Below, one piece after another: positions 1 to 64,000 of a DNA stretch of 64,000 nucleotides. The translations under genes and the position numbers were made by a program. Origin of the DNA: Hyalella azteca (taxonomy: Eukaryota; Arthropoda; Malacostraca; Amphipoda; Hyalellidae); the NCBI RefSeq assembly GCF_000764305.2, contig NW_025931313.1, positions 1-64,000 of the forward strand. Reading direction: 5' to 3'. Positions within the stretch are counted from its first letter, which is position 1. Each line of letters opens with the position of its first letter. The notes beneath the pieces were generated by a model that was given only the letters and a program-made list of their open reading frames with translations, did not search any database and had not been told where the DNA came from.

Positions 1-378
1 CGCTCCTCTCTCGACCACTGCATGGTCGCAACTGAACTGAGTGGACGAAAAACTTCATAGCCCGCGCACCATATTGCGCATGGCGCCACCTTCCTAGGAC
101 TAATGGCCGCCACGTGGCGCGCAATTCAAATAAGTAAGTTCCCGCGCCGCACCCTGTACTAGCCGCTAGTTCATCCGGCGCTTGAACTGTCCACGCTACT
201 AGCCTCGTGTATAGGGGTTCAGCCGCTTCAGAGGCATGCGCCGGCAAGTGACCGAGGCGCGGCCGAGAGGGACAACGATGTGTTGATTTCTGCGCTGGAG
301 AAGGGGCTAGTAACGCTGATGCTGCCATGGTGAGAGCATCTGTGCCGCTCTTGTGAAGTATCTTGGGTCAAGTGAAAC

Positions 379-810
379 ATGGCTTGTTTGAACGATAATG
401 TTTCTAAGAAGAAACAAACTAAGTGGATTCCAGACGATATTCTATTATTCTTTGAATTATTCCAATGATATGAATTAAAGTATAATGTTTTCCATGATGG
501 TTACTCCAACAAAATGAAGAGAGAAACGAGTATTTTGAAACGGAAAGAAGACCTTATTAGTCAGGGTTTAGTTGTTCCCGACGCTGCATTTTGTGGTTTC
601 AAGGGCTAGAATAAATAGTATAAAAACGACACACAGACTAGAGTTGTTGAAGGTGATCCCACTATCCATCTTCGCAGACCTCACTCGACGGCTTCTAATG
701 ACGCACTGGCGGGCGCGAAAGAGCAGATAGCGGCAATTCTACTCTCCTCGTGTGTACAGGCTTACTTGCCGGATAGTCACCAAGCGACCGTCACTAGCCA
801 GATTTACTAG
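379..810 (+). pseudogene. Myb/SANT-like (MADF-type) DNA-binding domain pseudogene, probably from a PIF/Harbinger-like element
   Basis: The frame opening with ATG at 379 reads MACLNDNVSKKKQTKWIPDD and then a Leu/Phe/Glu-rich helix, followed by YELKYNVFHDGYSNK. That is the pattern of Myb/SANT-like or MADF domains (W near the start, then a stretch like 'YE.LYNV.H..Y.NK'). The frame is broken by TGA after ELFQ and by two close stops after AAFCGFKG, so it is not functional. A GTGTACAAGCACC end (828-840), resembling the ends of the small element at 48455-48650, lies just downstream. This suggests a Harbinger-type transposon whose left end may be cut off by the window. Family assignment is by eye only. 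Confidence 0.4.
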
Positions 811-2600
811 CCGTCTGCACTATCCCCGTGTACAAGCACCTTAAGTCTTCTGTTAAGGTTTACTTAAGGTGGTGCTTGAGAGCCGCGAGGTCCCGGACAG
901 GTTCCTAAGCAGTTCTTCACTAATTAGGGTGAACTTTACTCCACTCGTAAATGAGATGACGATCTGAAATTTTCCATACTTATCTAGGTATTTATTTACA
1001 ATCCGTGTAAAGGAACAAAAAATATGTAAGCTTTGTATAACACCAGTTATGATAGATTATAATTTTGTACCTCGATGTTAATTAAACCGGCGTCTTATCG
1101 AAATTTTTGAGACGTTAACGTGTAGTACTATTTATTCTCTATCTGATGTTACTAAATACATGTCAGAATCAACATCCATTTTGTAAATATTCACGGCCAA
1201 GAAATGTTTTCATCACTGCTAAACAGGACTTTTCACATTTTCATTGGATGCTAGCGCTGAGCACGTTGAAAGTGTCGTACGAGGCAACTCTCCGTCACCT
1301 GTCAAGCGGCCACTTCCGTCCTGCAGTTCATTCCTGAGGAGTGATGACGTCATGCATTTCAGTCGACATCGAAATTTCTTACACGTTCACTGGAATGGCT
1401 TCCTCGTTCAGCAATTATCATTGACAAGTAATAGGTATAAGATTGCATCATCTTTAAATCACTATTTCTCTAACCTGTAACACGCTCATAAATTTTTGCA
1501 TGTAATCATGAAATTATTTCTTATTGCAAATTTTCATACGCAATGAAGTCAAATCGTACATATTTATCACAGGATATTAATCAGAAATAGAAAATATTTA
1601 TTTCTTCTGCGACTTATGGCCTGCAACACCTCGCTGTCCTAAAACTCTGGTCGTCGATTGTTCTCTTGCTAATTTTCGAACACATTCTAGTTTGAAGATT
1701 GTTCTGCTGCCTATCTTCAAGTTTGAAGATTAGCAACGGAATTCGAAGATTTGATGTAGCGGGATTTGGAATAGCCAGATTCTCAAACTCCAGAGAATGT
1801 CTATACCAGGCAACACCAGGTTATGCTTCTACAAATAAAAAATCAAGATTTCAGCGACAAAGCACAATCAAGAAACGAGGACCCTGTATTAGCACAAGGC
1901 TTTCGTTACAGCAGGCATCCAGACGGCGATAAATGTGTTGGTCGTGAGCGCAGCAGGAGGACAACCGCTCGGTTAAACGGGTTGGACACAACCTCGTTCC
2001 CGACCATCTGGTGGTTGAGAACGATAGTGCCGCCTAGTTTCACTGGTGGAATAACAGCCGTCATAGGTATGGAGTACATTTTGTTTCAACTGCATGATAA
2101 CGAAATCAAGGAATCAGTCATAAAGCAGCGAAATGCAGCTCAAATTGACCCAGATTTATGAACAAGCCATTTTCTGGACATAGGCAACCTAAAAATAGCA
2201 GCACTAACCTCAAAACTTATGATATCATTACATTGGGGGTAGCGTTTACTAATCTTATTCAGTAAAATCTACCAAATAGAACGAAAAAGAAATGTTGACA
2301 CCAACGAAAGATATGAAATTCAGTGAACCAAAGCCATCGTAAGATTTTAACAATTACTGAATTACTGATAAAGTGAATCCATACAACGATAAAAGAGTAT
2401 TCTGTTGTCAGAAAACCGTCAGCAGAGTTAGAAACCGCCAGTTAGCAAACCTGGGAATAACTGCAACACTTTTATCCCTAGGAGCATGACTGCCACTCTT
2501 ACAACACTGACGCCTGCCAGCCCATCAAGAAGGCTTCAAGAAAAATGCCTGCTGATATTACAATAAAGTAGCATTCAAGCCCCAACGAGCAAAAGGCACT
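811..2600. other. no supported gene
   Basis: Only short ORFs (up to 112 codons) on overlapping frames, without recognisable domains. The first bases (to about 840) belong to the transposon remnant; after that nothing was identified. Confidence 0.5.
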
Positions 2601-3089
2601 CGCTTTCAATCACCATCAAAAGTTTTTTTTTAAAACTATATCCAAGCTCACACAAAAATATTTTACAATATTTTGTTGTGCGCTGAGATATCTATGACAA
2701 CCACTATATCTACTTAAACTCCTATTTCTATGTACATGGCCTATCTTATTCAAATATGTTACGACTGCTATGACTGAGCACCTGCGGTCAGTGTCATCTT
2801 GGCTTCGTTGTTCTATTTCATATCCACGCCGTAACAAGCGACTGCCGCCTTCAAGGGACATTGAACAGTTAAGCCGCTCTTCCTTGTTGGCAGTGGGTGC
2901 CTTGGGTTAGGTGCTCTACATAGCTTGGTCATGTCGTCTCAAAAGATCATATGTTCTGCACTTGATTCCTGTGTCAAGCTTCCTACATTCACATGCATCC
3001 TCACACCTGGGTCACTGAAGCAGTTTCTGATGGCCTCTGGAGAGCTGATGCTGTTCAAACATGCATTTTCTACATACATATGATCACAC

Positions 3090-3980
3090 TTAGAGCATAG
3101 ATAGGTCTTTTTCTGTTAAATGCCTGCATACGAAATGTCTTTTCAAGTCACCTTTTACGGCGCAAGCATAATCACACTCAGAGCACTGAAAAGATTTTTT
3201 TGTTGAATGTTTGTGAAGAAAATGACTTTTCAAGTGAATTTTTGTGGCACAGGCATAATCACACTCAGAGCACTGTAGAGGCTTCTCTGTTGAATGTTTG
3301 CAAAGAAAATGTCTTTTCAAGTCCCTTTTTGTGGTGAAAGCATAATCACACTCGGCGCACCGAAAAGGTTTTTCTGTTGAATGCTTGTAAAGATAATGAC
3401 TTTTCAAGTCTCCTTTTGTGGTGCAAGCATAATCACACTTGGGGCACTGAAAAGGTTTCCCTGTTAAATGCTTGCGAAGAAAATGTTTTTTCAAGTTCCC
3501 TTTTGTGATGCCAGCATAATCACACTCGGCGCAACGAAAAGGTTTTTCTGTTGAATGCTTGTAAAGATGACATTTCAAGTTCCATTTTTTGGTGCAAGCA
3601 TAATCGCACTCAGAGCAGCAAAACTTCTTCACTAATGAACGTTTAGAAAGGCAATGCTTGTGCAGGATTTCTTTGCAACCATCAGCACATTTACTTCGAG
3701 AGCATTTCTGTGCATTTCTCTGAGGATGACGTAGGAGAATATGTTGTTTGAGATCAGCTTCAGTCGCACACGAATTCCAACAGAACTGGCATCGGTGTTT
3801 ACTTCTGCACAAATTTTTGAAGTTAATATTCTCTTGCATTGATTTTCTTGTGGTACCCGATTGTTCACAGTCACGGAACTTGAATGATATTTCTACGTGT
3901 TGCTTGGAGCTGGACGCCCCAGAGACGCCAGCGCCGCCAGCAGCGTCTGCTGATGCCGGTGCTGACCCACCTTCGCCAAA
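3090..3980 (-). CDS. C2H2 zinc-finger protein, last coding exon (seven fingers)
   Basis: Terminal exon of a putative DNA-binding, nuclear zinc-finger protein. A good acceptor (minus strand ...ttatcattag) at 3981-3982 opens phase 0 with FGEGGSAPASADAAGG. A short linker follows, then seven C2H2 fingers: a first divergent one (CQFC..H..H) and six near-identical ones of the form C-x2-C-DYA-x9-H-x4-H. Their linkers read HSTEKPF, the classical TGEKP-type linker. The repeated CxxCDYA fingers recall REST-type or crustacean ZNF arrays. The frame ends with an abnormal EKDLSML stop. Reading on with one base fewer in the A run near 3108-3112 gives an eighth finger start (CSKCDHMY), so a 1-nt frameshift or homopolymer error is likely. 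DNA target unknown. Confidence 0.8.
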   Translation of the reverse strand, partial: FGEGGSAPASADAAGGAGVSGASSSKQHVEISFKFRDCEQSGTTRKSMQENINFKNLCRSKHRCQFCWNSCATEADLKQHILLRHPQRNAQKCSRSKCADGCKEILHKHCLSKRSLVKKFCCSECDYACTKKWNLKCHLYKHSTEKPFRCAECDYAGITKGNLKKHFLRKHLTGKPFQCPKCDYACTTKGDLKSHYLYKHSTEKPFRCAECDYAFTTKRDLKRHFLCKHSTEKPLQCSECDYACATKIHLKSHFLHKHSTKKSFQCSECDYACAVKGDLKRHFVCRHLTEKDLSML

Positions 3981-4289
3981 CTAATGATAAAAATACAAAG
4001 TAAACAATCTCTCTTATTAATAAGAGCTACAATAAACAGTTGACTCTCAAGTTTAATCCTCAGTAAAATACTCAAAATGTTGCACAAGTTGTTCTGGTTC
4101 ATGGAAAGATTACTCAGCATTATTAGTTGGTCAGAGCAAATGAGTGAGTTAATATTTCCTGGTCTAAACTTAGGGTGGAGATTCTGGCTATGCAAATCTA
4201 AACTCAAATAGAAATGCAGTGCAAGTTAGGACTCCTGTAAAATTTTATACATTAATTTCACATTATTTAAGTTACATTCATTTTTTAAT

Positions 4290-4738
4290 ATAAACCTGGA
4301 TTCCCAACCACCAAATCAACACTCACCCTCACACCACACACAGCCCAGTACTCAACTTCTTCTGATTGAACGCAACCCAAAAATCCTTAACCTAAACTTT
4401 GATGTCATGCTTACTTTCAACCCCAACACAAAACGACGACAGCAAAATCCTCAAACAGCAAAACGTGATGAAAGTCCTCTTGGGAACATCACATGGACAA
4501 GACTAGGAAATTTTACTACAAACCTACAAAACCATCTGTAATCCAATAATTGATCACGCCTATCAGAACTGGACGCCCATTCCTCCAACTTTTCACCACT
4601 ACAAACAGTTCAAAATGCCGCACTTTGCGCACCATAACTTGTTGCCACAACACAACAGCCAATAAACATCTTCGCTCTGAATGTCAAATGTTTACTCTAC
4701 AAGAACACACTGACCTCCTCAGGTCAGTGTTGGAATAA
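4290..4738 (+). pseudogene. LINE (jockey/CR1/RTE-like) ORF2 C-terminal fragment
   Basis: Plus-strand decayed coding sequence inside the zinc-finger gene's intron, antisense to that gene. Recognisable pieces in order are ILNLNFDVMLTFNPN (the LINE pattern 'ILGV.FD..LTF..H'), PIIDHAYQNWTPI ('P.IDYA...W.P'), and in another frame CRTLRTITCCHNTTANKHL then TLQEHTDLLRS ('QN.ALR..TGC......LH.E....L.EH..LL'). Stops (TAA after LQNHL) and at least one frameshift interrupt it. It is the region C-terminal to reverse transcriptase; no RT core (YxDD) is present. Dead 5'-truncated copy. Confidence 0.6.
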
Positions 4739-4739
4739 A

Positions 4740-6100
4740 AAATCTTTCCAAAAATTGTTATGTGGAGTAAGTTGGGGAAAGCTAAACTTGTGTAAATTTA
4801 CCTGATTTGACAACAGAGCAGAAATGTTCTGTGAGGAGTTTGGGAGGGCGTCGTGAGCCTCAACTTGAGCTTCCATCTTGCACGGCACACAAGAGGAGAG
4901 AGCAGGTGCAGGGCTGAGATGTGCAGTTGAACAAGCCTGGGGGATTTGGAGGACAATGTTGATGTGATGTGTGCATTTTATTGAAACGGCTATAATAAAG
5001 GACTCTTTACATAATTCTTTGCAAGTTCCTAATTTCTCAACAAGACATCATCAATGTGGTACTGTCCCGGAGGCAAAGTTATGCGTATGTATATCAAGAT
5101 TTTTTATATATTCATTCCACCTGAACCTGAGGACAGGGATTTGTTGACTAAGCTGTAAGGGATAAGTAAGATTGAGAGAACTTATCTTGATACGGGGTAG
5201 TTATACATGAGTGATACAATACAGGTAAGATAAGACCTTGACAGTTAGGTCAGAGTAGGTAGAATGCTAGTTACATTATGGCATGTGCACTTGTCAGCTA
5301 CTGGGGGCTTATTAAGGTTCCCAGCTCTTTTATAGAATCACGGCTTCTGCCCACTACTGAGGTTTTGATTGCGTCATCTGACACGTGATGTTGTTCATGC
5401 TAACTCAGGTCTAGTATTTTTCCAGCAATCTCTATCACGTCCAGTGAATATTATGTCTCAATTGTAATGAATAGAATGAGATGCCTGATTGACACCGGGT
5501 AGTAGCATCACAAATTACTGGCTATAAAATGTCTTCACATATCAATGTTTCACAATGTAAATATTCCCCATACCAGCCTTCATATTAGAAAGGACATAAA
5601 AACACAAGTGAATATTTAGGATGAAAGTGCACACATTTAACAAGGTTATGTTGGATCGAATTAGCATTGACAAATAGGTTATATAGGTTATGAACTTTTT
5701 TTTGTGTTGACATTGCATTGCTTGAATTAAGAACTTATACCACTTGACATGAATGTTCTCCAGTATTATTCTTTGCAATTGCTCTATTCTTATTCATTCA
5801 TTAACAAGCAAGAAAGAAGACAACTATGAAAAAAGTGGAATTGCATTTAGAAAAGCAAACCTAATATGAGTAATCAATCAAAATTCCAGTAACTGCTAAC
5901 CAATTATTGAATCAGGATGAAGGTGCGTCATACCAAGTTATACTTTCATAATATTTCAGAATCAATAATAGGTTTAAATTTGTCTCCTGATGCCGAACTT
6001 GAATATTTCATTATGGATATAGCATTCTGCAAGATTTTTTTAAATCTATGCAGGAATTTTATATGCTTTGCTAAACATTAATTTGCACATCAACTCCACC
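4740..6100. other. zinc-finger gene intron, no other gene
   Basis: AT-rich sequence between the LINE fragment and the IKEEP exon. No ORF with family motifs and no clear repeat boundary was seen. Confidence 0.45.
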
Positions 6101-6103
6101 TAC

Positions 6104-6264
6104 CTCATTTCCATATAAGAATGGTTCCTCTTTGATGGATACTTCTTCAGTTTCATCCTCAGGCTCCTCCTTGATGGATACTTCTTCAGTTTCACCCTCA
6201 GGTTCCTCCTTGATGGAGATAGCAGGACCTTTGAGGACTGGTGGAGGGCCAACATTTTCCAAGG
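6104..6264 (-). CDS. C2H2 zinc-finger gene, upstream acidic exon with IKEEP repeats
   Basis: The minus-strand exon is bounded by acceptor tattttccag (6265-6266) and donor GAG|GTAGGT at 6104/6103. It encodes three tandem SIKEEPE.ETEEV-type repeats of about 13 residues, ending FLYGNE. The donor leaves phase 0, which matches the phase-0 acceptor of the finger exon at 3980, so the two exons join in frame. IKEE fits the SUMOylation consensus (hydrophobic-K-x-E). Such IKEEP leaders are common ahead of arthropod, especially crustacean, C2H2 arrays. The first codon is contributed by an unseen upstream exon, so the start is not located. Pairing with the finger exon is inferred from phase, strand and family habit. 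Confidence 0.6.
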
Positions 6265-6539
6265 CTGGAAAATATGTACATTGGTGTACTGGTACCACTG
6301 GGCCATGGAGCAAGATATCTCATAGTAAATATAATGCTCACTAAATTGATGAGTCGTGTGAGCTTCAGACAAAAAGTTAATATCACTCAGATGAGTGAGA
6401 CTCATGAGGTGGCATATTACCACGCAATGTTAACAAATCTTGTATAGAAACTTATAAGAAATGAATGCGAATAAGAAATAAATAAGATAATTTTGCATAA
6501 CCTCAGTTCCTCCCCTGCATAATAACAATTGATCAGTCA

Positions 6540-6720
6540 GCATAGTGGCAAATGAGATTTTTTAGAAATTATTTCATTCGTAATTCCCTGATCTACTTCA
6601 AATTTTATTCAATATTGTTGCATGATAATGTCTTTACTTTACTTTTACTTTACTATTCTACTAATTGGACTCAATTCACTCAGAAAGAAAAAGTCTAAAA
6701 AAGTCTGTACTTTGCCATTG
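6540..6720 (+). repeat. diverged copy of the GTGGCAAA MITE
   Basis: The stretch begins agtggcaaatgagatttttt and ends with agtctaaaaaagtctgtactttgcc. These are decayed versions of the two ends of the element best preserved at 17227-17424. Confidence 0.4.
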
Positions 6721-7527
6721 TTGATTTGTGAGGCACATGGAATCTGGCTAACCTTCAGACTTTACTTTGCTGCCACCAGGAGACGCTTGAGTGAGGCTCT
6801 GCTCAGGGCATCTGCCACTCCTGACTGCAGCATCGGAGAGTTGGTGCAGCACAACACTGCATTCTTTGGTAATGGGCGCCATCACCAAATGTGATGCTAG
6901 TTATAAATCACTGAGGTTGAAGTTTTTAATCTATATTGTTGGCAGCAATAGTAGTAACACTGGAGGGATACAGGAAATCATAAAGTTCAATCAAGGCTCA
7001 TAAGTAGGCTATAACTTTAACATATGCAACAAAACCCATTTGTCCCAAGTTACTAAAGCATACAATTGATTGCTTTATGCATGCATAAGCAATATTTGAT
7101 GCTGACAAATTGGCTACATTTGAATGTGGCACATATAATACAAATTGACATCGTCTTGAAATAGATTTGAAATTCCACGGCATGTACATAAAGACATATT
7201 TTTGGTCCATTTGTTGGTCAATATTTTTTGTTAGCACTGGTAAATAGAAAATTAAGGTACCAATGGAAATTTTTATTTCATTAACATTAAACCTGCTTAA
7301 AGAAACAAATTCTGCCAACTAAGACACAAAAATATATACATTGTTATATTGAGGTGCTACATCGAAGGTGTTAAAATATCTGAGCTCTATTTTATCTTCA
7401 TCATCACATTAGTTATTAGAACACAATCACTAATCATCAAGCAACACTTATTGGTATTTTTATAATAAATGCATTCACTTGATTAACCATAATACAATAA
7501 TGTATTCAATAGTGATAAAATCATACC

Positions 7528-8207
7528 TATTTATACAAGTTTGGTTGAAGGCCAGAGCGTACTTTTTATTTACGATTTTCTTATTGTTCTTTTCGATAAG
7601 CCAAACGAAATTTTTAGCTGGAGCTTGGAGATCAAAAAGTAGATTACCAAATGACATTTTATTGCAGTGCGACGTTTTGAATATATCAATATTCATTATC
7701 AAGCAAGTGAACAGTTATTACAACGCTAAAAATTGAAATTTGGACATGACATACGTAAGTTCATACAGAAAGTATCGTAGATACGGTTCAAAATCGAAAA
7801 TCAAATTAATCCGAGAATAATTTCAACGTCCTGACGAATCCCACGGTTTGCAAATTGATAGCAGGAGACTCGTCTTTAATGATGAGAGCCTCCGCTATCG
7901 ACAGTCTCGTTGTGTCGGGGCACCGCATGACGATGCTGGTGCAGGCCTCCAACGTGGCACGGGTGATGGTCTCGTTGGGTGCCTCCCGCATGATTCTTTG
8001 GTCCTCCAGCTTGCAGATGGCATGTGAGTCTGTGGCTCAATGTTGTGCTAGTCAAACCGATGTAATTTACATTTTGGAGAAGTCTACAATCTTCTTTCAT
8101 ACAGGAAAATTTGTAAACGACATTGGTTTCTTGTAGCGGTCCGGACTTTATACATGGGTTGTAAATAAAAAGTACGCTCTGGTCTTCAACCAAACCTGTA
8201 TAAATGA
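7528..8207. repeat. inverted repeat flanking the Penelope-like fragment
   Basis: About 45 bp at 7530-7575 (tttggttgaaggccagagcg then tactttttatttac) recur in reverse complement at 8160-8205 with few mismatches. At the right end this sequence is also the start of the endonuclease-coding region. Penelope-like elements often carry direct or inverted terminal copies (pseudo-LTRs), so this may be such an arrangement. Alternatively it is a foldback made during a truncated insertion. Confidence 0.55.
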
Positions 8208-8250
8208 AGAACTTCTGCCTAACTACACTAATATTTATACCTATATACAT
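7806..8250 (-). pseudogene. Penelope-like retroelement, GIY-YIG endonuclease fragment
   Basis: In the 8250 frame the minus strand reads VVYKFSCMKEDCRLLQNVNY then IGLTSTTLSHRLTCHLQ. These are the GIY-equivalent, the YIG and the catalytic Arg of the endonuclease in EN+ Penelope-like elements. After PKNH (about 7985-7990) a one-base frameshift moves the rest into the frame ending at 7806. That part reads REAPNETITRATLEACTSIV, a catalytic-Glu region (SIAEALIIKDESPAIN) and a GFVRTLKLFSD tail before TAA. No reverse transcriptase lies upstream, so the copy is 5'-truncated. The family assignment rests on motif order and spacing. Confidence 0.75.
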
Positions 8251-8357
8251 CTATGAACATGCCAAGTCTGTCATAAGTGAGTCAAGACTGTTGTTATTGC
8301 AATGTAGTATAGAAACAATGGAGAATATATCAAGTCATAGTGATATATACGGTACCG

Positions 8358-9303
8358 TAAAATGGGGTAACTTAGACCACTTTTTTATAAATGATGCCAT
8401 TTTTTTACCAGCTAAATTAAACTTGAATTGAAACATGCAAAATACAGGTCTATACTCTAGCTTCACTCACCATAAATTGCTGGCTCCGGCCTCTCATAGT
8501 CTTTATGTAATTTAAAAAAAAGTGATGGTTTTTGTTACCCCAGCTCTTGGGGTATCTTAGACCAGGTATTAAAATCAATTATATTTTTTGGTGAAATAAC
8601 TCCAGGTTTTGGTGCATTGTAGTAGAACTCTTCTAGTTACATATGCAAATGACAAACTTGAGGAAAGTGTCATAGTTTGCAAATGGGGGTGCCGCCCCAT
8701 AATGGGGGAAATGTGACTACCTAATGGCAGCCCTGACGGGGTAAATATTGACTGGCTTGGAAATTAAGTTAAAATTACCATATATAAGACTCTGTAGTCT
8801 GAAACATAAAGAAAAACATAAATAGGCCATCAAACATAAAATGTTATATATGGTAATTTTATATTAACTTCCAAGCCGGTCTATGTTACCCCGTCAGGGC
8901 TGACATTAGGTGGTCTAAGCTCCCCCACTTGGGGGCAGCGCCCCCCATTTGCAAGCTATGACACTTTCCTCAAATTTGTCTTTTGCATATGTAACTAGAA
9001 GAGTTCTACTACAATGCATCAAAACCTGGAGTTATTTTACCAAAAAATAAAAAAATTGGAGGGGTACTCCAACAGGCTTTAAATAATAGTTTTTTTTTTG
9101 TTGGTCACATTTTAAATTTTTTAACCTATTGAATATGCAAACTTTTTAAATTTTTCTATTGTGTTATGTAGCCTCAGTATTAGGCCTTTAATGCCCATTG
9201 ACAAAATTTTTCTATGTCAAATAGTTTTTGAGTTTTGGGGGTTTTTGTTAAAAAAACAAAAAGAGGTCTAAGTTACCCTGCCGGTCTAAGTTACCCCATT
9301 TTA
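8358..9303. mobile_element. giant foldback / palindromic MITE of about 945 bp
   Basis: The ends are inverted: TAAAATGGGGTAACTTAGAC on the left, and its reverse complement (ggtctaagttaccccatttt followed by a) on the right. The interior is almost wholly palindromic. About 220 bp at 8578-8797 (ggtgaaataactccaggttt, agtagaactcttctagttac, cagccctgacggggtaa) reappears inverted at 8828-9057 around a roughly 30-bp centre. TA flanks the AAATGGGG ends, consistent with a TA target duplication. There is no coding capacity, so the element is non-autonomous. Superfamily not determined. Confidence 0.75.
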
Positions 9304-10623
9304 TGGTAGTGATTTTTGATCTCTTTAGAATTGTAAGAATTAATTATCAAATGAGAAATTTTGCTTCAAATTACAAATTTGCTTTTCAGCTCAGCTGAAA
9401 TTAAATGTGGTGACCTCTTCTATTCTTCTTGGTGGCACAAAACAGATGGGGAGTATTGAGGTAACATGCCATGGTGTGGAATATTATTGGGCAATTAAAC
9501 AGCAATATTTTTCACAGAAATGGCATAAACTTGATTTATCAGAGGCAAAGAGTGATTCTTTGTTTTTTCATTGCACAACAGGCCATGGCTGTTGTTGTCA
9601 AAACCCATCCTAGTAGCGGCAACTAGGTAGGGGAGGGGTGATAGTTCAGTTTTTCAGGGCAGTAAGGCCACATCTAGTTCCTTGACATGACTTGATGACC
9701 TGCCAGAACCATTTTATTGCATTATGCTAGACTTTGGATAGGTCATCAGATGCTCAATTGCCACTAAAATGAAAAAATGTTTGTATTGTTTTTCTCGGCT
9801 GAAATTAAAGATTTTGGATAATGTGTGTGCACGGCTCGAGTTTGTGGCCCAAAACGATTTTTCACATCGTCAATAATCCACTTGCAGCTTGGAAAGCCAA
9901 TGTGGAATACTGGATAGATTTAAAAAACTTATGGGCAAAAACATTCATTTCATATGTGATTCTGGAAAGTAATTGGCCAAAATCTGTCAATTTTCTTATT
10001 TTAAATTGAAAAAGATGTGGAAGCATCATAATAACAGGTGAAATAGACCACATTCATAGATGTTTTTGTTTCATTTAGCTCTCAGGTGGCTTTTGCCTCA
10101 TTTTCCAGCTAGGTTCATGAGCAGAATCAGAATTTTCCTATGAATGAACATCTCACAGTTGTAAAAAGACAGATTTTTTATACATTTGGAATCTCGCAGT
10201 CTGATTGTGCATTGTTGTTATTTATTAGACAGTAAGTGATTCATCTGGCAAGAATTTTGTGGATCCAGAAAGGCAGAAAAGGTCAAGTTGCAGCTCAACC
10301 AGTAAATATATTCCATGCCAATTAGAGGACTGATGTTTTTCATAATATTTGGGATACAGATTTCCATTATGAGTATGATTTAGACACAGAAGAATTTTTC
10401 TATGAGACATTTGGTCATGTTTATGAAAATTAGTAATTTTTATTGATCATTTTTGCTAGAGAATACAATTTTGCTATAGAAGTAATAATGAAGAACTGAT
10501 CGTAGACAACCAAGGAATTTACTACAGCAGTTTTTGCCATTAACTTGAATAGTTTTCAGTACCAGTTCACGTTTTGTTTTGCTACAGTATAGTAAGTTGT
10601 CATACAATAAGATTTTCATATTC
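9304..10623. other. no supported gene
   Basis: Only short ORFs (68 codons or fewer) with no domains were seen. No tandem array or terminal repeats recognised. Confidence 0.45.
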
Positions 10624-10631
10624 CTTATTGG
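10624..10631. repeat. target-site duplication, left (CTTATTGG)
   Basis: Exact 8-bp match to 12702-12709 across the hAT-type element. Confidence 0.85.
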
Positions 10632-12701
10632 CAGAGCTGGGCAGCGCTACTTGGAAATGTAGCGGGCGCTACCGCTACCGCTACACCCACTAGATTGTAA
10701 CGGGCGCTACTGCTACAGTAAAATGTAGCGCGCTACATTAGCCGCTACAATGGCCAAAATTATTGGAAATCTCAAAATATTTATTGTTCTGCTATTTGGA
10801 TTTACTCATTAACATTTAATGATAATAAAACATTTTTAAAACATATCAATGCAACTTTATTGCAATTAACCTAACCGAACTAGTATGGGTTACCCCAGGA
10901 TTAGTTAGATACAGTAAATAGAAATTACAGTTATTTTTATGTTTTTCCTTCCCTACATGGATGTGAACTTTAATCTACCAATCTAAGAAATTATCCACAT
11001 ATACGCATAAAAATCAATTTTTTTTCTATATATATGTGGATTATTTTTGTGATTGGTAGATTGAAGTAGACATCCATGTAGGGAAGGTGAAACATAAAAA
11101 TAACTGTGTAAAAATAACTGTAAGCAAACTGAAAGATGAAAAAAACCTGTAAGTGGTAACGGTAACAACTTAACAAGTAACAACTAACATGTTGACACTA
11201 GTAACAGGCTGAGGTTGACAACATTACACCGAAATATTTCGTACAGTTTTATTCTGTAATTCATATTACGTATGTATCATGCTGGTTTTTAAATATTTAA
11301 TACTATTAAGGGTGACCGGCTACCCTAAAAATCGGAAATTTTGGCTTTACCATTTTCTTGACTCATTTTGTAGCTGCTGAAAAGGCGCGTCTAACGCAGT
11401 TTACCGCATGTCTGTGCGTGCTATAATTTTTGCGTAAGACAATTTTAAAAATATATATATGAACATTTTTTAACAATATGCACAAAGATTTATTTGAATT
11501 AAATCTGTATATATAGATCATTACTCTCGTTAATTACAAAGTGTTTGCACTCGTTTGAAAGCTACAAACGAGACGCGTTCAACAAAGCTACTACCATAGA
11601 TGTACATGCAATACTTTTTTGTGTAATGCAGTCTTGACCTTTTATAAAATGATCATTTTATATCATTATTTACAAATAAATGGTATTTAAATGTCATTAT
11701 TTAGGTTAATTGCAAAGTGTTTGCACTCGTTTGCAAACTACAAACAAGATGCATTTAACAAAGCTACTACCATGGATGTTCATGTAATAGCGTTTGCGTA
11801 ATGCAGTTGTAAAGTTATGTAAATTGAATATTTTATATATATGTATTTATATATAAAAAGTTCCATTTATAGCCTATTATTCACGTTAAATTGAACATAA
11901 ATAGGTCTAAAGACGCGTGCTGGTACCTTGAATGCAAATAATTGGCAATGGGAAAGCTTGGGCTACAATATTAAGACTTTTTGGACATATTCTTCTGTTT
12001 TCAATGAATTTTACTTCATTTAGCTCCCCTGAACAATTTAAAAATCCAAAAAACGCCATCTTAAAAAAATTATAACTCCAAAAGTTTTCAAGCTACGGCA
12101 ATGAGAGGCATACCATTCGATTGGTAAAAACAATACCTAGCGACTCTAGAAGCCTTTTTTTAATATGTGCATGGTTTGACTTATATATGGGAGGGGGAGG
12201 AAAGTGGGGGCAAAAATGAGAAAAAATGGGAAGAAGGCGAAAAAAACGACGAGGAAAATAAAAATCGGGGCTCTACAGTCGCTAGATATTGTTGTTACAA
12301 ATCGAATGATATGTGTCTCAACATTGTAGCATGTGATTTGCAAAAGTTATTAACTTTTAGAGTACCCCTTATTTGCCATTATCTATTAATTCCACGTTTT
12401 CTTCCATTTTTTTAAATTTACATGAACAAAAAGGTCTTAGATTTCTGTTTTACATATGTGTACCAAGTTTCAAAACGATCCGCCTGTAAACAAAAAAGTT
12501 TTGTTGGAGGGTAGCCGGTCCCCTTAAGTAAAATCCAAAGACTTTATCTATAAATGTAGCGGTAGCGCTGTAGCGGCAAAACCTCGTATCGCTACTTAAA
12601 TATGTAGCGGGCGCTACCGCTACATTGCCTTAAATGTAGAGCCGCTGCCGCTACTGAAAATGTAGCGGCCGCTACATGTAGCGCGCTACTGCCCACCTCT
12701 G
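10632..12701. mobile_element. non-autonomous hAT-type DNA transposon with 8-bp target duplication
   Basis: The left end is CAGAGCTGGGCAGCGCTAC and the right end, reverse-complemented, is CAGAGGTGGGCAGTAGCGCG. This matches the CAGNGGTGGG start typical of many hAT elements. The identical 8-mer CTTATTGG sits immediately outside both ends (10624-10631 and 12702-12709), the 8-bp target duplication diagnostic of hAT insertion. The subterminal regions are packed with short palindromic words around 'TGTAGCGGGCGCTACCGCTACA'-type motifs (split across 10650-10750 and 12555-12690), probably transposase-binding repeats. No transposase ORF remains. The centre is occupied by a second element. Confidence 0.88.
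11310..12523. mobile_element. nested TTAA-flanked element (piggyBac- or Kolobok-like, non-autonomous)
   Basis: Flanked by TTAA at 11306-11309 and 12524-12527. The ends are inverted: GGGTGACCGGCTACCCT on the left and GGGGACCGGCTACCCTCC when the right end is reverse-complemented. TTAA target duplications are characteristic of piggyBac and Kolobok; purine-rich GGG ends favour Kolobok. The interior has no transposase ORF. It lies entirely within the hAT-type element, so it is the younger insertion. Confidence 0.7.
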
Positions 12702-12709
12702 CTTATTGG
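12702..12709. repeat. target-site duplication, right (CTTATTGG)
   Basis: Exact 8-bp match to 10624-10631. Confidence 0.85.
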
Positions 12710-13294
12710 GCAGCATGGTACTCCATAATTATTTCTAGCTAGGCTTGAGCATCACAGTAACATTCTGACCAAACAGAAAAAAATGGGATATCATATAGAT
12801 CAATTTATATGCTTGTTCAAACTCTGTCACATGCATTTCAAGTAAAAAATTGCCACTAATCCTGCAGAAGGACTAAAAAAATAATTAAGCTCAGTAATGC
12901 AAGGCAATCCTACAAAACAATCAACTGAATTGTGCCACCAAATACAGCATGGCCACATCTCCATGACTTGAAAGAACCAAGAAATGCCAATCAAATATCA
13001 GCAGCTGTCAATCAAATGTTAGCCCCATTTGTCAACACCAAAGACCAAGTATAAAATTGGGCAGAAGCAGTGTGGAATTCTAGAGGGATATTAAATTAAC
13101 CAGTACACATAGCATATTGGAAAGCAGGACCTGAAAGCTTGGAAAGGCCAGGAACTTTCCACCTTGTCCATCATATTTCATATCATATACATAACCTATC
13201 ACTTTCCAGCTGTGATTGGTTGATGGGATTGTGATTTTAGCCCCTTCCAGCTTTCCAGCTGTGATTTATTAATGGAATTGTAATGTTATCTGCT

Positions 13295-13412
13295 TTCTAG
13301 CTGTGATTGGTTGATGGGGATGCTTTCAAGCTGTGATTGGTTGATGGGGATGCTTTCAAGCTGTGATTGGTTGATGGAGATGCTTTCAAGCTGTGATTGG
13401 TTGTGCCCATAA
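13295..13412 (+). repeat. 30-bp tandem repeat inside the left inverted arm
   Basis: About four copies of a unit containing gctgtgattggttgatgggg followed by atgctttcaa. The mirrored right arm has fewer copies, so copy number changed after the arms formed. Confidence 0.7.
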
Positions 13413-13784
13413 GCCCCGCCCCCAAATATGGTATATGTCTACAGTACTGGATAACTAAATACTCAACTTAAACTTGATCATTACAAACAAAAAGCCTGGA
13501 TACTTTTCAAAAAATCCATTAAATAAAAGAAAAATAAAAAATATCTATCAAAAAATTTTACAACAAATCTGAGGTACTGTACAATTGAAACAGTTTGTCC
13601 ACTTTTGATTCTCCTTTTCATTTATAGTCAGTCACCTGGCACTTGGCACTTGGCAGAGCACTGTATCTAAGGAAAGCATTCCACCTTGGGTGGAAAGCTT
13701 TTTTATAAGTGAACTTCCATTTCTAGAATTCCACCCTGAGCGACGCTTTGGGCTTAAAAACCCATATATTGGCGATGCTGCTTC

Positions 13785-14130
13785 CATCTTCTGCAACATA
13801 AAATACTTTACTGGTCTACTTATAGGACTCAAAAATGAACTTGAGGGAGAGTCTAAAAAACTCTCTGCTTTGCCACTATGCATGATACTTTACTGGTCTA
13901 CTTATAGGACTCAAAAATGAACTTGAGGGAGAGTCTAAAAAAAACTTTACTTTGCCACTATGTCCAGGCTCACATCCTTCTTCAGCCTCTTGCAGCCAAT
14001 GACTGGCTGTCTGGCTCTACCTGCACACTTGGATCACCTCATAGTGGCAAACCAGAGATTTTTTAGAATTAGTTCATTTTTAATATCCTCATTTATTCAA
14101 GATTTAAACCAATTTCTTATGTATGATGAT
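13785..14130 (+). repeat. fragments of the GTGGCAAA MITE
   Basis: Two right-half copies (13795-13860 and 13883-13962) share ctttactggtctacttatag, then actcaaaaatgaacttgagg, and end in tttgccactatg. A left-half copy (14038-14130) starts catagtggcaaaccagagat. A further right half is at 14695-14770. Confidence 0.65.
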
Positions 14131-15149
14131 GCTTGTATGATTGTATCCCACTGTGCAGAGAGTGGATGAAAATTGCAAGATCTTTGGCAACGCTTCAGTA
14201 GCAAAATTTATACCTTCAGAAGATTCTGCCGACACCTTTAGATTGAAATTCTTTCATTTAATATATTTGTCAGTCTTTGGCCAACTATTTAAAAAAGTAA
14301 GGTTTCCGGTATGTTGGATTAATCAGTATGCAGTGAAGCTTGTCCAGAAATCAGTTGCGATGAGTTCCCACCAAAAAAATTTAAACATCAAGTTTACGAT
14401 TATGTAGTTGCGGTCACATTAGAGTGGTCAGACTGCATTATCACATGTTCAGTTGATGCTTGCTGTACAATCGGACTGTTTTTATGGTATAATTAGTTAT
14501 TTGGGGTAACACGTGCATACAACCTTGTAAATAAGTTCGTGGCTTGTAAATAGTTTTTCATTACTCAGCATAAATGGCTTTTAATTAAAAATTACCCGGC
14601 GACACATCTTAAAATTACCCGGCAACGTTAGGGCTTAAAAACCCATATATTGGCGACGCTGCATCCACCCTCTGCACCATGGCTTGTATCCATGATACTT
14701 TACTGGTCTACTTATAGAACTCAAAAATGAACTTGAGGGAGAGTCTAAAAAACTCTCTGCTTTGCCACGATGGTCACCACCTTTCTAACTTCTTGCAGCC
14801 AATGAGGTTAGGTTAGGTCTGAAGAGATTAGGCCAAGCTGGCCAGGCCAGACTCCAGAGGAGGTTTGGCATTTGGCCAGATGCACATGCACATGCTGACA
14901 TGCAGTATGGCCATGTTTCCCTTGCAGCCTTTGGCAAACTTATTATGTGGCTGTGGACATGGACATCCAGCACCAGTGTGGAAATCCAGAGGGGTAATAT
15001 ATTAACTGGTAACCTTAGCAAATCAGAAAGCAGGACCCAAAAATCTGGAATGTCCAGCACACTTCCACTTTCAGTCCATCATCATCACTGATGAGTCTCT
15101 GCAAGATGCCACAGCTGTTTCATTGAAAAAAACAGCTTGCATCATCACA

Positions 15150-15302
15150 GTAACAAGAATCCAATCAACGCTTAAACGTGTCCAACGTAACAGTCACAAG
15201 AATCCAATCAACTCTTGAATGCGTCCAACGTACTGTCACAGGGATCCAATCATCGCTAGAACGTGTGCAACGTCACAGCCACTGGAATCCAATCAGCAAT
15301 AG
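15150..15302 (+). repeat. degenerate ~46-bp tandem repeat, about four copies
   Basis: Units share 'gaatccaatcaac', 'cgtgtccaacgt' and 'cagtcacaagaatccaatca' with substitutions. Confidence 0.6.
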
Positions 15303-16156
15303 AAAGCTAGAAGGGACTGCCTCAGATGCACACAATGTTAATGCACTGATGCTAACTTAATGCATAATGCTACAATTCTTACTTCAAGAGCGTAATACAA
15401 TAGTGTAGTTATGTCATTATTGATGGAAATCGCAAAGAATAACATTTTCGCTATGTACACTCACTCACAAATACATGAAAAACTGCCTATGATTCAATCG
15501 ACAAATACAAAACTGACCACTGATGCAATAAGCTGAGACATTGAAACTCCTACAGTTACGATCAGGATTACCAACTTGACAAAAAACATAAACAAAGAAG
15601 GTAGCAGGCCGCAGGGACACCAACCATCAATATACTCATTTGAAAAAAATGATAGATACGAATTCTTCTATATTACAAATTTATCAGTAACTGGCATTCA
15701 ACAGACTGGTATAATAACCTTCGTAAATCGTAAATGTTATACATGCAGAATCAATCGTGTGCAACAGCCAAAGTGGTGGGAATGATGGTTAGTGTTTACT
15801 GTTTACTTGTTAGTTCTCGTTAAGCAATCGGTGTGTAACTGAATTAACTGCAGATAAAGCTCCCAAACTTGGAGACGATAACTAAGTGAAAACCTTACGT
15901 GATATATTGTGAGCCTTCTAAAGTTTTAATAATGAAGAAATCACAAGGTTAACAGAATCTAAAGGTTTGAATGCTAAATTTTTAACTTTTGAGTACTCTA
16001 TTGACTATTGAGTCTATTCTAGTCAGTCAACTGTGAAGTGTCATGTTGTTGTTGTGCATTGCCTTTTCTTTGAGAAGCTTCTCTAACTGCCAATGAGTTT
16101 CTCCTCAATTTGAAAGCTGAGGTAACAAATAGGTGCCATAAATGTTTTTTTATATT

Positions 16157-16498
16157 TTATTTGAAACTATTACCTTGGGAGTAAATAGTATTTCCTTCTG
16201 TAGATCCATCCCTCTTGCTCATCTGTGAGTGACGCACGCAATTAACAATCTTGCATGGGACCTTCTCTGTGTTCAGTGTATTGCCTGACTTGACGTTCAT
16301 ACGATCATAGGCCATAGCTACCGTAACCGAAGCCGATTTCTGGCGGCCTGCAAACCTGTTTCTAGTTGCCTGGAACATTTTTTTAAGGCGGAACGCTTTT
16401 TTTATGTGAACCACAAATTTTAAAATTCCAGCCTGTCCAGCGCTATGGCTTTGACCCATTGAGCAGTGAGCACTTGACTTCAGAAGTTCAGAGGCCAT
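16157..16498 (-). CDS. hypothetical ORF of 113 codons
   Basis: The minus-strand frame starts MASELLKSSAHCSMGQSHSA. It is basic, with several Cys/His, and has no recognised domain. The last codons run over a possible donor (CAAG|GTAATAG), so if real it would be an exon rather than a whole gene. It lies inside the 13-17 kb inverted-repeat structure and may be transposon-derived or chance. No function assigned. Confidence 0.2.
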   Translation of the reverse strand: MASELLKSSAHCSMGQSHSAGQAGILKFVVHIKKAFRLKKMFQATRNRFAGRQKSASVTVAMAYDRMNVKSGNTLNTEKVPCKIVNCVRHSQMSKRDGSTEGNTIYSQGNSFK

Positions 16499-17226
16499 TG
16501 TGCACTCTAGCAGACTAGCCCTAGCATTCTTGCATATGGAATGGAATATGAACTAAGTGTGAAGTTTGGCAAAGCTGGCCTCTGCCCTCTGGGGCACATA
16601 GCGCCGTATCCTGGATACCAGCATCATCATACATAAGAAATTGGGTATTATTGCAGATTAACTACATCCAAAAAAAAGGGTGTTTTTTTTTTTAATTATA
16701 TGTTTTTTGGGGTGTAGATTACGAATCTGAAATCCATTTTTGGCGGTCGGCATCGGAAAACCGATTTTTTACCATCAACCAATCACAGCTTGAAAGCATC
16801 CCCATCAACCAATCACAGCTAGAAAGCAGATAACATTACAATTCCATTAACAAATCACAGCTAGAAAGCTGGAAGGGGCTAAAATCACAATCCCATCGGG
16901 CCATCAACCAATCACAGCTGGAAAGTGATAGGTTATGTATATGATATGAAATATGATGGACTGAAAGTAGAAAGTTCCTGGCCTTTCCAAGCTTTCAGGT
17001 CCTGCTTTCAAATATGCTATGTGTACTGGTTAATTTAATATCCCTCTAGAATTCCACACTGTGACTGCAATAATACCAGAAATTGCTTTAAATCTTGGGT
17101 ATATGACTGATATGAGGAAATTAAAAATGAACTGATTTTAAAAAATCTCTGGTTTGTCACTATGCTGGGGCGGAGGCTCCAGCCCGCATGGGGAGCGCAG
17201 GCGGCGCAGGCTCGCAGCCATGGGTA

Positions 17227-17424
17227 CATAGTGACAAACCAGAGATTTTTTTAGAATCAGTTCATTTTTAATTTCCTTATTTGCCCAAGATTTTTAAACC
17301 AATTTCTTATGTATGATGATGCTGGTATCCAGGATACTTTACTGGTCTACTTATAGGTTATAGCCTAGGACTCAAAAATGAACTTGAGGGAGAGTCTAAA
17401 AAAACTCTCTGCTTTGCCACTATG
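17227..17424 (+). mobile_element. MITE, best full-length copy (about 198 bp)
   Basis: Starts catagtgacaaaccagagat and ends ctctctgctttgccactatg, forming inverted terminal repeats of about 30 bp that include the TTTTTTTAGA tract. The middle carries 'ttcttatgtatgatgatgct' and 'ctttactggtctacttatag'. Related copies are at 17906-18089 (inverted), 17081-17165 (half, inverted), 16597-16650, 13785-14130 and 14695-14770. No ORF; superfamily unknown. Confidence 0.75.
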
Positions 17425-17905
17425 CATGGGTAACAATAAACAAAATTGACTTGTAATGTAAACAGGCCCTGGGCGGCTGGGCCCAACGCCAACCATCAGC
17501 ATGCAATACCTATCTAGGCCTACTACACATAGCCTCAGCCCTCAGATCAATGAGCATTGAGCTGTGTGTAACTCCGGCTAACAGTAAATCCGCTTTGCAC
17601 AACACAGGCTTTTACACAGCCACTGCTTCACAGCACTGGAGCACAATTGGCCGGAGCCGCCGGCGGAGCGCAACAGGCCCACTAGGCTACCGCAACAGGC
17701 GGCGCAGGTTAGGTTACGTAACTTACGTTAGGAGTAGCTGTTGCGGTAGGGCCTGTTCAGTTGCGCCCCGGCCTGTGACTGAGCGGCGCTGTTATGGTGG
17801 TTGGTGGGCGTTTTGTGTCAAAAGCCGTGAAGATGCCCGGCTGCGTTACGCTCGGGAAGCCGGGGAAGGTATATGAATCACACTGTGGACTTGGGCTATG
17901 CTGAC

Positions 17906-18089
17906 CATAGTGGCAAAGCAGAGAGTTTTTTTAGACTCTTCCTCAAGTTCATTTTTGAGTCCTATAAGTAGACCAGTAAAGTATCTTGGATACCAGAATT
18001 GTCATACATAAGAAATCTGTTAAAATCTTGAGTAAATGAGGAAATTAAAAATGAACTGATTCTAAAAAAATCTCTGGTTTGCCACTATG
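17906..18089 (-). mobile_element. MITE copy in inverted orientation
   Basis: Begins catagtggcaaagcagagag and ends with tctggtttgccactatg, the reverse complement of the 17227-17424 copy with a small internal deletion. Confidence 0.72.
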
Positions 18090-18545
18090 ATGCTGACCTC
18101 TAGCTATCCACCCCCGGCGGGCCGGCATGCGCCCGCATACAGAAGCAACTTCGTTCGTTGTATGGTTCCGAGAGTTGCTCACCTAAAGCACGGACGGTTT
18201 TCCACTTTCCACAGGACAATTTATTTGCGTGGATGCGTGTTGGAAGCCGGCGGAGCTAAACCGCAAAATTCTGTCGTCAAACAGGGTAGAAGGCATATTA
18301 CATTTCATAGAGTACAAAAGCATAGGGGACTGTGAGTTTACAGGCACTGCCCGATGTCGCTTTCCAGACATGACCTATTATGGCCGCAGCAAAACTCTTG
18401 CACAGAAACTTAACCATCCAAAATTTAACGGACCGAACATTCCGGTCGCTGATTCCCGACAGTTAAAGAATATGGGCGACGTAAGGAGGTACGATAATGC
18501 AAGGTTTATCATTTATGTATGTGAGGTGTTTGAATATGAAGTTTA
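18087..18545 (+). other. GC-richer stretch with overlapping ORFs, coding status unclear
   Basis: Two overlapping plus frames of 82 and 105 codons (18087-18335 and 18229-18546) are less AT-rich than their surroundings. One reads GDCEFTGTARCRFPDMTYYG. Neither shows a family I recognise and neither has clear splice sites. A decayed gene is possible. Confidence 0.2.
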
Positions 18546-18599
18546 AATATAGTACTTCATGACTGCGTCAGGGACGAGTAATCGGGACCAACCACGCAT

Positions 18600-21290
18600 G
18601 GGTGAGTGGGTGACGCCATCTCCGCCTGTTGACCAGCCATGTCTCAGCGCTTGTCAGAAATTTGACACTTAATGGCTAGTTAGAGCTGGATAATCTTGAG
18701 AACGTGTGTAGTGAACGAGAGAACAGAAGATTTAGACGTCTTCATGAACAACCTTTGCAGCTCAACGCCTTGGAACAGCGTAGGACAGGTATATAATCTC
18801 CAATATTCTGCCATTGCGTGGCAGTCCAGCCACAGCCGGCTGCCGTCACATACATTAGCTCGGCACGTCAGATGTTGGATCATAACTACTTCTTGGTGGT
18901 GGTGGTGGTGGCTGGCTATAGGTGCAGAGATGACCTCACTTCAGGCCAACTGCTGCACCTACTACTTCTTGGTTAAGATAAGGCGCGTCACTGTCTTGAG
19001 TATTGACGATCACTTCATTGAAGTGGGTTATCAAGTAAGCCAGTCGAATGCGGAACCTGACTGATCAAACCCATTTGTTTTGTTTTACATTTAACTCGAT
19101 TTCGTCTCTAAAAAATGTACAGGTCCGTGTAATATCTCGACACCATGAGTATCCTGGTGCGTGCCCGAACAGCTTCTATAGGTATACTCGTATTCAGGGC
19201 ACCAAGCTTCATAACAAATTTTAACAAATGTAGAAACAATTTTATAAGGTCTATATTTTATGTTTCTGTGTGTTACAGACATGGTATTTTAAATAAAAAG
19301 GGGCCTAATATAGCGTGACCGCAATACTTAATATATTGGGAATTCAGAATATTGCATGCATCAGAAACTTTATTTCTATAATAGTGGAATCGTGAAGCAT
19401 TGGAACACACCCAGTAAGAGAAGGAAGGGTAAATTTAAAAATCACAATTTAAAATATAATCTGGCTCATTAAAAAATCCGTCTGAATTTTGCGTCTAGGT
19501 TCTGTATTAAATGATGCACAGGTCCTTCTTTGATCAAAGTTGCTTTAGGTTTATAAATAAAAAGCAGGAAAGATTGACGGTTCGATAACAGAATTATAAA
19601 ACATAATAAATTAATGATCTGTCCTTATCAGCAGTAAGTATTCATGTTAAAATAAGTTTGCCTAAATGGTGATTTTAACGCGATAACTTCTTTCCATAAT
19701 CCGAAGACCACAGTCAACTCAACGATGTGGAATTAATAAACTGAGAGCAGTAAAACATATATGTTTTTCTCCAATATTAATGATAAAGTTCGTATCGGAT
19801 TAAAGGAACTATAATTAAAATGCTAAATAGTAATCATCTCTACGGCAGAATCAACATAATAAACAATGTGTTCAACATTTGGAGAATGAAAGCCGAGATA
19901 AGAAACTTTATATTTTAAGTATCATATTTATCTTTGCCACATTTAAGGAGATATAATAATTGATGAGATGGAATATGATGACAGTAGAGTACAGTTTACA
20001 TGACATCTTTTATACATGACTGTACACACTTAAAGACGACACAGGATTCAGCCATGGAGTGAGCAGTAGGAGTTAAGGATATTACACAGCACAGCTAGCG
20101 GAAATCTACAACTTATTGTCGAAATGGACATGGATATTAGCCATCCTACTACAGAAATGTGTCTTCTGATTAAATATTTAAGGTTTAACTATATATCTAT
20201 AGTAGCACGGCAAAGACACGTACAATGTGACGAAATTATTCTTCATTATACAAGAGTGTCATAACGCGTTAAAATATAATATGTATCGCAAACATAATAA
20301 TTATCAAAGTGTTTCAAATAGAAATAGGTTTTCCATTCACAAATTGTCCTTTTTCTCTAAAATCCTACATCACTAAACTAACTTAAGAGCATTTGGGGGA
20401 TAGAATAAATAGTTACAAGTTTTCAACAAATCAGAGTACGGCAAATTCTAGTGACATTGCATAGGGAGATGAGATGCTAAGAGACATTCTAATCAGTCTA
20501 CTGAAGCAAAAACTAGCACTTAATTCATTTAAAAATAACATTGGTAAGAAGAAGGAACAATGCATGACATTAATAGCAAATAAGCTGATAACGCATACAA
20601 TTCGGAATGTTAATAATGTGAAAATAACCAACGGAGAATTGCATATCAGCAGATACCCACATTCAGCTTCACAGTCACATTCGAACTCTACATAAGAGCT
20701 AGAGGCAGTAAATGGCAGAATAGCAGCCATTTTAGATCACATTCATTTTGATTCTTAGCTTCACTCAACAACACTTCAGTTTTATTGATTCACAATATCC
20801 TGCTAAATAAACAAAACAACAGAATTTGCTGAATAACGTGCAGTTCAGGTATGAATCGCATTGCATGAATTGTGAAATGTGTTAAAAAGCTTAAGTTAAA
20901 CTCATTTATCTTATAGAAGAATGGAGTTAATGTAGAAGATAGAAGAAAAGGTTTATCTAGTATGCAGGTGTCACAGAAATGTCTCCGACTTTTCTTATAT
21001 TATATCTCCGCTTTAAATAGAATGTTTTAATTTTGTTATTCCCATAATGTATGCATTTTTTTACAAAAATAAATGCTACATACCTACAAGTATTTAAACT
21101 CTCATAAAAGTCATTTCCATACTACTTTTATCATTAAAACACCACCTAAAATGCAAAAAAGTAAGAGCAAAGTATTTCCAAAATGTTGGAATTTTGAACG
21201 AAAAAAGCTGTGAATAATTTAGAAGAGTATTTAATGAAACGTTGTAGTATATTGTGTTGTATTGTATGTTGAAACATCATGCTAGTATAG
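18600..21290. other. no supported gene
   Basis: AT-rich sequence. Apart from a short (tgg)n run at about 18895-18914 I see no repeats, RNA gene or domain-bearing ORF. Confidence 0.45.
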
Positions 21291-21297
21291 TATATGA

Positions 21298-21458
21298 TGA
21301 AGTATAGAAGAAATATAGAAGTTCATGTAATACATGGAAGTATAGAAGTTCATGTACTATATGGAAGTATAGAAGTTCATGTATACTGTATGGAAGTATA
21401 TAAGTTGGTGTACTGTATGGAAATATAAAAGTTCATATACTAAATGGAAGTATAGAAG
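21298..21458 (+). repeat. degenerate ~27-bp minisatellite, five to six copies
   Basis: Units resemble tggaagtatagaagttcatg plus a variable 'tactata' tail; spacing drifts between 25 and 29 bp. Confidence 0.65.
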
Positions 21459-22296
21459 CTAATTTCTAGATGAGACGTTAACTCTTTCAACCCAAGACTC
21501 TCAGAGAAATGAGAGAGACAACTTGACTCTCTTGGAAGGCTTCAGCGCAGTTGAAAAAGCAATACACTTCAGTGAGGATTATGACTCACATTTGCTGATC
21601 AAACTGAATCGACATAAGAGGAATCATTCCAGGGTTGAAGTGAGTCACGCTACAATAGTGAGTCATAAAAACTCACTGAGGTGCCTTGGTATTCGAACAA
21701 CCGTTGAGCGCACTCAAATTGAGACAAACTGAGTGACTCATTTTCCTAAGTGCAGGTCCTTGAATGGACAACAATTAAGTAGGTCAAAGATAACTACAAC
21801 AACGACACATTACCACGTACACAATAACTGTACACTTACAGGAGTTCAACAAGTGTAATTACTTCACTACACACAAAAGTTGGCATTCTCGACAAATGTC
21901 ATGACAGTGACAGGTTCTCATGTCATGATGCATAGCACAAATAGCTCTTACGTCGTATCATATTAATAATTGACAAATACAATTATTTTCATGGCTAAAA
22001 AAGGATTTATGAGCGAATTATTCGTATTTGATTAATCACTCATTTTTTTTTGCTGATTTCGGAGTTGAAAAAATTGACGTTCAATGTAGAACTTGCGATC
22101 ATGACGACATTTATCGAGTATTTGACATGCGGAAGAAAACTCCGATAAGAAGGCGATGAAGTTCATTAGTAAAATATACACAACTTGACTATAAAATTTG
22201 CAATGACAGCGCACTCGGAAAACTAAAAAGGTCTTATTGTCCAAATAGTGATACAAATTCTGGATGTAACACTTCATGACACGTTCTCATGCCGGG

Positions 22297-22400
22297 CAGA
22301 GCTGGGTCAGGATGGCCAGCACAAGGGCGAGAATTGTAACTAATTTTGGACAAAGTCTCTCAATTTTTCTGAGTGCGTTATTACAGCGCTCACGATATAG
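22297..22400 (+). repeat. dispersed GGTCAGGATGACCC repeat, copy a
   Basis: Contains 'gctgggtcaggatggcc', 'acaagggcga' and 'ttggacaaagtctctcaatt', aligning to the copies at 26329-26465 and 57220-57355. The plus frame reads SWVRMASTRARIVTNFGQS. Confidence 0.6.
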
Positions 22401-22477
22401 CAAGAGAGTCAAGATGACACACATTAGAGAGGGCCTGCAGAGCGATGCCCGTGAGTGCATTCCATGAAGACCTTACG

Positions 22478-23285
22478 CTACACGACCCACTTTCGTCACA
22501 TGACTCACTTTTGTTACATGACTCACTTTCGTCACATGACTCACTTTTGTTACATGACTCACTTTCTTTCTATGACTCACTTTCGCTCTATGACTCACTT
22601 TCGTCACATGACGCACTTTCGTCACATGACTCACTTTCGTCACATGACTCACTTTCGTTACACGACTCACTTTCGTCACATGACTCACTTTCGTTACACG
22701 ACTCACTTTCGTTACACGACTTACTTTCGTTACACGACTCAATTTCGTCACATGACTCACTTTTGTTACAAGACTCACTTTCGTTATATGACTCACTTTT
22801 ATTACGTGACTCACTTTCGTTACATGCCTCACTTTCATTACATCGTTACATGACTCACTTTCGTTACACGATTCACTTTCGTTACATGACTCACTTTCGT
22901 CACATGACTCACTTTCGTCACATGACTCACTTTCGTTACATGACTCACTTTCGTTACACGACTCACTTTCGTTACATGACTCACATTCGTCACATGACTC
23001 ACATTCGTCACATGACTCACATTCGTCACATGACTCACTTTCGTCACATGACTCACTTTCGGTACACGACTCATTTTCGGTACACGACCCACTTTCGGTA
23101 CACGACTCACTTTCGTCACATGACTCACCTCGTGACATGACTCACTTTCGTTACATGACTCACTTTCGTTACACGACTCACTTTCGTTACACGGCTCACT
23201 TTCGTTACACGACTTACTTTCATTACAAGACTCACTTTCGTTACATGACTCACTTTCGTCACATGACTCACTTTCGTTAGATGAC
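22478..23285 (+). repeat. 18-bp minisatellite, about 44 copies, with a TGACTCA word in most units
   Basis: The unit is tgactcactttcgtcaca with a common variant in cgttacacgactcac. Because 18 is divisible by three, several frames on both strands stay open, giving spurious His/Ser/Asp-rich and Glu/Ser/Cys-rich ORFs of up to 231 codons. Most units contain TGACTCA, the consensus AP-1/TRE site; many also have an E-box-like CACATG. It lies about 5 kb beyond the PKC stop codon on the downstream side. Confidence 0.95.
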
Positions 23286-23289
23286 GTGA

Positions 23290-24160
23290 GTACCGTTTAC
23301 TTACATTACGTAATCATCCGTGAAATAAATATTCATTATGGAATGAAAATGAAGGGGTTCGACTCAATGCACGGCATTTACAAGCTTGACCCTCAAGCAC
23401 GTTAGTCAAGAATGGTGATTATCTCGAATCACTTTATTTCTGAAGGAACCCTGCTTTGATATTAGATATATAAAGTTTTTAATATTTTCCTCCCATTATT
23501 AAAGAACGTGCACGAATTTCTTGAAACATGGAAAACGCACACAAAATGATGCTTAAAATATTGTGTTTTTCGTCATGGGAATACATAGATTGTCTATTTT
23601 ATTATTTTCTGCCATTGTTATACATTGAGGATGTCCACGTATTTCTGCTGTACTTCAACACGATTCATACAAAATACGTAGAATTATAATAAAAAATTTC
23701 ATTCGAAAAGAACAAGTCAATTAATTATTTAAATTTACGATTCTGTAATTTCATACACTAAATGCAATGCAACGACCTCACTAAATAAATTAACATCAAC
23801 CATTCAATGAACCTCCAATACTTTGAAATTTAAAATATTATCGCAATAATATTCTTAAATTTAAAAACAATTGCACTACAAAACACAACAATGTTGCACC
23901 CAATATTAACGCGATAACAAAATTGAGTCATTTTCTATGTAAAAGTGGAATGCAAATAAACTTTAGTATACATAATTGAATAAAAATTAAAGAATACGAA
24001 ACAATCCTTAACTCTGTACAGGCCAGCGATAATTTTGAAGATACTTGTACGGTTGACACGTTACGTACAATGTCAGCTGAGTTTTGTGGTACAATTGTGG
24101 GTATTATTCCGGTGTAAATAAAACGTGGTAGGTTTTAACAGGAAAATATAGATCACGCGC
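23290..24160. other. no supported gene
   Basis: AT-rich sequence between two minisatellites; nothing recognisable. Confidence 0.45.
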
Positions 24161-24167
24161 GTCTAAA

Positions 24168-24558
24168 TTAATGACTGGATGGAAGAATACGATTAGCGAA
24201 TTGTAGTTTATGACTGGATGGAAGAAAACGACTAGCGAATTGTAGTTTATTACTTGATGGAACAAAAACGACTAGCGAATTGTAGTTTATGACTTGATGG
24301 AAGAAAACGATTAGCGAATTGTAGTTTATGACTTGATGGAACAAAAACGACTAGCGAATTGTAGTTTATGACTTGATGGAACAAAACGACTAGCGAATTG
24401 TAGTTTATGACTTGATGGAACAAAACGACTAGCGCATTGTAGTTTATGACTTGATGGAACAAAAACGACTAGCGCATTGTAGTTTATGACTTGATGGAAC
24501 AAAAACGACTAGCGCATTGTAGTTTATGACTTGATGGAACAAAACGACTAGTGCATTG
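24168..24558 (+). repeat. 40-bp minisatellite, about ten copies
   Basis: The unit joins gactagcgaattgtagttta and tgacttgatggaacaaaaac. Some units are 39 bp by loss of one A, and the last four share the gcgcattg variant. The minus-strand ORF of 70 codons here is a product of the repeat. Confidence 0.9.
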
Positions 24559-25189
24559 GAAGTTTTTTTGCAGTTGCCGTCGGCATGAGCGACCAGGAGA
24601 AGGTGATCGGTAAATTGCAATTGACTAGTGGAATTAAATCGTGGTTAAGTAGGTACTGGTAACGTAGTTAAGTAGGTAACGGTAACGTAGTTTATAAGAA
24701 GGTAACGCTTATAGGACGGCGGTTTAAGAATATATTACCGCTATAGCTGTAGTTTTATCTTCCACAGATTATAGACTTAGAAGTACGTATTCAAACGACT
24801 TTGTGTGGAGATATTATTTCAGTCACTGACTAGAAACATGTTTAATAATCCATGATTACAAACAAGTGAAGACAAGATGCGGGCATAGCTTACTGAATTA
24901 TATTCTTTTAGGCGTCAGAGAAAACTGATACACTGAAGCAATGGTATTTCTTTTTAATTTATTTTTTATACATAGATGATAATTACACAGCGACGGAGAT
25001 AAATGCTGAATTCATTTTCAATTAGCAACATCAGTATAATTGATGAGAATGTAACATATATGTTTTAAATCTTAGTTTGTAGATAAATTCGAATCTAACC
25101 GGAATTAATTAATAAAGTTTTCATTGCAACAAGGTAACACGCGGTCAACTGCGCCTCTCATTACACAAATAAACCTTGTATGATGTACA

Positions 25190-25295
25190 ACCATGACACC
25201 TTGTATGAAATACATTATAATCTTGTACGAAATAAATTATAATCTTGTATGAAATAAATTATAATCTTGTATGAAATACAACATTATAATCTTTT
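25190..25295 (+). repeat. ~22-bp tandem repeat, four to five copies
   Basis: Unit cttgtatgaaataaattata plus at, with small changes. Confidence 0.75.
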
Positions 25296-25299
25296 CGTA

Positions 25300-26320
25300 G
25301 TGTTGTAATAAAGATCAAAGTGCTATGCACAACTCAAGCTTTAGTAATATCATCCATAGTTGCCTTTAACATAATATAATTTGTCCATACACTCAGATAA
25401 ATAAGGCCATATTGTCGAAATAATAACACACTTGCCGTAACAAGGCGGCGAACTGGACGTCATTCTTGACTTGGAAGACATTTTAACGCAAGATTTAAAT
25501 GCTAAGGGAAGATCTTGAAGAAATCTTAACCATCTCTCCGCCGTATTTACCGCAAGAAAATAACAGTTAGAAGTTATTTATATTATGTCTTTAATTTGGA
25601 GGAGACACGAAATGTTCGAAATAATTTGTACACTCCTTATTGTTCAGGAAAATGTGTTGCTTCGTTAACTGTAAAAGTTTAATTTTATTTAACCTCTTCA
25701 GCGTTGTTCACACTCAAGAATTGTCTTCCTTTTATCCATTAGAATTACATTAGGTAAATGAACAACGAATATTCTATTTATATAGTTCAACTTCATACTC
25801 ACATTTACCCAGTACGAGTTTGAAAGGTCAATAGAATTTCCATGCATGAGTATAGTTTTCAAACTTTCTATATATCACATTAAGATATTGATAATATCAA
25901 TGGTATATGGTTAATGTAGTTAATGTTTACATCTTCTCGCTCAGTCACATCCTGCACGAAGAGTATGGCGGAGTGAGTCAAAATGACTCAACTTGCATTT
26001 TTTGTTCAAAATGCGCCCAATTTTGTTCAAATAATAATAATAAATGAAAAATAATATATAAAATAATTTTTTTTGACTCACTTTTATTCTACAACTCACT
26101 CAGGGCTAAATTTAAAAATAACACTTTTCGGGTAAAGTATTTAGCATTTAAATGAGTCATGCAACAAAAGTGAGTCAATGAGACCCAGTAAAGTGCATTA
26201 AATTATCCACAAAGGACAATAGACCATGCAGATAAGTAACTCTGAATCACGCATGTCACCTACATATTAAAAAATTAATGTCTTGAGTATACTGAATTAA
26301 TATTCAGCTTGAATATACTG
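25300..26320. other. no gene; scattered TGACTCA/TGAGTCA words
   Basis: AT-rich. Isolated tgagtca or tgactca words recur between 25970 and 26190 outside any tandem array. Confidence 0.4.
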
Positions 26321-26328
26321 TCCAAAAT

Positions 26329-26465
26329 GTGACACCCTTTCTGCACGCGGCGCTGATACGCCTTTTAGCTCAGCGAAACTGGGTCAGGATGACCCACACA
26401 AGGGCAAAAAGTTCGTCGCTATTCGGACAAAATCTCACAAATTTCCCAGAGTGCATGATACATCG
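26329..26465 (+). repeat. dispersed GGTCAGGATGACCC repeat, copy b
   Basis: Contains aactgggtcaggatgaccca, cacaagggcaaaaagttcgt, 'attcggacaaaatctcac' and 'agagtgcatgata'. The plus frame reads NWVRMTHTRAKSSSLFGQN. This is the clearest plus-orientation member of the family. Confidence 0.65.
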
Positions 26466-27039
26466 CACTGAATTACCGTACATTAGCTTACGTTTAACAA
26501 CGGCCCTATAGTGACATTAAAGCACCAAAGGTTCGAGTATCTCTGTACAATAGCTCGCAAGTACATCATAAATTACGCGAGCATTTCCATACAACTTATA
26601 AACATAATTCAATAATTATACCATAAAATTTGCATCCCTGTAACTGGCCATAAAATAATCTCGTTAAAAATTAATTGAAACATAAAACGTTGACACAAAA
26701 TAACTGATTTAAATTAAACTAAAAATAAAGGTTACAAGTTTACGCAAACAAGCCAAAATTAAGAACTTCAAAACGTATTAACAATTGGAAACGTTGCATA
26801 AGACTTCAAAATGTAGCACATAAAACGTAACGTCACATTTTATAACATAACGTAACACTTGGGCAGCACATAAGTACCCCAATGTACAACGTACAACGAT
26901 ATTGATATGACTTGACGAGGCGAGGGCGGTATGTCGAGTGTACACTCTCACAAAAATGAATGGGGCATGTTGTCCAAATGGGGACACTTTTTTCCCACAG
27001 CACGAGCAGAGAGCGGACGTAGAACTTCACGCGCTCTTT

Positions 27040-27130
27040 GCTGCTAAACAGCGTCAGTGTGACTCATAAAAGCGTAAAAATGCATCGCTCTTTGGACAAA
27101 GACTCCCTCATTTGTTTGAGGGTAGACAGC
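27040..27130 (+). repeat. dispersed repeat, diverged copy
   Basis: Shares 'gcatcgctctttggacaaag' and 'ctccctcatttg' with the family, but its GGTCAGGATGACCC core is altered to gtcagtgtgactca. Confidence 0.4.
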
Positions 27131-27872
27131 TCTAGAACTATGCCCTCGGAATTCGGGATCGAAATTCCACTTGGAAATGCCGTACATGGAATGCGAGATG
27201 CGGGTAGCCTGCGAGCTTCTTGTATTGGCTGCACAGTACGGCTTGAATATAACGGAAATGTTCTTTAAGTTAAGAATATAATACAGACGCGAATGGTTTA
27301 CACGAATGGGAAGCTACCTGATGATTGAAAACAATAAACCCTAATATATACTTTTGCATTAAATTTAATTAGGAAGTAATATCGATCATTTTCTATGATA
27401 AAATACATAGAAAAAAGCGATCAGATTAATGTCTAAACGCTGACTAAAAAAGTTTTAGATGTATAATTATTATTGGGTTAATAACCATTCTGTTATCAGT
27501 GGTTATATTAATCACTGCACAAGCCTTATTCATCATTTCACCGTTCTGTGTAGATGACGGTTATTAGTTATACGAGGTAGATGAATGACACCTCATTCAT
27601 CTACATACTACATCCATCGGAACGTTGCTCGCACCATTAAATCATACTGCAAAATGTTACCCAGCATCTGACATGTTTATTAGCAATTACCTCCATACGC
27701 CATAAAGTTCAGCATATTTACCTTCCTTGCTGGCTTTCGAGTTAAAATCAAAGATGAAATCTCATAAAGTCTTAATTTATAACTTATAGTCCAGGCAAGA
27801 GCTTGTTCAGTCTGATAAATATATTATACTAAAAATGAGTCACGCATTCATCACTCTTAGTTGATCATCTCG

Positions 27873-28371
27873 AGCGTAAACGTGTCGAATAAAATATTTG
27901 ACGTTTGCGAGTTAAAACTCGTTGAATAAAGTATTTGACGTTTGCGAGTTAAAACGTGTTGAATAAAATATTTGACGTTTGCGAGTTAAAACGTGTCGAA
28001 TAAATTATTTGACGTTTGCGAGTTAAAACGTGTTGAATAAAATATTTGAAGTTTGCGAGTTTAAACGTGTCGAATAAAATATTTGACGTTTGCGAGTTAA
28101 ATCGTGTTGAATAAAATATTTGACGTTTGCGAGTTAAAACGTGTCGAATAAAATATTTGACGTTTGCGAGTTAAAACGTGTCGAATAAAATATTTGATGT
28201 TTGCGAGTTAAAACGTGTCATATAAAATATTTGACGTTTGCAAGTTAAAACGTGTCGCATAAAATATTTGACGTTTGCGAGTTAAAACGTATCGAATAAA
28301 ATACTTAATGTTTGGGAGTTAAAAAGTGGTGAACAAAATATTTAATATTTGCGAGCTCACACGTGTTGAAT
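27873..28371 (-). repeat. 37-bp minisatellite (about 13 copies) that begins inside the last PKC codons
   Basis: The plus-strand unit joins gaataaaatatttgacgttt and gcgagttaaaacgtgtc. The unit nearest the gene (28334-28371) overlaps the end of the coding sequence: the codons for F-I-Q-H-V and the stop are one copy of the unit's 'tcgacacgttttaactcgc' segment in minus orientation. The rest forms the 3' UTR or downstream flank. Confidence 0.9.
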
Positions 28372-28509
28372 AAACTCAGGATTGAGGTAGGAGAATCCAG
28401 TGAACTCGGTCTGGTCGAGGTTCATGAGGAAGAGCTTGTCGGTGGGGGTGAGCTCGGTGCGCTCCGACGTGAACTGCTTGTCGAAGTTGCTTACGTCCTT
28501 GCGGTGCCG
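28357..28509 (-). CDS. PKC: conventional protein kinase C, distal terminal exon (canonical V5 tail)
   Basis: Last 50 codons plus TGA of one PKC isoform. The acceptor (minus ttccccgacag) at 28510-28511 opens phase 0 with RHRKDVSNFDKQF and can join the phase-0 donor after FKPKI at 49011. The tail has the AGC-kinase turn motif (ELTPTDK, Thr-Pro) and the hydrophobic motif FTGFSY with its phospho-acceptor Ser. These sites control maturation and stability in conventional PKCs. It ends NPEFIQHV, whose C-terminal Val could form a PDZ-binding end (inference). The intron to the previous constitutive exon is about 20.5 kb and contains the alternative terminal exon at 35637. A 37-bp minisatellite starts at its last codons. 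Confidence 0.93.
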   Translation of the reverse strand, partial: RHRKDVSNFDKQFTSERTELTPTDKLFLMNLDQTEFTGFSYLNPEFIQHV

Positions 28510-28529
28510 CTGTCGGGGAAATAATACAA

Positions 28530-28640
28530 ATAATGATAATAATAACAATAATAAAAATATACTTAAAATATTAAAGATAATAATAGTGATATTGATGTGT
28601 CAGAACCAACGTTATCATAATAATTACAATAATTACCAGA
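28530..28640 (+). repeat. AAT-rich simple repeat in PKC intron
   Basis: Imperfect aataataat run with interruptions directly upstream (transcript sense) of the distal terminal exon's acceptor. Confidence 0.6.
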
Positions 28641-28699
28641 ACTAACGTCAATGAGGTGACATAAGCAATATGTTCACAACCGGTTATTAGGCTGCGATT

Positions 28700-31460
28700 C
28701 CTACGATTATGTTATTACCTTTGGTGAGATGCTGTGTTTAACCGCGTACTTACGAAGAGGAGTTCGGTAAAGATTTTTTACGATCGGGATTAGCTGTTAT
28801 GCTCAATAATAATATAATAATAATGCACAATCCACATGCACAACAATAAACAAAAGCAGAGCCAGAAATGAAGAAATGATAACATAACAATGTTCAACTA
28901 GATATACATTAAAGCCATTAATATATTCAGCCATTAAGAGAATTTATTTTAATACAATTTCAAAGTTCAGGTGCCTTACCTGAAGTGTATTTGTCCAAGG
29001 ATCATGTATCTCCAGAACAATGCAAGCCATGCTAATGAGGTGACCGAGCGAATACAGAGGTGATAATTCCTTTAATGCAAGAAGGTTTACCAAAGTTATG
29101 TACGAAATAATCGTTGGAAGATCGTAACGTTATCAATATATCACTCAATAGCCTACATTGTTTTAAAAAATAAATAGGTGACCACCAACAAGCGCTACAA
29201 GGTTCAATTTTTTAATAAATAATAAAAGAAAATAAAATTTAAATAAGCAAAGTGAACACTTTTTCAGAATCGCGCTCCCGACTTGACCTACGCTGGCGCT
29301 ACGAGTCCAGTGTCATCAATGTACAGAAGCACCGAGACTGCCATCATTTACGTCTCTAACATATACGTGCGAGATGTGTTCATTTTACACTCCTGTACTT
29401 ATGACACGCACCGATTTGATTTTATACTCCTGCTTTTACTATATGCACCAGTGTAAATTTTACACTATTGCCCTTACTATACGCTTGTCACTCAGAACTC
29501 TTACGACCATCGTGTAAAAAAGAGGGAAATGAAAGAATACCTTAGGTTTAATTTTTAGAGGGAAAATAGTTATATTTATAGGACACCGTGCACAGCAGTT
29601 GCAATATTTTTGTTTTAATTAACTCCCTGGGTGTCCGGAAGTGAGTTCATTGCGCGGTATCAACCGTCTCCTAACTTAAAACCTACAAAGCATTTGTTGA
29701 TTTTGAAGAACTGAACTATAAGTGAGCAAACTAGAGTAATAACCTCGCTACCGCGAGCCATGTTCTTGACACCTGCTTTTCGGTAACATATTAGAACAAA
29801 GGACGCGTCTTCACAGTTGATGGTAAGTAAATTTAAAATATGGTAAGTATTTAACAGTGAGATAAAATTTTTCAGCACGAAGGACATCAAACACAACAAA
29901 TTCAAAACATAAATCCTAACCAAATTTTTTTCCAATTCGATACAATTGAACAAAAAGCTTGATTTGCTACCGTAATTAGTGAGAAATGTAACATTAATGG
30001 ATACGTTAGCACAAGGCAACATCTCATATTCAGTAATTAAAGAAGGCAATAAAATAAACCCCATCCCAAAATTTCCGTCAACAGCAAACAACTTCACGGA
30101 GCGCTTCTATACGAACATAAAAATAGACACCATGTAAAAATACACGTTATTTTACAGCGTAGATAAATCCAGAGAAATGTTAAAATCCATAAAACATTTA
30201 GGATTTCAATAAGACCAATTGAAATTTCCAAGTGCATCAGACAGTTAAATGGAATTAAACACGATCAACGGACTCCGCTCGATTTACTGAAGTAGTAAAG
30301 GTGAGACTAAACCTATATAATGTTGGTATAAGTATATTCAACGACTCTACGTGACATAAGCTACACGAGTAACTTTCTTAGGCTACACTAAATAGACTAT
30401 GAAGGCAGGGTAAGATAGTGCATCAAGTTAAATATGTTTATAGTTCAGAATACCAGCTCCACGGTGTAACTTGAGTCTCATTAGCAAGCAAACTTCCCCT
30501 ATAACGTGGTTAATGTGCGTAATTTTAAGAGAAATTAGAATATTCACAAATAAAATCTTGCTGAATGTGTATCTTTTCAGTAGTTACAACTGAATGCGTA
30601 TCTTTACAACACAACTTGTTTTGAACACAGATTTTCGCAAAAGTATTTTGAGAGAGTATTTCAAGAAGAAAATTTCGCCGAAAGCAGACCGTTGAAAACA
30701 TGTTTCAAACGCGCAGTTTCACAAAAAAATTGTACCCAACAGGTATCTCTACGGAAAAATCTTTCTGACCTTTCATTTTCGAAAGCAAACAATGCAACAC
30801 AACAACAGCCCAGCACGCGATTCAAATAAAATTTATATAGCAGTAGCAGAAGCTCCAGTCGCCCATAAAATTATTGGTTTTGTTAACAGATCATTAGGCT
30901 CGAAACGATAGAGCAGTTCCGAGGAAAATTGAACGCGTCATAGAAAGACAATAAATCAATTTTAGTTTGAACCTTTTTAAATGGATAACAAATCGTCCTG
31001 TATAATTTAATATTAAATCAAGTATCCGTTCACAATTAGTTAACTGAATAATTAAACCAAATATTCGAAATGTTATGTAGCTAACAAGTTAGAAACATCT
31101 ACTGTTTTTAACGCCTGCTACAGAAATGTGAACTTACAAACTGTAGCGAATGTCATGTCGGCAACCTGAAATATTTCTGTTTCTCACTAACGCAGCCCAC
31201 GAATGATACGGTGAACAGGTGAGTATTACAAGGTTATAGTTAAGTGCAAGTAATTAGCAAGGCAATAGAGCTCCACCACATAAACTATTAGTATAACAAT
31301 ACTAAGAAATCTTCTAAAGAAATGGATCAAAGAACGTCTGATGCTAACTATTCTAGATAAGGAAGAAAGGACTGCAACTCAGCCATTCGGATGATGGTAG
31401 CAAGTCTACGAATATTGAACTATGGAGCATCTGACTAAGATAAAATGTCATGGTCATTAC
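28700..31460. other. PKC intron, no supported gene
   Basis: AT-rich. A 145-codon minus ORF at 29660-30097 has no domain and looks like chance; no array or element ends recognised. Confidence 0.45.
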
Positions 31461-31467
31461 ATTCCCT

Positions 31468-31565
31468 TGAATACGATGATCGTCAGGTTTATCTGATAAC
31501 CGTGAATACGTTTATCTGATAACCGATGGATCGTCAGGTTTATCTGATAACCGTGAATACGATAA
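31468..31565 (+). repeat. short tandem repeat, two to three copies
   Basis: Copies of gatcgtcaggtttatctgat then aaccgtgaatacg, with one partial copy between. Confidence 0.7.
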
Positions 31566-31897
31566 AGTTCGATTCAAACCTTAGAACCACGATTGGTGGA
31601 TGTATGTACGACATCGCGAGTCTCGAACCTCCTGGTTATCTAATAGAAAGTTATAATATCGAAAGTGAATAATATCTAATAGAAAGTTATACGGATAAGT
31701 TCATATTATAATATATTTATTCTATCTCAAACATCAATGTTGGACTAATAAGACGTATTTTAATCTTGGAACATCAAACTGACAACTAATGCTACTTGAG
31801 AAGTGATGCATAAGAAGGCAAAGGAATGCATATAAGATATTAAGTAGGACTTCAGCTCATCACAAGACGTCACATCACAACCACGCTCGTCTGCGCA

Positions 31898-32128
31898 GCA
31901 GAACAATAACTGCAGAGCAATAACTGCAGAGCAATAACTGCAGAGCAATAACTGCAGAGCAATAACTGCAGAGCAATAACTGCAGAGCAATAACTGCAGA
32001 ACAATAACTGCAGAACATTAACTGCAAAGCAATAACTTCGGAGCAATAACTGCAGAACAATAACTTCGGAGCAATAACTGCAGAACAATAACTGCGGAAC
32101 AGTAACTGCAGAACAATAACTGCAGAAA
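31898..32128 (+). repeat. 15-bp minisatellite, about 15 copies
   Basis: Unit gagcaataactgcag (includes a PstI site, CTGCAG), diverging at the right end. It yields spurious minus-strand ORFs rich in Ser-Tyr-Cys and Leu. Confidence 0.93.
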
Positions 32129-32169
32129 ATGTCAAACAATAAGCGGCCTTCATCGCATAGAACTGCCAT

Positions 32170-32375
32170 TTGCACATGCAGATACAGTACGTGCAGCCTA
32201 TATGTAGGTACAGATTCGCCATGTGTACCATATTTTCAGGTGCAAATACGGTATGTGTTCAGTATTAGCACATACAGATACGCCATGTGTACCGTATTTG
32301 CAGGTACAGACACAGTATATGCACAATATATGCAGGTACAGACGCAGTATTTGCAGGTACAGACGCAGTAATCGC
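32170..32375 (+). repeat. degenerate ~20-24-bp tandem repeat
   Basis: Variants of gcaggtacagacgcagtatt and 'cgccatgtgtaccgtattt' alternate; it directly follows the 15-bp array. Confidence 0.75.
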
Positions 32376-32509
32376 ACAAAATTTGCAGAAGCAGATACGG
32401 GCGCACTAGGATTATCAAAAGGACAATACGTTCAATATGTTCACCTCAAAAAATATCAAACAAGTTGACTTTTTGTCGACCCTAATACTAGTATCCATGG
32501 AGCACTGAG

Positions 32510-32655
32510 AAAAATGTGCGGGTAATATTGTCCAGAGACAGAGAACGGAAGCAGCACTGGTACGCCCATTTGCAGGGTCAAACTGGGTCTGGATGACCCA
32601 CTGCCTCGCCATTAGAAAAAGTCTCACACATTTCTCATGTGTGATGTAAGAAAGG
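32510..32655 (+). repeat. dispersed GGTCAGGATGACCC repeat, copy d
   Basis: Contains 'aactgggtctggatgaccca', 'gaaaaagtctcacacatttc' and a gtgtgatg end in the same order as the 26329 copy. Confidence 0.55.
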
Positions 32656-32699
32656 CGTGTACAATGGTAAGCTTCATGCCCAGTATTGTCAAAAACGGT

Positions 32700-33900
32700 C
32701 AAGTCTTAGCACACATGACAAGGAATTAAAGAGACAATACAAAGATCATTCAAACAATCCTCGTATTTTGTCCTAAATGTTACTTTTGTTCAACTGATAA
32801 ATTATCTTAAGCAAGAAACGCTAAATATTTTACGAAAAATTATAAGTCACGTCAATCGCACGCAAGCCTGTTCACTGTTCAGGGTCGCTTGATGACCTGT
32901 TCGGAGTTAATAAATATAAAGGATCAAAAGTACGGTAGCTACAGAATATTGTATACTAGGTGTAGAGGTGCATGCATAGATCTAAACCTGGTGATTAAAA
33001 TACTACACTACAATAATATTCTTATGGCTAATCACCTACAATTTGCGTGGCTATAATTGTCCGCGGCTGGTGAACTCAAAATTGTATTCCAATCACAAGG
33101 ACAAAATTTCGTCATCCAAAGCCACTGTCGTCCAAAAAATTTTTAGATGGACTTTAAAATTCGAAATATTAACACTATTTTTCCTTCGCCATTGACGTTA
33201 AATCTGTTTAGTGTGCTTAAAATCGCGATGATAAACACGCGCTTTTGCGTCCAAATATTAATTCTTGAGTATAATTCAGAACGCAAGTTAAATTTTCGTA
33301 GTTATGCAGATTTACGCGCCTTCCGTACGATATTCCGACGTAGATTGTAAAATCCGCGCACAGGCAAAGAAAACTTGAGTACTCATCTTGTAGATAGTGA
33401 CGAAAAAATGGTTTTCCGTTGTATTTTTTATGAAAATATTTTTTCAGCTATCTTCAAAGTATTGAAGATCATAATTCTGTATGAAGATTCAACAATTAGT
33501 TCACCAAATCCTCAGACCTGAAAAAAAAAACAGATTATTTGGCACGTGTTTTCTACTTCTGCGCTTTTGGAATATTCTAGTCACAACTAAAAGGAAGAGT
33601 TAAGCACACAAAAATCTATTGCTCGACGTCAAATGAAAACCCTAGGATAAATTGGATCATGAGTTGAATTTTTTCAGCAATAACGCGATACCCTAGTGTT
33701 CGATACCTCAAAAAGCGATACTCCGGTAAGTGATGCACCAGTCCGCGATAGTCCCGATACCTTAATTAGTGCGCTATACCCCAGAGGCAGATAGCCCCGG
33801 TTAGTGATACCTCAGGACAAGATACCCGGTGCAGGGTATTTCTCGTCTTTCTCGAAAGTGGGCATAAATAACCCTTTTTGTGCCGATATGAAACTAAGAT
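32700..33900. other. PKC intron, no supported gene
   Basis: Nothing coding recognised; 33680-33830 has a loose series of 'gataccc/gcgatac' words that may be a decayed tandem repeat. Confidence 0.4.
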
Positions 33901-33904
33901 GGCC

Positions 33905-34270
33905 TAGTGCACCTAGCCCAGACTCTCCCTAGTTCACCTAGTAAATACTCTTCCTATAATGCATCTAGCCCAGACTCTCCCTAGTTCACCTAGTAAATAC
34001 TCTTCCCATAATGCACCTAGCCCAGACTCTCCCTAGTTCACCTAGTAAATACTCTTCCTATAATGCATATAGCCCAGACTCTCCCTAGTTCACCTAGTAA
34101 ATACTTTTCCTATTGAACCTAGTCCAACCTCTCCCTAGTGCACCTAGTAAAAAGTCTTCCTAATGCACCTAGTCCAGACTATCAGTGGACCAAGTCCAAC
34201 CTCTCCCTTAGTGCACCTACTAGAGGCTCCACCTAATGCACCTACAAAAGACTTCACCAAGTGCACATAG
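33905..34270 (+). repeat. ~52-bp minisatellite, four good and several decayed copies
   Basis: The unit joins 'cacctagcccagactctccc' and 'tagttcacctagtaaatact'; copies decay toward the right end. Confidence 0.88.
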
Positions 34271-34299
34271 ACCGGACCAAAGCTCACCCTGGAAACTCC

Positions 34300-35400
34300 A
34301 AGTCTGTGAACGCAACCGAAGTTTCGATTTTAAATGAGGCATATTGTAACAATGAACATTAGCGGAAGACTGGAAGCATAGACGGAAGTTATAAGTCAGT
34401 AACTAATTTTTGGCAACAATGAGAGGAAGCTGAGAGAAAATCTTATATCGAACATGATGGCACGTTCCACATCTCTTTAAATATCAAACCTTCAAAGATT
34501 GTACACATCTTACGACATGTAGCGCCACAGGTAACATGTTATGCAGCATAAAGAACACCATGATGCTTTTGTCATGAATATGAGGAGCAGATTTACTGCA
34601 TCGTCATTATAAATCTTGAATTCACAGGTAAGATTTACTTACTCGCTATCCATTAATTTGATGTACTACAAAGATAGATTTACGTACGTACTTGTTAGAA
34701 CTTTTGATGAATTCACGGACCAACTTACTTATTTACTCGATCTTTATCTAATGTTGTTCATTTTACGAAAAGATTCATCTAAGTGAAAAGTGTTCAATCT
34801 AGCAAGAAAGTACTGAAACATTATTTCCTTAAAAATTGGTAAAAATGATTTCTATCCCTCATCAGTGGCAATAAACCATTCGTCGTTGCAATAAAATACA
34901 ATGAATAAGTAGCATTTTTGAGTTCCGACATCTCCCGAAGAATACTCTAATATCTCTTTTATAAAATGGAACATGATAAAACATATTATAGTAACCATCT
35001 CCTATTTACCTGCAGTTAAGATACCATGCAATAGGTCGCACGCACACAACATAAAAACTGGACACAAGCTTTTGGATCATTTCTGGCAGAGCCGCTCAAG
35101 CTCTCTCCCTTTTTTAGCGTTAAAAAATCTCTATATAGGGTGTAGATGGTAGAGCCCAAGTAGCTTCTCTTTAATTTAACTGTATAGAAGTACTTTAAAT
35201 ACTTAGATTGCGGATTAATCATAATCCCCCCGATGGTTTTGAAGTAACGTATCGCTCAATGATTTTAGATAGCAGCGCCCCCGAAGCTTCCCTTCAGTTA
35301 TAGAGAAACTTTTTACTCTAAAGGTTTGGTTGGAGTTTCCCCTGAAGCTCTACTGGGACCCCACGCCTCCACAAGATTTCATTGAAACCTCCAGAAGCTC
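34300..35400. other. PKC intron, no supported gene
   Basis: No domain-bearing ORF, RNA gene or array seen. Confidence 0.4.
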
Positions 35401-35419
35401 CCTCTGGATCCCATGTCCC

Positions 35420-35700
35420 CCGTTCCCGCGTAGTGATATTCACTGAAAGGGTTTAATTTGAACCCCCTCCTCCTGAAGCTCCCCCTGTACCCACAGTAAT
35501 TTTTCACACAAAGGGTTTATTTGAACCCCCTCCTGAATTTCCCCCTTTAACCCACAGTAATTTTTCACACGAATGGTTTAATTTGAACCCCCCTGAAACT
35601 ACCCCAGTACCCACAGTAATTTTTCACACGAATGGTTTAATTTGAACCCCCCCTGATGCTCCCCCTTGACCCCCCACAGTAGTGAGGGTTGACATAATAG
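35420..35700 (-). repeat. ~58-60-bp minisatellite starting in the alternative PKC stop exon
   Basis: Units contain cccacagtaatttttcacac, 'gaatggtttaatttgaaccc' and a C-rich 'cctgatgctccccc' part. The unit nearest the exon encodes the final CGGSRGSIRGGSN residues and the TAA stop of the alternative PKC tail. Confidence 0.85.
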
Positions 35701-35816
35701 AACCCTGCGAAGGCCTCAGGGTCGATGTATTGCATGATCTTGGTGTCGCAGGGCGAGGGCTCCAGAGGGCACTGCCGGAACACTGGGTCAAAGTTCTCGC
35801 CCAACCGAGGGTTGCT
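35637..35816 (-). CDS. PKC: conventional protein kinase C, proximal alternative terminal exon (variant V5 tail)
   Basis: A second last exon, homologous to the distal one. The acceptor (minus cgtcgacgacag) at 35817-35818 opens phase 0 with SNPRLGENFDPVFRQ, so it can join FKPKI at 49011. The V5 architecture is kept (NFD, then EPSP, IDPEAF, then FAGFYYVNP). The turn motif is Ser-Pro instead of Thr-Pro, and the Ser of the hydrophobic motif is Tyr (FAGFYY against FTGFSY). The last 13 residues, Gly/Ser/Arg-rich, come from the first unit of the adjoining minisatellite. Mutually exclusive V5 exons are known for vertebrate PRKCB (beta-I/beta-II), so an equivalent choice is likely here. Low-level decay cannot be excluded. 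Confidence 0.82.
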   Translation of the reverse strand, partial: SNPRLGENFDPVFRQCPLEPSPCDTKIMQYIDPEAFAGFYYVNPHYCGGSRGSIRGGSN

Positions 35817-35829
35817 CTGTCGTCGACGA

Positions 35830-38800
35830 GGGGAAAAGGGTAAGAAACGTCCAGAAATTACGCATCCATTTTATCGAATGTGTGAGACTTAAAAAAAGTA
35901 TAGAGTGATGAATAAAAAATCATTTGACGTGTGAGAATTTTGAAGTAGATAGGAAGAGTCAATGAAAAACTTGCGTTGTTCAAGTTGGAATTGGTCGTTG
36001 ATGCGATCTTCTTCAGGATGACAATAACAGTTAAGGTTTTTAGTTCCAGTAATAGTTACAGACCACCTCAGCCATGTTGACTCTTTCGCTGGTAGAGTTC
36101 TTAGTTACATTGGGTGTGTATTACGTCTTTTTTGTAGTCTCATTAAAAAAAAATTATTCATGAACCACGGAGCTTTTTAAGACGGGACTGAATACCTATA
36201 CATAAATAGTGCACTTACTTGTTCATGGCTCATCGTGGCAAAAGCTTGTTTAATCAAAAGTCTTTCATTGATGACATGTCATGGTATGCGAATGATGTAT
36301 GGGCTTCTATCCATCTATGTAATCGTATCAAGTCAGCTTACAATTATAAGATTAACAGGAGAATTGTGTGAAGTGTTTTAATGTAAACGTTGAATGATAA
36401 ATGAGATGACACAGACAAATCACGTAGAACTGCAGAAACTAGCCAAAGGAGATAGTAAGAAGTAGGAAGAGCAACAAGCATCGTAATTCAACCATTGTAA
36501 TGTATAAATCAACGCACAGCAGTTGATTCATCATCACTAATTAAAAAAACTCATTGCAACCCAATCATAGGCAGTTGATTGGGTACCCCCATAGTATTGG
36601 ACATCACTCACAGAAATACAAGCGAAAGACATTACAACCAATCCAGAAATGTTGGACAAACAGCGAAACTATTTTCATAAGACGATTCGCGGAGAAGCGA
36701 CACTCGATCAGTATTTTGTTGATGTATTGGAATAAACACACGCAAATTGGAACGCGTTAACAGCAGATTTTACATTCTATAATCACTCTAATCTTAAAGA
36801 ACTTTCGTCTATACCAAACCATGGTACCAAATAGCGACGTATGATAGCAGATGGTGCTATTTTCTTAAATAATCTTCAAGAGTGAGAGAGGATGAGCACT
36901 GAACCGCTCCAGTGTCCTTAAAATATTATATAAAGGAGAGATAATTTTACTTAATTATCTGAAATTGTACTTGGAAAGTTTAAGCTAAATGCAGTGTTTA
37001 AAAAAAATCTTCAAGAAATTAGGGCTTCAATGACGCAGAGTCTGTATTTAAATATAAATCAAGATTCCCAAACTAATTAACACATAAACAACATGAATTG
37101 ATTATTTAATTAAGCTTTGTAAGTTATGAGATGATTTTCTCGATTAATATATCGATTATTGCAATCGAGCCTTTTAAAAATGAACACTGAACATAATTAT
37201 AAGATTATTTATGTTATAGAATTAAATAAAAGGAACGTTCGTACTCACACGATAAGAAATTATTAGAATAATAATGAGAAGGTCAAGAGCTGCTGGCTGC
37301 ATGTATAATACAGGTTGGGGGGGTGGGCAGATACAACGAAACTCTACGGAGAGGGTACACCAACTCTCGGTATTTCAACTACTATAATGGAAAAACCCGG
37401 TAGCGTTCGATCAAATATAGGATTCAGGTATGAATAACATTACTACATAGAGAACAAATATATCCGATTGGACAAGACAGGGTTCAAATAATCTCTCAAG
37501 ATCCAATGCTACTAAAGGGACTTAAATCGCATTCCGGTGCTGGGCACTAACTTCAAATAAACAAATAACTGAAGATATACCATTTTATCTTAGATTATAT
37601 CCGCTAAACTGTTAAGTGGCAGAATAAACTTTTACAACGCATTAATAATTTTACTTTTTGACGTGGCCGAACGTTTTCGACTCCACGTGGTAATTTTAGG
37701 GAACGTTCACCACAAATATTTTAAATGTCACTATTTGACATTTACGGGGAATTTTACGAAAGTTTATTCAATTTTTTCAATTCTCCTTCTTATTGATATG
37801 CAAAGCCGCCATTGACCTCTCCTGATAGCTGGAGTATTTTTCTACGAAATGAATCCAAACGTCCCATATATAATGCAGTCAAATAACAATTCGAACATAT
37901 TTTGCAATTATTCAAGGGCTGCGATATCATTATTGCATTGTATAAAATTTTAAGGTACTTTTTAATGTACTTTTCAGTGGAGAATCATCAGATTGAACAT
38001 ACGACGATAGTCTGTAATGATTGTATATTGATGAATAGCTGCCGGCTCCGTAAAGTATTCATTTTTAACAAAAAAAAATAAACAATAATACATATTAATA
38101 ACTAATTACTACCGTGTGAAGCAATTAATTGGAATAAAAACAGAAAAAACACAACTTTGTGCAAAATGATATATTCAAATTAAGATAAATTAAAAACCAA
38201 GTGCATGAGAAAGTTCAATTAGTCTATGAAATAAAAAATGGTCCTTAATATACAGTACAATATATTTTGTGTCAAACTGAAACAAATTGTAAACAAATTT
38301 CCTGATATATACATTCACTTTCTGAAGATTATTCGCTAGATGGTCTCGTACTCTTCATACACAATTTGTAACGACTGTATTCCTTCTATTATAAAGTCAG
38401 GTTAATGTGAAATGTGTTACAAGTATACGATCAATGTAGTATTCATAATACGCATTAAATTGATCCAATATGCATTGAATTCATCTTGCACGCTTCAGAA
38501 ATTCGCTGGCGACGAACAATGTAGGACCAAAAAGTGCGATGTTGAAGGCAACCGCAAAAGAATTTCTTACTCTAAGAGGAAATTATTGATAGTCTCGCTG
38601 AAATGTCGCATTTGTAATGATGTATTGCTTTTGTTGCGTTTCTTTTCAAGTTGCAGAAATTTCGAAGCATTCGAAACATAAATTGCTCACTAAAGAACAC
38701 AAGAATGTAATTAATTGTTTAAACATAATATTCGCGCAATAAAAAGGCACTCTATATTTTTCCAAATTAACATATAGCTAGATAGGTCACATTAAAATTC

Positions 38801-39020
38801 ATAAAAACAAGCTGTTATGCCATAATATAGCGAATAACTTCATGTTTAGTCCTACAAAATCAGCGCAAATCGTGCATAACTGCAAGAATTTTAAATCATT
38901 CACGCTTTAAAATTTCAATCTATTTTAAATCTTTTACTCACACTAATCTTTACACCAAATCACTTTGCCGTAGACATCACAAGCTGCGAACTTCAATAGG
39001 TATTTACATCATAGAATTTA
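35830..39020. other. PKC intron, no supported gene
   Basis: Long AT-rich stretch. The longest ORF is 89 codons (38412-38681) without a domain; no element ends recognised. Confidence 0.4.
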
Positions 39021-39030
39021 TCCACCAAAG

Positions 39031-39222
39031 TATGAGTTATATGATCATATCAAGCATGAGTTATATGATCATATCAAGCATGAGTTATATGATCATATCA
39101 AGCATGAGTTATATGATCATATCAAGCATGAGTTATATGATCATATCAAGCATGAGTTATATGATCATATCAAGCATGAGTTATATGATCATATCAAGCA
39201 TGAGTTATATGATCATATGAAG
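39031..39222 (+). repeat. 24-bp minisatellite, about eight near-perfect copies
   Basis: Unit atgagttatatgatcatatc plus aagc. Copies are identical apart from the last (gaagc). The palindrome ATATGATCATAT is in every unit. Lack of divergence implies recent expansion or homogenisation. Confidence 0.95.
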
Positions 39223-39842
39223 CTCATTACTTTAGTTCTACACACTAATCGTTCTTTTAATTTATTAATATATTAACCATAAACAAAGTCGCTTTGTCAA
39301 TTTTGATAACAAAAGAAAACAAGAAATTAACAATTCTGGAAGTTTAGTAGAAATTAATCTAGTTAAAACGCGTCAAATTTCAGATTAATCGCTAAATTAA
39401 TGGTCACGAGAAGATAAAACTAATTTGAATCTTTGCCAATTATGAAAAGGGGTATTGCAAAATTTTGATTTCATTACTATAAGAAGACTTATAGAAATGG
39501 TTTAATATAAGATTCATGAGGCAGGACATACGACTATTTAGCAAGTAAGGCCATGAGAAAAGTATACTGAACCTAAAATAGACTTAGGTAAATAATATTG
39601 CACCATACAATCACTATATGTAACGGCGTGGAACTTTTAGTCTATTTCAAAGTCCAATGCTTTCGATGGAGTAAATACCGATACGAATTATAACAGAGTT
39701 TATATATATTGTAAATCAAATGCAGAAATTTGCACCACATCTCTGCAACCGTTAAAAAATGTATCTTCGTCAGTAAAAAATCAGCTGCCGCTCCTTTGGC
39801 ATGAATAATATCAGAAATATTCAAATTAAATAGATTATTTTG

Positions 39843-40040
39843 CAAGGAGTTCAGGGAAATTCGAGGACTTCAGGGAAATTTGAAGAGTTCAGGGAAATTC
39901 GAGGACTTCAGGGAAATTACGAACACATTGCTCATCGCGAACACATTGTTTATCGCAAACACATTGTTTATCACGAACACATTGTTTATTACGAACACAT
40001 TGTTTATCACGAACACATTGCTCATCGCAACCACATTTCT
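39843..40040 (+). repeat. two adjacent minisatellites (~19 bp x 4, 18 bp x 7)
   Basis: First 'agttcagggaaattcgagga' type units (39845-39920), then cgaacacattgtttatca type units (39921-40040) with 'gctcatcg' variants at both ends. Confidence 0.9.
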
Positions 40041-40589
40041 CAGTGTGCATAATAATCAATTGAAAACAATTAAGCAAGGACACGATTGAGACAAAAATTA
40101 TCAGAATGTGCGAATTTTGAGGGAAATTCCCCATTGAAGTTCCGCCGAAATTTAATGAAGAGATGATAACAACAAAAATTTATAAAAAATAGCGTACAAA
40201 AAAAAAACAGTAAATTTCATAGTACGTGAATAATAATAGTTCATTATAGTACTCAACATGGGATATGAAAGGTTGCGTAGGAATAGAAGTTATAAAGAGG
40301 AATGACGTTAAGGTGAAACGAACCGTGCTAAGTACAGTTTAAATAACATACGTGATAACAGATAACGCACGTGTTAAAATATAGCAAAAATTTATTTACA
40401 TTATTGAAAAAGATGAAGTTTTCGAGGAATAAAATCGAATATAAAAATTTAAAATTTGGCAGCAGCTTGGTTGAAAATGTACACAAATAAAAGCAACAAG
40501 CGAGCAAATCGAGACCACGCAGAGTGGGTGTGCGATGTACGTCGAAGCGCCGTCACCACAACGTATGTGAGACGTCCGTAGAGTTTGTG

Positions 40590-40775
40590 GGGGCGTTGGT
40601 GGAAGTTGGGGAGCGTTGGTGGAAGTTGGGGAGCATCGGTGGAAGTTGGGGAGCGTCGGTGGAAGTTGGGGAGCGTCGGTGGAAGTTGGGGAGCATCGGT
40701 GTAAGTTGGGGAGCGTCGGTGTAAGTTGGGGAGCGTCGGTGGAAGTTGGGGAGCATCGGTGGAAGTTGAAGGAAG
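40590..40775 (+). repeat. 20-bp G-rich minisatellite, about nine copies
   Basis: Unit ggtggaagttggggagcgtc with gcatc, gcgtt and gtgtaag variants. A GGGG tract occurs every 20 bases on the plus strand. Confidence 0.93.
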
Positions 40776-40965
40776 CCGTTGTAGTTTAGAGAGCAGAGTG
40801 ACATCGATGGAGATTGAGGGACGACAGTAGAGTTGAAGAAACTTTGGCAGGGACGGTGGGACCGAAGGGACCAGGCAGGGGACCAGGCAGTCCCACGAAG
40901 CGCATTTTTTTCGCCCGTCGTCGGTGAGTTTGAAAGTCCAGAAGTGGGTCAGAGTTCATCGAAGA

Positions 40966-41153
40966 TGAGGGATGAACGAGGGATGGCCGAGGGATGGCCG
41001 ATGGATGGCCGAGGGATGACCGAGGGATGACCGATGGATGGCCGAGGGATGACCGATGGATGGCCGAGGGATGGCCGAGGGATGGCCGAGGGATGACCGA
41101 TGGATGGCCGAGGGATGACCGAGGGATGGCCGAGGGATGGCCGAGGGATGACC
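40966..41153 (+). repeat. 11-bp minisatellite, about 17 copies
   Basis: Alternating gagggatggcc, gatggatggcc and gagggatgacc units, purine-rich on the plus strand. Confidence 0.93.
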
Positions 41154-41629
41154 CAGATTTTAAATAAACCAAGCCGAGAAGAGAGGGAGGAGTTCGTAAA
41201 AAAGGGATGAAAAAGATGAGAATTTGAATGAAAGGAATATTTTATCACATAAATTGAGGTTTATATAAAAAATAAAAGTGCGTTAAGAAGAAAATGAACC
41301 AAGTTGATTACGTCGGGAGTTACGAGAAGAAAATTCAATGAATGATGAAAAGAATTGATGTTGCAAAAAAGATGATGGATGTTGAAATTAGGTTGAAAAT
41401 AAGGATTAGTGGCTTAGTTGAGTGAAACAAACGAGGACACCCACGAGCAGGCGAAGGTTTGAAGAATAAGAAGCAAAAATTGAACAATATTCCGCGCAGG
41501 AGGATTTATTTATATTGAAGTCGAGATAAAGATAAGAAGATGGTGAGGATCAAAATACATTTGGGGAAAGTTTGAAGAAAGCGAATAAAGCGTTCGGCGT
41601 TTGTTTGCAGGGAAATTGATCGTGAGATG

Positions 41630-41720
41630 ACGGGCGAGACGGGTTTGTTAACGGGTGGGTATGACGGGCGAATATGACGGGTTAGTATGACGGGTTTATT
41701 AACGGGTGGGTATGACGAAT
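41630..41720 (+). repeat. degenerate GACGGG-type tandem repeat
   Basis: Variants of 'tatgacgggtttattaacgg' and 'gtgggtatgacggg' repeated about five times. Confidence 0.65.
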
Positions 41721-42173
41721 CGGTGAACGGGTGAGTTTGCCGCAGGACGGGGCAGAGGAGGGGTGGGAGGGGGGGTGGAGATTAAATTCATTAGTGGCTG
41801 GTATTTAATATAAAAACTAATACTATACAAAAAATCAAAATATACAGAGTAACAGAATAAAATAAAATAAAAATTAAAATTCATGAGGTGACCAAGTTCA
41901 AAACTAAATTAAGTAAAGAAGCATCAAGCATGCATGGAATAATACGAAAAAAAGGTATGTGTGACCAATAAGGATATTGTCCATGAAATCGATGCTCAGT
42001 AATGAAAATAGATTTTGAAACACAAAACAAACGAAGCTACTAAAATACTATCAAAAACACTGCTACAAAATAAAAAGCTAAAAAATCTAAACCATTTTCT
42101 TGATAAACAAAATTAATTTGATTTCACATTATTTGAATTAGCAGACTTTTTTCATTTATTTTTTCCTACACAT

Positions 42174-42250
42174 GAAAAGCCTAACCAGACCTACACATGG
42201 AGAGCCTAACCAGACCTACACATGGAGAGCCTAACTAGACCTACACATAG
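42174..42250 (+). repeat. 25-bp tandem repeat, three copies
   Basis: Unit cctacacatggagagcctaa plus ccaga. Confidence 0.8.
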
Positions 42251-42259
42251 AATATACAA

Positions 42260-44220
42260 AAATTTTACCATAAGAAAAATTACAGAACTTTATAACGTTG
42301 AAATTAGCCTGCATTAGAAGGAGGTATAAAACGTTTATTAGCGTCCCTCCGAAGTTGGAAAGATGTTACGTTCGTAGTTCGGTGTTAGTGGCGATTGAAA
42401 GCGGTCAGAAAGTGATTTATTCATACTAATTGTACTGAAATTCAATTGCACTAATTCAGGGTAAAGTATTTCCAAGACGGGGAATAGTGTTCAGGAAAAG
42501 ATGTTATTGCTTTCCAAAGTTAACGAAAATTGGGCGTGAAGGCAGTTGCTAATGCAAGTTGTTAGTTGTTATAAAAACAGTGAACGCAGTTTGTTAGTGT
42601 TTGTTGTAAAGCATCATTGAAAATTCGATGACATTCACATTTTGTTGATATAACATTTCAACATTGACATGTTGCGTCTAACATAAGAGATGACAGGAGG
42701 CAGCTTGAGACAAATACACCATTTAATGTTATTACACTAATGTTTATTCAACATGAAGGGTTATGTAAAAGAAACAAGTATGAACTTTGTTTTGAACTAC
42801 ATGCAATAGAATTTTATTATATTGTGCTGACCAAATATTTTCAACTTTTTCACCTATTTTTTTAAATAATCAAAAAAAAAATTCTGACAATCTTAGGTAG
42901 GAATAAAATTGGAACAATTCAGATATGAATAAAAACACAAGAATTCACGTATAAACATCATTTTAGCCAAATTAATACTTATGCAATTATATAGTTAGGA
43001 ATATTTCATGATTATTATTAAAGCGACTATAGTTCCGAAACAAAAGTTACTTTGTGCCAAAGTTAATCTTGAGCATATTAGTGGTAGATTAAACATAGAG
43101 GTTGGAGATAGTCAGGCATGTATTATAAGATTTAACTCAACAATACACGGTAAATATTGTTTAGCATTACAAAAATTGTTAGTAGTTATAGAACAGCCTT
43201 TGACCTAACCATTCCTTGCTACCTCATCATGCATATAAATAATCAAATATTACACAATAAAGATGCGTTACAAGTCTTAACAGATATTAGCTCCTAACGA
43301 GAAGTAATTCATCAGATTATTAAGTTAAGAAATTCAATAGCAGAATTCTTGCAATAAACCTATCAATGTCAGTACGAATAATATTGCAATCACGTGAAAA
43401 TCCTTTCATATTTTAACCAGATATCCTAGAAACTTGAGCATCGTCAAGTAAAATGTCGGAAAATACTAAACACAGAACAAATAAATCATCCCATTAAAGA
43501 TAAAATAATAGGAAAGAAGTTTAATAATAAAAAAGTGAGCATAGCTTCAAGTCGTAAACCTTTCCAATAAAGAATTAAATATAGGATAACGACTTAAAAG
43601 TAAAACTGTTTCAATTAAATCGCTTGAACAACGCAGCCGAGTTGAAAAGTTCAGTTACAGCTTGCGAAAATTGTGTTCTTGGTTAAGAGTTAATTTGTTC
43701 GGAAGAAATTATTTATAAATAACGTAGAAATATTTTCCTATTGAAATGCAGGTAGTGTATCAGTTTCAGGAGATACCTTGTCAAAAAGTATACAGGAGAG
43801 TGTTGACGTTACGTCGTAAGAATTGCATTAATTGTGTTCGTAAGTTTCAGTAATCAAATGAATACCACCACAATAAAAAGTTGACATCTTAAAATTACCA
43901 CCACAATAAAATATTGACATCTTAAAATAAGTTACAAGTTAATCCCAACGGGGAATAATACCTCAGACGCAATAAAGTGAGCGTAGAATTACCACGTTAG
44001 TCGCGTAAAAAAAACTATTCATGCTAATCCGTTGTGGAGGCGTAGAAGTATGAAGCGAGTTGGAAACATGGCGTCTGGAGTAATAACGCAGAAATCCTGG
44101 ATTACATAAAGTGATAGAATAAATGGAAGACAAATAACGTACCACGCATGCGATTGTGCAGTTAAATATACTTAATATTAGAAGACAGAATTTGCTTGCT
44201 TATACACGTGCGGTTAATGA
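42260..44220. other. PKC intron, no supported gene
   Basis: AT-rich; a two-copy 'taccaccacaataaaa' motif lies near 43862-43925, otherwise nothing recognised. Confidence 0.4.
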
Positions 44221-44229
44221 CCAGAGGAT

Positions 44230-44905
44230 TCATTGACTTAAATTATCAGAGTGGAACAATTCTTCAGATGACGTTGGTAGATTGAACGGCAGGTTTCAGG
44301 AAGTAGTTCTAGTTTATTAACGATTTTTCGAGTGCAACAAACATTCATTTTCAAGTTACAAGAAGCAATAAATATTGACATTTTGGTGAAAATAAGTACA
44401 CAATATGGGTGAATAGGATGTAACAGTAAAATTTTGAGCCAGAGAAATCACTCTGAAAACTCTCTCAGAGTTCAGACAAATCCAGCAGTTAGGAGACAGG
44501 TAGCTGGAGTGCGTAGAGATGAGTGGTTCAGCTATCATCGGTCGGTTGATGTCAGGCCGCTGCTTGAGCGAACCTAGCGATTTATTGTATTGTAGCAACG
44601 ACCGCTGACAAGCAGTGGTCCGATCGAGTCCAGCTATCTCCTAACTGCCGGATTTGTCTGAACTCTGAGAGAGCTTTCGCAGTGATTTCTCTGATTCAAA
44701 ATTTTACTGTTATATTCTATTCACGCATATTGTGTAGTTATTTCCACAAAATATTTAATATTTAATGCGTCTTGTAACTCGAAAATAAATGTTTGTTGCA
44801 TTCGAAACGTCGTTGATAAACTAAAACTACTTCCTGAAATATGCCATCCGATATACCAACTTAATCTGAAAAATTGTTCCACTCTTCGACAATTTAAATC
44901 AATTG
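44230..44905. repeat. large inverted repeat (arms about 300 bp, short spacer)
   Basis: The left arm (44230-44545) and the reverse complement of the right arm (about 44605-44905) align over their length. Shared words are gaacaattcttcagatg / gaacaatttttcagat, 'caggaagtagttctagttta', 'taacagtaaaattttga', 'ctctctcagagttcagacaa' and 'ggcagttaggaga'. Divergence is roughly one difference per ten bases. The arms could form a hairpin in the transcript. No transposon-type terminal duplication was identified. Confidence 0.8.
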
Positions 44906-45547
44906 TACTTAATACAATACGTACGAAGTAAAGGCAAGCCTATTAATAGCCGCATGTTATATACTACATGCATACGGATATTTACAACTGAGACATGAAC
45001 AATGTGGCTGCATGCAATAATAGTACGGCAAAAGGGATTAAAACATGCATTTAAATGCAATTGGCATTCACAATACGTCTGCTACTTACAATACGGTTAA
45101 TGGTATCATGCAGTATAGTGCAATAATCAATACAAGATACAAGTCAATGGTATTGAAATGAGCGAGTATACGAGGTTGACACGTTTTCATGTACCGCAAG
45201 TTCAACGAACAACACAGAACAAGTTTGAAAACAAAACCGGCGAGACCTAAAGAACAGGATTAGCTTGTTGCTCCAGGCCAACAACTTCAAGCGGCGAACT
45301 TGAAAACCCAGTTCAGGATTTCAAAAACTTGGAGAGAAAGAGTGTACGTTTTCCAGGAGCAGCGAAAATTTTGTTGATTTTAAAGTGCATTGGAATTTGA
45401 ATATTTGGGAGTTAAGTTAATGAAATATTGATTGCGAATACATTTGTACATGGTTCACGTAACATGATAGGAGTTGGGCTTTTATGATGTTTGTTTGAAG
45501 GAATATTTTGGGCCAAAGAAGAGTGGAGAATGCATTGAGGGAACAAA

Positions 45548-45678
45548 TTCTAAGGTATAGGGACAAATTCATTGGTATAGGGACAAACCATATGGTATAG
45601 GGAGAAATTAAATGGTATAGGGTCAAATCCTATGGTATAGGGAGAAATTCTTTGGTATAGGGACAAATTCTGTGGAAT
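45548..45678 (+). repeat. 21-bp minisatellite, six copies
   Basis: Unit tggtatagggacaaattcta with gagaaatt and gtcaaatc variants. Confidence 0.88.
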
Positions 45679-45699
45679 GTTGGAACATATTAAAATGAA

Positions 45700-47040
45700 A
45701 AGTTTAACTTTAACTGCATTATTATTTACCTCAAGAAATTACATTTCCTTTAATTTTCAGTCCTAAAATTAAGGTTGCCCAGCGATCGTTCCAACTTACG
45801 ATGTATACGAGACCAACGACACCGGAAATGTTCTCTCCCTTATTCCATCTCAAATTCATCGAGCGACCGAATTGATTACTTATTAATATTTTAAAGACGA
45901 TTAACAAATCAGCGCTTACATACAGTAGCGTTGGCGTAAACGCAAAATATATACATATTTTTGTCACTATAACTTCCAACAATTTCACAGCAAATTTGAG
46001 ACCTTCATTTGATATAATTTACCAGAACAAGTTAATGGAATTATTGTGCATGCGTTTTGATGTTATATAGAAAACAAAACCTTCGCCAAGAACAAGACAG
46101 CACGAATATTTGAAAAATTTGTATATTATAAGAAGTGAAAGACATGAATAGAATATAAAAAAAAGTGTTTTAGCAGGTCAAGTTTTAGGTTGAAATGAAG
46201 CCTCCCATAGCCTGACGCACATTTCGTACACCACACGTCATCACGAAATACAAATTTCCACGATAACGACCCGAACAACAACGACACGAACGACATCACG
46301 AATAAGCGAACGAATATAGCAACTTACGAATCAAGAAACACGAATTAGATAAACTGAAAAATAAGGTAGAATAAAGAGAAGCGAAGTACCACAAAAATAT
46401 CACTGAAATGGAGACAGCACGGAACAGTGATGATGACAGTGAATGAACTCGGGTGATGGTGACGAGAAAGTGGTGAGATCTCACATCATCTCATAAACAT
46501 AACATAAAATATCGCCATATTTTCATTGTAAATGGCGATGCGATGGTTATCGACGATAACGTGTTTAATTTTCTTGGCTGTTATATACTTAGTTCAATTG
46601 TTATTAAAGCAAATGAATGAACTGCGATGACAATGAATGTGTGAGTGCGTGTGGTGTGTGCATGCGTGTGATTTTGCGTGTAGTGAAGGAGTGATGATCT
46701 AGCGTTGATTCTTATCAATAACTCATCATTGATAAATGTAAAAGCTAGCATAGACCAGTAGATGAAAAATAGTTAACTATAAAAGAATAATATTATAGAG
46801 AACTATAAATCACCAATATTACTAAATATGAATGATTAACATCAGTGAAAAATTAAAGACCAGCGAAGGCTGTGAGTTTGATCTGTAGTTATAGTTACTA
46901 TCAACTAGCTCAACTGAAGGAAGCGTCTGAGTGCTTGCTTTGTTTGTGGTGAATCAAGCAATAAATTAACTAATACTTAAATAATAATTATTTAATGCAA
47001 GCAAGCAGCCAATAGTATTGAGAATATTTGAACTAAATTA
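45700..47040. other. PKC intron, no supported gene
   Basis: A short 'acgacccgaacaacaacgac' type stretch near 46262-46312 is the only repetitive feature seen. Confidence 0.4.
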
Positions 47041-47049
47041 TAAATATTC

Positions 47050-47215
47050 CTGCGTGACTCACAGAGAAATGAGTGAGTCAAGACGTGACCGAAATTCACT
47101 GCATTCTCTAGCTATTTCCTGACATACTAACCCTCGGGGTGAGTCAGGTTGACCCAGTAGAGTGGATCATGGAATGAAAGTGTGTCATCTTGACTCACTC
47201 ATTTCTCTGCTATAA
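47050..47215 (+). repeat. TGAGTCA-rich segment related to the dispersed repeat
   Basis: Contains gtgactcacagagaaatgag, gtgagtcaggttgacccagt and cttgactcactcatttctct. These are inverted pairs of words also found at 22.3, 26.2 and 57.2 kb. Confidence 0.45.
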
Positions 47216-47867
47216 GCACACGTCATCACTGTCATGTATTGCTAAGGAACACGTCCAGTCAAGAGCTCATCTATGCTACCGCTACAATGTCCTCGTCATG
47301 ACAGGCCGCTACAGCAGCTACAGTTACTTGCGTAGCCTCAAGCATTGTTCACTAATTAACATCTTAAAAGGAAATATTTTATAAAAAGCTTAATTAATTA
47401 TTGACCGAAATAATTAATGTTTATGCATCAAAATTGTAAAATTTTGTAATTACAAAGCAAGGTTTTCGAGACGACGATCAAAAGTTAGTGTGGAATGCTT
47501 GAAGCTTCGCCCAGTCCTTTAGCTCAGCTCGGCAAGTGCTTTAATAAAGCGATCAGTTCAAATAAGTAATTAATAATTAGAGGAATGCATTCCCCTCACT
47601 AACCTGAGATCCTCACGAGGGCTAGACTAACTTAACCTCACAAAGCTTCACTTACGTCAGAGGTATGATCAGGAATAGGTTCTTATATTAATGGTATGAT
47701 CAGTATTAGTTATTACTCTAATTACCAATGATGTCATGCCAATCGAATCTTTAGTAATCCTAACAATACCTAAATTGTTTTGGTAATTAGGTCTCCTGAA
47801 CAAAATATGATATTATAGCTTTTAACTATCCCGAAATATCAATATATGTAATTTGATCTCGCGTTAT

Positions 47868-48206
47868 CTGAAAAATACCGATATTATCCAGTCATTAGTT
47901 ATCCCTAAATACCGACATTATTCAGTCAATAGTTATCCCGAAATACTGACATTATTCAGTCATTAGTTATCCCGAAATACCGTTATTATCCAGTCATTAG
48001 TTATCCCGAAATACCGATATTATCCAGTCATTAGTTATCCCGAAATACCGATATTATCCAGTCATTAGTTATCCCGAAATACCGATATTATCCAGTCATT
48101 AGTAATCCCGAAATACCGATATTATTCAGTCATTAGTTATCCCGAAATACCGATATAATTCATTCTTTAGTTATCCCGAAATACCGATATAATTCATTCT
48201 TTAGTC
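47868..48206 (+). repeat. 34-bp minisatellite, about ten copies
   Basis: The unit joins ttatcccgaaataccgatat and tatccagtcattag; the last units change to aattcattctttag. Confidence 0.93.
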
Positions 48207-48454
48207 ATCCCGAAACGCAAAAAAGGTTTAGTCCCAACTTTGTCCCAAATACCACCAAGCTTTGGTTGTTAGTTATGCAGAAAACCCCCCAAAATTTAGT
48301 TACAAGTACTTCTGAAACACTAACATTACTTCGTACAGCTTAACAACCCGCAGCAAACGTATGGTAATCTAAACGTAAAGTGATGATGTCAAGTTTTGGG
48401 CAGACGAGCTTGAGAGAGAAACTTAGAGAACCAGAACCTTACGCTAGAATTTAC

Positions 48455-48650
48455 GGTGCTTGCACACGAGACAACTAGTGGCGGCCAGTGTCACCAGCAC
48501 TAATAATAGTGCTATTGGCTACGTGTATAGGCGCTACTGGCCACGGAATGACCAGTGGTCGTTTACACAAGGCCAGCAGCACGGTAAACTGTGGCGGTTA
48601 GTATACAAGAGTTAAACTGGCCGCCACTTCTGGCCACGTGTACAAGCATC
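48455..48650. mobile_element. small inverted-end element (Harbinger-like MITE, tentative)
   Basis: The left end is ggtgcttgcacacgagacaa; the right end reverse-complements to gatgcttgtacacgtggcca. Both ends contain 'agtggcggccagt'. The ends resemble GTGTACAAGCACC at 828-840. No ORF; target duplication not established. Confidence 0.5.
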
Positions 48651-48949
48651 ATAACACCTTAACACCCTAACCCGCGAGAAAGTCAGATCCTAACTCTGGA
48701 AGTTACACTCTAACTTGTGAGACAGTCAGATCCTACACTTAGAAAATAAGTGGGTCAGAATAACCCACTTAGCTTGAGGCAACGGCCTTTCCCGAGATAA
48801 ATGCATCAGATTAGCTCACTATCAGTTTTTTTAGTCATAATGACCGAGCCGTGACACACTCACGTGAGTCACATCATACTCGCACACAGCCGTGACTCCC
48901 ATAAGTAGATCACACTGACCCACTTATTTATCTTGACACAAAGGATGGT

Positions 48950-49010
48950 CCAGGAATAAGTATAGCACTAGTAGTATAGTACAGCAGTAGTAGTATAGTA
49001 TAGCACTCAC
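48950..49010 (-). repeat. short repeat directly after the PKC exon donor
   Basis: Plus strand 'agtagtatagtatagcact' words repeat three to four times; the first minus-strand unit is the donor itself (gtgagtgctatactata). Confidence 0.6.
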
Positions 49011-49151
49011 GATTTTGGGCTTGAAGGGCGGCTGGACTTCTCTGTTCTCGAGGCGCCCCCAGTCGATGCGGCGGTAGAACAAGTGCGTCCTGATGTCTTC
49101 CTCCCCCGTGGGCCCGCAGCCCAGCCTCTTAGCGGGCTGCTTCGTCAGCAG
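49011..49151 (-). CDS. PKC: conventional PKC exon: kinase subdomain XI and start of C-tail
   Basis: 47 codons, [20 protein letters not shown] through to PPFKPKI. It contains the RLGCG motif that ends the kinase domain and the FFRRIDW segment typical of conventional and novel PKCs. Acceptor ctcccgtcag (49152-49153) and donor ATC|GTGAGT (49011/49010) are both strong and leave phase 0 at each end. The phase-0 donor is shared by both terminal exons (35816 and 28509), making this the branch point for alternative C-termini. Confidence 0.95.
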
Positions 49152-49359
49152 CTGACGGGAGGACAGTAATAAATTAATTCTAAAAATAAAACGGAATAAA
49201 TTAAAAAGAAATCATGAACAATAACTGATCATCGGTAGGAATTTTTTCGGTCCTCAGATTCAATGAAAAAATTTCGAACACTAAAAGTCTTTCTGACTTC
49301 CATGAAAAAATATCATAAATAATAAGAAGAATGCCAAAAATATCGCTAATAAACTCAAG

Positions 49360-49810
49360 CAGAGGTCTTTAGAATCTTTGCAGAGGTTCATTAGATTCCT
49401 TTTAGACGACCTTAGACTCCTTTCAGAAGGGCTTAGGGAAGGAGTCCTAATGTATAAAACGCCACCACCACCTCACGCTCTTGCAGAGGTCCTTGGAGAG
49501 GGACTTAGGATAAGAGTCCTATAATGTATGAAATACGATCAATGACTCACTCCCTAACAGAGGTCCTAAGACTTGGAGTAGGACTAGCAATTCATACAAC
49601 ACAGTGAGTTACTCACGGCCTTGCAGAGGTCCTTAGCCTCCTTGGATAGCGACTTGAGGTAGGAGACGCCATTTAACAAGGCAATATACTCACGCCCTTG
49701 CAGAGGTCCTTACTCTCCTTCGACAGGGACTTTGGGTAGGAGACGCAATGTAACAAGGCCTTCTACTCACGCCCTTGCAGAGGTCCTTAGAGCACTGGAT
49801 GATCTGGGAT
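49360..49810 (-). repeat. tandem array of PKC exon-plus-donor copies (~65 bp, five to six)
   Basis: Minus-strand copies of the exon segment ending in KDLCK and a following GTGAG donor recur at about 49.40, 49.48, 49.56, 49.64, 49.70 and 49.78 kb. Readings include DSYPKSLSKDLCKS, one with stops (SYSKS, stop, DLC), VSYLKSLSKEAKDLCKA and VSYPKSLSKESKDLCKG. Units are separated by about 20-30 intron-like bases. At least three keep open frames and canonical donors. Confidence 0.85.
49694..49744 (-). CDS. PKC: conventional PKC exon: kinase subdomain X (best of several tandem copies)
   Basis: The minus strand reads VSYPKSLSKESKDLCKG then GTGAGTAT. This matches the alpha-helical segment that follows the 'EHN' of PKC kinase domains (VSYPKS.SKEA..ICKG in the family). 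The phase-0 donor fits LLTK at 49151. Its 5' limit is uncertain: an AG lies 15 bases upstream (giving ALLHC before VSY), but the longer exon expected in the family, with the DWW and GxPPF motifs, is not seen. A sibling copy at 49630-49680 (VSYLKSLSKEAKDLCKA) is equally open, so which copy is used cannot be decided from sequence. Confidence 0.7.
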
Positions 49811-49814
49811 ACGG

Positions 49815-50860
49815 AAGGAGTACTAAGAGAATGGTTGTAGTGGGTAATGATCTGCTATATGTAGGGAGTGGTACAATGGTGTTAGGGAATTGAAACTACA
49901 GATTTCAAGAGAGTGTTTTCGGAAGTGTCTTTCATTGCAAGCCTTTGTTGGGGTCCACGTTAAAGTACTATAAGTACGGCTGGACGAACCTGGACAACCC
50001 CAGCAATGGTACCAAGATCAGGAATGGTAGTAGATGATATGCACCACGTACCAATTTGTGTACTACTACCAAGTCCATCAGTGGTACCGTAAGGTTCAGT
50101 ACATCTTATAGTCGATTCTGGTGTATCAAAGCAGCAGATTGTTTATTCCAAATAATGTAGCACCAATAATTATCTATTGAATGAAAACAACAATTTATTA
50201 AACCTTGTTCAATAAATCGTGTCCGAATGACCACTCCCACCGGCGGTTAAGACAAGAAAAAATTGCGTCACGATGTTGTGTATTGAGCGAAACAAACTGT
50301 CTTAAAATTTTTTCACGTCTATGAATGAGGAAAAACCAGAACGGAGGCTGTGGGCTTGTCAAGTAGAACGTTGATAAGTTCAACATTTTCCTGGGAGCAG
50401 TAAAGTGTATAAACCTTTGGTAACGCGTTGGTGTTGAATGAAGAATTAAGTTAGGAACTGGAGTATATTAGAGAAAAACTTCTGAGCGAAAGACATAAAC
50501 AAGTTGAGTTGAAGGCGAGTCGAAAAAATAATTTGAAATGTGAACGATGCATTAGTGAAAAATATAACTCAGGACTGACTGCAGTGAGTGTCAGAGAGAG
50601 AGCATTTTCTCATCGACAAAAACGTGAAGTTACGGACATACGGACGGACAGAAAGACGGACAGAAAGACGGACATGACGAGCACATAAGCGCCTTTTTTC
50701 CATAAATGAGAAAATGAGCTAAAAATGAATAATTTTATTTTTTTAAAGAAGAATAAGTAAATTCAGCAAATTTTCAATAAAACCGTAGAGGCCATTCATC
50801 AGTTCATCCAGCTAGTGTACGATATGTTTCCACTGAATATATGTTAAATGATTTTTTTTC
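49815..50860. other. PKC intron; expected kinase exon not found
   Basis: This stretch should hold the exon for subdomains VIII-IX (family motif SVDWWAFGVLLYEM). I read it on the minus strand and found no match. A small 'acggacagaaagacggacag' repeat is at 50636-50682. Confidence 0.5.
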
Positions 50861-50864
50861 ATTT

Positions 50865-51641
<777 letters not shown>

Positions 51642-51895
51642 TTAGAAATTAAAAAGTCAAAATAATCCGACAAAAAATCACCATATTGTTGAATACTTTC
51701 CCAGTTATGAAACGAAAAGTCGGTCAAAAATACGTGATAATGATAAGAAACGAATGAAGTAGAATTATCACGAAAGCTACGCACTAGGTAGGAATAACAT
51801 ATAAATAAGAAATATGCATGGAGCTTTTGAAAAGATTCAGCCAGTGACATACAAAGATACAGAAAGATCTGAACGACGTCGGTCAGGATTAGGCT

Positions 51896-52345
51896 ATGTT
51901 TTATGTTAAGTTAGGTTATGATATGATAGGTTATGTTATGATAGGTTATATTATGGTAGGCTATTTTATGATAGGTTATATTATGGTAGGCTATTTTATG
52001 ATAGGTTATATTATGATAGATTATGTTATGATAGGTTATGCTATGATAGGTTATGTTATGGTAGGCTATGTTATGATAGGTTATGCTATGATAGGTTATG
52101 TTATGATAGGTTATGTTTTGATAGGTTATGTGAGGATAAATTCTGTCCTGTTATATTATGCTAGGTTATGTTTCTAATGCTAGGTTATTTTATCTTAGAT
52201 TTTGCTAGGTTATGTTACGTTTGTTATGCTACAGGTAGGTTATGTCATGTAAGGTTCTGCTAGCAGCTAGTATATAGGCGAAGCTAGGTTAAGGATAAAT
52301 TGCGCTAAGTAATGCTAGGTTATGTTAGTTGAGTAGGTAGGTTAT
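51896..52345 (-). repeat. 15-bp minisatellite after PKC exon donor
   Basis: Plus-strand unit ataggttatgttatg, about 16 good copies at 51896-52150 and decayed words up to the donor. The minus-strand intron starts gtgagtgataacctacc, which resembles the repeat word. The 93-codon plus ORF here (MIGYVMIGY-type) is a product of the repeat. Confidence 0.9.
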
Positions 52346-52351
52346 CACTCA

Positions 52352-52447
<96 letters not shown>

Positions 52448-52739
52448 TCAACACAAGACGTCTTCAATTGTGTTGACACTATACGGGGTGGATGCTGTTG
52501 ACATCTTAGTACACAATAAACAAGTTGGTAAACATTTCAAAATGCTGAGTTAGCAACTAAATTACGAAATATATTGTTTCAAACTTAGGACTAATTAAGA
52601 AGTTGCTTTACGGTACTCATAATCCAGAACGCATATTATAACATTTATATTTTCTCTAGTGCTATACTGCTATTCGTACGACACTACCACAATTCTCGCG
52701 TTGTTGGAGCTGCTGTTGTTTTGGCTGCTCACTGGAGGA

Positions 52740-52895
52740 GTGCTTATACCGCGTGTCCTAATGCTATAGCTACGTACTAATGCTATAGCTACGGCGCTCA
52801 CCATGGTCTGCAAGTGTCCTAATGCTATAGCTACGTACTAATGCTATAGCTACGTACTAATGCTATACCTACGTACTAATGCTATAGCTACGGGC
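52740..52895 (-). repeat. ~18-19-bp repeat plus copied PKC exon end
   Basis: Plus strand 'tactaatgctatagctacg' units repeat about six times. At 52797-52820 a second copy of the exon end occurs: on the minus strand it reads cacttgcagaccatg|gtgagc, paralleling the true end tgcttccagaccatg|gtcagc at 52900. The copied donor is the better consensus. Confidence 0.82.
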
Positions 52896-52899
52896 TGAC

Positions 52900-53052
52900 C
52901 ATGGTCTGGAAGCAGGAGTGCAGCTGTACCAGGAAGGGAGGCTTGCCAGCGAGCGCGAGCACCCGCTTCTCTATCATGGTACACTCGACGTCATCGTCCT
53001 GGATGATGATGTCTTTCTTCAGGATCTTGATGGCGTACAGCTCGTCTGTGCC
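52900..53052 (-). CDS. PKC: conventional PKC exon: VAIK lysine and alpha-C helix
   Basis: 51 codons, [20 protein letters not shown] through to LHSCFQTM. It includes the ATP-anchoring Lys (YAIKILKK) and the alpha-C Glu ([16 protein letters not shown]). The acceptor aaatggcag (53053-53054) is good. The donor ATG|GTCAGC at 52900/52899 is weaker than its copy about 95 bp further on. Phase 0 at both ends agrees with neighbours at 54735 and 52444. Confidence 0.95.
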
Positions 53053-53099
53053 CTGCCATTTATATATAATTTACGTGAATTAAAGAAGATTAGCTGAGA

Positions 53100-53980
53100 T
53101 AGAAAGTAAATGAATAAATAAATAAATTAAGGGAAATTTTTTAGAATGGGTATAACAATTACGTAAATGAAAGATAATTTTCCAAACGAAAAAGACTTGA
53201 AATTTTAGAAGTTGAGAGAATTTCAAAGTTCGAGTTTTTCAAATCGTGATTTATTATAGAAAATATTTCCTCAAACGTCGAACTTCCATAACAAGCATTT
53301 CCATAAAATCCCATGCGTCCGCGGCCTGACATCAAAACATTCTCAAGAAGGCCAAGAATTTCAAAGAAGCGAAATTTCTGAGTACAAAATTGTAGTGAAA
53401 TCGCTATATATTCGTAATTCTTTCAAGTTTATTCATCTTAACCCGCCACATCTATCTTATTCACCGTAATTCACCACATACAGCTTAATCACCTTAACTC
53501 TCACAACTCTAATAAACCTTGGCAATTATTATTCCTATAATTATAATTTCAAAATTATTTTTCAAGTGTAATTCACTGAAATTATTACCGAAAAAATTCC
53601 CATATCACACTGACGCTCACAGCGTCCAATTATAACAACATTACCGGAGCTCAGCCTGCAGCTAATGTTCTTACGTCAGAAATTCACTAACAATTCGCTA
53701 AGTAATATTACTTAAAACATTTTCTTATTAAACTGCAGAATCTGGCAGCTAAATAATTATAAAGAATACAGAAAAAGCTGAAGTTTAGGCCTACGTTGCC
53801 TGCAGCGACAGCTTCTGTCGACCGCAGGCTGTTGGTGACAGCGGCTCACGTAGAGAAAAATATTCCTGATATAAATACCTGATATAGATAAATAGATGTA
53901 GTAAAAATATACCTCACATAGATACGTATAGACCTCAAAAAATATATAAACATGATTAAACTGTACATAACTGATTTAGG
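53100..53980. other. PKC intron, no supported gene
   Basis: AT-rich; loose 'tatacctgatatagata' words near 53865-53930. Confidence 0.4.
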
Positions 53981-53986
53981 TATATA

Positions 53987-54228
53987 CAGTGGGTGCAAAA
54001 AGCAAAAATTATCCGACACAAAGGAAAAACTTTGCGGAAAGGAAACATTAACTTTTACCAAATTGCAATTAATAAGTTAACATTTAATGATCTTGTTGTT
54101 GTTTTGCTATGATATTTGTATTTGCCATGCAAATTTAAATTAGAATTGCGTTTTTTATGTTATTTTGTTGAATAGGTCTTAATTAAATAAAGTTTGTCCT
54201 TTGTGTCGCATACTTTTCGCACCCATTG
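53987..54228. mobile_element. Tc1/mariner-type MITE (242 bp) with TA target sites
   Basis: TA flanks both ends (53985-53986 and 54229-54230). The left end is CAGTGGGTGCAAAAAGC; the right end reverse-complements to CAATGGGTGCGAAAAGTATG. Both continue with 'CGACACAAAGGAAAAACTTT' / 'CGACACAAAGGACAAACTTT', giving imperfect inverted repeats of about 50 bp. TA duplication and CAGTGGGTGC-type ends fit the Tc1/mariner superfamily. No ORF. Confidence 0.8.
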
Positions 54229-54454
54229 TACTATATATACCTGATTCAGATATATACCAGTCATATATATATATACCTGATGTATATAGATAGATCAGGG
54301 GTATATGAAAAAACATTTACCGGCGGCTAGCGCTTCAAGAACAAAGCGCAGTTAAGTTTATTGGAAGAAATCTTGAAGTTCATGTAGAATTTACTTGAAT
54401 AATAAAAGATTTACTAAGAAAAATACCAGCAGCATCTTATAGCGGCCTTTTTAA

Positions 54455-54760
54455 CGCACCTTTCTCTCAGCGAGCAGCACCTTATAGCAACCCTTTAACG
54501 CACCTTCCTCTCAGCGAGCAGCACCTTATAGCAACCCTTTAACGCCCCTTTCTCTCAGCGAGCAGCACCTTATAGCATCCCTTTAACGCCCCTTCCTCTC
54601 AGCGAGCAGCACCTTATAGCCTGTCTCTTATACACATCTAGATGTGTATAAGAGACAGGTNCAACACCTTATAGCTACCCTTTCACGCACCTTTCTCTAA
54701 GCGAGCAGCACCTTATAGCAACCCTTTAACGCACCTTTCTCTCAGCGAGCAGCACCTTGC
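54455..54760 (-). repeat. ~43-44-bp minisatellite made of PKC exon end plus donor
   Basis: About six to seven plus-strand units of 'cctttctctcagcgagcagc' plus 'accttatagcaaccctttaacgca'. On the minus strand each begins AAGGTGCTGCTCGCTGAGAG then AAAG|GTGCGT, which is the last codons (KVLLAERK) and donor of the exon at 54735-54890. The array is interrupted by an adapter sequence. Confidence 0.93.
54621..54661. other. Nextera mate-pair junction adapter retained in the assembly
   Basis: 38 bp at 54621-54658 are CTGTCTCTTATACACATCT joined to its reverse complement. This is the Tn5 mosaic-end junction made in Nextera mate-pair libraries. An undetermined base (n) follows at 54661. It is not biological sequence and marks an unreliable join within the repeat. 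Confidence 0.97.
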
Positions 54761-54890
54761 CAAAGGACCCCTTTCCAAGCACCATCAACATGTTGAAGTC
54801 GGTAGCGCGGATCACGTCTCGCTTGGACATGTTCGACGGCACGTCGTTGGGTACAGCAGGCGCCACGGGACGCTTGTTGATACTCAGCGT
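54735..54890 (-). CDS. PKC: conventional PKC exon: end of hinge and glycine-rich loop
   Basis: 52 codons from TLSINKRPVAPAVPNDV to KVLLAERK. The first half is variable hinge (V3); then DFNMLMVLGKGSFGKV is the start of the kinase domain with the ATP-binding GKGSFG loop. Acceptor cctcgcccag (54891-54892) and donor AAG|GTGCGT (54735/54734) are both phase 0. The exon end has been copied into the adjoining minisatellite, so tandem donors follow it. Confidence 0.95.
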
Positions 54891-54959
54891 CTGGGCGAGG
54901 TAACAAAGTTCATTATTGATATTTTTATTAAACAATATCAGTTAATAATGTCACTTTGA

Positions 54960-56040
54960 AGAAAGCAGTTAAATGGTGTGTGATAACAACACGCTTTCCC
55001 TCACCATTAACGGGCGTCAGAGTGTGATAACGAAAAGTTATTTTCTTTATATTTGTTATACATTATCAGTCTAGGTAATGCACTATAATAGTCGTTACTT
55101 TTACTAAAGAATATCAGTCGAGATAATGCATTATTGTGGCGTGTCATTACATAGCGCTTCCATCTTCAATAATAGGCGTCTGGTCGTGGTAAATAGCGTC
55201 TTAATTTCGTAACGCAAGGTTTACTTTTGTTGCCTTCATTATATAGGATCACTTTAGTTAAAAATATCAGTTTAAATATTGCAATTGAGTGGTGTGTGGT
55301 AAGACGCTTCCCTAAACCATTAATCGGTGTTTAGTAGTCGTAACAAAAGGTTCACTTTCGTGAGTTTTAGTGCAGAATATCAGTTTGAGTGATGCACTAT
55401 GATGGCTTCATCTCACAACGTTTTCCATCACTATATATCAACGGAAATAGTGTGGAAGCTTGAATACTTTGTAACCTGTACGATTAGAGATTACTATCTT
55501 CAAGTTCACGGGCAATCGGATTTTAAATGAGATTATCAGATTATCATAAGCTATCAATCATATCATAAGCTATCATTATAGATACCTATACGTATTATAA
55601 ATAACAATATGTTGAAGGAGTTGCGCAGGATTGTTTACTGACCAAATAATCTGCTTATGAAAAATATAATTCGGTGATGTTATTGAATTAAAAATATTGT
55701 CTCAACAGATTTTATTTTTCGAAATAACAAATACAACCATATTTTATCACAAATATTAAAAAGTTTATGCTATGGGGCATCGTTAGGGCATCAGATTCAG
55801 TATTTTATCAAATATTCATTAGGAAGCTTGGCATCACCGACAATAGTTCAAGTGAGGCATGCGAATTCATCATTTAAGTTGTCTTTGTTTTATTATTACA
55901 CACCTGGTAACATTACTATCATTTTTTCTCTGGTATCGTCGCAAGTGTGATGAACTCTGTGGTGACATCACAGCCATGCTGCCTATGAACCATACCACAC
56001 AACACTATCCGTTGTAATACATTGTATGTATTGTGCTTCA
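54960..56040. other. PKC intron, no supported gene
   Basis: Loose long-period similarity between 55010 and 55430 (recurring 'aatatcagttt..gataatgcac' and 'gtcgtaac' phrases about 100 bp apart) suggests an old, decayed tandem repeat. Confidence 0.4.
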
Positions 56041-56064
56041 ATATAACATGTGCTGGAATCCAAC

Positions 56065-56310
56065 TCATGCGATTCCCATGACGCGATTCCCATGATGCAA
56101 TTCCTAAACTGACGCCGCGATTCCTATGCCTTGATTCTAAAACTTACACGATTCCTAAACTTATGAGATTCCTAAACTTACGCAATCCCTAAAGTTACTC
56201 GATTCCAAAACTGATACGATTCCTATGACGTGATTCCCATTCAGATGCAAATTTCTACACTGACACGATGCCAAAACTGATGCTATTCGTAAACTGACGC
56301 GTAAACAGAT
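56065..56310 (+). repeat. degenerate ~19-20-bp minisatellite, about 13 copies
   Basis: Units vary around gcgattcccatgac and acgattcctaaactta. Confidence 0.8.
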
Positions 56311-56499
56311 AGTAAAGTTCCGGAAAAAGGGATTAAAATTTAACATGGATCTTAAGAGTCAGGAAGCTGTAAAAAATTCATATAAAATAATACACATAAA
56401 AGGATGACACGAAAAAAGTTGAAGTTACCGCTCTGAAGTGTAGATATAATTTAAAGGCAGACATAAAGTTTACATTAAAGGCATCGAACAATAAAGATA

Positions 56500-56690
56500 A
56501 GTAGGAGTCAATTTAGCGAAGTAGAAGCCAATGGAGCAAAGTAAGAGTCGATTTGTTAGGTAGGAGTCGATATAGTTAATTAGGAGTCGATATAGTTAAG
56601 TAGGAGTAGATATAGTTAAGTAGGAGTAGATACAGTAAAGTAGGAGTATATTTAGTTAAGTAGGAGTAGATATAGCCTACACAGTGATAG
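56500..56690 (+). repeat. 20-bp minisatellite, about nine copies
   Basis: Unit taggagtcgatatagttaag with gtaga and gtata variants. Part of it lies in the segment repeated exactly at the window end. Confidence 0.88.
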
Positions 56691-56918
56691 ACACAACCGG
56701 CGCCTTAAAAATTACACGTTAAGAAATTACAATAAAAATAAAAACAAAAAGAAAATTTGGAGACAGTGAACATGAAAATGAACGTGAAAAAAGTATAAAG
56801 TGCAAGGGGGATAACCTATCTAGTCTCCGGAGAATGATCTAAGTGGTTCGTTGAAATATTATTAGTGCTATTATTATTATTATTATTAATATTATTATTA
56901 TTATTATTATTACTGAAA
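56560..56918 (+). repeat. 359-bp segment duplicated exactly at 63642-64000 (first copy)
   Basis: Every base I compared matches with a constant offset of 7082, including repeat variants and the (att)n tract; flanks left of 56560 differ. The duplicate runs to the end of the window, so its full length is unknown. Confidence 0.95.
56868..56914 (+). repeat. (ATT)n microsatellite
   Basis: attattatt run with one aat interruption. Confidence 0.9.
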
Positions 56919-56944
56919 TTAAGGGAAGGGGCAGTCTTGACGAA

Positions 56945-57068
56945 CTGAGGGACGAAGCATGCGTTGACATGAGACTGAGGGACGAGGTACGTGAGACTGA
57001 GGACGAGGTACGTGAGACTGAGGGACGAGGTACGTGAGACTGAGGGACGAGGTACGTGAGACTGAGGC
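56945..57068 (-). repeat. 22-bp minisatellite, about five copies
   Basis: Unit gactgagggacgaggtacgt plus ga on the plus strand. It lies about 65 bp past the microexon donor on the transcribed side. Confidence 0.88.
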
Positions 57069-57133
57069 TGGCGAGACAGAACTTGGTATCGCAACGTACA
57101 CGTATCCGTAAGTTTATATACACCGGCAGTTAC

Positions 57134-57160
57134 CTTCATTCTCTCTTCAGCTTCCGCCTC
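57134..57160 (-). CDS. PKC: conventional PKC microexon: acidic hinge segment (9 codons)
   Basis: The minus strand reads EAEAEERMK between an acceptor (tttctttgacaccaaaag, 57161-57162) and donor AAG|GTAACT (57134/57133). It is phase 0 on both sides, matching the donor at 58257 and acceptor at 54890. It would extend the flexible V3 hinge between C2 and kinase domains, the calpain-sensitive region of conventional PKCs. Being 27 nt and symmetric, it could be skipped without a frameshift. Assigned by splice sites and position only, since the hinge is not conserved. Confidence 0.65.
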
Positions 57161-57219
57161 CTTTTGGTGTCAAAGAAAGCAAAAATTTACTCAACAACTT
57201 GAAGAAAATGCGAGCAGAA

Positions 57220-57355
57220 TTTACACTCAGAGAAATGAGCAGACTTTGTCCAAATAGCGACGCACTTTTTGCTTTTGTGTGGATCATCCTGACCCAGTTT
57301 GGCTTGTCAGAAGAGCGTATCAGAGCTACGTGCAGGGAGTGTGTCACTATTTGGG
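57220..57355 (-). repeat. dispersed GGTCAGGATGACCC repeat, copy c (minus orientation)
   Basis: The minus strand has aactgggtcaggatgatcca, 'aaaagtgcgtcgctatttgg' and 'acaaagtctgctcatttctc'. The frame reads NWVRMIHTKAKSASLFGQS, close to the 26329 copy. Confidence 0.65.
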
Positions 57356-57369
57356 CAATATGACTCAAT

Positions 57370-58135
57370 TTTTATGAATTGAGAGGAAATAAAATAGTAG
57401 TGTAGGAAAAATAATTCAGGAGAAGGAATTTCTGATAAAGTTATAATAGAGACGAAGGGAAGGAAGCATGACGATGAGGAGAGCAAGGAGAAGGTAATGG
57501 AGTTCATCCATTTTAATGTCAGAAAAAGAGGCTAAACAAACCATTAAAAAATAAAAAATAAATCTTGCTGGTCGTCGTTTACTAGTAAAGTTTTATTTTC
57601 TTAGTCGCTTTACTGAAAAAACAGAAGCTGAACAAATGAATGCATGGATGTCAACTGCGAATTGCGCTTCTAAATGAGGTAAGATAGTGACTTAAGAAAT
57701 CGTGTTTTTACGGCTACAATAACGGAATATTCGCGAGAGATACGAACTATTGCAACAAGCAAGAAAATAGTACAAAAGAAGCTACAAATGCGTACAGCAT
57801 GTCGCCAAATGATCAACCTAGTTACCGCACAATATTATTTCAACACAGGACGTCAAATAGCAAGGTGAAAGTATATAATTTACTCAAAGGTTATTGAAGA
57901 CATCAAAAAATATGTAAGATACAGCCGATTGAAGTTGATTTTACACTCTGTAAACCAATACATGACTCAGGCTGAGAAATTTCTGAAAGTAGGTATTATA
58001 TAATTTAAAGGACTATTACGAAGACACCACTAAATTATGAACAAAGCCTCTTCTTGAACTCTCATAAGCTTTAATAACTGTGGGTAGGAATCACGAATAT
58101 TTCCCTGAGGATCTCACCGAAGCGAAACTACCCTT
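57370..58135. other. PKC intron, no supported gene
   Basis: No array, element or domain-bearing ORF seen. Confidence 0.4.
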
Positions 58136-58139
58136 ACTC

Positions 58140-58256
58140 AAGCCTATATAGTACCATGAGGGTAGAGAACCTGAATTAATTCAAGTTACCATGAGGTACA
58201 AGTACCTGAACTCAAGCTCAGTACCATGAGGGTTAAGTACCATGAAGGCTAAGTAC
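58140..58256 (-). repeat. repeat of PKC donor-like sequence after exon
   Basis: Plus-strand 'gtaccatgagggttaagtac' units recur about five times with drift. On the minus strand the intron begins AAG|GTACTTAGCCTTCATGGTAC and further GGTACTTA words follow, so the donor heads the repeat. Confidence 0.72.
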
Positions 58257-58385
58257 CTTGAACTTCTCCTTGAGTTTGGCGATGTCGGTGCCCTCAGGTG
58301 GTACCATGACGTTGTAGTACTCGCCCTCTTGGTCCGTGAGCAGCCTGTACCATCCGTCCACGGGGTTCTTGATGATCTCGCTCAC
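58257..58385 (-). CDS. PKC: conventional PKC exon: end of C2 domain
   Basis: 43 codons, VSEIIKNPVDGWYRLLTDQE through to IAKLKEKFK. It carries the GWYRLL and GEYYNVMVPP segments of the last C2 strands in conventional PKCs. Acceptor (gaatggtag, 58386-58387) and donor AAG|GTACTT (58257/58256) are phase 0 at both ends. The SFG|VSE junction with the preceding exon reproduces the family sequence exactly. Confidence 0.95.
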
Positions 58386-58705
58386 CTACCATTCAGAAAA
58401 TCATCACTGGTGATAACCATCACTGACGTAAACTATTTATACTTAAATTAGAAATTAAATCCCAATAAAAATTTTTTATCGTGCGGCCGTTCATCAAATT
58501 TTTTCAATTAATATGCATTCGAATGTCAATACAACGCAGATGAAGGATGTCCCTGCAAAGAGGGAAGCTAAATTTGAACAATATCATCTGTTCTCCCTTT
58601 TGAAATGCATTACCCCAATCTTTTTTTGGGGGGGGGGGGATTTTCTCTACATTTCGAAAGAAGAGATTTATTCCCCCTGCCCCTGATCCCCATTGGGGAA
58701 CTCAC

Positions 58706-58805
58706 CCCAAAAGAGAGGGACCCCATAAAGTCGTTGCGGGAGGTGCGGTCCCAGTCCCAAACTTCGATCAGGAGGCGCCTGTCCTTGTCTTCAGGCTTCA
58801 GCTCC
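58706..58805 (-). CDS. PKC: conventional PKC exon: C2 calcium-binding loop 3
   Basis: One base plus 33 codons, [20 protein letters not shown] then [13 protein letters not shown]. The three aspartates of loop 3 (DWDRTSRND) complete the set of five that ligate Ca2+ in C2, so this is a calcium-responsive PKC. Acceptor tttattag (58806-58807) and donor GGG|GTGAGT (58706/58705) are clear. The first G completes the Leu codon split at 61490. Confidence 0.95.
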
Positions 58806-58839
58806 CTAATAAAGTTCACAGTTTCATTTGTCATTCATA

Positions 58840-59590
58840 TTGATATTCTTTACCTGTATAAACTATATATTATAATTAATACGGCTCTAACTACGTTATC
58901 ATGCATGTATATAAATGATAACATAAGAACTGCAATAAAATATTTTGTTGGGATACCTGTACATATTATCTTATCTACTATCGCAATAAAGAAAATGCGT
59001 TAATTGTTCCGAGAAAATTCCACGGATTTTACTACGAGTATTTAAGTATCTCATATACAAAGAACCATTCCGAGGGGATTGAAACAATACCACAAAAGAA
59101 AGAGTTTGAATGGAAATTTCGAAATTTCGATTCAATCAACATTTTCACTGAAATGTACTTTAGAAATACAATGAATGTGAAGATGACAATATTCTACAAT
59201 AAATATTCGATTATTTTTGGCAGATTGCCTAGGAAAATAAAAGTGTGCTGGATACTTAAATAATATTTTGGTACGCAAACATATGACAACTATCATCACG
59301 TCTTTGATCAAATACAAATATGAATAAGAACATCACAAATTTGATCAAATATGAATGATGTGTAAGCTGAACATATGCATCGGATATTCAAGATGACACA
59401 AACAACACGGTAAGTGTTGATAGGCTGTGTATTTCATTGAAGTTATTTTGAGTGCTTTTATATTCTGCTATAATTAAAAGTGTTCAAAATTAATTTGTTA
59501 ATAAAGAGAACGACACGCAGCGGGAAGTTGCATGCAAGAGAACGCATTTGCAGTGCAACAGAATTGTTTCAGTAAAAGCTTGCAGACGGC
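58840..59590. other. PKC intron, no supported gene
   Basis: Nothing recognised. A G11 homopolymer lies just past the C2 exon donor on its other side, at about 58629-58639. Confidence 0.4.
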
Positions 59591-59639
59591 GACATATGCT
59601 ATGAAGAAAAGCTACATTTCAGATCGAAAAAAAGAAATC

Positions 59640-59815
59640 GAAACTGTGACTGTCTCTGGCAAACAAAGTTCGGCGAAACTGCGACTGTCTCTGGCAAACA
59701 AAGTTCTGCGAAACTGTGAAACAAAGTTCTGCGAAACTGCGACTGTCTCTGGCAAACAAAGTTCTGCGAAACTGCGACTGTCTCTGGCAAACAAAGTTCG
59801 GCGAAACTGAGAACG
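59640..59815 (+). repeat. 35-bp minisatellite, about 4.5 copies
   Basis: The unit joins gcgaaactgcgactgtctct and ggcaaacaaagttct; one copy is internally shortened. ORFs on both strands here are products of the repeat. Confidence 0.9.
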
Positions 59816-60544
59816 TTGTACGGAGTGTCATCATAGACGCGATGCCATCAATGTGCGATATCTCAAACCTTTGTATACATTACGCGTCCTCATTGTTATT
59901 CATACCTAAGGCCACGTGACGTGAGTCAACGTCAGCAGACCAAAGGGTAAACAGATTTACATGAGATTATCTGACAATATAAATTCCTCTTCACTGTTAA
60001 GTAACTTTCCCCAAATTTGCACAAGTGATCTAACTGCTAGACCGCGGGAATTTATTATCTCACAGTCGCTCGATAGGAAAGGAACTTCTGCAATCGCAAT
60101 TCATCAGTAAACATCATGAAAAAGTTTATAAAGAATTCTTAACGCCTTGGAACTGAAATTACACCAAATCTTTCAGAATTACATGTTCTTCAATGCTTAA
60201 ACAAAAATGAGCATGTTAATTAACTTATTTCAAAATTTCATGTGTTTCAGAAATAGAACTGTGCCTATAACCAGACTAAAACCAGAAAAAATTCAAACTT
60301 TGTCAGGAAAACTCGAGTCAGAAAGTTTTCAGCTCGACGAGGGCTGTTTTTTTAGACAAATTACGCGTGAGTCTAAATGGGCGGATTAGCTCGAGAAGAA
60401 TGGGGTCATTAGCCACTTCTAATGGAATAATTTTAATGGAGTTAAAGTCTAGACGCTGGAGAATAAAATTACCCGGAAATTGGGGAGTTTTTCACAACAA
60501 CACAAACGTCGGCCTTAGGGGCGGGCAAGCCAGATGTCTGACGT

Positions 60545-61070
60545 TTAATTAAATGTTTTATGATGAATCATCGTTGAATTAAAAGTTTTTGTTGAATCAT
60601 CGTTGAATTAAATGTTTTCATGTTGAATCATCGTTGAATGAAAAATTTTCAAGTTTAATCATCGTTGAATTAAATGTTTTAATGTTGAATCATCGTTGAA
60701 TTGAATGTTTTAATTATGAATCATCGTTGAATTAAATGTTTTTAGGTTGAATCATCGTTGAATTAAATGTTTTTACGCTGAATAAAGGTTGAATTAAATG
60801 TTTTTACGCTAAATCATCGTTGAATTAAATGTTTTTACGCTGAATCAACATTGAGTTGAATGTTTTTACGTTGAATCAACATTGAATTAAATGCTTCTAC
60901 GTAGAATCTACCTCAATTAAATGTTTTCACATTGAAGTATCGTTGAATTATGTTTTTTTTCCTTTATATCAACGATGGAATAAATGTTTTATCCATTAAT
61001 AGACGTTGAATTTAATGTTTTTCATGGTATAAACGTTCAAATAAATGCTTTTTCCTTGAATATACGTAAA
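60545..61070 (+). repeat. 31-bp minisatellite, about 16 copies, decaying at the right
   Basis: The unit joins gttgaattaaatgttttaat and gttgaatcatc; right-hand units diverge to 'gaatatacg..aaatgcttttt' forms. Confidence 0.92.
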
Positions 61071-61214
61071 TTAAACGTTAATTCGCCGTCGTTCGCCTCG
61101 TGTAAAGCCTCTATAACGCGCACAAAGCGAACATAAAACTGTCTTTCAATTCTTTCTTTCGAAGCAATAACATGAATTGCAGTTGCAATGAAACATTTCA
61201 TTCTACAAAAAAAT

Positions 61215-61305
61215 GAAACATTAAAAATATATTTTTAATATCAAGCAAGTGGTTTTAAAAATATTTGCTATATTTTTTATATCAAGCAAGTGGTTTTAAA
61301 AGATT
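61215..61305 (+). repeat. two-copy direct repeat
   Basis: atatcaagcaagtggtttta occurs twice, about 50 bp apart, with A/T-rich lead sequence in common. Confidence 0.75.
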
Positions 61306-61489
61306 AGTGGTCAACAACCACAAAAAATGTTATAGGATACCACATGCACTCCGATCGAGGCCATTGCAGCAAATTAGATTTTCGTGGTAATTAATAACGA
61401 TACACCCAGGATAACCGAGCGCAAATACAAAAAAGTTTCAATACAAAATAATAAATTAGTAGGGAGTTCCTCAAAACTTGTTTACTTAC

Positions 61490-61643
61490 AGCGACAAGGT
61501 CTCGTTCCATACAGGATTGAGCGAAGCCTTGATGGTTTTGGTCTTCATCTTCTTAACGTCGGCGCCCGGGATGAGTTTGATCTTCACGTAAGGATCGGAC
61601 AGTCCGTTGGGATCCATTGGGATCAAGTTGCGGGCCTCGATCA
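61490..61643 (-). CDS. PKC: conventional PKC exon: C2 calcium-binding loop 1 and lysine-rich strand
   Basis: 154 nt: two bases completing Val, then [20 protein letters not shown] through to NPVWNETLS, plus two bases. It has the loop-1 Ca2+ ligands (PMD..GLSDPYV) and the lysine-rich patch ([14 protein letters not shown]) that binds phosphoinositides in conventional PKC C2 domains. Acceptor atttttgcag (61644-61645) and donor CT|GTAAGT (61490/61489) are strong. Residues match vertebrate and fly conventional PKCs closely. Confidence 0.96.
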
Positions 61644-61659
61644 CTGCAAAAATACGGAC

Positions 61660-62280
61660 AGAAAAAATTAAACTACACACTGTAAGAAAAATCACCGTTA
61701 AACGGTCTTACCCGTGTTCTAGAGGCCGCCGACTTTCGCGTTTTTCATTCCGTTTTTATTTAAATTTAACACTAGAAACCGGTACAAAATCTGAAAAAAC
61801 GGATAAATGGTTTACTTTTACGTGGCGGCCGGCCACTAGAATGCCGGTGAGACCGTTTTTCTATCGTTTCTTCAAACAGTTGCATAGTGAAAGTTCACAA
61901 GCTAAAAATTTCCTTGATATTTGCAATTAATTTAATCTTATGAGATGAGCTGAAGCCTAATGAGCAGCTCATTGTGACGATGTATAGCGTCATAGGGCCA
62001 ACACTAACACATGCAAGTCATTCATACAAACACAGAAACGAGCATCAACAAACATGAGATAGCACAAGCACACAACTACCGTTGTGTGACACAGGTCCAT
62101 ACAACCTCGCCCATTTCGAGTCACACACAAATTAGTTAAATCGCTTCTTTGTTTTTTTTTACCGACGTAAACAAGACAATGCAGACTAGAAGAAAGCTTT
62201 CATTTACACGAAGTTTTTCACTATTTAAGAACGTACATACAATAATGAGCAATTATTCATTATAACACACAAAGCTACAC
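61660..62280. other. PKC intron, no supported gene
   Basis: A 107-codon plus ORF (61607-61930) overlaps the coding exon antisense and has no domain. No repeats recognised. Confidence 0.45.
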
Positions 62281-62292
62281 AGCTATACTCAC

Positions 62293-62421
62293 CCTCACAC
62301 ACAAGCTTGTTGTGTACACACTGAATCTTGAGGAGTATTCGGCCGCGTCGCTCTGTGTGGTCACATCCACACAGGTTCGGTACAGACTCCGTACAGCGCT
62401 TGTGTACATTCATGTTGCATG
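62293..62421 (-). CDS. PKC: conventional PKC exon: end of C1B zinc finger and start of C2
   Basis: 129 nt. Two bases, then [20 protein letters not shown] then [14 protein letters not shown], ending in the split Val codon. It provides the last Cys/His zinc ligands of the second phorbol-ester/diacylglycerol-binding C1 domain (C..NVHKRC......CG) and the conserved DHTERRGRI linker into C2. Acceptor tttcatcag (62422-62423) and donor GAGG|GTGAGT (62293/62292) are good. The order C1 then C2 identifies a conventional rather than a novel PKC. Earlier exons are beyond the window. Confidence 0.95.
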
Positions 62422-62424
62422 CTG

Positions 62425-63640
62425 ATGAAAAAAATGTCCATTGAAACCATCCTCAAGATTATTTTTATTGGAAACACATGGTCTTATTAGCGTTCATTCA
62501 AAAATTTCATTCATTAATGATGTATTTTATACGGCCAATGTTCGTTGAATAAAAACAAAAACAACACAAACATTTAAAAAAACGCAGTTGAGCAATATTC
62601 GTACCAGCAGTATTAAATATTGCACAATAAATTAACTGAATTCGACAGCCGTCATTAAATTAATGCGTAAAATAATATATTTAGTTCAGCCTAAGTCGGC
62701 ATGAGGTTTTTTTATGTACCTCTATAACCGAATAAGTTTCAAGCTATTCAAAATACATTTTCGATGAACGGCACAAAAAATCATTGCACGTACCAGGCAA
62801 AGAACGCATGATAGTGAAAAAACATTAGGAAAATGTTAGACAATATGCTAATAAAAACTTCGAATTTACTGGCGCAGTCGACTTAAGCTCAAGGCTATCT
62901 TATTACTTTTTATTATAATGTATTATTTTACCGGAGAAGCACACCATATTCATTTCACAGCATCAATTACGCCACAACAACATCATCTGGCCATGATATA
63001 TAAGGGTACGCGGCAAATTACTTCAATTCAAAGAGAATAGATTGTAAACAAACCTCAAGCAGCCGACCATTGGCGCGGGCAACCACAAATACTGAAGCTT
63101 AGCTTTAACTTACCTTAGCAGACGGAAGAAGTGAGCGAGGGGAACAGAATTCCTGCATTTGCCATACCTTCTGCCCTTAAAATTGAGCAGAATTCACCGT
63201 AAATTGCGCGAAATTCACCGTAAAATGAACGGAATTCTCTGTATTGACACCACATTACCGGACAAAAGAAAGAAATGCGCGCCGGTTAGCGCTACAGCGC
63301 AATTGCAAGGATTAAAATTTTTGTTGGCTGTTAATCCAATCGTCGTGAATTTACCAAATCAAAATTCGAATTTAGATGATTTTCTCAGCCAGAATATAGC
63401 CGATGTTGGTCCAGTGTTGGTTTCATCCGAAACTTAATGAAAAAATAAATTTTTAACCTTAGAAGTAATAGTTGGCTTAGTGAAGAATTATTAGACCGAA
63501 AATCTTCTAACTAATTGCAATCAATCACACGGGCACTACAAAATCCACACTACTATGCAAATTGAGACTTTTACTAAAAACCAGCATTGAGGATCTCGTT
63601 AGGAAATATTAGCGAGATACTGAATGATGAATTACATTAC
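62425..63640. other. PKC intron, no supported exon
   Basis: No C1A, C1B or pseudosubstrate sequence was seen on the minus strand. A 92-codon plus ORF at 63159-63437 has no recognised domain. Confidence 0.45.
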
Positions 63641-63641
63641 A

Positions 63642-64000
63642 GTAGGAGTCGATATAGTTAATTAGGAGTCGATATAGTTAAGTAGGAGTAGATATAGTTA
63701 AGTAGGAGTAGATACAGTAAAGTAGGAGTATATTTAGTTAAGTAGGAGTAGATATAGCCTACACAGTGATAGACACAACCGGCGCCTTAAAAATTACACG
63801 TTAAGAAATTACAATAAAAATAAAAACAAAAAGAAAATTTGGAGACAGTGAACATGAAAATGAACGTGAAAAAAGTATAAAGTGCAAGGGGGATAACCTA
63901 TCTAGTCTCCGGAGAATGATCTAAGTGGTTCGTTGAAATATTATTAGTGCTATTATTATTATTATTATTAATATTATTATTATTATTATTATTACTGAAA
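63642..64000 (+). repeat. exact second copy of 56560-56918
   Basis: Starts at gtaggagtcgatatagttaa and matches 56560 onward with an offset of 7082 to the last base of the window, through the 20-bp array and the (att)n tract. Confidence 0.95.

What the first reader, a model, noticed from the sequence alone, without database searches (positions are those of the whole stretch)
28334..58385. Minisatellites seeded from exon edges throughout one PKC gene
Seen: after most exons in the kinase half, on the transcribed side, a different tandem array begins, and its unit contains the exon's own end. Clear cases are the last codons and stop (28357, 37 bp), the alternative stop (35637, ~58 bp), KDLCK plus donor (49.4-49.8 kb), GTPDYIAP plus donor (50.9-51.4 kb), FQTM plus donor (52.8 kb) and KVLLAERK plus donor (54.5-54.76 kb). 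Weaker cases are at 49010, 52352 and 58256. The units have unrelated sequences and lengths, so one transposon family does not explain them. Inference: a repeated process duplicates short segments at exon-intron borders, possibly slippage or repair starting at the GC-richer exon edges. It leaves rows of extra splice donors. I know of no described system with this pattern.
Basis: partly seen in the sequence, partly recalled or inferred. Interest (0 to 1): 0.93.

Follow-up and report, generated by a model that had tools for sequence, protein, structure and literature searches.

The report
Exon-edge minisatellites in an amphipod gene
Several exons of a protein kinase C gene in the amphipod Hyalella azteca end inside rows of short DNA repeats that copy the exon's own end; the same kind of thing, already described in amphioxus as 'mirages', turns up at both ends of exons in other sampled genes of this repeat-rich genome about as often as chance would place it, so no special exon-edge process is needed.

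Summary
The arrays are in the assembly. In the conventional PKC gene (minus strand) an array touches or lies within 20 bp of 7 of 11 exon 3' ends and 1 of 11 5' ends. At four 3' ends a 30-base probe across the edge has a strong copy downstream, at no 5' end; a fifth appears when one gap is allowed.
A process targeted at exon 3' ends is not supported. In other kinase genes of the same genome (Hyalella azteca) edge copies occur at 7 of 81 donor and 8 of 76 acceptor edges; non-exon positions give 335 of 4542 and 301 of 4517. About 11% of the sampled DNA is minisatellite. PKC is a real but post hoc outlier (rotation P 0.003, uncorrected).
The pattern is described: amphioxus 'mirages' (PMC3087553, PMC3902484; passages).
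Best reading: random short tandem duplications, tolerated at exon edges because the outermost splice site stays in use (inferred; no RNA data).
The assembly is faulty here: adaptor sequence inside one array, a 98-100% copied block, one missing kinase exon.

The parts
28357..28511 (-). last PKC exon (RHRKDVSNFDK...NPEFIQHV stop)
   Evidence: tblastn to Panulirus PKC P0001, 92%
27878..28374 (-). 37-bp minisatellite, 13.4 copies, starting inside the last codons and stop
   Evidence: TRF; 13 edge copies listed
35640..35814 (-). alternative last PKC exon (NPRLGENFDP...)
   Evidence: tblastn to Armadillidium P0038, 61%
35439..35666 (-). ~60-bp minisatellite, 3.7 copies, spanning the alternative stop
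   Evidence: TRF; 3 edge copies
49011..49152 (-). PKC exon [11 protein letters not shown]...FKPKI
   Evidence: tblastn 80%
48959..49007 (-). ~19-bp array beginning 3 bases inside the intron, no exon sequence in the unit
   Evidence: TRF; weak hits to another locus
49430..49795 (-). copies of SYPKSLSKEAKDLCKG plus donor (77-bp unit); source exon not found in the assembly
   Evidence: TRF 49610-49790; pattern search finds 4 places here and 1 single-mismatch place elsewhere in the genome; tblastn
51420..51621 (-). PKC exon FYAAEIAIG...GTPDYIAPE
   Evidence: tblastn 89-93%
51143..51443 (-). ~129-bp unit, 2.3 copies, spanning the GTPDYIAPE donor
   Evidence: TRF; 24/30 edge copy
52900..53052 (-). 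PKC exon GTDELYAIK...CFQTM
   Evidence: tblastn 94%
52758..52892 (-). 19-bp array with one longer internal copy of CAGACCATG plus donor
   Evidence: TRF; gapped alignment
54735..54898 (-). PKC exon ...GKGSFGKVLLAERK
   Evidence: tblastn 78-84%
54428..54758 (-). 44-bp minisatellite spanning the VLLAERK donor; holds adaptor 54621-54658 and N 54661
   Evidence: TRF; 5 edge copies; adaptor and N
58257..58387 (-). PKC C2-domain exon ending KLKEKFK
   Evidence: tblastn
58216..58262 (-). 16-bp array touching the last exon bases (weak case)
   Evidence: TRF 2.9 copies, 83%
52352..52444 (-). PKC exon DRLYFVMEY...EPVAV, no array within 20 bp of its 3' end

Best explanation
These are mirage-type minisatellites. 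Short segments (about 15-150 bp) are tandemly duplicated at essentially random places in a genome where about 11% of the sampled DNA is already minisatellite, and some duplications happen to include an exon edge (placement at chance level: shown by counts in a kinase sample). Copying ran from exon to intron (inferred from the exon part being conserved coding sequence). The exon itself still reads intact and the spare copies counted lie on the intron side (the search looked only there). They persist because splicing keeps using the outermost site and the first stop still ends the protein, so extra copies are near-neutral and decay (inferred; in amphioxus, splicing over such arrays is reported as normal). 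Further copies come from slippage or unequal exchange (inferred). PKC is a chance or locally array-rich run of such events.
For: Edge copies in other kinases match non-exon rates: 7 of 81 donors, 8 of 76 acceptors, against 335 of 4542 and 301 of 4517. TRF array within 20 bp on the intron side: 13 of 81 and 11 of 76, against 13.2% of 10982 points. TRF array spanning the edge: 5 of 63 and 7 of 60, against 11.3% of points. Arrays cover 11.2% of 251 kb, 0.02% after Markov shuffling. Clear donor arrays (L051, L064) and acceptor arrays (L063, L049, L050) in other genes. Decoy donors look unselected: GT intact in 23 of 27 copies of six true-donor arrays (my reading of the listing). Mirages in amphioxus lie at both boundaries and are reported not to disturb splicing (PMC3087553, PMC3902484; passages).
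Against: PKC is an outlier: edge copies at 4 of 11 donors against 7 of 81 elsewhere (Fisher P 0.024); TRF arrays at 7 of 11 against 13 of 81 (P 0.0016); all edges 8 of 22 against 24 of 157 (P 0.032). Its arrays are one-sided: TRF 7 of 11 donor-side against 1 of 11 acceptor-side, P 0.024; edge copies 4 of 11 against 0 of 11, P 0.09. Combined edges in other kinases are slightly above the non-exon rate (15 of 157, 9.6%, against about 7%), neither side significant. AG in acceptor copies is kept slightly better than neighbouring columns (0.96 against 0.86). Only kinase exons were sampled. No RNA evidence was available.
Confidence: 0.77

Rival explanations
1. A process targeted at exon 3' ends (slippage or repair at GC-rich exon edges, or linked to transcription or splicing) creates the arrays throughout the genome.
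For: PKC: 7 of 11 3' ends within 20 bp of an array, 1 of 11 5' ends; rotation P 0.003.
Against: Other kinases: 7 of 81 donors and 8 of 76 acceptors, both at the non-exon level. Array coverage does not peak at the donor: 0.116 in the first 25 bp, 0.11-0.17 further in.
Confidence: 0.07
2. A PKC-specific local hotspot: this gene or chromosome region makes or keeps edge arrays faster than others, in the direction of transcription.
For: PKC differs from the other kinases (Fisher P 0.0016 by TRF, 0.024 by edge copies); array coverage in the gene span is 16.5%.
Against: The gene was chosen because it looked striking; the P values carry no correction for that. Other loci also cluster: L031 and L033 each hold two edge copies and L019 is 35% array.
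Confidence: 0.1
3. Assembly artefact: gap filling from short and mate-pair reads invented or multiplied the arrays.
For: Tn5 mosaic-end pair and N inside the array at 54621-54661; four more pairs in L073, 0.3-0.65 kb beyond the window; 56560-57067 recurs at 98-100% identity at 63642-64150, and the only two full-length 359-base matches listed are on this contig; kinase exon missing between two arrays. L068, one of the donor cases elsewhere, has an N about 100 bp past its donor.
Against: The PKC edge arrays have diverged units (77-89% matches by TRF); the window's only N and only adaptor pair lie in one of them; edge arrays recur in independent loci. Artefact may explain copy numbers and the lost exon, not the arrays as such.
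Confidence: 0.04
4. The donor rows are functional, for example regulating PKC splicing or isoform choice.
For: Two alternative last exons exist, each ending in an array; a minisatellite is linked to alternative splicing in C. elegans (PMC4039745, abstract and outline seen).
Against: Units are unrelated between exons, decoy GT pairs are lost in several copies (3 of 5 intact at VLLAERK), and similar arrays occur at chance rates in other kinases.
Confidence: 0.02

Closest known systems
'Mirages' of amphioxus (Adh3, globin BflGb6 and BflGb9, troponin C, PGBD5)
   Same: Minisatellite-like tandem copies spanning exon-intron boundaries; unit lengths from about 10 to 160 bp; donor and acceptor sides (PMC3087553, PMC3902484, passages).
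   Different: Here an amphipod crustacean; seen in many loci and compared with a non-exon background rate; no transcript or allele data here, whereas the amphioxus passages report RT-PCR and haplotype length variation.
Intron gain or new introns from tandem duplications and arrays (Rogers model; Zhuo 2007 human arrays; Drosophila novel introns; human internal tandem repeats)
   Same: Tandem copies carrying splice signals (PMC2812944, PMC2891723, passages; Rogers and Zhuo 2007 seen only as cited references, content recalled).
   Different: No evidence here that any copy has become a new intron or exon.
Ordinary genomic minisatellites (tandem-repeat-rich amphipod genomes)
   Same: Trinorchestia longiramus is given 6.18% tandem repeats (PMC7062882, passages); H. 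azteca sample 11.2% by TRF, period 9 or more.
   Different: Only in that a fraction of arrays includes coding edges; the two percentages come from different procedures.

Membership tests
Amphioxus-type mirages (tandem duplications of exon-intron boundaries) | Tandem units that contain both exon sequence and the adjoining splice site | tested here: met
   Edge copies with AG/GT; gapped case
Amphioxus-type mirages (tandem duplications of exon-intron boundaries) | Occur at both 5' and 3' exon boundaries | tested here: met
   7 of 81 donor and 8 of 76 acceptor edges in other kinases; in PKC itself donors and stops only
Amphioxus-type mirages (tandem duplications of exon-intron boundaries) | Do not disturb normal splicing | not testable with these tools
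   No RNA data held
Amphioxus-type mirages (tandem duplications of exon-intron boundaries) | Length instability between haplotypes or cells | not testable with these tools
   One assembly only, with gap-filling artefacts
Process targeted at exon 3' ends | Arrays enriched at donors over acceptors and non-exon positions | tested here: not met
   sample limited to kinase genes; a two-fold excess is not excluded
Single transposon or dispersed minisatellite family | Same unit at many places | tested here: not met
   Eight edge arrays blasted against 347 kb held: no dispersed family (of the VLLAERK array only 54428-54620 was used); a genome-wide answer came only for the KDLCKG pattern; pattern searches for two other edge units did not complete

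The most novel reading that the evidence does not exclude
In this amphipod genome roughly one exon edge in ten sits inside a self-derived minisatellite, a large standing stock of decoy splice sites and raw material for new introns; and in genes such as PKC a transcription-oriented process may add further arrays preferentially at exon 3' ends.
Probability: 0.08. Interest if true: 0.7.

Novelty: new member of a known kind. Interest (0 to 1): 0.38.

Why it matters
The reports of mirages that I found concern amphioxus. In Hyalella azteca they appear at both exon boundaries of sampled kinase genes at about the rate expected from a minisatellite load of about 11%. That suggests exon edges are hardly shielded from tandem duplication and that splicing tolerates rows of near-identical sites. 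This gives a quantitative null model for claims of special duplication at exon edges, and a natural system for asking how the spliceosome picks the authentic copy and how often a decoy becomes a new intron.

Tried and rejected
Targeted exon-end process: rejected on the kinase sample. Dispersed transposon family: not found for the PKC edge units in held sequence, though other arrays in the window are dispersed or copied (13291 and 16772; 56560 and 63642). Microhomology at young two-copy duplications (53 cases): inconclusive, because several cases are visibly pieces of longer, uneven arrays; not used. Selection on decoy splice sites: no clear signal (GT columns 0.81 against 0.84 for the others over 43 copies, stop-codon arrays included; AG columns 0.96 against 0.86 over 28 copies). 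Missing kinase exon: sought with P0038 in the own genome; no listed match above 67% identity covers residues 372-414 (which scores only its best candidates). Papers not held: 10.1093/nar/gkf385, PMC1783408, PMC2791625; one paper search was malformed. Passages of PMC3152781 (Daphnia tandem repeats) and PMC5111886 (Parhyale genome) were read and not used. Sample filters: 78 kinase hits gave 63 donor and 60 acceptor edges; edges at the ends of the Pfam profile or without a splice-like signal were dropped. A further 22 tblastn clusters gave 18 donor and 16 acceptor edges. The 78 hits in 59 loci come from the 138 matches, roughly in E-value order; full-length single-exon hits and some partial hits were left out, the latter for the letter limit. 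The first 20 loci were chosen before any repeat analysis; the later 39 after the result on the first 20 was known, but without having seen their own repeats.
Full report
WHAT IT IS. The window is contig C255 of a 519-Mb assembly. A protein from another contig of the same assembly is 100% identical over 695 aa to fused kinase of Hyalella azteca, and the contig lengths agree (1,768,362), so the organism is the amphipod H. azteca. The gene is a conventional protein kinase C on the minus strand. tblastn with the Panulirus and Armadillidium proteins places eleven exons from 62.4 to 28.4 kb, including two alternative last exons.

THE OBSERVATION. Tandem Repeats Finder gives 79 rows in 64 kb, about 13-14% of the window against 0.03% in Markov-shuffled sequence. 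A 30-base probe across each exon edge (15 exon, 15 flank) was compared without gaps with 700 bp of flank on the intron side. Four of 11 PKC 3' ends have a copy of at least 24/30 (54735, 51420, 35640, 28357); none of 11 5' ends does. FQTM at 52900 has a copy when one gap is allowed. With TRF, an array lies within 20 bp of 7 of 11 3' ends and 1 of 11 5' ends; rotating the exon set round the window gives 1.7 and P 0.003 for the 3' ends. That P value is uncorrected for the gene having been picked because it looked striking. The outermost C1/C2 edges (62422, 62294, 61644, 61492) were taken from tblastn ends, not from checked splice sites.

At 49011 the array begins 3 bases inside the intron. At 52352 no array lies within 20 bp. 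At 58257 only a weak 16-bp array touches the exon. The KDLCKG copies at 49.4-49.8 kb have no source exon: the stretch between GTPDYIAPE and SYPKS (P0038 residues 372-414) was not found in the window, and in the genome search no listed match above 67% identity covers it. I take this as an assembly loss between two arrays, since the stretch is part of the conserved kinase core (inference); a true deletion is not excluded.

ASSEMBLY. A Tn5 mosaic-end pair (recalled as the Nextera mate-pair junction) and an N lie inside the VLLAERK array. Four more such pairs lie within about 320 bp, starting 0.3 kb past the window. The block 56560-57067 recurs at 98-100% at 63642-64150, and the only two full-length 359-base matches listed in the genome search are on this contig. 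Copy numbers and spacing are therefore not to be trusted, but diverged units (77-89% matches in the PKC edge arrays) and edge arrays in independent loci are not explained by this.

THE GENOME TEST. From the 138 kinase matches, roughly in E-value order, I fetched 59 loci holding 78 of them; a letter limit stopped further fetching, and no locus was chosen by its repeats. The 78 hits gave 63 donor and 60 acceptor edges with a domain-internal end and a splice-like signal; edge copies of at least 24/30 occur at 4 of 63 and 7 of 60. Another 22 tblastn clusters in the same loci gave 3 of 18 and 1 of 16; some of these edges are less certain. Together: donors 7 of 81, acceptors 8 of 76. Positions away from the known exons in the same loci: 335 of 4542 and 301 of 4517. 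Fisher P is 0.67 for donors, 0.17 for acceptors and 0.79 donor versus acceptor. TRF arrays within 20 bp: 13 of 81 and 11 of 76, against 13.2% of 10982 points. TRF arrays spanning the edge: 5 of 63 and 7 of 60, against 11.3% of points. The control points include unannotated exons and intergenic DNA, which makes the control a little rough. Coverage does not peak at the donor. So neither a donor bias nor a significant edge enrichment is seen outside PKC. The 95% interval for donors (3.5-17%) excludes rates like the 36% in PKC but not a two-fold excess. Against this reading, PKC differs from the other kinases (edge copies P 0.024, TRF P 0.0016, all 22 edges P 0.032) and is one-sided by TRF (P 0.024; by edge copies P 0.09).

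EXAMPLES ELSEWHERE. Donor arrays: L051 (32-bp unit, 9 copies listed), L064 (34-bp unit, 8 copies), L031, L068 (an N lies about 100 bp past this donor). Acceptor arrays: L063 (CAG plus ICDFG, 4 copies, three of them 30/30), L049, L050, L033, L031, L032. Only the intron side was searched, so 'outermost copy is the exon' follows from the design. GT is intact in 23 of 27 copies of six true-donor arrays and AG in 26 of 28 acceptor copies (my reading). The GT columns are about as well kept as the others (0.81 against 0.84, stop-codon arrays included); the AG columns are somewhat better kept (0.96 against 0.86). I see no clear selection on donor decoys.

HOW IT WORKS. Shown in the sample: chance-level placement, and both boundaries. 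Strongly inferred: exon-to-intron direction, because the exon part is conserved kinase sequence. Inferred: birth by slippage or repair-type short tandem duplication, growth by slippage or unequal exchange, and tolerance because splicing keeps the outermost site and translation stops at the first stop codon. A microhomology test to separate birth mechanisms was inconclusive.

COMPARISON. [quoted passage not shown] they report that RT-PCR suggests regular splicing and that haplotypes differ in copy number. Passages of PMC3902484 add PGBD5 and troponin C and say that the Adh and troponin C mirages do not generate aberrant mRNAs. The original Adh3 paper was not held. Passages of PMC2812944 and PMC2891723 tie tandem repeats or duplications to new introns. 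PMC7062882 passages give 6.18% tandem repeats in the amphipod Trinorchestia. Among the titles and abstract beginnings listed (capped lists) I saw no report of this in a crustacean; the library holds only openly licensed papers, and the H. azteca genome paper was not read.

VERDICT. A real, locally striking, but statistically ordinary feature of a minisatellite-rich genome, of a kind already described in amphioxus. Its value lies in extending mirages to an arthropod with a background rate attached.

Noticed in passing
window 54621-54661; L022, L023, L062, L067, L073: Tn5 mosaic-end inverted pair (mate-pair junction adaptor) plus an N inside a minisatellite: gap-filling artefact. Further pairs in L022, L023 and four in L073; single ends in L062 and L067.
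   Followed up: partly
window 56560-57067 and 63642-64000, continuing in L073: 98-100% identical block 7 kb apart on the same contig; the only two full-length 359-base matches listed in the genome. Likely a local assembly duplication or a very recent one.
   Followed up: partly
window between 49.8 and 51.1 kb: A conserved PKC kinase-domain stretch (P0038 residues 372-414) is missing from the contig; no listed match above 67% identity covers it in the genome.
   Followed up: partly
window 28357-28511 and 35640-35814: Two alternative PKC last exons, one like the Panulirus isoform and one like the Armadillidium isoform; both end inside arrays at the stop codon.
   Followed up: partly
window 13291-13403 and 16772-16828: The same 30-bp minisatellite unit in opposite orientation 3.4 kb apart, a dispersed repeat.
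   Followed up: partly
window 3083-3617: 87-bp coding-like repeat resembling C2H2 zinc fingers (read by eye from the TRF unit).
   Followed up: no
L031 and L033: Two kinase loci that each carry two edge-spanning arrays, hinting that array-rich neighbourhoods cluster.
   Followed up: partly
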